A stretch of 36,122 nt of DNA from an uncultured Prevotella sp. (GCA_905236165.1 CAJOOC010000022.1:1-36122); one strand, 5' to 3'; counted from the stretch's first letter, positions 1 to 36,122 are shown. Made by a program: numbers and translations. The notes: generated from the sequence alone by a model not told the origin.

Positions 1-166
1 AGGCACCCATTTGAGATGATGTAGATTTGTAACTAACTGATTTACAGCAACAAGAAAATATTAGACAAATTTTTCACGAAGTCAGGACCCCACTATCCTC
101 CTTCTCCGCTTTGTTGGGTTTTCAAACCGACGGAACTGAGGCAGGCCCTAATTTCTTTAAATATTA

Positions 167-198
167 TTTGGTCGTATCAGAAATAATCATTATCTTTG
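167..198 (+). promoter_or_regulatory. Bacteroidetes-type promoter for the BspA-like gene
   Basis: TTTG (167-170), 20-nt spacer, TATCTTTG (191-198). Confidence 0.65.
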
Positions 199-242
199 CC
201 GACGATACTGTTTTCTGACTTCTCACTTAAACTATAAACACA

Positions 243-2405
243 ATGAAAAAGCTACTCTTTATTCTCATGCTTGCCGTCCTGCCCGCGATGGCCAGCGCGT
301 ATGATGACAAAATCAACGGCATCTATTACAATTTTGACCAGTCTGCAAAGACGGCAGAGGTTACGTACTATGATTATTTGGACAACCAAAACGCCTATTC
401 CGGCACCGTCAACATCCCACCCACGGTGGACTACAACGGGGTGCCATACAGCGTCACGAGCATAGGTGATTTTGCTTTCGTGAATTGCAGCGGCCTGATC
501 TCCGTTACGATTCCCAACAGCGTGACGAGCATAGGATACTCTGCTTTCCGTGTTTGCAGCGGCCTGAAATCCCTCACGATTCCCAACAGCGTGACGAGCA
601 TAGGACAGTATGCTTTCTCTGGTTGCAGCGGCCTGACCTCCGTCACGATTCCAAACAGCGTGACGAGCATAGAAGGCTCTACTTTCGATGGTTGCAGCGG
701 CCTGACCTCCGTCACCATTCCCATCAGCGTCACGAGCATAGGAAGCTGGGCTTTCACTGGTTGCAGCGGCCTGACCTCCGTCACGATTCCCAACAGCGTG
801 ACAAGCATAGGAGTCTATGCTTTCTCTAGTTGCAGCGGCCTGACCTCAGTCACGATTCCCAACAGCGTGACGAGCATAGGGCAGAATGTTTTCGCTGGTT
901 GCAGCGGCCTGACCTCCGTCACGATTCCCAACAGCGTGACGAGTATTTGGGACTTTGCTTTCTCTGGTTGCAGCGCCCTGACCTTTGTCACCATTCCCAA
1001 CAGCGTGACGAGCATAAGACAGAATGCTTTCTGGGGTTGCAGCATCCTGACTTCCGTCATTTCGTTGATTGAGAGTCCCTTTGCAATCAATGAAAATGTA
1101 TTCCCTGACTATTCCTCCGCCACACTCTACGTTCCCAAGGGAACGAAGGATAAATATAAAGCCACTTCTGGTTGGAATCAGTTCCAGAAGATTGAGGAGA
1201 TTGGGAATTTCATTGCCGTGCTGATCGACGGCATCTACTACAACCTGAACCAGGACACGCAGGAGGCCGAAGTGACCAACAGCAAGGGTGGTGATTACGA
1301 TGGTTATAGCAGCTACTCCGGCAGCGTGGTCATCCCCTCCTCAGTCACCTTCGGCGGAGCGACATACAACGTGACGAGCATAGGAGAGCAGGCTTTCCTT
1401 TACTGCGACCTGACCTCCGTCACTATTCCCAATAGCGTGACGAGCATAGCAAGCAGTGCCTTCGAAGGTTGCAACCTGAACTCTCTCACGATTCCCAACA
1501 GCGTGGCGAGCATAGGAGAGCATGCTTTCTCTGGTGCAGAACTGTTCTCCGTCACCATCGGCAGCGGGGTGAGGAGCATAGGAGAATCGGCTTTCGAGCA
1601 ATGTAGGAACCTGTTGACCGTCACTTCGCTCATTGACAATCCCTTTGAAATCAGTGAAAGCATATTCATGTGGGAAGGTAATTTTACCTCTGCCACCCTC
1701 ATGGTGCCCAAGGGAACGAAGAAGAAATATGAAGCCACGCCGGCGTGGAACCTTTTCCAGAGGATTAAGGAGTTTGTGGTGCCTGGCGACGTGAACATCG
1801 ACGGGGCTGTCGACGTGGCCGACATCAGCAGCGTCATCGACGTGATGGCGCAAGGCACCAACGACCCGATTGGCGACGTGAACGCCGACAATGCCGTCGA
1901 CGTGGCAGACATCGGCACCATCATCGACATCATGGCCGGAAAGGACGTTGTCATAAAGCCGGCAAGCCTGAAATGCCCCGACGAGCACCACCCCCACTGG
2001 ATAGACCTGGGACTGGCCAGCGGCACGCTGTGGGCATGCTGCAACGTGGGGGCAAATGCTATTGAAGAATACGGAAACCACTATGACTTCGACGAGGCAC
2101 AGCGCTACAATCCGCCCTCGACAGACCAGATAAGTGAGCTTCTTGAAAACACAGACTACAAATGGACCACGCAGAACGGCGTGGAAGGGATGAGGTTCAC
2201 CGGCATCAACAAGAGGGCTGTGTTCCTACCCGCTGCGGGTGCCGTCTTGGACGGTGAGTTGGTCGAAGCCGGCGAGTACGGCAACTACTGGTCGTCCGTA
2301 TCAAACACCTATGAATACGGTTTCAACCTCGAAATCGATAAGAACCGTGCGAACAGGAGTATCAGAATCCGCAGCCTCAAACAATCCGTTCGACCTGTGC
2401 GTTAG
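243..2405 (+). CDS. BspA-like leucine-rich-repeat secreted surface protein with two dockerin-like Ca-binding repeats and a C-terminal FISUMP-like domain
   Basis: Signal peptide MKKLLFILMLAVLPAMASA; repeated SVTIPNSVTSIGxxAFxGCSGLT units; GDVNIDGAVDVADISSVIDVM / GDVNADNAVDVADIGTIIDIM; C-terminal WIDLGLASGTLWACCNVGA...GNYWSS...SVRPV. Confidence 0.9.
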   Translation: MKKLLFILMLAVLPAMASAYDDKINGIYYNFDQSAKTAEVTYYDYLDNQNAYSGTVNIPPTVDYNGVPYSVTSIGDFAFVNCSGLISVTIPNSVTSIGYSAFRVCSGLKSLTIPNSVTSIGQYAFSGCSGLTSVTIPNSVTSIEGSTFDGCSGLTSVTIPISVTSIGSWAFTGCSGLTSVTIPNSVTSIGVYAFSSCSGLTSVTIPNSVTSIGQNVFAGCSGLTSVTIPNSVTSIWDFAFSGCSALTFVTIPNSVTSIRQNAFWGCSILTSVISLIESPFAINENVFPDYSSATLYVPKGTKDKYKATSGWNQFQKIEEIGNFIAVLIDGIYYNLNQDTQEAEVTNSKGGDYDGYSSYSGSVVIPSSVTFGGATYNVTSIGEQAFLYCDLTSVTIPNSVTSIASSAFEGCNLNSLTIPNSVASIGEHAFSGAELFSVTIGSGVRSIGESAFEQCRNLLTVTSLIDNPFEISESIFMWEGNFTSATLMVPKGTKKKYEATPAWNLFQRIKEFVVPGDVNIDGAVDVADISSVIDVMAQGTNDPIGDVNADNAVDVADIGTIIDIMAGKDVVIKPASLKCPDEHHPHWIDLGLASGTLWACCNVGANAIEEYGNHYDFDEAQRYNPPSTDQISELLENTDYKWTTQNGVEGMRFTGINKRAVFLPAAGAVLDGELVEAGEYGNYWSSVSNTYEYGFNLEIDKNRANRSIRIRSLKQSVRPVR
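481..1060 (+). repeat. 69-bp tandem repeats encoding 23-aa BspA-type LRRs
   Basis: 'tgcagcggcctg' recurs every 69 bp (e.g. cggcctg at 491 and 560), with 'attcccaacagcgtgacgagcata' in nearly every unit. Confidence 0.9.
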
Positions 2406-2451
2406 AACTGCATCGCTTTCTCAGACCTTCATACAAGTTTTCTGCCCGAAA

Positions 2452-2483
2452 TTTGGCAGTCTCGGAAAATGTGGCTACCTTTG
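2452..2483 (+). promoter_or_regulatory. Bacteroidetes-type promoter for the toxin-antitoxin pair
   Basis: TTTG (2452-2455), 20-nt spacer, TACCTTTG (2476-2483), about 28 bp upstream of the antitoxin ATG. Confidence 0.7.
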
Positions 2484-2510
2484 CACGCTGAAACAAAACA
2501 AACGTGAGTT

Positions 2511-2756
2511 ATGACAGCACTACAGTTGAATGCGGAATTTTATCGCACGATGGGCATCATTGCCGAAGACGAGGCACTTCTGGCTAAGGTGTTGAAGTAT
2601 GCCAAGAAGCTTGTTGCCAAGAAAGAAGACCCTACGCTGCTTACGAAGGAAGAGTTTTTCCGCCGTGTGGACGAGGCACGTGAGGAGATTAGGCAGGGGA
2701 AAGGAACCCGATTCTCTGACCCACAGGCCATGAACATCTGGCTTAATTCCCTCTGA
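2511..2756 (+). CDS. Putative antitoxin of a type II TA pair
   Basis: 81-aa ORF immediately upstream of a YoeB-like toxin; charged and helical. Assigned mainly by context. Confidence 0.65.
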   Translation: MTALQLNAEFYRTMGIIAEDEALLAKVLKYAKKLVAKKEDPTLLTKEEFFRRVDEAREEIRQGKGTRFSDPQAMNIWLNSL

Positions 2757-2758
2757 CC

Positions 2759-3031
2759 ATGTACGACATTATTTTTTCTGATAAGGCTAAAGCCGATCTT
2801 GCTTTCCTGCGTCGCAACGAACCGGCGGTACATAAAAAGGCTGTAAGGTTACTGAATGAGCTGATGGTTCATCCCAAAACGGGCACCGGCCATCCTGAAC
2901 AGCTTGAAGGCGACCGCAGCGGACAATGGAGCAGGACTGTCACGAAGAAGCATCGCCTGATTTACGAAATCTTCGAGACCGAAGTGCATGTCGATGCGCT
3001 TTCGGCATACGGGCATTATGGTGATAAATAA
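2759..3031 (+). CDS. Txe/YoeB-family mRNA interferase toxin
   Basis: GHPEQLEGDRSGQWSRTVTKKHRLIYEI...LSAYGHY matches the YoeB pattern (G.PE.L...SG.WSR.I...HRLVY...HY). Confidence 0.85.
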   Translation: MYDIIFSDKAKADLAFLRRNEPAVHKKAVRLLNELMVHPKTGTGHPEQLEGDRSGQWSRTVTKKHRLIYEIFETEVHVDALSAYGHYGDK

Positions 3032-3077
3032 AAGGTCTAAGGTCGATAATCTAAGGTCGAAAATCAGTAAATCGTAT
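3032..3077 (+). repeat. Low-complexity intergenic tract AAGGTCTAAGGTCGATAATCTAAGGTCGAAAATCAGTAAATCG
   Basis: Imperfect internal repeat of CTAAGGTCGA, ending just before the TTG start of the next gene. Confidence 0.6.
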
Positions 3078-3082
3078 ATTCT

Positions 3083-4168
3083 TTGAAACGTCTCGACTGG
3101 TATATCATCAAGAAGTTCATCGGCACGTACATCTATAGTATCGTGCTGATTATCAGCATCAGCATTGTGTTCGACTATAATGAGCACATGGCGAAGTTTG
3201 CGGCCACCCATGCGCCGTGGCGGGCCATCATCTTCGATTACTACGTGAACTTCGTGCCCTACTTCTCCAACCTTTTCTCGCCGCTCTTCGTCTTCATTGC
3301 CGTCATCTTCTTCACGTCGAAGCTGGCCTCGAACAGCGAAATCATCGCCATGCTCGCCAGTGGTACGAGCTTCAACCGGCTCATGCGGCCCTATATGATC
3401 TCGGCGGCGCTCATTGCTGCGGTGAACTACTACCTCGGAGCCTACGTCATTCCACACGGCAACGTGACGCGGCAGGCCTTCGAGGTGAAATACAAGAACA
3501 ACAAGAAGAATACCTCGGCACAGAACGTGCAGCTGCAGGTGGGGCCGGGCATCATCGCCTACATACAGCAGTATGACGACATCTCGAAGCGCGGCTACGG
3601 CTTCTCGCTCGACCAGTTTGAGAACAAGAAGCTCATCAGCCACATGACGGCCAACGTCATACAGTATGACACCATCAGCGACTCGCGAAACCACTGGAAG
3701 GCCATCAACTACAAGATCCGTACGCTGAAAGGCCTGCGCGAACAGATAGAGACGGGTGCCGAACTGGACACCATGATTATGATGGAGCCGATGGACCTGG
3801 TGTTCTCCAAGGGTCAGCAGGAGACGTTCACCTCGCCGGAGCTGCTACGCTATATCTCGAAGCAGGAGGAGCGCGGCTCGACGAACGTGGTGCAGTATGA
3901 GGTGGAGTACCACAAGCGCATCTCCAACTCGTTCGCCTCGTTTATCCTTACCGTTATCGGCGCCTCGCTGTCGTCACGGAAGCGAAAAGGCGGCATGGGT
4001 ATGTACCTCGGCATTGGCCTGGCGCTGTCGTTCTCCTACATCCTGCTGCAGACGGTGTCGGCCACCTTCGCCACCAATGCCGGTATGCCGGCCATCCTGG
4101 CCGCCTGGATACCTAACATGATCTACGCCGTCATCGCCTTCTTCTGCTATAGACAGGCACCGAATTGA
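3083..4168 (+). CDS. LptF/LptG-family (YjgP/YjgQ) LPS export permease
   Basis: MKRLDWYIIKKFIGTYIYSIVLIISISIVFDYNEH...; TM segments at both ends around a soluble domain; TTG start. Confidence 0.85.
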   Translation: MKRLDWYIIKKFIGTYIYSIVLIISISIVFDYNEHMAKFAATHAPWRAIIFDYYVNFVPYFSNLFSPLFVFIAVIFFTSKLASNSEIIAMLASGTSFNRLMRPYMISAALIAAVNYYLGAYVIPHGNVTRQAFEVKYKNNKKNTSAQNVQLQVGPGIIAYIQQYDDISKRGYGFSLDQFENKKLISHMTANVIQYDTISDSRNHWKAINYKIRTLKGLREQIETGAELDTMIMMEPMDLVFSKGQQETFTSPELLRYISKQEERGSTNVVQYEVEYHKRISNSFASFILTVIGASLSSRKRKGGMGMYLGIGLALSFSYILLQTVSATFATNAGMPAILAAWIPNMIYAVIAFFCYRQAPN

Positions 4169-4172
4169 TAAG

Positions 4173-4286
4173 CCCCCTAAGTTAGGGGGTTGGGGGTCTG
4201 AACAGGCGCAGGCCCTCTGCTCTGTATAACACTATATTCAGTCTGATAAACGCTTGTTCAGACCCCCATCCCCCTAACTTAGGGGG
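4173..4286. repeat. ~114-bp MITE-like element with long terminal inverted repeats
   Basis: Arm CCCCCTAAGTTAGGGGGTTGGGGGTCTGAACAGGCG (4173-4208) is inverted at 4251-4286 (CGCTTGTTCAGACCCCCATCCCCCTAACTTAGGGGG) with ~2 mismatches in 36. CCCCCTAAGTTAGGGGG is itself nearly palindromic. Confidence 0.75.
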
Positions 4287-4292
4287 TTAAGA

Positions 4293-5548
<1,256 letters not shown>

Positions 5549-5552
<4 letters not shown>

Positions 5553-6349
5553 GACAGCAGGTAAGGCCGAAGAAGAACCTGGGCCAGCACTTCCTCATCG
5601 ACCTGGGAATTGCGCAGCGCATTGCCGACACGGTGGATGCCTGTGCGGACATTCCCGTGCTGGAGGTGGGGCCGGGAATGGGCGTGCTCACGCAGTTCCT
5701 GGCGAAGAAGCCTCGGGAGCTGGCCGTGGTGGAGATAGACAAGGAGTCGGTGGAATATCTGAAGACCCACCCCTTACCCCTTCCGGGGGGAGGGGAGTTA
5801 AGAATCATCCAGGGTGACTTCCTGCGGATGGACCTCAGCGAGGTGTTCGGCAGCCGGCCGTTCGTGCTTACCGGCAATTACCCTTACGACATCTCGTCGC
5901 AGATATTCTTCAAGATGCTCGACAACCGTGACCTCATCCCCTGCTGCACAGGCATGATACAGCATGAGGTGGCTCTGCGCATGGCCGCCTGTCCCGGCAA
6001 TAAGCAGTATGGCATCCTGTCGGTGCTGATGCAGGCATGGTACGACGTGGAGTATCTCTTCACCGTCGAGCCTTCAGTGTTCAATCCGCCGCCCAAGGTG
6101 CAGAGCGCCGTCATACGCCTGACCCGCAACAACGTCACAGACCTGGGCTGCGACGAACATCTCTTCCGCCGGGTGGTGAAGACCACCTTCGGACAGCGCC
6201 GCAAGATGCTGAGAGTGTCGCTGCGTCAGCTCTTCGACCAACAGCCGCCAGCCGATTTCTTCGAGCAGGAGATGATGACGCGAAGGCCGGAACAGCTGAC
6301 GATAGCGGAGTTCGTAAATTTGACCAATCTGGTTTCTGAATGGATTTAG
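5549..6349 (+). CDS. rsmA: 16S rRNA (adenine1518-N6/adenine1519-N6)-dimethyltransferase
   Basis: RPKKNLGQHFLID, EVGPGMGVLT, VVEIDKE, GDFL, LTGNYPYDISS. ATGA overlap with the helicase. Confidence 0.95.
5765..5806. repeat. GC-rich hairpin microelement inside rsmA
   Basis: ACCCACCCCTTACCCCTTCCGGGGGGAGGGGAGTTAAGAATC, translated in frame as THPLPLPGGGELRI. Confidence 0.6.
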
Positions 6350-7644
6350 TCTTAGGTCGACGAAGGATTAGTTTCTCACTGGGCAGTGAGACGATGGTCA
6401 CGGTGCTGGTGTGCCTCGTGTGGGCCTCTCCGCTTGTGGGCTACTCGAAGGGCATCGTCAACCGACTGCCTTTGCTGGGCGACTATTCCGAGTGGGTATT
6501 GGCTGCCGTCTATGTCATTCCGACGCTGCTGGCTCTTCCGGCACTGGTCAAGAAGTTCTGCCTGGCCGACTACCTGTTCTTCTTCGCCTGTGTGTTCTAC
6601 TACCTGTGGAACTACGTGGCCTATCCTGAGAACTCCATCTTTCTCACGGAAAACGCTTTCCTTTGTCTCTGCTGCGTCTTTCCCTACTATTTCATAGGGC
6701 GTCTCGTTGACATTGAAAAATACTACAAACTGTTCCTCTATCTGTCTGTCGCCTGCATCTTGATGGATTTGTTCTATTTCCTGGTCTATGCCCCAGCGAA
6801 TAAGGACATGGCCGTAGTGGCGGGCGATGACAATATGCACCGTGCCTACCTGTCTTTGCCTCATGTGACGATGCTGCTGTGGGCCACGCTGCGTGAGTTC
6901 CGCCTTTGGAAGCTGGTGATGACCTTTCTCGGCGTGCTGTTCCTCCTTTCCTGTGGCACACGCGGTCCGCTGGTGTGCTTAGGTTTCTTCGGCTTCGTCT
7001 ACTTTCTCTTCTTTATGAATTTTCGCGGTGCCATCTACGTGAAGGGCATCATCGTGGCATTAGTTGCGCTGACCGTCGCTTTTCTCAGGGAGATAGCCCT
7101 CTTCCTGGCTCAGGCCTTTCTTGGCCTGAACCTGAGTACGCGCATCATGGAGAAGATTGTCTTTGGCGGTCTGGACAACGATACCTACCGGAGTGATTTG
7201 CGCCAGATTCTCTACGCGGCTCTGGAGCGCAGCGACCATTTCTTCGGCATCGGATTGCTGGGTTGCGGTAACTATGGCATCAACTATCCGCACTTCTTTC
7301 CGCTCGATTTCTTCTGTACGTTTGGTTATTTCCTTGGCAGCGTGCTGATGGTTGTGCTGGCCATGCTGATTGGCTGGGCTTTCTGGCGGTCGGGAAACAA
7401 GATGGTGAAGGTGTTTATGCTTTTCCTGATATCACAAAGCATCATCAAGCTGATGTTCAGCTCGACGTTTGTCTTCTCACCCTTTTTCTTTATGCTTATC
7501 GGTTTCTGCGTAAGTCAGCTGTTAGTGCCTGCGGAAGAAAGCGGTGACGGGGTGGAGAAGCATAGCGATGCGGGAGTAACAGGAATTCAGCAGCAGCTTT
7601 ATGCCGACATGGTGGTGAAAGATAATCCAGAGGAAGGAGGATAG
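6340..7644 (+). CDS. O-antigen polymerase-like (Wzy-like) multi-TM protein
   Basis: About ten hydrophobic segments; RGPLVCLGFFGFVYFL; position in a polysaccharide locus. Confidence 0.65.
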   Translation: MDLVLGRRRISFSLGSETMVTVLVCLVWASPLVGYSKGIVNRLPLLGDYSEWVLAAVYVIPTLLALPALVKKFCLADYLFFFACVFYYLWNYVAYPENSIFLTENAFLCLCCVFPYYFIGRLVDIEKYYKLFLYLSVACILMDLFYFLVYAPANKDMAVVAGDDNMHRAYLSLPHVTMLLWATLREFRLWKLVMTFLGVLFLLSCGTRGPLVCLGFFGFVYFLFFMNFRGAIYVKGIIVALVALTVAFLREIALFLAQAFLGLNLSTRIMEKIVFGGLDNDTYRSDLRQILYAALERSDHFFGIGLLGCGNYGINYPHFFPLDFFCTFGYFLGSVLMVVLAMLIGWAFWRSGNKMVKVFMLFLISQSIIKLMFSSTFVFSPFFFMLIGFCVSQLLVPAEESGDGVEKHSDAGVTGIQQQLYADMVVKDNPEEGG

Positions 7645-8511
7645 CTTCGACATGTTGAGGATGTAGAGCACCCTCTTGTTGTAGTTTTCCGGCTCGGCTT
7701 TCTCCAGCATCCTCTTCAAGTCATCATCTTTACATTGGGCAATCAGCTGCAGGCATTTCTCGCGGTACAATTCTGCGGCTTGCATCTTCTCCCGAGCATC
7801 GTCCTTGAAGTTGAAGCTGATGTTCTCGTCGGACTGTCTGAAGCTGACCAGTAGCTTGTTGGCCGATGCGATGCCTTTTTCCATAGCGAACAGGAATGTC
7901 GAGAGGCTGTCGCTGCCCCATGCTCTCGGCAGGGAGTAGTAACCGCCGGTTTCCCTCATGTGGGCTGTCCTGAGCATAAACTCTGATACCGTCTGCGTGC
8001 GGTAGCCTCTCAGGTTGTGCCACATATAGTCGTAGACCGTCTCGTAACTCGGTGGAGCAGGGGACAGGTCTACGGTTTTCCCCTCCTTGTCTGTTTTCTT
8101 CAGCCTTGCGCGGAATACATCAACGTCTGGGTACTGCTCCGACAGTCCCAGCATCGTCTCCACGAACTGCGGCTCGTAGGTGTCATCGTCGCAGAGCAGG
8201 CAGAAGTACTCTCCCTGTGCGTACGACAGGCATTTGTTCCATTGTGCCACGAGGTCCTTGCCGCCTATGTTCTCCTCGTTGATGTAGTATCTTATCCTTT
8301 CGTCGTGAAAGGATTCGACGATGGGCGTTATCTCGTAGGGTGAATGGTCGTTGACCACCACTATCTCTATGTTCTTGTAGGTCTGATTGACGGCTGACCG
8401 TATAGACTCCTCTAAATAGGTAGCCTTATAGGCAGGGATGGCGATGGTGACCAAGGACCCACCCCCTCCCGAGGGGAGGGGAGACTGAGGAGAGTGATGG
8501 GGATTATTCAT
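7522..8511 (-). CDS. Glycosyltransferase family 2
   Basis: VTIAIPAYKATYLEESIRSAVNQTYKNIEIVVVNDHSP...CDDDTYEPQFVETML: GT-A fold with DDD motif. Confidence 0.9.
   Translation of the reverse strand: MNNPHHSPQSPLPSGGGGSLVTIAIPAYKATYLEESIRSAVNQTYKNIEIVVVNDHSPYEITPIVESFHDERIRYYINEENIGGKDLVAQWNKCLSYAQGEYFCLLCDDDTYEPQFVETMLGLSEQYPDVDVFRARLKKTDKEGKTVDLSPAPPSYETVYDYMWHNLRGYRTQTVSEFMLRTAHMRETGGYYSLPRAWGSDSLSTFLFAMEKGIASANKLLVSFRQSDENISFNFKDDAREKMQAAELYREKCLQLIAQCKDDDLKRMLEKAEPENYNKRVLYILNMSKLSSFLWIIFHHHVGIKLLLNSCYSRIAMLLHPVTAFFRRH
8455..8490. repeat. GC-rich hairpin microelement in the N-terminal coding region of the GT2
   Basis: GGACCCACCCCCTCCCGAGGGGAGGGGAGACTGAGG, read on the minus strand as PQSPLPSGGGGSL. 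Confidence 0.6.
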
Positions 8512-8551
8512 TTTAGTGAGGAGTTAGGAGTTATGAGTGAGGAGTGAGAGG
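8509..8551. repeat. GAGTTAGGAGT low-complexity tract at the wzx/GT2 junction
   Basis: CATTTTAGTGAGGAGTTAGGAGTTATGAGTGAGGAGTGAGAGG. It spans the GT2 start codon and the flippase stop codon. A related tract is at 11079-11117. Confidence 0.6.
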
Positions 8552-9993
8552 ATGTTCTTGTCTTTTATAACAAACAGATGGAGGCATCCGTAATAGGCAG
8601 CGACAAAGACGGCAGCGAGAATCATGGCCCTGATGGGCACAGGGTCGAACTGCCTTATCGCGATGCAGGCGGCCACAGCGGGAATGGCGTAGAGAATGTT
8701 CTTTAGCGTCTTCCGTGTGGCTTCAGGAAGCGGGAAATAGCCTTTTGCGGCAATGAGCGCCGCAATCATCACGCTTACTTCCGACGCCACCCATACCAGC
8801 GCAGAGCCTACGCACCCCATGCTCTTTACGAGCAGCAGGTTTGCCGTCAAGCCCACTGTGGCACCGATGATGGCATTGCGGAGGACGATGCCGTCCTTCT
8901 TCTGAGCCATGAGAATCTGCACCACCAGTATCTGTTCGAAGCCGATGATAAAGACCAGCGGCATGATGATGGTCAGCGGGATGGCTGCTTTCTCGTATCC
9001 TGGCCCCGAGATGATGGCGATGATTTCGGGTGCAAACACGGCACCAAGGATGATGAGCGGGAAAGAGAAGTACACCAGCATGGAGAACGACACGCGGATT
9101 TTCTCCCTGAACTCCTGCGTCTTGCCCTCCGACATCAGGTTGCTCATACGCGGGAGCATCACTCCGGTGAACGCCAGCAGGAACCCTATGGCGATATGAT
9201 GCAGCTTTGTGGCCGTGGTGTAGAGTCCCACCTCCGTCGTGTTGGTCACAAATCCGAGAAACGCAATGTTGAACGACGTGTACATCGACGTCAGCAGGCT
9301 GTAGCTGCCCAGCGTAAGGCTTGACTTCAGGTACTTCGGCCTTCGGGCTAAATGAGAAATGATAAATGAAAAATAAGAAATCTTCCTGTCTGCGGAGGGG
9401 AGATGGGGAGGGTCAAGGTATTTTCTGGCGTGTATGCAGTTCACCAAGGCATTAAGCCCCTCCGTGGCCACTGTCAGGCCGAAATAGATGGGATAGTCGT
9501 CGGGCTTGCGGATAAAGACAAACACCGCCACCACGTAGAGGCATCTGATGGCGATGCTCCTGATGGTGATATACCTGAAATCCTCCAGGCCACGGTACAG
9601 CCAGTCAATCATGGCGAAGGCAACAATCAGCTTGCCCACGCCGATATACATCAACGTCTTGTACTCCGCAAACTGTGGGACGACTTGGATGCTTATCACC
9701 AGCAGCGTTCCGAAAAGTGCTACGAGCATCACGTTCAGGCCAATAATGTTGTAGAACGCGCGGCTGAGCTCCGCCTTGTTGCCCTGACAGCGGGCAATCT
9801 CCCGGATGCCCGTGTTCTGTATTCCCAGCATGGAGAACAGCACGAAGTAGCCGATGATGCAGTCCACGAAATTGCAGATGCCGATATTTGCCACGCCCAG
9901 CACCCTCGACACGTAGGGGAAGGTGATGAGGGGGAAGATATAGCCTGCGGTGGTCAGCACGCTGCTGTAGAGGAAATTCTTTTTGATGCCCAC
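8524..9993 (-). CDS. Wzx-like polysaccharide flippase (MATE/MOP superfamily), first copy
   Basis: MGIKKNFLYSSVLTTAGYIFPLITFPYVSRVLGVANIGICNFVD...; 12-14 TM pattern. Confidence 0.9.
   Translation of the reverse strand: MGIKKNFLYSSVLTTAGYIFPLITFPYVSRVLGVANIGICNFVDCIIGYFVLFSMLGIQNTGIREIARCQGNKAELSRAFYNIIGLNVMLVALFGTLLVISIQVVPQFAEYKTLMYIGVGKLIVAFAMIDWLYRGLEDFRYITIRSIAIRCLYVVAVFVFIRKPDDYPIYFGLTVATEGLNALVNCIHARKYLDPPHLPSADRKISYFSFIISHLARRPKYLKSSLTLGSYSLLTSMYTSFNIAFLGFVTNTTEVGLYTTATKLHHIAIGFLLAFTGVMLPRMSNLMSEGKTQEFREKIRVSFSMLVYFSFPLIILGAVFAPEIIAIISGPGYEKAAIPLTIIMPLVFIIGFEQILVVQILMAQKKDGIVLRNAIIGATVGLTANLLLVKSMGCVGSALVWVASEVSVMIAALIAAKGYFPLPEATRKTLKNILYAIPAVAACIAIRQFDPVPIRAMILAAVFVAAYYGCLHLFVIKDKNILSLLTHNS
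9335..9414. repeat. AAATGAN 7-bp tandem tract plus GC-rich flank inside the flippase CDS
   Basis: gggctAAATGAGAAATGATAAATGAAAAATAAGAAATC, then TGCGGAGGGGAGATGGGGAGGG. Minus-strand product: DPPHLPSADRKISYFSFIISHLARRP. Confidence 0.65.
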
Positions 9994-10081
9994 CTTGTAT
10001 ATCTACGATTTACTGGTTTTCAATTATATTTATTTGCAATATAAAAAGATAACGTAATAATAATTGAAATATTATGCCTCA

Positions 10082-10190
10082 GACTTTAAGCCGTCCTTAC
10101 TATGAGAAAGAACGGCTTATTCTATTTGAAAGAACGGCTTATTCTATGAGAAAGGACGGCTTATTCTATGAGAAAGAACGGTTTAAAGTC
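10082..10190. repeat. 22-bp tandem array with 19-bp terminal inverted repeats (site A)
   Basis: Units at 10106, 10128, 10150 and 10172 (GAAAGAACGGCTTATTC + 5 nt, exact 22-bp period). GACTTTAAGCCGTCCTTAC (10082-10100) is inverted relative to GAAAGAACGGTTTAAAGTC (10172-10190), 16/19 matches. Confidence 0.85.
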
Positions 10191-10220
10191 CAAGGGGTGA
10201 CGATAAAAAACGCGAGGATA

Positions 10221-10252
10221 TTTGGCTCAGTCTGAAAAATTACTTAACTTTG
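10221..10252 (+). promoter_or_regulatory. Bacteroidetes-type promoter for the forward glycosyltransferase operon
   Basis: TTTG (10221-10224), 20-nt spacer, TAACTTTG (10245-10252). Confidence 0.7.
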
Positions 10253-10277
10253 CACGCGAAATGACAATAATGAAGAA

Positions 10278-11444
10278 ATGAAAAGTATTGCTGTCTGTGC
10301 GGTCTGCTATAACCGGAAGGATTCTTTGGCGAGGTTGCTGTCATCGCTTGACGCTGCCTTTTACCCCGTACCCGTGACGCTGATTATCAGTATTGACAAG
10401 AGCGACACGACGGCGGTGGAGGAGTATGCCGACGGCTATGTATGGCGTCACGGCGAGAAGCGTGTGGTGAAGCACCAGGAGAATCTGGGACTGCGGAGGC
10501 ACATCCTGAGCATTGGCGACTGGTTGGAAGAGTTCGATGCGGTTGTGGTCTTGGAAGACGACATCTATGTTGCACCCAGTTTCTACTATTATGCCCAGCA
10601 ATGTGTGGAGCGATTTGCTGACGATATGGGTGTGGCGGGTATCAGCCTGTACAAGTATCCGTATTGTGCTGATAGTCGTCAGCCGTTTATGCCTATGGTG
10701 ACTGACAGTGATGTCTTTCTGATGAAGAGGGCTGTTTCGTGGGGTCAGGTGTGGATGCGTGAGCAGTGGTTGGAGTTTAAGAAGTGGTACGATGTTCACA
10801 GTGAGCCTTTCGGTGTGCTGCCTCACTTGCCGAGGGGTGTATGTGAATGGCCTGAGTCGTCTTGGCTGAAGTTCCATATCAGATATTGCATCGAGGAGGA
10901 CAAGAGCTTTGTCGTGCCCTATACGTCTCTGAGCACTTGTTTCTGTGACTTGGGAACTCATGCCGTGAAGAAGCAGACGCACACGCAGACGGTGTTGCTA
11001 CAGGGCGAGAAGAGGCATTGGAACCTGAATCCTACCGTGACCTACGACGGTTTCTTTGAGGCGGAGTGTTTGTACGGGCATTTTAGTGAAGTGTTAGGAG
11101 TAAGGAATGAGGAGTTGTGCATTGACCTCTATGGTTCGAAGGGCAACAGGATGGGCCGGCGCTACTGGCTGACAAGGGAACAGCTGCCCTTCAAGGTGGT
11201 ACGCTCGTATGCCTTGGAGATGAAGCCTTGGGAGCTGAATGTGCTCCATGAGATAGAGGGTCGCGAGATATTCCTCTACGACACGAGTGTGGGAGCTAAG
11301 CGTCCGCATGAGCCAGATAATGATAAAAAAGCGGACTACTATCTCTATTCTACTAACTTGGATGTAAGGAGCATATTGCGAGAGAAGGTGATGAAGACCT
11401 TGGTGGATGCTAAACACGCGGTCTTCGGTCTAAATGAAGAATGA
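10278..11444 (+). CDS. Glycosyltransferase (GT2/GNT-I-like GT-A fold)
   Basis: MKSIAVCAVCYNRKDSLARLLSSLDAA...VVVLEDDIYVAPSFYYYAQ. Confidence 0.8.
   Translation: MKSIAVCAVCYNRKDSLARLLSSLDAAFYPVPVTLIISIDKSDTTAVEEYADGYVWRHGEKRVVKHQENLGLRRHILSIGDWLEEFDAVVVLEDDIYVAPSFYYYAQQCVERFADDMGVAGISLYKYPYCADSRQPFMPMVTDSDVFLMKRAVSWGQVWMREQWLEFKKWYDVHSEPFGVLPHLPRGVCEWPESSWLKFHIRYCIEEDKSFVVPYTSLSTCFCDLGTHAVKKQTHTQTVLLQGEKRHWNLNPTVTYDGFFEAECLYGHFSEVLGVRNEELCIDLYGSKGNRMGRRYWLTREQLPFKVVRSYALEMKPWELNVLHEIEGREIFLYDTSVGAKRPHEPDNDKKADYYLYSTNLDVRSILREKVMKTLVDAKHAVFGLNEE
11079..11117. repeat. GTTAGGAGT low-complexity tract inside the GT CDS
   Basis: CATTTTAGTGAAGTGTTAGGAGTAAGGAATGAGGAGT shares ~32/37 positions with 8509-8545. 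Translated HFSEVLGVRNEELC. Confidence 0.55.
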
Positions 11445-11459
11445 AGAATTTACTGCCTC

Positions 11460-12275
11460 ATGAAGATTCTCATAAACTATGCGAACCCGAGGTTTGAACG
11501 CGCTAGAAGGCTCAACTCGTGGGCAGGCCGGCACATCGCCCATTTCGACAAGGTCTGCGAATTCGGCCCTGACGATGTCGATGAGGACTTCCGCCGTGCC
11601 CATGCCGACATCTTTGCTTACGAACGCGGGAATGGCATGTGGCTTTGGAAACCTTATTTCATCAACAAGGTTATCGAAGAATGTAACGACGGAGACTACA
11701 TATTTTATTTAGATAGCGGCGCGTTCTTCATGCGCGACCCTGCACCGCTGTTTGCTTATGTAACTGACGACAATCCAATTTTTGTTACGGATATTCCTCT
11801 GTTGGAATCGTGCTGGACGAAGCCTTCGTGTTTCGACACGATGGATGCTCATGCTTTCAAGGACACCAACCAGATTCAGTCGGGCTATATCCTGTTCAAG
11901 GTGAATGACTATACCAGGAAGTTCTTCCGTGAGTATTTCGATTTATGCAGCAACACCGACGTGCTCATATCCGAGGGCCTCGGAAAGTATGACAAGGTGG
12001 AGAAACATTACGGCAACGGCTTCGTCTCGCACCGCGAAGACCAGTCGGTGCTGAGCCTGCTGTGCAAGAAGAAGGGCATCAAGGCACACAGGGACATCTC
12101 CCAGCGAGGAATTCATCCCGAGACCTTCTATAATCCTCATTACGCCTATCGTGTGCCAGAACATCCTGCCGACACGTACAAGCCGATGGTCTATCTGCAC
12201 AAAAGCACGTCCTTGTGGAGGTTCCTGAAGTTAAGAATCGGCCTGTTCATCAAGGATGTACGGACTAAGAAATAA
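11460..12275 (+). CDS. Putative glycosyltransferase / nucleotide-sugar transferase-like protein
   Basis: Full-length ORF in the GT operon; DYIFYLDSGAFFMRDP resembles a DxD-type motif. Confidence 0.55.
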   Translation: MKILINYANPRFERARRLNSWAGRHIAHFDKVCEFGPDDVDEDFRRAHADIFAYERGNGMWLWKPYFINKVIEECNDGDYIFYLDSGAFFMRDPAPLFAYVTDDNPIFVTDIPLLESCWTKPSCFDTMDAHAFKDTNQIQSGYILFKVNDYTRKFFREYFDLCSNTDVLISEGLGKYDKVEKHYGNGFVSHREDQSVLSLLCKKKGIKAHRDISQRGIHPETFYNPHYAYRVPEHPADTYKPMVYLHKSTSLWRFLKLRIGLFIKDVRTKK

Positions 12276-12280
12276 GCACT

Positions 12281-13378
12281 ATGAAGCAAGTCTGCTATAT
12301 CGCCAACCAAGGCCAGCACTACCGTTTCCCCGTCTTCCAGCGAATGAGCGAGGAACTGCATTGCGACTTCTATCTGGGCGACAGGACTCAAACGCCTGTC
12401 AAGTCGTTCGACTATGAGCGGCTCACTGGTTATAAGTGCACGCTCAAGAACCGTTTCTTGGGCCCTTTCTACTGGCAGTCGGGAGCTGTGAGGCTGTTCT
12501 GGAAACCCTACGACTGCTATTTGTTCACTGGCGAACCGTTTTGCCTTTCCACCTGGTGCCTCCTCCTGTTGGCAAAACTATCCCGCAAGAAAATGGTCGC
12601 CTGGACTCACGGGTGGTATGGCCGTGAAGGGAGGGTGAAGACGTGGGTGAAGCGGCTCTACTTCTCGCTCTGCACCGACATCCTGGTCTATGGCGAATAT
12701 GCCATCCGGCTGATGACCGAGGAAGGCATTCCTGCCAGCAAGATGAGGTGCATCGCCAACTCGCTCGACAGCGACAGGAACCTCGCCATACGGAAGAAGA
12801 CCACCGTGACCGACATCTATTCCAGCCATTTCGGCAATGCTCACCCCACGGTCATCTATTGCGGCCGCATCCAGCGGGTCAAGAAACTGGACATGCTGCT
12901 CGACAGCATTAAGCTCCTACGGGATTCAGGAACGCCGGTCAATCTGGTCATTGTGGGTAGCGACGTCGACGGCATTGGCCTTGAGCAACAGGCGGCGCAG
13001 TTGGGCATTGAGGACAGCGTGTGGTTCTACGGCCCTTGCTATGATGACGAACGGCTGGGCGAGCTCTTCTATAATGCTCATGTCTGTGTCTCGCCTGGCA
13101 ATATCGGGCTGACGGCCATTCATGCGCTTTCGTTCGGTTGTCCCGCCATAACGCACGACAACTTTGCTCACCAGATGCCAGAATTCGAGGCCATACAGCC
13201 GGGTGTGACGGGCGACTTCTTCAAAGAGGACGACACGAAAGACCTGGCTGAGAAGATAAGGGCATGGGTCACGACTGACGATGAAGGCCGGGCCAAGGCA
13301 AGAGAGGCGGCCTTTGCCGAGATTGACCGTAAATGGAATGTTGACTACCAAATGGAAATACTTCATCAAATACTATGA
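12281..13378 (+). CDS. Glycosyltransferase family 4
   Basis: TVIYCGRIQRVKKLDMLLDSIKLL...YNAHVCVSPGNIGLTAIHALSFGCPAITHDN. Confidence 0.88.
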   Translation: MKQVCYIANQGQHYRFPVFQRMSEELHCDFYLGDRTQTPVKSFDYERLTGYKCTLKNRFLGPFYWQSGAVRLFWKPYDCYLFTGEPFCLSTWCLLLLAKLSRKKMVAWTHGWYGREGRVKTWVKRLYFSLCTDILVYGEYAIRLMTEEGIPASKMRCIANSLDSDRNLAIRKKTTVTDIYSSHFGNAHPTVIYCGRIQRVKKLDMLLDSIKLLRDSGTPVNLVIVGSDVDGIGLEQQAAQLGIEDSVWFYGPCYDDERLGELFYNAHVCVSPGNIGLTAIHALSFGCPAITHDNFAHQMPEFEAIQPGVTGDFFKEDDTKDLAEKIRAWVTTDDEGRAKAREAAFAEIDRKWNVDYQMEILHQIL

Positions 13379-14037
13379 AATATCTGCTGTATATCATCGG
13401 TTTCTTCAAAAACCTCTTCAATCCGCGTATCTCGCTGCTTGCCTTGGTGTCTCGCGATTGCACCATCGATAAGCAAGCCACCATACACCGATGGGCAAAG
13501 GTGAAGCGAGGGTCTAAGGTGGGAGCCTACTCCTTCGTCAGTGCAGGTACGGTCGTTGACAATACATCCATAGGCCGGTTCTGCTGTATCTCTGACCATT
13601 GTTGTATCGGCCTGCCCGTTCATGACCCACACTTGCTGTCTATGTCGCCCGTCTTCACGGTCAAGAACAACGCCGCCAAGACCTCCTGGGTGGAGCAGGA
13701 CTTCCGGGACTACGAGAGTCCCGCCGTTACAATAGGCCATGATGTGTGGGTGGGCACTCACGCCATCATCATGGGTGGTATCACTATCGGCGACGGAGCG
13801 GTCATCGCAGCCGGAGCCGTCGTCACCCAGGACGTGCCGCCGTTCGCCATTGTAGGCGGTGTCCCGGCCAGACTCATCAGATATCGCTTCTCACCAGAAA
13901 CCATTAGCCTTATACAGCAGACAGCCTGGTGGAACCTGCCCCCGTCGTTGTTAAAAGAGAATAAGGAAATCTTCCAGAGCTCTTCTGAAGCCGAAATCAC
14001 ACAAATGCTTCAAAACCTGAACTCGAAAATCTTGTAA
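13375..14037 (+). CDS. Left-handed beta-helix (CatB/VatD-like) O-acetyltransferase
   Basis: Hexapeptide repeats; VTIGHDVWVGTHAIIMGGITIGDGAVIAAGAVVTQDVPPFAIVGGVPARLIRYRF. Confidence 0.9.
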   Translation: MKYLLYIIGFFKNLFNPRISLLALVSRDCTIDKQATIHRWAKVKRGSKVGAYSFVSAGTVVDNTSIGRFCCISDHCCIGLPVHDPHLLSMSPVFTVKNNAAKTSWVEQDFRDYESPAVTIGHDVWVGTHAIIMGGITIGDGAVIAAGAVVTQDVPPFAIVGGVPARLIRYRFSPETISLIQQTAWWNLPPSLLKENKEIFQSSSEAEITQMLQNLNSKIL

Positions 14038-14777
14038 AGGTATTTCGCGCTGGTCATCAGCTTGTTCGAATAAATCCCGTTTTCGCGGCAGCCGCGCACG
14101 TCTTCCTTGATAATCTGAAGCCTGCTCCGCACATTCTTCGTGCTTGCTCCGCCCGTTCGCATAGTGACGAAGTCCATCGGCAGATAGCGTGCACGAAGAT
14201 GATGGATATAGAACAGCCTCACCATCATTTCGAAGTCTGAGCTTATCTTGTAGTCGGTCTTGTAAAGCCCGGCCTTCTCGAATATTTCCCTTCGGCAATA
14301 GAAAGAGGGGTGTGCCGGCATCAGGCCGAACCGCAGCCACATACGCCTGAAGAGCTTCGATGAATAATAGCGTATACACTTGTCGGGCTCGCCGTCGTGG
14401 ATGAAGTGGATGTCGCCATAGACGGCATCGAGCTGGTCGTCCTCAAAGGCAGCCACCATCCTCTCTATCACGTCGTTGCTGGTGAAATAGTCGTCACTGT
14501 TCAGGATTCCCACCACATCGCCGGTCGCAATGCTTATGCCCTTGTTCATTGCGTCGTAGATGCCCTTGTCCTGCCCGGAAGTCCACTTCATGCGCCCGTT
14601 GAACGTAGCCTCGTATTGCTTGACGATATCCAGTGTACGGTCGCTCGAACAGCCGTCAACGACAATGTACTCGATGTCAGAATAGGTCTGACCGAGCACC
14701 GACTTCATCGTGTCTTCTATCGTCCTTTCGCTGTTCTTTGCTACTGTAATGATTGATACCTTCATCTGAAAGGGCAT
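14010..14777 (-). CDS. Glycosyltransferase family 2
   Basis: MKVSIITVAKNSERTIEDTMKSVLGQTYSDIEYIVVDGCSSDRTL...GILNSDDYF. Likely start is the internal Met of MKVSIITV. Confidence 0.92.
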   Translation of the reverse strand: MPFQMKVSIITVAKNSERTIEDTMKSVLGQTYSDIEYIVVDGCSSDRTLDIVKQYEATFNGRMKWTSGQDKGIYDAMNKGISIATGDVVGILNSDDYFTSNDVIERMVAAFEDDQLDAVYGDIHFIHDGEPDKCIRYYSSKLFRRMWLRFGLMPAHPSFYCRREIFEKAGLYKTDYKISSDFEMMVRLFYIHHLRARYLPMDFVTMRTGGASTKNVRSRLQIIKEDVRGCRENGIYSNKLMTSAKYLYKIFEFRF

Positions 14778-14931
14778 TTAGACAAATAACGGAAAACAAG
14801 CCCCTGTTATTGTGGCAGACCGTTTTTTATCTTTTTTCACCTTCCAAACAATCCCACACATTTATTGCAATAAATGCATGAATTATTCGTTAAAATGTAG
14901 GGAATCTTGCTTATCTGGTTCCGCCAGTCTG

Positions 14932-17643
14932 ATGAAGAGGATAGCAGTCATACTTACCGTTTTCAACCGACGGGAAAAGACCGTCAGCTGCCTCAAGCAC
15001 CTCATTGAGGCTGCTGAGGCTGCCGCCGGGCTTGTTAGCATCTCCGTGTTCCTCACTGACGACGGCTGCACGGACGGCACCGCCGAGGCCGTCCAATCTT
15101 TTTGCAGGGATTTGGAATCGTCTTTTTGCAGGGATTTGCAATCCCCGCTCCTCCACATCGTGCAGGGCGACGGCACCCTCTACTGGGCGGGAGGCATGAG
15201 GAAGGCGTGGCAGGCTGCCATCGACAGCGACACCACTTGGGACTACTACCTGCTCATCAACGACGACACCTATTTATATAATAATGTGTTCCCACAGCTC
15301 ATCGAGGCTATCGAGTATGGCTACAGCCAGACGGGCCGCTACGGCATGGCGTCGGGGATCACCTGTCAGCCGGGACGACCGGAGGAAATAACCTACGGCG
15401 GGCTGAATTTCGTCAACAAGACCAAGGGACGGCAGGAGCTGGTGAAGCCCACGGGAACACCGCAGCGCATAGACATGACCCATGCCAACATCTTGCTGGT
15501 TCACCACACGGTGGTCGATGAGATAGGCATCTTCCACAAGGGCTACCGCCACAGTTGTGCCGACAACGACTACAGCATGACGGCCGCACGTCACGGACTG
15601 CCCGTCTATTCCACCTCAATGGTCTGTGGGGAATGTGAGCGCGACCATTCATCCCTGAAAGAACAAGCACAACAGCTGGTGCGGATGTCGCTTGCAGAAA
15701 GGAAGAAATACGTGAACGCTCCCCTGCACTGCGACAGTGACTATCTGCTGCTCGTGCGCCGCAACATGCCCCTGCGATACCCTATGGCTCGCCTCATGCG
15801 TGCCATAAGACTCTACCTGCCAAAAGTGTATTACCACATTACCAATTTCAGGGGAGTCTATAAAATGGTCAATGGCCAAAGGTCAATGGTCAAAGGCCTT
15901 CTGCTTCTGCTTTCGTCATTGTCTGCCGAGGCGGCTCCCTTTGTCTTCACCATTGACAGCCAGGAGAAGTTCGGCCAGATGAACGCGGTGCTGACCAAGG
16001 CCATCGCCGAGGGTGAGACCGATATCGTCATGGACATTACGAAGGGCGTGTATTATTTCCGTGAGAATCACTTGCTCCGCCGAAGCGACCGCAGCCCCGA
16101 CGTGTCAGTAACCATACAGGGACACGACGCCGTGCTCATAGCCGACGGCAACGACTATAGCAACTCTCAACTCTCAAATCTCAACCCGAACGCTGCCTTC
16201 ATCGACACCAGCAGTCTGACTGCTTTCGACTTCTGGGACGACTGCCGCTATGCAGAGGGCTTGGTGGAGGTCGTCGACAAGGAGGCAAAGCTCTGCCGGC
16301 TGCCCGTCTCAACTCCCCTCTCCTTCGGGGAGGGGTCGGGGGAGAGGTCCGTTCAAGGGGATTTGCAATCCCCGCTTTACATCAACATCCCTCAATGGTT
16401 CTACAGCAGCACCTACAAGGTGGAAAAGGCCGAGGAGAGCTATCTCTATTTCACTGTGCCTAACTTGAAGTATGTCGAGCGCAAAGAGCGCAGCGACTAC
16501 AACGTGAACTACGACTACCTCATCGGTGGACAGAACATCCGCTTCAGGCTCTGGAATCCTTCCCAATGGGGCAGTTCCAAACTGCCCTCCCATCGGGAGG
16601 GGACAGGGGTAGGTGCCTTACACGAATGTAGGGTGACCTGTTTCCTGAACTGTGACAAGTCGTGCTACAAGACCTTCGCCCTCTCAGGACTTCACTTCCT
16701 GGGCAACAGAAACGGCACCTCCCTCATCAAGCTCGACAGCGTCGAGACAGACAGCTTCAGCATCAGCGATTGTCGCTTCGAAGCCATCAAGAGCTATGTG
16801 CTGTGGGCCAACCGTTCGCCCAGCGTCAGCTTCAGCAAGAACCGTGTGGAGCATTGCAACAATGTCGTTCTCTCCTCCAACTCCTGTGCAGAAACACGCG
16901 TCGTCGGCAACACGTTCCGCGACTGCGGAGAGAACATGATGCAGACGTTTTGCGTGAACTGCAAGGGCAAGGACTACTACATCGCCCACAACAAATTCTG
17001 CAATTACGGCTATGCGGCTGTGGGGCTCGGCATCTGGCTCGGGCATGAGAAGGAACAGGAGTCGTCGGGCATCGTGGAGTATAACGAGATTTGGCTCGAC
17101 CCCGACTATATCGCCCACAAAGAGCGGTTCACGCTGCAGGACACGGGAGCCATCTATCTCTGGCCGAAGAACGACGACGTCACCATTCGCTATAACTATA
17201 TCCACGATATCGACGGCATGTGCCTCAACCGTGGAATATTCTGCGACGACGGAGCCAGCCACTTCAGCGTTTATGGCAACGTCATCATCAACGTCGTCAA
17301 CAGCTATAGCATCGAGTCGCGCAACTGTGAGAACAAACTCTCAGGCGCTAACACGGATATACGGATAGAACACAACATCGTAGACCGCGCCATCAAGTTC
17401 GAGGGCAGCTCCAAGGGCGACAACCATTGCGTCGTCTCCGGCAACGTGATGCTCTGCAGGGAAGGAGAACCGCCGCCCGCAAACGTCTATTCCCGGCTGA
17501 CTACCGAAAGTCCTGACCGGCAAATTCCCTTCTACGGCCACGACCCAGATGGAATCATCGTCAGCCGTCAGCAAATGGAACAGCTCAGGAAACTGCCGCA
17601 TTACAACAATGCAATAAAAGCCGCAAAGTGGCGTTATAAATAA
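14932..17643 (+). CDS. In-frame fusion: GT2 (residues ~1-310) followed by a signal-peptide-bearing right-handed parallel beta-helix protein
   Basis: N-term MKRIAVILTVFNRREKTVSCLKHL...LINDDTYLYNN. Then MVKGLLLLLSSLSAEAAPF signal-like segment from ATG 15886, then many short beta-helix turns. ORF is open from GTG 14812; ATG 14932 fits the GT start better. Confidence 0.8.
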   Translation: MKRIAVILTVFNRREKTVSCLKHLIEAAEAAAGLVSISVFLTDDGCTDGTAEAVQSFCRDLESSFCRDLQSPLLHIVQGDGTLYWAGGMRKAWQAAIDSDTTWDYYLLINDDTYLYNNVFPQLIEAIEYGYSQTGRYGMASGITCQPGRPEEITYGGLNFVNKTKGRQELVKPTGTPQRIDMTHANILLVHHTVVDEIGIFHKGYRHSCADNDYSMTAARHGLPVYSTSMVCGECERDHSSLKEQAQQLVRMSLAERKKYVNAPLHCDSDYLLLVRRNMPLRYPMARLMRAIRLYLPKVYYHITNFRGVYKMVNGQRSMVKGLLLLLSSLSAEAAPFVFTIDSQEKFGQMNAVLTKAIAEGETDIVMDITKGVYYFRENHLLRRSDRSPDVSVTIQGHDAVLIADGNDYSNSQLSNLNPNAAFIDTSSLTAFDFWDDCRYAEGLVEVVDKEAKLCRLPVSTPLSFGEGSGERSVQGDLQSPLYINIPQWFYSSTYKVEKAEESYLYFTVPNLKYVERKERSDYNVNYDYLIGGQNIRFRLWNPSQWGSSKLPSHREGTGVGALHECRVTCFLNCDKSCYKTFALSGLHFLGNRNGTSLIKLDSVETDSFSISDCRFEAIKSYVLWANRSPSVSFSKNRVEHCNNVVLSSNSCAETRVVGNTFRDCGENMMQTFCVNCKGKDYYIAHNKFCNYGYAAVGLGIWLGHEKEQESSGIVEYNEIWLDPDYIAHKERFTLQDTGAIYLWPKNDDVTIRYNYIHDIDGMCLNRGIFCDDGASHFSVYGNVIINVVNSYSIESRNCENKLSGANTDIRIEHNIVDRAIKFEGSSKGDNHCVVSGNVMLCREGEPPPANVYSRLTTESPDRQIPFYGHDPDGIIVSRQQMEQLRKLPHYNNAIKAAKWRYK
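15097..15144 (+). repeat. 24-bp tandem duplication in the GT2 coding region
   Basis: TCTTTTTGCAGGGATTTGGAATCG followed by TCTTTTTGCAGGGATTTGCAATCC, giving SFCRDLES-SFCRDLQS. Confidence 0.85.
15864..15898 (+). repeat. GGTCAATG low-complexity bridge between the GT2 and beta-helix portions
   Basis: AATGGTCAATGGCCAAAGGTCAATGGTCAAAGGCC, translated MVNGQRSMVKG. Confidence 0.7.
16164..16190 (+). repeat. CAACTCTCAACTCTCAAATCTCAAC tract in the beta-helix coding region
   Basis: Tandem 8-bp CAACTCT-like units, translated SNSQLSNLN. Confidence 0.5.
16308..16376 (+). repeat. Hairpin microelement plus GGGATTTGCAATCCCCGCT motif in the beta-helix coding region
   Basis: CTCAACTCCCCTCTCCTTCGGGGAGGGGTCGGGGGAGAGGTCC, then AAGGGGATTTGCAATCCCCGCT. 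The 19-mer GGGATTTGCAATCCCCGCT also occurs at 15131-15149. Confidence 0.7.
16582..16613 (+). repeat. GC-rich hairpin microelement in the beta-helix coding region
   Basis: CTGCCCTCCCATCGGGAGGGGACAGGGGTAGG, translated LPSHREGTGVG. Confidence 0.55.
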
Positions 17644-17658
17644 AATAATATAGCAAAA

Positions 17659-18711
17659 ATGGAAAAAAAGAAAGAATCAGATATTATAGATTTACGGCTG
17701 GTGTTCCGAAGCATCTGGGCGCGCAAGATGCTCTTCGTCAAAGTCCTTCCCATCGTTTTCGTGCTCTCATGCCTCTACATCATTTGTATCCCCCGCACCT
17801 ATACCACCTCCTGCAAGCTGGCGCCAGAGGTGAACAATGCACCCGGAGGTGGAGCCCTTGGTTCACTGGCCAGCAACCTGGGTATCGATTTCACTCAGAT
17901 TGAGACCGGCGATGCCATCACGCCCATGCTTTACCCAGACCTCATGGAGGACAACAAGTTTGTAGTTGACTTATTCAAAGTCAAAGTGAAGAAATTAGAT
18001 GGCAGCGTGGAAACGACCTACGACGAATACCTTCGACATCATCAGGACAGCCCGTGGTGGTCCAGTGGCATAAGATGGTTTAAAAGCCTGTTTAAGTCAA
18101 AGAAAGACGATGGTCTTGGAACGGGGCAGGTCGAGCCCAGTCCCTACATCCTCTCCAAGGATGACAATGATTTGTGTAATGCAATCCGCGGCAACATACA
18201 GTTTTCCATGGACAAAAAGACAGGTGTCATCAGTATTCTCGTAGATGACCAAGACCCGCTTATATGCAAGACCTTGGCCGACTCTGTGAGCATCCACCTG
18301 CAACAGTTCATCACCGAATACCGAACTAACAAGGCTCGCACCGACCTGAAATTCTATGAGAAGCTCACCCATGACGCCAAAGTAGAGTACGACAGCGTGA
18401 GACGGAAGTTCAATGCCCTTGTAGATGCCAACCAGAACGTAATCCTGCAGCGATACAAGTCGAAGCAGGATGACATAGAAAACGAGATGATTCTTAAGTT
18501 CAACACGTACACTTCACTAAATACCCTTTTACAGCAGTCCATCAGTAAAGTCCAGGAGCGCACACCCGTTTTCACCGTGCTTAAAGGCGCTGATATGCCA
18601 CAGAAAGCGTCCAAGCCGAAACGCATGATTTTTGTTTTGGGTATGTGTGTCTGTGCAACTCTTGTAATAGCTATCTACATTGTGAGAAAAGATTTTCGTT
18701 TTTCTTTCTAA
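17659..18711 (+). CDS. Wzz-like chain-length determinant protein
   Basis: Cytoplasmic DIIDLRLVFRSIWARKMLF, TM, periplasmic coiled coil, C-terminal TM; no Walker/BY-kinase domain. Confidence 0.88.
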   Translation: MEKKKESDIIDLRLVFRSIWARKMLFVKVLPIVFVLSCLYIICIPRTYTTSCKLAPEVNNAPGGGALGSLASNLGIDFTQIETGDAITPMLYPDLMEDNKFVVDLFKVKVKKLDGSVETTYDEYLRHHQDSPWWSSGIRWFKSLFKSKKDDGLGTGQVEPSPYILSKDDNDLCNAIRGNIQFSMDKKTGVISILVDDQDPLICKTLADSVSIHLQQFITEYRTNKARTDLKFYEKLTHDAKVEYDSVRRKFNALVDANQNVILQRYKSKQDDIENEMILKFNTYTSLNTLLQQSISKVQERTPVFTVLKGADMPQKASKPKRMIFVLGMCVCATLVIAIYIVRKDFRFSF

Positions 18712-18742
18712 TCCCAAATAGGGGAAAGAAATAGAGGGGCAA

Positions 18743-20086
18743 ATGCATATAGTTCGTTTTCTGTCTAAACACTTTCATCTTTCAGATACTAAAGGCGCTA
18801 TTGCTCAAAATCTCTTTTGGGCTGTGACGGGCAAAATTGTCAATCTGATAGGAGGCCTTTTGGTGGGTATCATAGTGGCGCGTTATCTTGGTCCCGAACA
18901 ATATGGAATGATGAGCTATGTGGTGAGCTATGTTTTTCTATTTCAAACCCTTACCCTATTTGGTCTTGATTCAATTGAAGTTCGCGAGGAAGCTCGTTCC
19001 CAAGTGCCTTACCAGACTGTAATAGGCACTGCTTTCGGCTTAAAAGTAATGTTTGGCGTGTTCTTCTTTGCCCTAAGCGTCCTAACTTCATGGCTCATGG
19101 AGGCCGATGGGTTTACCACAGTTCTTGTGGCCATATACTCCCTATCCATCATCCTTAATACGCTGATAGTTATCCGTAACTATTTCACTGCTATTGTTCA
19201 AAACGAATATGTTGTTAAGGCCGAGATCAGCCGCACTCTTATAGGCATTGCCATTAAGGGCTTCCTGCTCTTTGTTCATGCTCCGTTACTGTGGTTTGTC
19301 GTTGCATATATGTTTGACTATGTGCTCCTTGGCACTGGTTATATCATGGCCTATCATGCCAAAGTGGGACGTATACGCCAATGGAACTTCGACCGTCAGT
19401 ACGCCCGTTTCCTTATTCATGAATCATTTCCTCTATTGCTTACCAGCGCTGCAGTTATCATCTACCAGCGCATAGACCAAGTAATGATAGGTACGATGAT
19501 AGACAAACAGTCTGTGGGCTTTTTCTCCGTGGCTGCCAAGTTCACTGAGGTACTGGTGTTTCTGCCAATGATTCTCGCTCATACCATTGCTCCGGTGCTC
19601 GTCCGTGTTCGTGAGCGTAGTGAGGCCGACTACTTCATGAAGGCTCAGCAGTTCATGAATCTTTCGTTCTGGCTGTCGTTGATAGCAGCGGCTTTTGTCT
19701 CCATTCTGGCTTATTGGTTGATACGTTTTACTTTCGGCGAAGCATATTTGCCAGCTGTGGCAGTGTTGCAGGTCATGGCTTTCAAGGCCGCAAGTGTGGC
19801 ATTGTCGAATACTGCCGGTACGATGCTCATTGCTGAAGGGCTGCAACGTTGGGCCATCTTGCGCGATGGTCTGGGCTGTGTAGTCTGTGTGACTCTCAAC
19901 TACTTGTTGCTTCCGCGTTATGGGGTAATGGCAGCTGCCTTCGTCTCCATTGCCAGCAATGTGGCGGCAGGCTATCTGGCAGATGCCATTATTCCTGCAT
20001 ATCGCCATTTGTTTGTGTGCCAGACAAAGGCAGTGTTGCTGGGCTGGAAGGATATATTGCGAGCAAAACACATTCTTGGAAAGTAA
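18743..20086 (+). CDS. Wzx-like oligosaccharide flippase, second copy
   Basis: IAQNLFWAVTGKIVNLIGGLLVGIIVARYLGPEQYGMMSYVVSYVFLF. Confidence 0.93.
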   Translation: MHIVRFLSKHFHLSDTKGAIAQNLFWAVTGKIVNLIGGLLVGIIVARYLGPEQYGMMSYVVSYVFLFQTLTLFGLDSIEVREEARSQVPYQTVIGTAFGLKVMFGVFFFALSVLTSWLMEADGFTTVLVAIYSLSIILNTLIVIRNYFTAIVQNEYVVKAEISRTLIGIAIKGFLLFVHAPLLWFVVAYMFDYVLLGTGYIMAYHAKVGRIRQWNFDRQYARFLIHESFPLLLTSAAVIIYQRIDQVMIGTMIDKQSVGFFSVAAKFTEVLVFLPMILAHTIAPVLVRVRERSEADYFMKAQQFMNLSFWLSLIAAAFVSILAYWLIRFTFGEAYLPAVAVLQVMAFKAASVALSNTAGTMLIAEGLQRWAILRDGLGCVVCVTLNYLLLPRYGVMAAAFVSIASNVAAGYLADAIIPAYRHLFVCQTKAVLLGWKDILRAKHILGK

Positions 20087-21378
20087 TGATATACATTCCG
20101 TTCTTATTTTTCAGTATTCTGACAGTCTATTTGTGGAACAAGCACAAAGGAATGGATGTCTGTGTCTACATGTCAGGGCTTTATGCTTTTACTGCGTTTT
20201 TGTGTATAGTAGTTGTACTGGGAGAACTGGCCGGAGATGGTGGTGTGATGTTTGATGAGTTTATCATGGAGATTTCGCCTGTACCCACGGTGCTTTATTG
20301 CTTGTTCATCACTATTGGAATAATGCCCTTTTCCTTGCTATACAAGAAGGACCTCAAGAAAATAACAAATAAGAATCCCACCATTACGATGGCGCTCAGC
20401 ATTTTTCTTATTTGCATAGCATTTCTGAATCTTTATTTGGTGGCGGGTTCAACAATGGAAATTCTGTCAGGTGACCTTCGTTCAGTCAGATTGGAACACG
20501 GTAGAGGACTTGAGTCTCCTGCTGATATTAAGGCACAGAGCTTGCCATATATCATCGGCTTCCTCAACTATTTTAAGGTGTCAACACTATTGGCGCTGCC
20601 ATTATTCTTCTATTATATATGTTTTGAGAAAAAGCCTTGGTGGTTTTTGTCACTATTGTTGTTTGCATCCTTGAGTTTACCCATATATGGCATTCAGTCG
20701 GTCGATCGCACAGAGATAGTGTTTTTTGGTATGATGTTCATATCCTGCCTGATTCTGTTTCATCAATATCTTTCAAAGAAGATAAAGAGAATACTGAATT
20801 TATCCCTCATACCTTTTGCGTTAGCCTCTGTCGTTTACTTAGGAGCGGTGACTGAGGCACGCTTTGGCGACAGAGAAAGTGGATCCTCGGGTGGTTTGGT
20901 GCAATATGGCGGCCAGAATTTCTTGAATTTCTGTTTTTTCTGGGAGATGGGAGATTTCAATTACATTACCACTGAGCGAGAGTTTCCTCTTTACAACCAT
21001 TTTGTTCTTCATAAAGACAACAATGCTGACCGTCGTGAGGAAAGATCTGGTCAACAAGGCTTTTTCATGAGTGTGTTTGCATCATATATAGGTGATGTGA
21101 TGCTTGACCTCTCCCCAATAGGCATGGTTATCTGGTGTCTTTGCTTCTTCGTGATTTCAATGCTTGTGTTTAAAAAGCCTCACAGGGAAGAACTGACTCT
21201 TGGTGAATATCTCTTTTTCTTCTACCTCTCGGCTATCCCGATTTTTGGTATATTCTATTACCGTTACATGAGCTTTCATTACACGTTCATGCTTATTGTT
21301 GTATTATTCGTGTACATTACTGACAAATACAAATTTATTTATTCCAGACCTGAAGAAGAATCTGCAACAGACTTATGA
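20086..21378 (+). CDS. Wzy-like O-antigen/capsule polymerase, second copy
   Basis: Multi-TM protein MIYIPFLFFSILTVYLWNKHKG...; ATG 20086 overlaps the flippase stop (TAATG). The longer ORF call from 19849 overlaps the flippase. Confidence 0.75.
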   Translation: MIYIPFLFFSILTVYLWNKHKGMDVCVYMSGLYAFTAFLCIVVVLGELAGDGGVMFDEFIMEISPVPTVLYCLFITIGIMPFSLLYKKDLKKITNKNPTITMALSIFLICIAFLNLYLVAGSTMEILSGDLRSVRLEHGRGLESPADIKAQSLPYIIGFLNYFKVSTLLALPLFFYYICFEKKPWWFLSLLLFASLSLPIYGIQSVDRTEIVFFGMMFISCLILFHQYLSKKIKRILNLSLIPFALASVVYLGAVTEARFGDRESGSSGGLVQYGGQNFLNFCFFWEMGDFNYITTEREFPLYNHFVLHKDNNADRREERSGQQGFFMSVFASYIGDVMLDLSPIGMVIWCLCFFVISMLVFKKPHREELTLGEYLFFFYLSAIPIFGIFYYRYMSFHYTFMLIVVLFVYITDKYKFIYSRPEEESATDL

Positions 21379-22286
21379 AGATATACGCCATAATAGTTAC
21401 CTATAATGCCATGCGGCGGGGCTGGATAGACCGCTGTCTGCTGAGCCTTCAGGCCAGCACCATTCCTGTTACGGCCATAGTGATAGACAATCTCTCTACC
21501 GATGGAACGCGCGAGCATGTCTCCGCTCATTACCCCGATGTAGTATGGCTGCCTCAGGAGAGAAATCTCGGCTTCGGCCAGGCTAACAACATTGGTCTGA
21601 AATATGCGTTGGACAACAATGCCGACTATGCTATGCTTCTGAATCAAGACGCATCCATCGCTCCTGAGGCGCTCGCTCATCTGGTAAGTGCTTGCGATGG
21701 CGAGTCGCTGTATTCCCCTTTGCAACTTAATGGGCAAGGAACAGACTTCGATAAGATGTTCGGCAACTACACCATGCGAAAGCTTGACAACGGCTTGCTG
21801 TCCGACCTCCTCGTTATCAAGCAGTTGAAACCGGCATATCCTTCGGGCGAATTTGCTGCCGCTTGTTGGTTTATGCCAGCAAACCTTATCAGAAAGATTG
21901 GAGGCTTCAATCCTTTGTTCTTTCAATATGGGGAGGATAGGAATTATTATCAGAGAATGGCTTTCCATAATGTTAAATCTTATGTGGTACCTGAAGCAAC
22001 GATGTTTCATGACAGGGAGCTGCACGGAAACATAAAGGTTTTCAATAAGAACCTTCTTTATAATAACGTTCTCTTGACTGTTAGCAATGTGAATCTGAAT
22101 TGTTTATCACGAGTTAAAATGCTTATCGCGATATTGGTTAATTGCTATGTCCATGAATTACCGCGTCGGCAGTATCGTGTAGGGGCCTTTGCTACAGTCC
22201 TTTTTAGAATTGCCTCGTGCATGGGAAGTATTAGGAAATCCATTAAGCAGGAAAAAAGTGTTGGACTTAATTGGTTGGCAAAATAG
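21375..22286 (+). CDS. Glycosyltransferase family 2 (rhamnosyltransferase-like)
   Basis: IYAIIVTYNAMRRGWIDRCLLSLQASTIPVTAIVIDNLSTDGT...NLGFGQANNIGL...MLLNQDA. Confidence 0.92.
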   Translation: MKIYAIIVTYNAMRRGWIDRCLLSLQASTIPVTAIVIDNLSTDGTREHVSAHYPDVVWLPQERNLGFGQANNIGLKYALDNNADYAMLLNQDASIAPEALAHLVSACDGESLYSPLQLNGQGTDFDKMFGNYTMRKLDNGLLSDLLVIKQLKPAYPSGEFAAACWFMPANLIRKIGGFNPLFFQYGEDRNYYQRMAFHNVKSYVVPEATMFHDRELHGNIKVFNKNLLYNNVLLTVSNVNLNCLSRVKMLIAILVNCYVHELPRRQYRVGAFATVLFRIASCMGSIRKSIKQEKSVGLNWLAK

Positions 22287-22289
22287 ATT

Positions 22290-22853
22290 ATGAAAGGCTT
22301 TGTCAAAAAAATACAACAATTATTGTATTCATTTTTCCCTTATGTTGTATTCCTTCTCCTAAGAAATAAAAAAATAAAAGAAGAACTATACGTCTGGGGA
22401 AAGATACTGAGAATTAAAGAGTCTAATAGCTTGTTTCTTTTCTCCTGGCTGTTCTTCCAGCTAAGAGAATATCGAAGTGTTTTCTATTACCGCATTGGAG
22501 GTTTGTCAAGGCTTTTCCGTTGGTATGCACCTGGTCAATACGCCCTATTCTTTGGGTGTGCAAATATTGGGAACGGACTTGTCTTACATCATGGCTATTC
22601 TACGATACTACACATGGAAAGATGCGGTGACAATTGTCAGATATGGCAAAACGTAACTGTGGGTGTTGCGCATAACGGAGGTCCAAGACCCGTGATTGGG
22701 AACAATGTACAGATTTGTACTGGGGCCATTGTCTTGGGAGGCATACATATAGGTGACAATGTTATTATTGGGGCAGGCTCTATTGTCGTAAAGGATGTAC
22801 CAGATAACGTTGTTGTCGTTGGGAATCCTGCTCATATATTGAAAGAAAGATGA
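22290..22853 (+). CDS. Serine acetyltransferase-like (LbH) acyltransferase
   Basis: IGNGLVLHHGYSTILHMERCGDNCQIWQNVTVGVAHNGGPRPVIGNNVQICTGAIVLGGIHIGDNVIIGAGSIVVKDVPDNVVVVGNPA. Confidence 0.9.
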   Translation: MKGFVKKIQQLLYSFFPYVVFLLLRNKKIKEELYVWGKILRIKESNSLFLFSWLFFQLREYRSVFYYRIGGLSRLFRWYAPGQYALFFGCANIGNGLVLHHGYSTILHMERCGDNCQIWQNVTVGVAHNGGPRPVIGNNVQICTGAIVLGGIHIGDNVIIGAGSIVVKDVPDNVVVVGNPAHILKER

Positions 22854-24052
22854 ACATAGCGTATATCCTACATACCACCTCTCCTACTGGTGGCGCCACA
22901 AAATCATTTATGATGATGCTCAGAGGTTTGGTGACAATGGGCGTTAAGCCCGTGGTCATTGTCCCAGACCGTGAAGGCATTTACGCTGACTTGGAAAAGA
23001 TGGGAGTTCCCGTCTATGCAGTCACGTTTAGGATGTATACCTATTCTCATACAGAGACGTTAGTCCAAAAATTGCTATTCATTCCCCGGATGGTAGCAAA
23101 AATAGTCTCTAACAATAGAGCCGAAAAAGTAATTACCCGTATTCTTAAAGAACATAGAGTTGACATTGTTCACACGAATGTAGGGCTTGTTAATGTGGGT
23201 TTTCGCGCTTCTCGTAATTTGGGGCTGCCTCATGTGTACCATTTGCGCGAATATGGTGAAAAGGATTTCGGAGCACGCTATTTCCCAAGGTGGAAGAGCT
23301 TTTACAGGCAACTTGAAGCCGACGGTTCCTACACTATTAGCATTACCCGCGACATTCAGGCTTATCACCAGCAGCAGGGGAAACCCACTGCTGCGGTCAT
23401 TTACAACGCTATCTGTGCGGAAAAAGATAATATGCCACTTGATGCCGGCCCCAAAGATTTTTTTCTTTTTGCCGGGCGCCTACAGCCTGCTAAGGGCGTG
23501 GACTCAATGCTGGAAGCTTATAGCCTGTATGCGAGCAAAACTTCTCAGCCCTTACAGCTCCGTATTGCTGGCGGTTTTGCCGATAGTGTTTATGTGGAGA
23601 AGCTGAAGTCGTTTGTTGTGTCACACAAGCTACAGTCGAGTGTTGAGTTCCTTGGCGAGTGCCACAATGTGGAAGAGTTAATGCGTGGTGCCCGTGCTAC
23701 CATCATTCCTTCGCCGCATGAGGCTTTCGGTAGGGTAATGCCAGAGGCTATGTTTCAGGGCAGTCTTTGTATTGGGCGCAACACCTCAGGGACAAAGGAA
23801 CAGCTGGACAACGGGCTTCGCCTGACGGGAGAGGAGATAGGTCTGCGATTTGATACTGCCGAAGAATTGGCAATCCTGCTGGATAAGGTGGCATCACAGC
23901 CTATAGCCGACCACTACCTCGCTTACACCGAACGAGCCTTCAAGGTGGTTAATAGCCTTTACACTCAGGAAAGTAATGTACGGCAAATTTACAATTTCTA
24001 CAAAGACATTCTTCAAAAATATGGCACGAATCTATGCAAAAACCCCACGTGA
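22850..24052 (+). CDS. Glycosyltransferase family 4
   Basis: FLFAGRLQPAKGVDSMLEAYSLYA...ATIIPSPHEAFGRVMPEAMFQGSLCIGRNTSG. Confidence 0.92.
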   Translation: MNIAYILHTTSPTGGATKSFMMMLRGLVTMGVKPVVIVPDREGIYADLEKMGVPVYAVTFRMYTYSHTETLVQKLLFIPRMVAKIVSNNRAEKVITRILKEHRVDIVHTNVGLVNVGFRASRNLGLPHVYHLREYGEKDFGARYFPRWKSFYRQLEADGSYTISITRDIQAYHQQQGKPTAAVIYNAICAEKDNMPLDAGPKDFFLFAGRLQPAKGVDSMLEAYSLYASKTSQPLQLRIAGGFADSVYVEKLKSFVVSHKLQSSVEFLGECHNVEELMRGARATIIPSPHEAFGRVMPEAMFQGSLCIGRNTSGTKEQLDNGLRLTGEEIGLRFDTAEELAILLDKVASQPIADHYLAYTERAFKVVNSLYTQESNVRQIYNFYKDILQKYGTNLCKNPT

Positions 24053-24056
24053 CCGC

Positions 24057-24155
24057 ATGGCTATGACTCCTAACGCGAGGCCGCTTTATAGCAAGGGTTC
24101 AGTTGCGATTGGCAACAACGCTTGGTTAGGTAACAATGTTTTTGTGTGCGTGTAG
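24057..24155 (+). pseudogene. Remnant of an LbH (hexapeptide) acyltransferase
   Basis: MAMTPNARPLYSKGSVAIGNNAWLGNNVFVCV* resembles the LYSKGPVVIGDNVWIGENVxIL core of CPS-locus acetyltransferases, truncated by a stop. Confidence 0.55.
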
Positions 24156-24215
24156 TCCCAGAAGCACGATGCACTGGGTTGTCGGGGAGTTTAATACGTC
24201 CAAACCCGGAGGGAG

Positions 24216-24354
24216 GACGGAGAAGACCCTGAGAAAGGACGGCTTTTTCTCGCATATTCTCGAGAGAATTGACGAGAAAGAACGGCTTTTTCTACGAGAG
24301 AGGACGTAGCTTACGGAGAGTATGGACGGACCTTTCTCCAAGAAAGGAATAATC
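24216..24354. repeat. Degenerate member of the GAAAGAACGGCTT repeat family (site B)
   Basis: GAGAAAGGACGGCTTTTTCTC (24231-24251), GAGAAAGAACGGCTTTTTCTAC (24274-24295), GGACGGACCTTTCTCCAAGAAAGGAATAATC (24324-24354); the last aligns with GGACTATCCTTTCTCCTGGAAAGAACGGCTTATTC at site C. Confidence 0.7.
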
Positions 24355-24386
24355 TGTCGCAAAATAATGCCTAAAATCCTATACAG

Positions 24387-24773
24387 ATGAAATACAAAAT
24401 CAAGAAAGAGACCAAGCCGAATCTCCCTACTTTCGGCAAATACAAGGCGGTGGCCAGTCACCGCTCTACCGTGGACACCCGCCAGATTCTGGAGGAGGTG
24501 GCCCGTCGTGACGGTATTTCGCTTGGCGATGCCATCGTCGTGATGATGGGCCTCTCGCATGTCATTAACGAGCACCTGCGTCAGGGCGACCGTGTGCACT
24601 TGGACACCTGGGGCCTGATGAAGCTGGAGATAGAGAGCGACAAGGTGGACTCGCCCGAGGAGTTCGATGTCAGAAAGCATATCCGGGGTGTGCGCCTCCA
24701 CTTCATTCCGGAGAGCAAGGACGGCAGCCCCGACCTGTATAAAGACCTGAAGTTTGAGCAGGAACCGTATTAG
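24387..24773 (+). CDS. Bacteroidetes HU-like DNA-binding protein
   Basis: MKYKIKKETKPNLPTFGKYKAVASHRSTVDTRQILEEVARRDGISLGDAIVVMMGLSHVINEHLRQGDRVHLDTWGLMKLEI. Confidence 0.8.
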   Translation: MKYKIKKETKPNLPTFGKYKAVASHRSTVDTRQILEEVARRDGISLGDAIVVMMGLSHVINEHLRQGDRVHLDTWGLMKLEIESDKVDSPEEFDVRKHIRGVRLHFIPESKDGSPDLYKDLKFEQEPY

Positions 24774-24809
24774 CCATAGGTTTGTTGTTTCTTGGAAATA
24801 AAAGAGACC

Positions 24810-26711
24810 ATGAAGCTTGCAAGGATTATCTTTCCCGTTCTCTATATGTTGCCGCTGCTGACATTTGCCCAGGAGCGCCCGCTCTTCCCCATTGACGAGG
24901 CCCTTGACTGTCTGGAGTCTATCCCTGAGCCGTCCCAGTTCATGCCTGTGCCTCAGGCTGCCGACACCTTCTGGCGACAAGCCATCCCTACTGAGGTTCG
25001 TGCAGGCTATATTTCCAATGCCAGAAAAGCTAAGGGGAAACGGTGGGAAGCTGTTCCCGACAGTCTTTTCGCTGAGTTTAAGACCATAGGCAATCGTAAG
25101 AACTACGAAAATAAGAATTTTGGGCTTCGCCGACAGTTGGCAAACCTCGTCATGGGCGAGATTATGGAGCATGAGGGGCGGTTCCTTCCCGATATCGTTG
25201 CGGGGCTGCACTATTTTCAGGAGGAGGTGTGGTGGGGACTCCCGGCCCACTATCCTCTTGACCATCCTGAAGCAGACAACCAGCTGGTGGACATTTTCAA
25301 TGCAGAGACGGCAGGAATGTTGGCATGGACGGTGTATATGCTCCACGACGAGTTGGAAGCTGTTGAGATCGGAATATGTGAGGCTGTCAAAAAAGAGATA
25401 GACCGGCGTGTGCTTACACCCATCAGGAAGGCCGACTACTGGTGGAAGAAGACCAACAGCAACTGGAACGCCTGGACGTGCGAGAACTGGCTTGCCTGTG
25501 TGCTGATGTGTGAGGACGACCATCAAAGACAGATGGAGGATGTGGAGGAGATTCTTGGCTGCATGAAGATGTTCTACGACCGATATCCCGACGACGGGGG
25601 CTGCGATGAGGGCGTCACCTACTGGAATCGTGCTGCCGCCTCGTTCTTTGTTTGTGCCTACCTGCTTGATATGTCTACCGACCATCAATTCTCACTGTCC
25701 GATGACCCTAAACTCAAGGCATTGGCAAGCTTTGTATATAAGATGTACATAGGCAACCGCTCGTATGTTAATTTTGCCGATGCAGCTGCCTACCCCTTTG
25801 CCAGCATAGAGATACTTTTTCCCTTCGGGGCATATATTGGTGATACGGACATGACAGGGTATGCCGCGTTCCTTGCACAGTCGATAAACTTCGCTGCCCA
25901 GTTCGGGCAGGGCGGCTTTCCCTGCCTGTCACGCGAACTGCTGTTCCTGAGCCAGTATGACGCTTTCAAGGAGATACAGGCCTCCGAGCCTCTTCTACAG
26001 GATGTGTGGCTGGAGAACATACAAGTGATGGCAGCACGTACTGACGAAGGAACCACGAAAGGGATGTTTGTTGCGGCGAAAGGCGGACACAACAGGGAGA
26101 GTCATAATCACAACGACGTAGGCAACTTCATCGTTTACGGCGATGCTAACCCGTTAATTGTCGACATCGGTGCCGGCACCTATACGGCGGAGACCTTCGG
26201 TGACAGGCGCTATGAGATGATGAACTGTCGTTCGGCCTATCACAATGTGCCTTTCATCAATGGTGTGGAACAGCACTTCGGCAGACAATATCAGGCGAGC
26301 GAGGTGGAATACAGCCAGGAAAACTGGTGTACTACATTATCGATGAACCTCTCTGGAGCATACCCCGAAGAGGCACATGTCATCAGGTGGCTGCGCACGA
26401 TAGAGATGGATCGTGACAGGGGCTTGAAGATAACGGAGGACTATGTGCTTGACAGGTATCTACAGCCTACGGAGATTGTCCTCGTCTGCTGCGGCGAGGC
26501 GCGGCAGAACGGCAGCGGTGACATCGTGATAGGCGAGGGCGGGAAACACCACGTGCGCTATGACGACTCACAGCTCACGCCTGTCATAGAGAAGCTGGAA
26601 ATTACTGATATGACAATTAACAGGGCCTGGAACAACAAGCCTCTTTACCGCATAAGACTTGTGGTAGGCAGCAAGTGGCTTAAAGGATATATAAGTTATT
26701 CAGTCATGTAG
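24810..26711 (+). CDS. Secreted heparinase II/III-like protein
   Basis: Signal peptide MKLARIIFPVLYMLPLLTFAQ; NWNAWTCENWL; ESHNHNDVGNFIVYGDANPLIVDIGAGTYT. ATG 24810 preferred over the TTG at 24792. Confidence 0.85.
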   Translation: MKLARIIFPVLYMLPLLTFAQERPLFPIDEALDCLESIPEPSQFMPVPQAADTFWRQAIPTEVRAGYISNARKAKGKRWEAVPDSLFAEFKTIGNRKNYENKNFGLRRQLANLVMGEIMEHEGRFLPDIVAGLHYFQEEVWWGLPAHYPLDHPEADNQLVDIFNAETAGMLAWTVYMLHDELEAVEIGICEAVKKEIDRRVLTPIRKADYWWKKTNSNWNAWTCENWLACVLMCEDDHQRQMEDVEEILGCMKMFYDRYPDDGGCDEGVTYWNRAAASFFVCAYLLDMSTDHQFSLSDDPKLKALASFVYKMYIGNRSYVNFADAAAYPFASIEILFPFGAYIGDTDMTGYAAFLAQSINFAAQFGQGGFPCLSRELLFLSQYDAFKEIQASEPLLQDVWLENIQVMAARTDEGTTKGMFVAAKGGHNRESHNHNDVGNFIVYGDANPLIVDIGAGTYTAETFGDRRYEMMNCRSAYHNVPFINGVEQHFGRQYQASEVEYSQENWCTTLSMNLSGAYPEEAHVIRWLRTIEMDRDRGLKITEDYVLDRYLQPTEIVLVCCGEARQNGSGDIVIGEGGKHHVRYDDSQLTPVIEKLEITDMTINRAWNNKPLYRIRLVVGSKWLKGYISYSVM

Positions 26712-26812
26712 CGGGGGCTCGGGAATGGGCATCTGACCCCGATTTGGGCCAATGCCCCTGTCCCCATAACGCAGGAGGAATTTGCTAATTATACAAAAAC
26801 GCGGTCTGAAAA

Positions 26813-26844
26813 TTTGTATAATCAAGAAATTGTTATTACCTTTG
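26813..26844 (+). promoter_or_regulatory. Bacteroidetes-type promoter for the WbsX gene
   Basis: TTTG (26813-26816), 20-nt spacer, TACCTTTG (26837-26844). Confidence 0.7.
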
Positions 26845-26872
26845 CGGATTAGAATTAGCATGATGATTAAAA

Positions 26873-28018
26873 ATGGAACCAAGAATCATAGGACTATACC
26901 TCCCGCAGTACCATCCCATACCTGAGAACGACGAGTGGTGGGGGAAGGGATTCACCGAGTGGAACAACGTTGTAAAGGCCCGTCCGCTGTTCCGCGGACA
27001 CTATCAGCCCCATCTGCCTGCCGACCTGGGCTTCTATGACCTGCGGCTGCCGGAGGTGCGTGAGCAGCAGGCCGAGCTGGCTCGCGAGGCTGGGCTGGAA
27101 GGTTTCTGCTATTACCACTATTGGTTTGGAAATGGCAAGCAATTGCTACAGCGGCCGTTCGAGGAGGTGCTGGCCAGCGGCAAGCCCGACTTCCCCTTCT
27201 GCCTCTGCTGGGCCAACCACGACTGGACCAGCAAGACATGGGAAAAAGGAAGCAGCCTGCGGCGCGACACTATGATTATGAAGATGGAATACTCCCGCGA
27301 GGACTACATCCGGCATTTCAATTATGTGCTGCCCGCCTTCCGCGACCCGCGCTATATCACTGTTGACGGGAAACCGCTCTTTGCGGTATGGGCACCGAGA
27401 GCCATACCCGACTGCCGTGAGTTCATCGACTTGTGGCAGAAGATGGCTTTGGAGAATGGTCTGAAGGGAATACATTTCGTAGGCCAAACTGACAACACAG
27501 GCAAGGCTCTCGCCGGCGAAAAGGCCAACTACTATTCTGCCGACAAGGCAAAGGAATACTACCATACAGTGCTGGACATGGGGTTTGACGCTGTGATGTC
27601 ACAAGGGTTTCGCCGCGCTGTGGGTCTGATACAAGGAAGAAGAAAGATGATGTGGAACTTGCTGACGTTCAACACTTTCCTTCCGTCTCATTCTAAGATA
27701 GACTATTCCCGCCTCATGGATAACTACTATGTTGAGGAAGACCGATGGGAAAATGTCTATCCCACTCTGCTACCTCAGTGGGACCGCACACCACGAGCAG
27801 GCTCTAAATCAGAGATCCTGACCGACAGCACCCCTGACCGTTTCCAGCACTACACCGAGAAGGCCATCCAGCTCATCGCCAACAAGCAGTCTGAACACCA
27901 AATCCTATTCCTGAAAGCCTGGAACGAGTGGGGCGAGGGCGACTATGTGGAGCCCGACCAGAAATTTGGACACGGCTGGCTCCAGGCCATCAGGAATGCC
28001 ATTGACAAAAACTTGTAG
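26873..28018 (+). CDS. WbsX-like (GH99-like) glycan biosynthesis protein
   Basis: IIGLYLPQYHPIPENDEWWGKGFTEWNNVVKARPLFRGHYQPHLPADLGFYDLRLPEVREQQAELAREAGLEGFCYYHYWF; KAWNEWGEGDYVEPD. Confidence 0.93.
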   Translation: MEPRIIGLYLPQYHPIPENDEWWGKGFTEWNNVVKARPLFRGHYQPHLPADLGFYDLRLPEVREQQAELAREAGLEGFCYYHYWFGNGKQLLQRPFEEVLASGKPDFPFCLCWANHDWTSKTWEKGSSLRRDTMIMKMEYSREDYIRHFNYVLPAFRDPRYITVDGKPLFAVWAPRAIPDCREFIDLWQKMALENGLKGIHFVGQTDNTGKALAGEKANYYSADKAKEYYHTVLDMGFDAVMSQGFRRAVGLIQGRRKMMWNLLTFNTFLPSHSKIDYSRLMDNYYVEEDRWENVYPTLLPQWDRTPRAGSKSEILTDSTPDRFQHYTEKAIQLIANKQSEHQILFLKAWNEWGEGDYVEPDQKFGHGWLQAIRNAIDKNL

Positions 28019-28020
28019 GG

Positions 28021-29094
28021 ATGAGTAAGAACAAAGAAAGGCTCCTGGTCGTAGGACCGCTCCCTTGCGAGAAGTATAACTGTCAGTGGGGCGGTGCGAC
28101 GGTGCTGATGAAGAACTTCCGCGACTATCTGCTCGAGAAAGGCATAGGCCATCGTTTCGTGCAGACCAACAAGTATGTCAACCCACACACGCTGGAGCTG
28201 CGCCCTCGTGCCAACCAGCTTTACTTCATCACGCATTTTGCCGCCGCGCTGCCTTGGTGCGACACGGTGATGTTTAATTTCTCAGACCACGGCACGGTGA
28301 ACATGTTTCCCATGCTCTCATCCTTAGCCCGTAAAATGGGCAAGAAGGTGGTGCTACGAAAGTTCGGCGGCTCCTTCGACATTTACTTGCAGGACGTTCC
28401 CGACGACAAGAAAGGAAAGGTCGTCAGCGCCATCAAAGCCGCAGACCTTGTGTTCTTTGAGACAAAGGCAGGCATTGCCCACCTGAAGACACTTGTTGGC
28501 GAGACGGACAAGATTCACTGGTTTCCTAACGTTAGGAAGGCTGCGCCACAGCGGAAAGACCCCTCGCAGTTTTCCAGGAAGCTGGTCTACATGTCGCACA
28601 TCTCGAACGAGAAAGGCGTTGGCTGCCTGTTAGAGGCGTTCGGCAGGTTGCCGGAGGACTACAGCCTGGACTTCTATGGGGCTATCAAGGAGGACTGTTA
28701 TGATAATTTCGACTGGCAGGCTCACCGGGTGAATTACAAAGGCGAGGTGTCGGCGGCTGAAGTCCTGCGCAGGTTGCCTGACTATGACCTGCTGCTCCTG
28801 CCTTCTTACCGTGAGGGTTACCCGGGAATCATCATCGAGGCACTTTCCGTAGGACTGCCGGTCATCTCCACACAAGTGGGAGGAATACCCGAAATCATAA
28901 CCGACGGCTTCAACGGACGGCTTGTGACACCTGGCACTGAGAAGGAACTAATGGAGGCCATAACCTCCATCGACGAGCGGAACTATGCAGTGTATTGCGA
29001 AAACGCATATCGTTCGTTTTGCGAGCATTTCGACTCGGAAAAGACGAACGAACGTATGCTGAACGAACTTATGGATGGAAGGCATAACTCATAG
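28021..29094 (+). CDS. Glycosyltransferase family 4
   Basis: LVYMSHISNEKGVGCLLEAFGRL...LLLLPSYREGYPGIIIEALSVGLPVISTQVGGIPEII. Confidence 0.93.
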   Translation: MSKNKERLLVVGPLPCEKYNCQWGGATVLMKNFRDYLLEKGIGHRFVQTNKYVNPHTLELRPRANQLYFITHFAAALPWCDTVMFNFSDHGTVNMFPMLSSLARKMGKKVVLRKFGGSFDIYLQDVPDDKKGKVVSAIKAADLVFFETKAGIAHLKTLVGETDKIHWFPNVRKAAPQRKDPSQFSRKLVYMSHISNEKGVGCLLEAFGRLPEDYSLDFYGAIKEDCYDNFDWQAHRVNYKGEVSAAEVLRRLPDYDLLLLPSYREGYPGIIIEALSVGLPVISTQVGGIPEIITDGFNGRLVTPGTEKELMEAITSIDERNYAVYCENAYRSFCEHFDSEKTNERMLNELMDGRHNS

Positions 29095-29110
29095 TTAGGA
29101 GGTCTCTGAC

Positions 29111-30676
29111 ATGTTGATTGTTAGATATTTAGAAACCCTGAGGCACTTGCAGCTGACGCAGGTTGTCCACCAACTTAGGCACCGGTTCTATAAGCCTAAG
29201 TTGGGGACTGAGACTTTCGTGGTGGCTAACCATGATGCGGCATTGTTCACAGAGCCTATACCCAAGCCCTGCTGCTATGACAGTCAGGGGCGGTTGAGCT
29301 TCCTGAACATTGCCGACACTTTCCGAGGCTGGAACATGGATGACCATGGAGCGCTGTGGGCCTATAACCTGAACTACATGGACTGGCTGGAGCAGGAGGA
29401 CATTTCAGTGGATGAATGTCTGCGGTGGATTGACCGCTTCATCGACGAACTGCCGGATAACAGGGTGGGCCAGGACCCGTACCCCATCGCCCTGCGTGTC
29501 ATCAACTGGGCGAAGTTCTTCAGCAAGCACCCCGAGTGCAGGAGCGAGAGGCGGCTCGACTCCATGTATGCCCAGACCCTGCTGTTGGAGCGTAAGCTGG
29601 AATATCACTTGCTGGGCAACCATCTGCTGGAAGATGCGTACGCCCTTTTTATTGTGTCCGTTTTCTTTAAAGACAGCCATTTGTTCAAAAAGGCAACCCG
29701 ACTGTTGGCAAAACAGTTGCAGGAGCAGATTCTTCCTGACGGTGCACACTATGAGCAATCGCCTATGTATCACTGCATTATGCTCGACCGACTGCTCGAC
29801 TGCATCAGTTTCTCTGTAAGCAATCCTCTTCAGTTTAAGGGTCAGGAGGCTTTCAGCACGATGCTCAAGCAGAAAGCATCTCTGATGCTGGGGCATCTAC
29901 AGAGCACTGTCTATCGTGACGGTACTATTCCAATACTGAACGACTCGGCATACGGTATCGCACCTGATGCTGAGCAGTTATTTGAATATGCACGGAGGCT
30001 CAACATCTCATGGATACCAATTCCCCTCAAAGAATGTGGTTACAGGAAAATGGGCGACAGCCATATAGAAGTGATAGCCGACATAGGAAACATTGCCGCG
30101 TCTTACCAACCAGGCCATTCCCATGCCGATACTCTCAGCTACGAATTGCGCATAGACGGGAGGCCAGTCATCGTTGATACAGGAATCTCCACTTATAATA
30201 AGAACGAGCGTCGCCAGTATGAACGCAGCACAGCGGCACACAACACGGTGTCGGTTGGCGGCAAAGACTCTATCCACGTATGGGGAGGCTTTCGCGTGGG
30301 ACGAAGAGCAAAAGTTAGCGTTGTAAAGAACGAACTGAATGATATTGTTGCCCGTCATGACGGATTTGGTAAACAAGCCGTTCATGAACGCCATTTCGCC
30401 TGCAAGGACGGTGCATTTTTAGTAGAGGACTGCATTGTGGGAAAAGAGGTTGAGGCAATAAGCTATTTGCATCTCGCTCCAGGGTTGCACGCTGAGATAG
30501 TTTCAGAGACAGATGGTGTGGTTAAAATAGGGAATGTCTCTATTAGGGTGGAACACTGCCATCGCATGGAACTTCAGAATGATTACGTGTCAGTTGAATA
30601 CAATCGGCTACAGTCTTGCAATGTACTTGCGCTGCATTTCGTACAATACCTTAAATATACTGTTCTTTCAACGTAA
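29111..30676 (+). CDS. Cytosolic heparinase II/III-like protein
   Basis: YNLNYMDWL, LGNHLLEDAYAL, GHSHADTLSYELRIDGRPVIVDTGISTYNKNERRQYERSTAAHNTVSVGG. Confidence 0.9.
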   Translation: MLIVRYLETLRHLQLTQVVHQLRHRFYKPKLGTETFVVANHDAALFTEPIPKPCCYDSQGRLSFLNIADTFRGWNMDDHGALWAYNLNYMDWLEQEDISVDECLRWIDRFIDELPDNRVGQDPYPIALRVINWAKFFSKHPECRSERRLDSMYAQTLLLERKLEYHLLGNHLLEDAYALFIVSVFFKDSHLFKKATRLLAKQLQEQILPDGAHYEQSPMYHCIMLDRLLDCISFSVSNPLQFKGQEAFSTMLKQKASLMLGHLQSTVYRDGTIPILNDSAYGIAPDAEQLFEYARRLNISWIPIPLKECGYRKMGDSHIEVIADIGNIAASYQPGHSHADTLSYELRIDGRPVIVDTGISTYNKNERRQYERSTAAHNTVSVGGKDSIHVWGGFRVGRRAKVSVVKNELNDIVARHDGFGKQAVHERHFACKDGAFLVEDCIVGKEVEAISYLHLAPGLHAEIVSETDGVVKIGNVSIRVEHCHRMELQNDYVSVEYNRLQSCNVLALHFVQYLKYTVLST

Positions 30677-30718
30677 TTCTTTTTACGTTGGAGACATGGA
30701 ATTGCAACAAGAAAAAGA

Positions 30719-31534
30719 CTAAGGCAACAGCTGGTACACCCTCACCCAGTCGAAGCGGGTCTCATAGACTTTGTCCATTTGTGGCATAAAGAAATCATAG
30801 CCACCTGAGCCTACACTCTGATTAAGCACAATGAACAGGGGATGGTCGAACGACCTCTGGCTTTCAGCAAGGAGGGCAGGGTTGTCAGACTTTAGATATT
30901 TACCCACCTTAACATCGTCTACTGTCCAGACAATACTTTTCTCATCCCAGATTACTCCATAGACATGCCATTTGGTGACATCGCAAGGATATTTGAATTT
31001 ATTGTGCTGCCCATGATTCTTGCGGATAGTCGTCAGCTGAGAATGAGCAGTGTGATTTGAAATCTTCCTGTTGCCAAACACTTCCATTATATCAATTTCA
31101 CTATACAGAGGCTGCTTGGAGGTAGGCCACGTCCTGAGCCAGGCTGCAGGAAAATTGCCGATTCGCAAATTTGTCTTCATGCGAACTTCTATCTTACCAT
31201 AACGAAATTCAAATTTATTTTTTGTAAAGACAGCCCCTGTGAGCATCTGGGCCGTATCGGCATACAATGATTTGTTAGGAATTGCCCGACATACTAGTTT
31301 TCCATTCTAAATAAATGCTACGGCAGACGAGTCTGCGACCCATCTGTTCCATCCGGAATTGGAACGCGGCGGGCATGACCATACTGTGCTGTCGGGCCTG
31401 CTTCCGTCTGGCAAATTGAACTCGTCGCTGAATACCAATGTGTAATCACCATCATCTATTACAACAGCATTGCTTGTTGAGTCAGCAGAAACAAATAACA
31501 GTATTAAAACGACCAAGAAAGAATAATTATTCAT
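30719..31534 (-). pseudogene. Glycoside hydrolase family 16, interrupted by one in-frame TAG
   Basis: Both halves are in the same frame: ...YTLVFSDEFNLPDGSRPDSTVWSC...AVAFI*NGKLVCRAIPNKSLYADTAQ...SEIDIMEVFG (GH16 ExDxxE motif intact). TAG maps to plus-strand 31307-31309. Confidence 0.85.
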
Positions 31535-31606
31535 GTGCAAATGTGAAATTATGATGCAAAGAAACACTTTTTTTAAAAATTATTCTTGTATTTGTCAAAA
31601 TAATAG

Positions 31607-31614
31607 TACCTTTG
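31607..31614 (+). promoter_or_regulatory. Promoter -7 element upstream of the nucleotide-sugar dehydrogenase
   Basis: TACCTTTG; the -33 TTTG is not at the usual 20-nt spacing. Confidence 0.5.
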
Positions 31615-31636
31615 CACAAAAATTTATATATATAGT

Positions 31637-32845
31637 ATGAAAGCATGTTTTATGGGCTTGGGCTACATCGGACTGCCCACCGCTATTATTGCTGCAAAAC
31701 ATGGAGTTGACATTATAGGAGTAGACATCAATCCGCAAGTTGTTGAACAGACCAATAAGGGACATCTGCACATTATAGAACCCGGCATGGAGGTAATCCT
31801 GAAAGAAGTTGTCAGCAAAGGCAAGCTTCATGCCAGTACCACCCCCGAGGTCAGCGATGCCTATTTCATGGTCGTGCCCACCCCATTTATGGGAAACCAC
31901 GAGCCCGACATCAGTTATGTTGAGGCAGCTACACGCATGGTTATTCCCCTGTTGAAAGAAGGCGACCTCTACGTCATAGAGTCTACGTCGCCCGTAGGAA
32001 CTACCGACAAGATGGCCGAGTTGATTTTCAGCGAGCGTCCCGAACTGCGTGGTATGCTTTATATTGCTTACTGCCCAGAGCGCGTGCTCCCCGGCAACGT
32101 CATCTATGAACTGGTCCACAACGACCGCGTCATTGGCGGCCTCGACGAGGCTTCTACAAAAAAGGCTCAGGAGTTCTACGCACAGTTCGTAAAGGGTACG
32201 CTTCATCCCACCAACTGCAAGACGGCCGAGATGTGCAAGCTGACGGAGAATTCGTGCCGAGACTCACAGATAGCCTTTGCCAACGAACTGAGCATTATCT
32301 GCGACAAGGCTGGAATTAACGTGTGGGAACTCATTGCGCTGGCTAATAAGCATCCCCGAGTGAACATTTTGCAGCCAGGATGTGGAGTGGGAGGACACTG
32401 CATCGCCGTAGACCCCTATTTCATCTCCAGCAAATTCCCTCACGAGGCACGCATGATTGCCATGGCACGCGAGGTGAACAACTACAAGGCTGACTGGTGT
32501 GCCGAGAAAGTGCAGAACGCCATTCTGCGCTTCGAACTGGAGAAGAAACGCAAGCCCGTCGTGGCCATGATGGGACTGGCCTTCAAGCCCAACATCGACG
32601 ACCTTCGTGAGAGTCCTGCAAAATATATCGTCAACAAGGTGATGCAGAGCAGGAACAATGCCAGCATCCTTGTCGTAGAACCCAACATTCAGGAACACAA
32701 GGTCTTTAAGCTCACCGACTATCGGAAAGCATACGAAGAGGCTGACATCGTTGTATTCCTCACTGCCCACGACCCCTTCAAGAAGTTGGAATGGAACGAC
32801 AATAAGGTTATTCTCGACTTCTGTGGAATTTTCAGGAAATCGTAA
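31637..32845 (+). CDS. wecC: UDP-N-acetyl-D-mannosamine dehydrogenase
   Basis: MKACFMGLGYIGLPTAIIAAKHG; ESTSPVGTTDKM; CPERVLPGN; KLTENSCRDSQIAFANELS; PGCGVGGHCIAVDPYF; MGLAFKPNIDDLRESPA. Confidence 0.92.
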   Translation: MKACFMGLGYIGLPTAIIAAKHGVDIIGVDINPQVVEQTNKGHLHIIEPGMEVILKEVVSKGKLHASTTPEVSDAYFMVVPTPFMGNHEPDISYVEAATRMVIPLLKEGDLYVIESTSPVGTTDKMAELIFSERPELRGMLYIAYCPERVLPGNVIYELVHNDRVIGGLDEASTKKAQEFYAQFVKGTLHPTNCKTAEMCKLTENSCRDSQIAFANELSIICDKAGINVWELIALANKHPRVNILQPGCGVGGHCIAVDPYFISSKFPHEARMIAMAREVNNYKADWCAEKVQNAILRFELEKKRKPVVAMMGLAFKPNIDDLRESPAKYIVNKVMQSRNNASILVVEPNIQEHKVFKLTDYRKAYEEADIVVFLTAHDPFKKLEWNDNKVILDFCGIFRKS

Positions 32846-32860
32846 TTCGTTATTCGTACA

Positions 32861-34069
32861 TTGAACGTCCTCATCGTTTCCTTCTACTATCCACCTGAGA
32901 TGGGCGCAGCCCCCTCGCGCATCAGTAACATGGCCGAGGGGTTGTTGGCTCAGGGATCAGACGTGGACGTACTTACTTGTCTGCCCAACTATCCTAAGGG
33001 GCGTATCTTTGACGGCTACCGTCATCGTTTTTCAAAACGGGAAACCTTAAACGGCATAAACGTGTTCCGGTACTGGACGTATGCCACCGTGTCGAAGAAC
33101 GCTGTAGCGCGTCTACTGGGCATGCTGGTGTTTGCTGTCGATATATGGGTTTTCGGTCTGAAGTTCAGGCGAATACGCAGTTACGACCACGTCATCATAC
33201 AGAGTCCCCCGCTTCCCATTGGCTGTTCGGCCATGTTGCTCTTCCGCTGTCTCTATCGTAAGAGCACCGTCCTAAATGTCTCCGACCTATGGCCTACATC
33301 AGCTGTTGAGTTAGGAGCCGTTAAGGAAGGTAGCACTAATTACAAGGTGCTGAAGTGGATGGAAAACTTTGTATATAAGAAGGCCAGTGCCTACCAAGGG
33401 CAAAGCAAGGAAATCGTTGACCACATAGAGCAATTCGGCTATCATAAGCCCCATTTCCTCTACCGCAACCTACAGCCCGCCGCTGATGAGGAATTATCTA
33501 ATTTTGCCGCCGCTGACACACTTGTAGAAAGGAAACCCTTGCGTCTTGTATATGCTGGTCTTCTTGGTGTGGCCCAGGATATCCTTGGACTCGTGAAGGC
33601 CATTGACTTCAAGGCCTTAGGTGTCGAACTGCACATCTACGGTGGAGGTAACCAGGCAGAGGACATTGAGGAATATGTGAAGATCCATGACTGTGGCGTG
33701 ACCTGCCATGGCTACAAGACCAAAGTGGAGATTAACAAGGCGCTTGGCATCTACCATGCTTCAATCGTTCCCCTTGCAGTCACTATCAAGGGTGCAGTGC
33801 CTTCCAAGATTTTTGACCTCCTGCCACATGGTACGCCTATCATCTTCTGCGGAGGAGGAGAGGGAGAGATTATCGTGAACGACTATCGATTGGGGCTGGT
33901 ATCTCCGCCAGGAGACTACAAACACCTTACTGAGAATATATGTCTGCTCAAAAACATGAGTGATGACGACTACCGGCAGTTCCGTGTCAATTGCCTTAAG
34001 GCCGCCAAAGGAGAATTCTCCTTCACCGAGCAGATGAAGCAATACTACTTGTTCCTTAAGAAACTATGA
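32861..34069 (+). CDS. Glycosyltransferase family 4 (WcaI/WbuB-like), TTG start
   Basis: MNVLIVSFYYPPEMGAAPSRISNMAEGLLAQGSDVDVLTCLPNYPKGRIFDGY. Confidence 0.92.
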   Translation: MNVLIVSFYYPPEMGAAPSRISNMAEGLLAQGSDVDVLTCLPNYPKGRIFDGYRHRFSKRETLNGINVFRYWTYATVSKNAVARLLGMLVFAVDIWVFGLKFRRIRSYDHVIIQSPPLPIGCSAMLLFRCLYRKSTVLNVSDLWPTSAVELGAVKEGSTNYKVLKWMENFVYKKASAYQGQSKEIVDHIEQFGYHKPHFLYRNLQPAADEELSNFAAADTLVERKPLRLVYAGLLGVAQDILGLVKAIDFKALGVELHIYGGGNQAEDIEEYVKIHDCGVTCHGYKTKVEINKALGIYHASIVPLAVTIKGAVPSKIFDLLPHGTPIIFCGGGEGEIIVNDYRLGLVSPPGDYKHLTENICLLKNMSDDDYRQFRVNCLKAAKGEFSFTEQMKQYYLFLKKL

Positions 34070-35280
34070 AGAAAATCATGCTTGTTTTCGGCACCAGGCC
34101 GGAGGCGATAAAGATGGCTCCGCTGGCCATTGAGCTGAAGCAGCGGAAAGAAGATTTTGAGACCATCGTCTGCGTTACGGGTCAGCACCGCGAGATGCTC
34201 GACCAGGTGTTGCGCATCTTCGACATCAGGCCCGAGTACGACCTGAACATCATGAAGCAGGGGCAGGACCTCTATGACATCACCGCCCGGGTGCTGACGG
34301 GTATGCGTGACATACTCAAGGAGGTAAAGCCCGACGTGGTGCTCGTTCATGGCGACACCACTACCAGCACCGCCTCCGCCCTGGCCGCTTTCTACCAGCA
34401 GATACCCGTAGGACATGTCGAGGCAGGGCTGCGCACGCACAACATCTACAGCCCTTGGCCGGAGGAGATGAACCGCCAGCTAACGGGCCGTATAGCCACC
34501 TATAACTTCGCTCCAACGCCCCTCAGCCGCCAGAACCTGCTCGACGAGGGAGTGGCCGACGACAAAATCACCGTTACGGGAAACACCGTTATCGACGCCC
34601 TCCATATCGTCGTGAAGAAATTGAAAGACGACAGCAAGCTGCGCCGGCAGGTGGTCGACACACTGCTGAATTGCGGCTATGACATTTCCCGGCTTAGCGA
34701 AATCGAAAACCGAAAATCCGAAAATCGTAAATCCCGCCGTCTGGTTCTTATCACCGGCCATCGCAGGGAGAACTTCGGCGAGGGATTCATACGCATGGTG
34801 ACCGCGATGAAAGACCTTGCCGTGAAATACCCCGACGTGGACTTCGTCTATCCCATGCACCTTAATCCCAACGTGCGAAAGCCCATTGCACAGGTCTTTG
34901 AGGGGGATGAAACAAAAAATGTAAATTGTAAATCCGTAAATAGTAAATTCCCTAATTTCTTCTTCATCGAGCCCCTGCAATACCTTGAGTTCGTATATCT
35001 GATGGAGAAGTCCACCATCGTGCTCACCGACAGCGGCGGCATACAAGAGGAAGCTCCCTCGCTGGGCAAGCCGGTACTCGTCATGCGCGACACCACCGAG
35101 CGTCCCGAGGCCGTCAGCGCAGGAACCGTGAAGCTCGTAGGCACCGACTACGACGCCATCGTCCGGAGCGCCTCCCTGCTACTCGACGACGAGCAGGCAT
35201 ACAACGCCATGAGCCGGGCCGTCAACCCCTATGGCGACGGACTGGCAAGCAAAAGAATAGCCGAAAAACTAAAGTCTTGA
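34066..35280 (+). CDS. wecB: UDP-N-acetylglucosamine 2-epimerase (non-hydrolyzing)
   Basis: VFGTRPEAIKMAPL, TGQHREMLDQ, VHGDTTTS, GHVEAGLRT, TGHRRENFGEGF, DSGGIQEEAPSLGKPVLVMRDTTERPEA. Confidence 0.96.
   Translation: MKKIMLVFGTRPEAIKMAPLAIELKQRKEDFETIVCVTGQHREMLDQVLRIFDIRPEYDLNIMKQGQDLYDITARVLTGMRDILKEVKPDVVLVHGDTTTSTASALAAFYQQIPVGHVEAGLRTHNIYSPWPEEMNRQLTGRIATYNFAPTPLSRQNLLDEGVADDKITVTGNTVIDALHIVVKKLKDDSKLRRQVVDTLLNCGYDISRLSEIENRKSENRKSRRLVLITGHRRENFGEGFIRMVTAMKDLAVKYPDVDFVYPMHLNPNVRKPIAQVFEGDETKNVNCKSVNSKFPNFFFIEPLQYLEFVYLMEKSTIVLTDSGGIQEEAPSLGKPVLVMRDTTERPEAVSAGTVKLVGTDYDAIVRSASLLLDDEQAYNAMSRAVNPYGDGLASKRIAEKLKS
34698..34734 (+). repeat. CGAAAATC low-complexity tract in wecB
   Basis: CGAAATCGAAAACCGAAAATCCGAAAATCGTAAATCC, translated EIENRKSENRKS. 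Confidence 0.65.
34914..34959 (+). repeat. GTAAAT low-complexity tract in wecB
   Basis: AAAAAATGTAAATTGTAAATCCGTAAATAGTAAATTCCCTAATTTC, translated KNVNCKSVNSKFPNF. Confidence 0.65.
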
Positions 35281-35284
35281 AAGC

Positions 35285-35308
35285 CTCTCCTAATCAGGGG
35301 AGGTAGGA
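35285..35308. terminator. Hairpin between convergent genes, possible bidirectional terminator
   Basis: CCTCTCCTAATCAGGGGAGG stem between wecB (+) and the small membrane-protein gene (-); no T-tract seen. Confidence 0.35.
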
Positions 35309-35314
35309 GGGGCT

Positions 35315-35617
35315 TCAGAAGCGCAGCATGTAGTACATCAGCGCCGCAAAAGCCAGCAGCAGATACGAGCAGCCCTTCCAGATCTTGCCAAACACATAAC
35401 AGGCAATAAGCAGCAACACCACTAAGATAATATCGCTCATGCGGAAGCGGATGGGCTGGTAGTCCATCATACCCTCGTTCAGGAAATCAGAGCCGTCGCC
35501 GCGCCGGGAAACACGGCCAAAACCCTCGTCATCATCCTGCGCCCAAAGCTGTATCTTGTTCAAAAACATGAACACAAGAAAATACAGTTTCAGAACTATT
35601 TGTTCCGCTTTTTTCAT
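35315..35617 (-). CDS. Small membrane protein of unknown function
   Basis: MKKAEQIVLKLYFLVFMFLNKIQLWAQ...MSDIILVVLLLIACYVFGKIWKGCSYLLLAFAALMYYML. ATG at 35617; the longer TTG start lies inside a promoter motif. Confidence 0.6.
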   Translation of the reverse strand: MKKAEQIVLKLYFLVFMFLNKIQLWAQDDDEGFGRVSRRGDGSDFLNEGMMDYQPIRFRMSDIILVVLLLIACYVFGKIWKGCSYLLLAFAALMYYMLRF

Positions 35618-35627
35618 TTCAGCGTGC

Positions 35628-35635
35628 AAAGGTAG
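35628..35635 (-). promoter_or_regulatory. Minus-strand promoter -7 element for the small membrane protein
   Basis: CAAAGGTA on plus = TACCTTTG on minus, about 11 nt upstream of the ATG. Confidence 0.5.
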
Positions 35636-35708
35636 ATAAAATCTGTATAAAAAACGCCTTTATCATGCTAAAATACTATAAAATGGCGTTTTTCTCGCCT
35701 TAAATTAC

Positions 35709-35716
35709 TATCTTTG
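35709..35716 (+). promoter_or_regulatory. Promoter -7 element of the tRNA gene
   Basis: TATCTTTG, ~16 bp upstream of the tRNA 5' end. Confidence 0.55.
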
Positions 35717-35731
35717 CACCCAATTTCCGAA

Positions 35732-35803
35732 GCCCTGATAGTTAAATGGATATAACAAGGCTCTCCTAAAGCTTAGTTCCGGGTTCGATTCCCGGTCGGG
35801 GTA
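35732..35803 (+). tRNA. tRNA-Arg(CCT)
   Basis: Hand-folded: acceptor GCCCTGA/TCGGGGT, D stem GTTA/TAAC, anticodon arm AGGCT-CTCCTAA-AGCTT (anticodon CCT), T arm CCGGG-TTCGATT-CCCGG, discriminator A; CCA not encoded. Confidence 0.92.
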
Positions 35804-35807
35804 CTGT

Positions 35808-35849
35808 GGCGGGGAAAGACGAAAAATCTTTCCCTGCCAGTTTTTTTTT
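35808..35849 (+). terminator. Rho-independent terminator of the tRNA gene
   Basis: GGCGGGGAAAGA-CGAAAAA-TCTTTCCCTGCC stem (one mismatch) followed by AG and nine T. Confidence 0.9.
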
Positions 35850-35912
35850 GCTCTTGTTGTGGCTGATGAGTGAGGACGGACAAATAGACAAGACTGTTCT
35901 GTCTTCTGGAAA

Positions 35913-36122
35913 GGACTATCCTTTCTCCTGGAAAGAACGGCTTATTCGAATCGAAAGAACGGCTTATTCGAATCGAAAGAACGGCTTTCTGCGCTCCGCT
36001 AAATGAAAAATGAGAAATGAAAAATGAGAAATGAGAAATGAAAAATGAGAAATGAGAAATGAAGCGCTCGGCGACGAAGGAGACGCTTGCGTAATGAAAT
36101 GGAGCAAGAACGGTTCAAAGTC
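35913..36122. repeat. GAAAGAACGGCTTATTC 22-bp tandem array (site C), truncated by or ending at the window edge
   Basis: Units at 35931, 35953 and 35975 (exact 22-bp period); the last 17 nt AAGAACGGTTCAAAGTC match the right terminus of site A (AAGAACGGTTTAAAGTC) with one mismatch. Confidence 0.8.
36001..36063. repeat. Nine tandem 7-bp units AAATGA[A/G]
   Basis: aaatgaa aaatgag aaatgaa aaatgag aaatgag aaatgaa aaatgag aaatgag aaatgaa. Confidence 0.9.

Follow-up and report, generated by a model that had tools for sequence, protein, structure and literature searches.

Small hairpin elements inserted repeatedly and in frame in housekeeping genes of rumen Prevotella

In rumen Prevotella, short hairpin elements have landed repeatedly and in frame in housekeeping genes, and the loops that result vary from species to species. 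The window analysed here is a stretch of 36,122 nucleotides, contig C22 of an uncultured Prevotella sp. A first-pass annotation had described in it several unrelated families of short elements, placed in frame inside conserved genes in a pattern recalling the Rickettsia palindromic elements (RPEs). This core reading holds, because empty sites occur in relatives, unrelated inserts occupy the same codons in different species, further copies of each family are numerous, and the inserts form low-confidence segments in structure models. Most of the in-gene tracts are likely, in our view, to derive from two unrelated families of small, presumably mobile, selfish hairpin elements, as loose arms or as copies that lack the gene. 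In full-length copies from this genus, the first family has a gene for an IVP/S23p four-helix bundle (PF05635) between inverted arms of tandem 7-10 bp words, and the second a gene for a DUF559 Vsr-like endonuclease (PF04480) between GC-rich CCTCACCCCCAACCCCTCCC-GGGAGGGGAGT arms.

The genome bin comprises 2.5 Mb in 171 contigs and is 83% complete with 4.5% contamination. Twenty of its stretches (310 kb) were scanned as a sample of the own genome, and relatives entered the searches with one genome per species. A second rsmA gene, free of any insert, was found on contig C169, and for this reason the bin may be mixed. An Rfam search of the window returned one tRNA and nothing else. All 11 tracts of the first-pass annotation were found where it had placed them, and the reading frame is intact at each. 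They are given below together with intergenic features of the window.

4169-4292, no strand assigned: gene-less inverted pair of GC-rich arms with a short core, intergenic
5762-5799, plus strand: solo DUF559-type GC-rich arm, in frame in rsmA (profile E=1.1e-7)
8458-8485, plus strand: solo DUF559-type arm at the N-terminus or in the 5′ leader of the GT2 gene 7522-8511, a minus-strand gene (profile E=7e-4)
9335-9414, minus strand: composite flippase insert of a GC-rich stretch and AAATGAN heptamers (+16 aa)
11079-11117, plus strand: GTTAGGAGT-like tract in the GT gene 10278-11444, unsupported as an element
15097-15144, plus strand: in-frame GT2-domain insert (+11 aa), a 24-bp direct repeat that includes a GGGATTTGCAATCCC palindrome
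15864-15898, plus strand: AATGGTC heptamer array at the junction of the GT2/beta-helix fusion
16158-16190, plus strand: CAACTCT heptamer array, with the same words as an arm of the IVP element that the own genome carries on contig C56 (L398)
16312-16349, minus strand: single DUF559-type arm situated in frame within the beta-helix part (profile E=3.7e-5)
16579-16611, minus strand: single DUF559-type arm within the beta-helix part (profile E=1.4e-3)
34698-34734, plus strand: CGAAAATC heptamer-like wecB insert (about +10 aa)
34914-34959, plus strand: TGTAAAT-like wecB insert (about +10 aa)
35990-36070, no strand assigned: AAATGAN heptamer array of nine copies, intergenic

That the tracts are in-frame inserts was borne out against orthologues for five of the 11. 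Those in rsmA, in the flippase gene, at 15097 in the GT2 domain and at both sites in wecB are in-frame insertions or loop replacements in the alignments. Empty sites were found in relatives; the alignments did not bear out the refuting case of distant orthologues with the same residues at the same positions. The 16 additional residues of the flippase are missing in 13 of 13 relatives and the 11 additional residues at 15097-15144 in 12 of 12. In RsmA the arm corresponds to loop residues 73-86 or thereabouts (peptide THPLPLPGGGELR), and the loop measures 18 aa in the window as compared to the usual 14. At the first wecB site another species has (CAGCCAT)4, a different heptamer, in the same codons; the second insert occurs in a decayed version in two other species, and both are missing from E. 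coli WecB (1F6D). Structure prediction, which had been proposed as a check, assigns the lowest confidence to the inserts: pLDDT falls below 50 solely at residues 213-219 of the WecB model and solely at residues 197-205 of the flippase model, in each case within the insert.

The remaining sites fared less uniformly. The tract at 16308-16376 is probably an insert, as the alignment attributes about +9 to 11 aa to the arm at 16312-16349 together with the palindrome that extends to 16376. Repeats are present at 8455, 16164 and 16582, which are possible insertion sites; relatives are too diverged for an insertion call at 16164-16190 and 16582-16613. At the extreme N-terminus of the GT2 gene, 8455-8490 may be an untranslated 5′ leader, because the conserved part of the protein starts downstream of the arm. 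The tract at 11079-11117 is not above chance level and is unsupported as an element, about 14 such lag-7 windows being expected by chance in the span. At 15864-15898 the heptamer array stands, but its placement inside a single gene does not: in relatives the GT2 protein terminates at this very residue, and the beta-helix homologues are separate proteins encoded elsewhere. The array thus marks a gene fusion. This junction had been missed before, as had the identity of the repeats, the heptamer arrays being arms of IVP elements and the CCCCTCCCC hairpins arms of DUF559 elements.

The insert at 15097-15144 stands apart. It is a 24-bp direct repeat flanking a GGGGATTTGCAATCCCC-type palindrome that recurs at 16358. 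This palindrome was searched for in the arms of IVP and DUF559 elements and is present in neither. Together with its counterpart at 16358, this insert represents a further class, which belongs to neither family and has no partner gene.

Lag-7 periodicity at 9335-9414, 15864-15898 and 16158-16190 exceeds that of 20,000 codon-shuffled windows (P < 5e-5). It is weaker at the two wecB sites and in rsmA, where P is around 0.001 or below and the sites are singly non-significant after window counting. Exact period-7 arrays number 31 in the 310 kb of the own genome, as compared to 0.2 in shuffles, and period 8 is likewise enriched there. It had been pointed out that tracts confined to single places in the genome would speak against mobile elements; each family proved to be multi-copy. 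The AAATGAN arrays were considered as a high-copy genome-wide family of their own and rejected, the exact three-unit pattern being found only at 36001-36062.

In RsmA, the affected loop is a hot spot: its usual length is 14-15 residues (NEHFPRLRDNIIGG), and it is lengthened to 17-67 residues in 36 of 115 distinct Prevotella loops, the sequence of the long versions being unrelated. They consist of heptamer arrays, heptamer or octamer hairpins, and GC-rich hairpins. A strong lag-7 periodicity is found in 12 of these 36 and in none of the 79 short loops. An rsmA tree from which the loop had been left out requires a minimum of 23 loop changes, and its well-supported branches alone force 11. In one genome (G034) an IVP element is located just upstream of rsmA and has its 8-bp words, its sub-terminal motif and the start of its core in common with an insert that is in frame within rsmA.

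Elements with tandem-word arms are distributed in a genome-specific manner. The GAGGTRCGAGGTRCGAGG word is present in 9 of 150 genomes of the genus and absent from the other 141, with up to 158 matches in one of them. Its plus-strand and minus-strand arrays are paired at a distance of about 65-75 bp and surround a core with recurrent ends (GAGAATA...GGTAATCTC). While CGAGGT elements are inverted pairs of 74-206 bp, the inserts in the window are mostly single arms of 30-80 bp. About 28 of 51 sampled GAGGTRCGAGGTRCGAGG elements are located within long ORFs. Genes affected by this family include that of a MetH-type protein and that of RNase R, where comparison with PDB 8cdu places the insert inside the RNB domain.

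Longer copies have the same arms and, in addition, an IVP gene between them, e.g. in G117, in G056 and in the record of L134. In G056 and G117 the IVP arms are built from CGAGGT, the same word as in the in-ORF inserts. IVP genes occur in 87 of 100 genomes of the genus (80 above the family cut-off), with a maximum of 15 per genome. Inverted arms at these genes score above the 95th percentile of the control at 27 of 30 loci of the genus (median 18.5; random loci have a 95th percentile of 10 and a maximum of 17), and 22 of 30 IVP loci across the phylum have an arm score above 10. Tandem words of 7-10 bp flank 76% of the IVP loci and 5% of the controls. The words vary between elements, and yet both arms remain complementary. 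Two IVP elements were found in the own genome, one in which a broken IVP gene is flanked by (TTAAGCA)n arms (contig C3) and one with TTGAGAA/CTCAACT arms (contig C56), the words of the latter being those of the window site 16158-16190. The same arms and sub-terminal motifs occur in copies with and without the IVP gene, as is the case for non-autonomous, MITE-like elements. As heptamer words differ among genomes, homology within this family rests on the architecture, on the sub-terminal GATTAC/GGTAATC motifs and on words shared within a genome; the inserts in wecB and in the flippase gene would be tied to IVP elements by class only.

Hairpins with GC-rich arms are found inside many ORFs of the own genome, including those for GT4, HerA and DUF5107-TPR proteins. 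In one fused ORF, DUF559 is joined to guanylate kinase, and it was for this fusion that DUF559 (PF04480) was taken up. In this genus, 24 of 29 DUF559 loci have long inverted GC-rich arms (median score 24; random loci have a 95th percentile of 10 and a maximum of 17). A profile built solely from arms of DUF559 elements of other genomes has four matches in the window, which are the four GC-rich sites of the first-pass annotation (E from 1e-7 to 1e-3); in ten shuffles or in the reversed window nothing exceeds 6 bits. With the same profile, 8 matches were obtained in 310 kb of the own genome, 7 in 507 kb from relatives and none in shuffles. A plain IUPAC scan for the GC-rich pattern, with 86 matches compared to 52 for the pattern read backwards, was dropped in favour of this profile.

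The in-gene inserts of this type in the window are single arms. The gene-less arm pair at 4169-4292 is nearly identical in its arms to a DUF559 element of another genome (L465 in G039). DUF559 also occurs within one long ORF together with ABC-F, Dna2-like helicase, IspF, SpoU or aspartokinase-family domains. Entire DUF559 elements are in frame inside the ABC-F and helicase genes, the ABC-F copy being without clear arms (score 8), and others are joined to the genes for IspF, SpoU and the aspartokinase-family protein. The IspF, SpoU and kinase ORFs could in part be due to chance read-through at gene ends, whereas in the ABC-F and helicase genes the element has an internal position.

The length of the words has consequences for coding. 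As 7 and 3 have no common divisor, a tandem heptamer reads as one and the same cyclic peptide whichever frame of a given strand is used; a CGAGGTA array encodes RGTRYEV and its opposite strand PRTSYLV. If one frame of a heptamer is free of stops, then so are all three, and stop-free words with a length that is not a multiple of 3 therefore tolerate every insertion frame. Both strands are stop-free in 13 of 23 coding arrays as compared to 4 of 57 intergenic arrays (P=5e-6), a contrast that is partly built in because intergenic arrays are AT-rich and the coding label depends partly on the lack of stops.

Several known systems share features with these elements. RPEs are palindromes of about 100-150 bp that are in frame in many unrelated genes and survive as extra loops (PMC10969869), and in-frame insertion into unrelated protein-coding genes is also what is found here. 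By their description, the family sequences of RPEs are fixed, their peptides are conserved and no partner gene is known for them, while the arms in Prevotella are GC-rich or consist of tandem 7-8 bp words that vary by genome, and full copies carry IVP or DUF559 genes. The intervening sequences (IVS) of 23S rRNA with an S23p/IVP ORF have an IVP gene between inverted arms, and a PF05635 gene between terminal inverted repeats is likewise present here. In Coxiella, the IVS stem is reported to contain tandem heptamers, two or three depending on the strain (PMC4990558). No catalytic activity is known for IVP, and that it acts in mobility is only an old hypothesis (PMC4990558). The Coxiella paper was the only one found, among open-licence papers, in which heptamers and IVS are joined, and in that same literature none was found that links DUF559 with "inverted repeats"; earlier descriptions may exist elsewhere. 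Unlike the classical IVS, which reside in 23S rRNA and are excised by RNase III, the Prevotella copies are dispersed genome-wide, many are gene-less and some are inside protein genes. PF05635 is also similar in fold and sequence to Avd of diversity-generating retroelements (PMC10053308).

Heptameric STRRs (in cyanobacteria, and TAACTGA of Beggiatoaceae and Bacteroidetes) are 7-bp repeats that are mostly intergenic with few in ORFs (PMC4679880). Over-representation of 7-bp tandem repeats, the mark of such STRR/LSSR arrays, is observed here as well (31 as compared to 0.2 in 310 kb, and 29 and 51 arrays as compared to 0), but a partner gene, inverted pairing and orthologue-based evidence for insertion were not found reported there. 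As in MITEs, gene-less copies have the same terminal inverted repeats as the gene-carrying element, and solo DUF559 arms exist. The REP/RAYT systems (REPtrons) also have a gene flanked by inverted, genome-specific hairpins and many solo hairpins elsewhere, the difference being that the partner here is IVP or DUF559 and not a Y1 (HUH) transposase.

Neither IVP nor DUF559 proteins are known to be transposases. The data show the arms, copies of full length, copies reduced to a solo arm or lacking the gene, copies within ORFs, empty sites and repeated occupation of the same loop; we infer that the elements transpose. An unsystematic inspection of the flanks revealed no target-site duplication. The elements would spread by being copied and inserted, with the IVP or the DUF559 protein assisting in trans. 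The latter is perhaps a homing-like nuclease, and IVP, which is Avd-like (PMC10053308), would bind the hairpin as DNA or RNA. Most insertions into coding regions would be lost, and the survivors would be those that add 3n bases to a tolerant surface loop. As a guess, the concerted change of both arms would be explained most simply if one arm were copied from the other in a hairpin-templated manner. More tentatively, and with somewhat less than even confidence, we propose that IVP and DUF559 proteins each confer mobility on a previously unrecognised class of bacterial selfish hairpin elements, with the 23S rRNA IVS as a special case of the IVP class, arm words that change by genome while the arms stay complementary, and non-3n words that invade genes in any frame.

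It is unlikely that the arrays arose by slippage without any mobile element, i.e. by local expansion of low-complexity surface loops that drift fast, with the period of 7 set by the replication machinery. Among long simple repeats, heptanucleotides rank first in abundance in many genomes, slippage has been proposed for them (Mrazek, cited in PMC4679880), and the copy number of the arrays varies. However, slippage gives no inverted array pairs with a common core, nor would it repeat a word across dozens of unrelated genes in a single genome when most other species lack it altogether. Neither does it account for arms that surround one particular gene family, or for GC-rich sites that match the arms of other genomes, and under coding selection it should favour 3n periods, whereas period 7 dominates. 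Frame preservation itself, together with the occurrence of the same features in genomes that are single-contig or near-complete (G117, G016) and in dozens of independent assemblies, makes an assembly or binning artefact extremely unlikely, even for a metagenome-assembled bin that is incomplete, partly contaminated and has its second rsmA on another contig.

A quite improbable alternative is that the host benefits from the inserts, which would provide its glycan and housekeeping proteins with phase-variable or diversifying linkers. Several sites are located within a polysaccharide locus, and a 7-bp array that slips by one unit changes frame; yet inserts are equally common in rsmA and in RNase R, MetH-like and helicase genes, those of a given loop vary freely among species, and they mostly have 3-4 units. 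We regard it as very improbable that the repeats are REPs moved by a RAYT transposase (Y1_Tnp, PF01797) and landing occasionally in genes. REPs are also genome-specific and flank their own gene in inverted orientation, and Y1_Tnp genes were found in 28 of 40 relatives and once in the own genome. Their loci have different arms, though, with inverted flanks at only 8 of 18, and none of the 18 uses heptamer words or CCCCTCCCC arms, as IVP and DUF559 genes do. Y1_Tnp was thus rejected as the partner gene of these repeats.

With IVP and DUF559 elements as the source of the inserts, two protein families gain a genomic context that suggests a role, IVP proteins being an old puzzle and DUF559 having long been of unknown function. 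Each of them sits in a small selfish hairpin element, loose arms of which are scattered genome-wide. The frame rule, by which a word has a non-3n length and is stop-free on the strand that is read, explains which arrays occur in genes. The elements provide a recurrent route to species-specific loops in RsmA, WecB, RNase R and other conserved proteins, and also a route to the fusion of neighbouring genes.

The window contains a glycosyltransferase and a beta-helix protein within a single reading frame, while in relatives these are two separate genes.

14812-17643: 943-aa fusion ORF, glycosyltransferase plus beta-helix protein
15131-15147 and 16358-16374: palindrome GGGGATTTGCAATCCCC, within this ORF

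The beta-helix part starts with a signal-peptide-like stretch. A hairpin resembling the palindrome, GGATTTGCAATCC, occurs near a RAYT-type transposase gene (Y1_Tnp) in a distant relative (L208, 1180-1225).

An additional repeat class is a 22-bp tandem repeat with a unit starting GAAAGAACGGCTTATTC, found in the window at 10100-10185, about 24200-24300 and 35931-35987, in every case intergenic. At the left end, two small ORFs adjoin a leucine-rich-repeat gene and, judged by eye, look like a RelBE/YoeB-type toxin-antitoxin pair.

243-2405: BspA-like leucine-rich-repeat protein
2511-3031: two small adjoining ORFs, putative toxin-antitoxin pair

DUF559 (Vsr-like) endonuclease domains lie within the reading frames of, or are fused to, genes coding for ABC-F, helicase, SpoU, IspF and aspartokinase-family proteins. 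GC-rich inverted arms are present at most of the loci with such in-frame fusions or insertions (L467, L470, L458, L462, L464, L474 and L477).

Another rsmA, 73% identical and without the in-frame insert, is encoded in the same bin (contig C169, L097), and is possibly a contamination. An IVP gene (23S rRNA intervening-sequence protein) with TTAAGCA arms occurs elsewhere in this genome.

G000:C3:12581-12895: own-genome IVP gene (L397)

This copy looks dead because it contains an in-frame TAA. In several species (L122, L134, L138, L159, L168, L284), rsmA has an IVP element upstream, no more than about 2-3 kb away, as if this neighbourhood attracted such elements.
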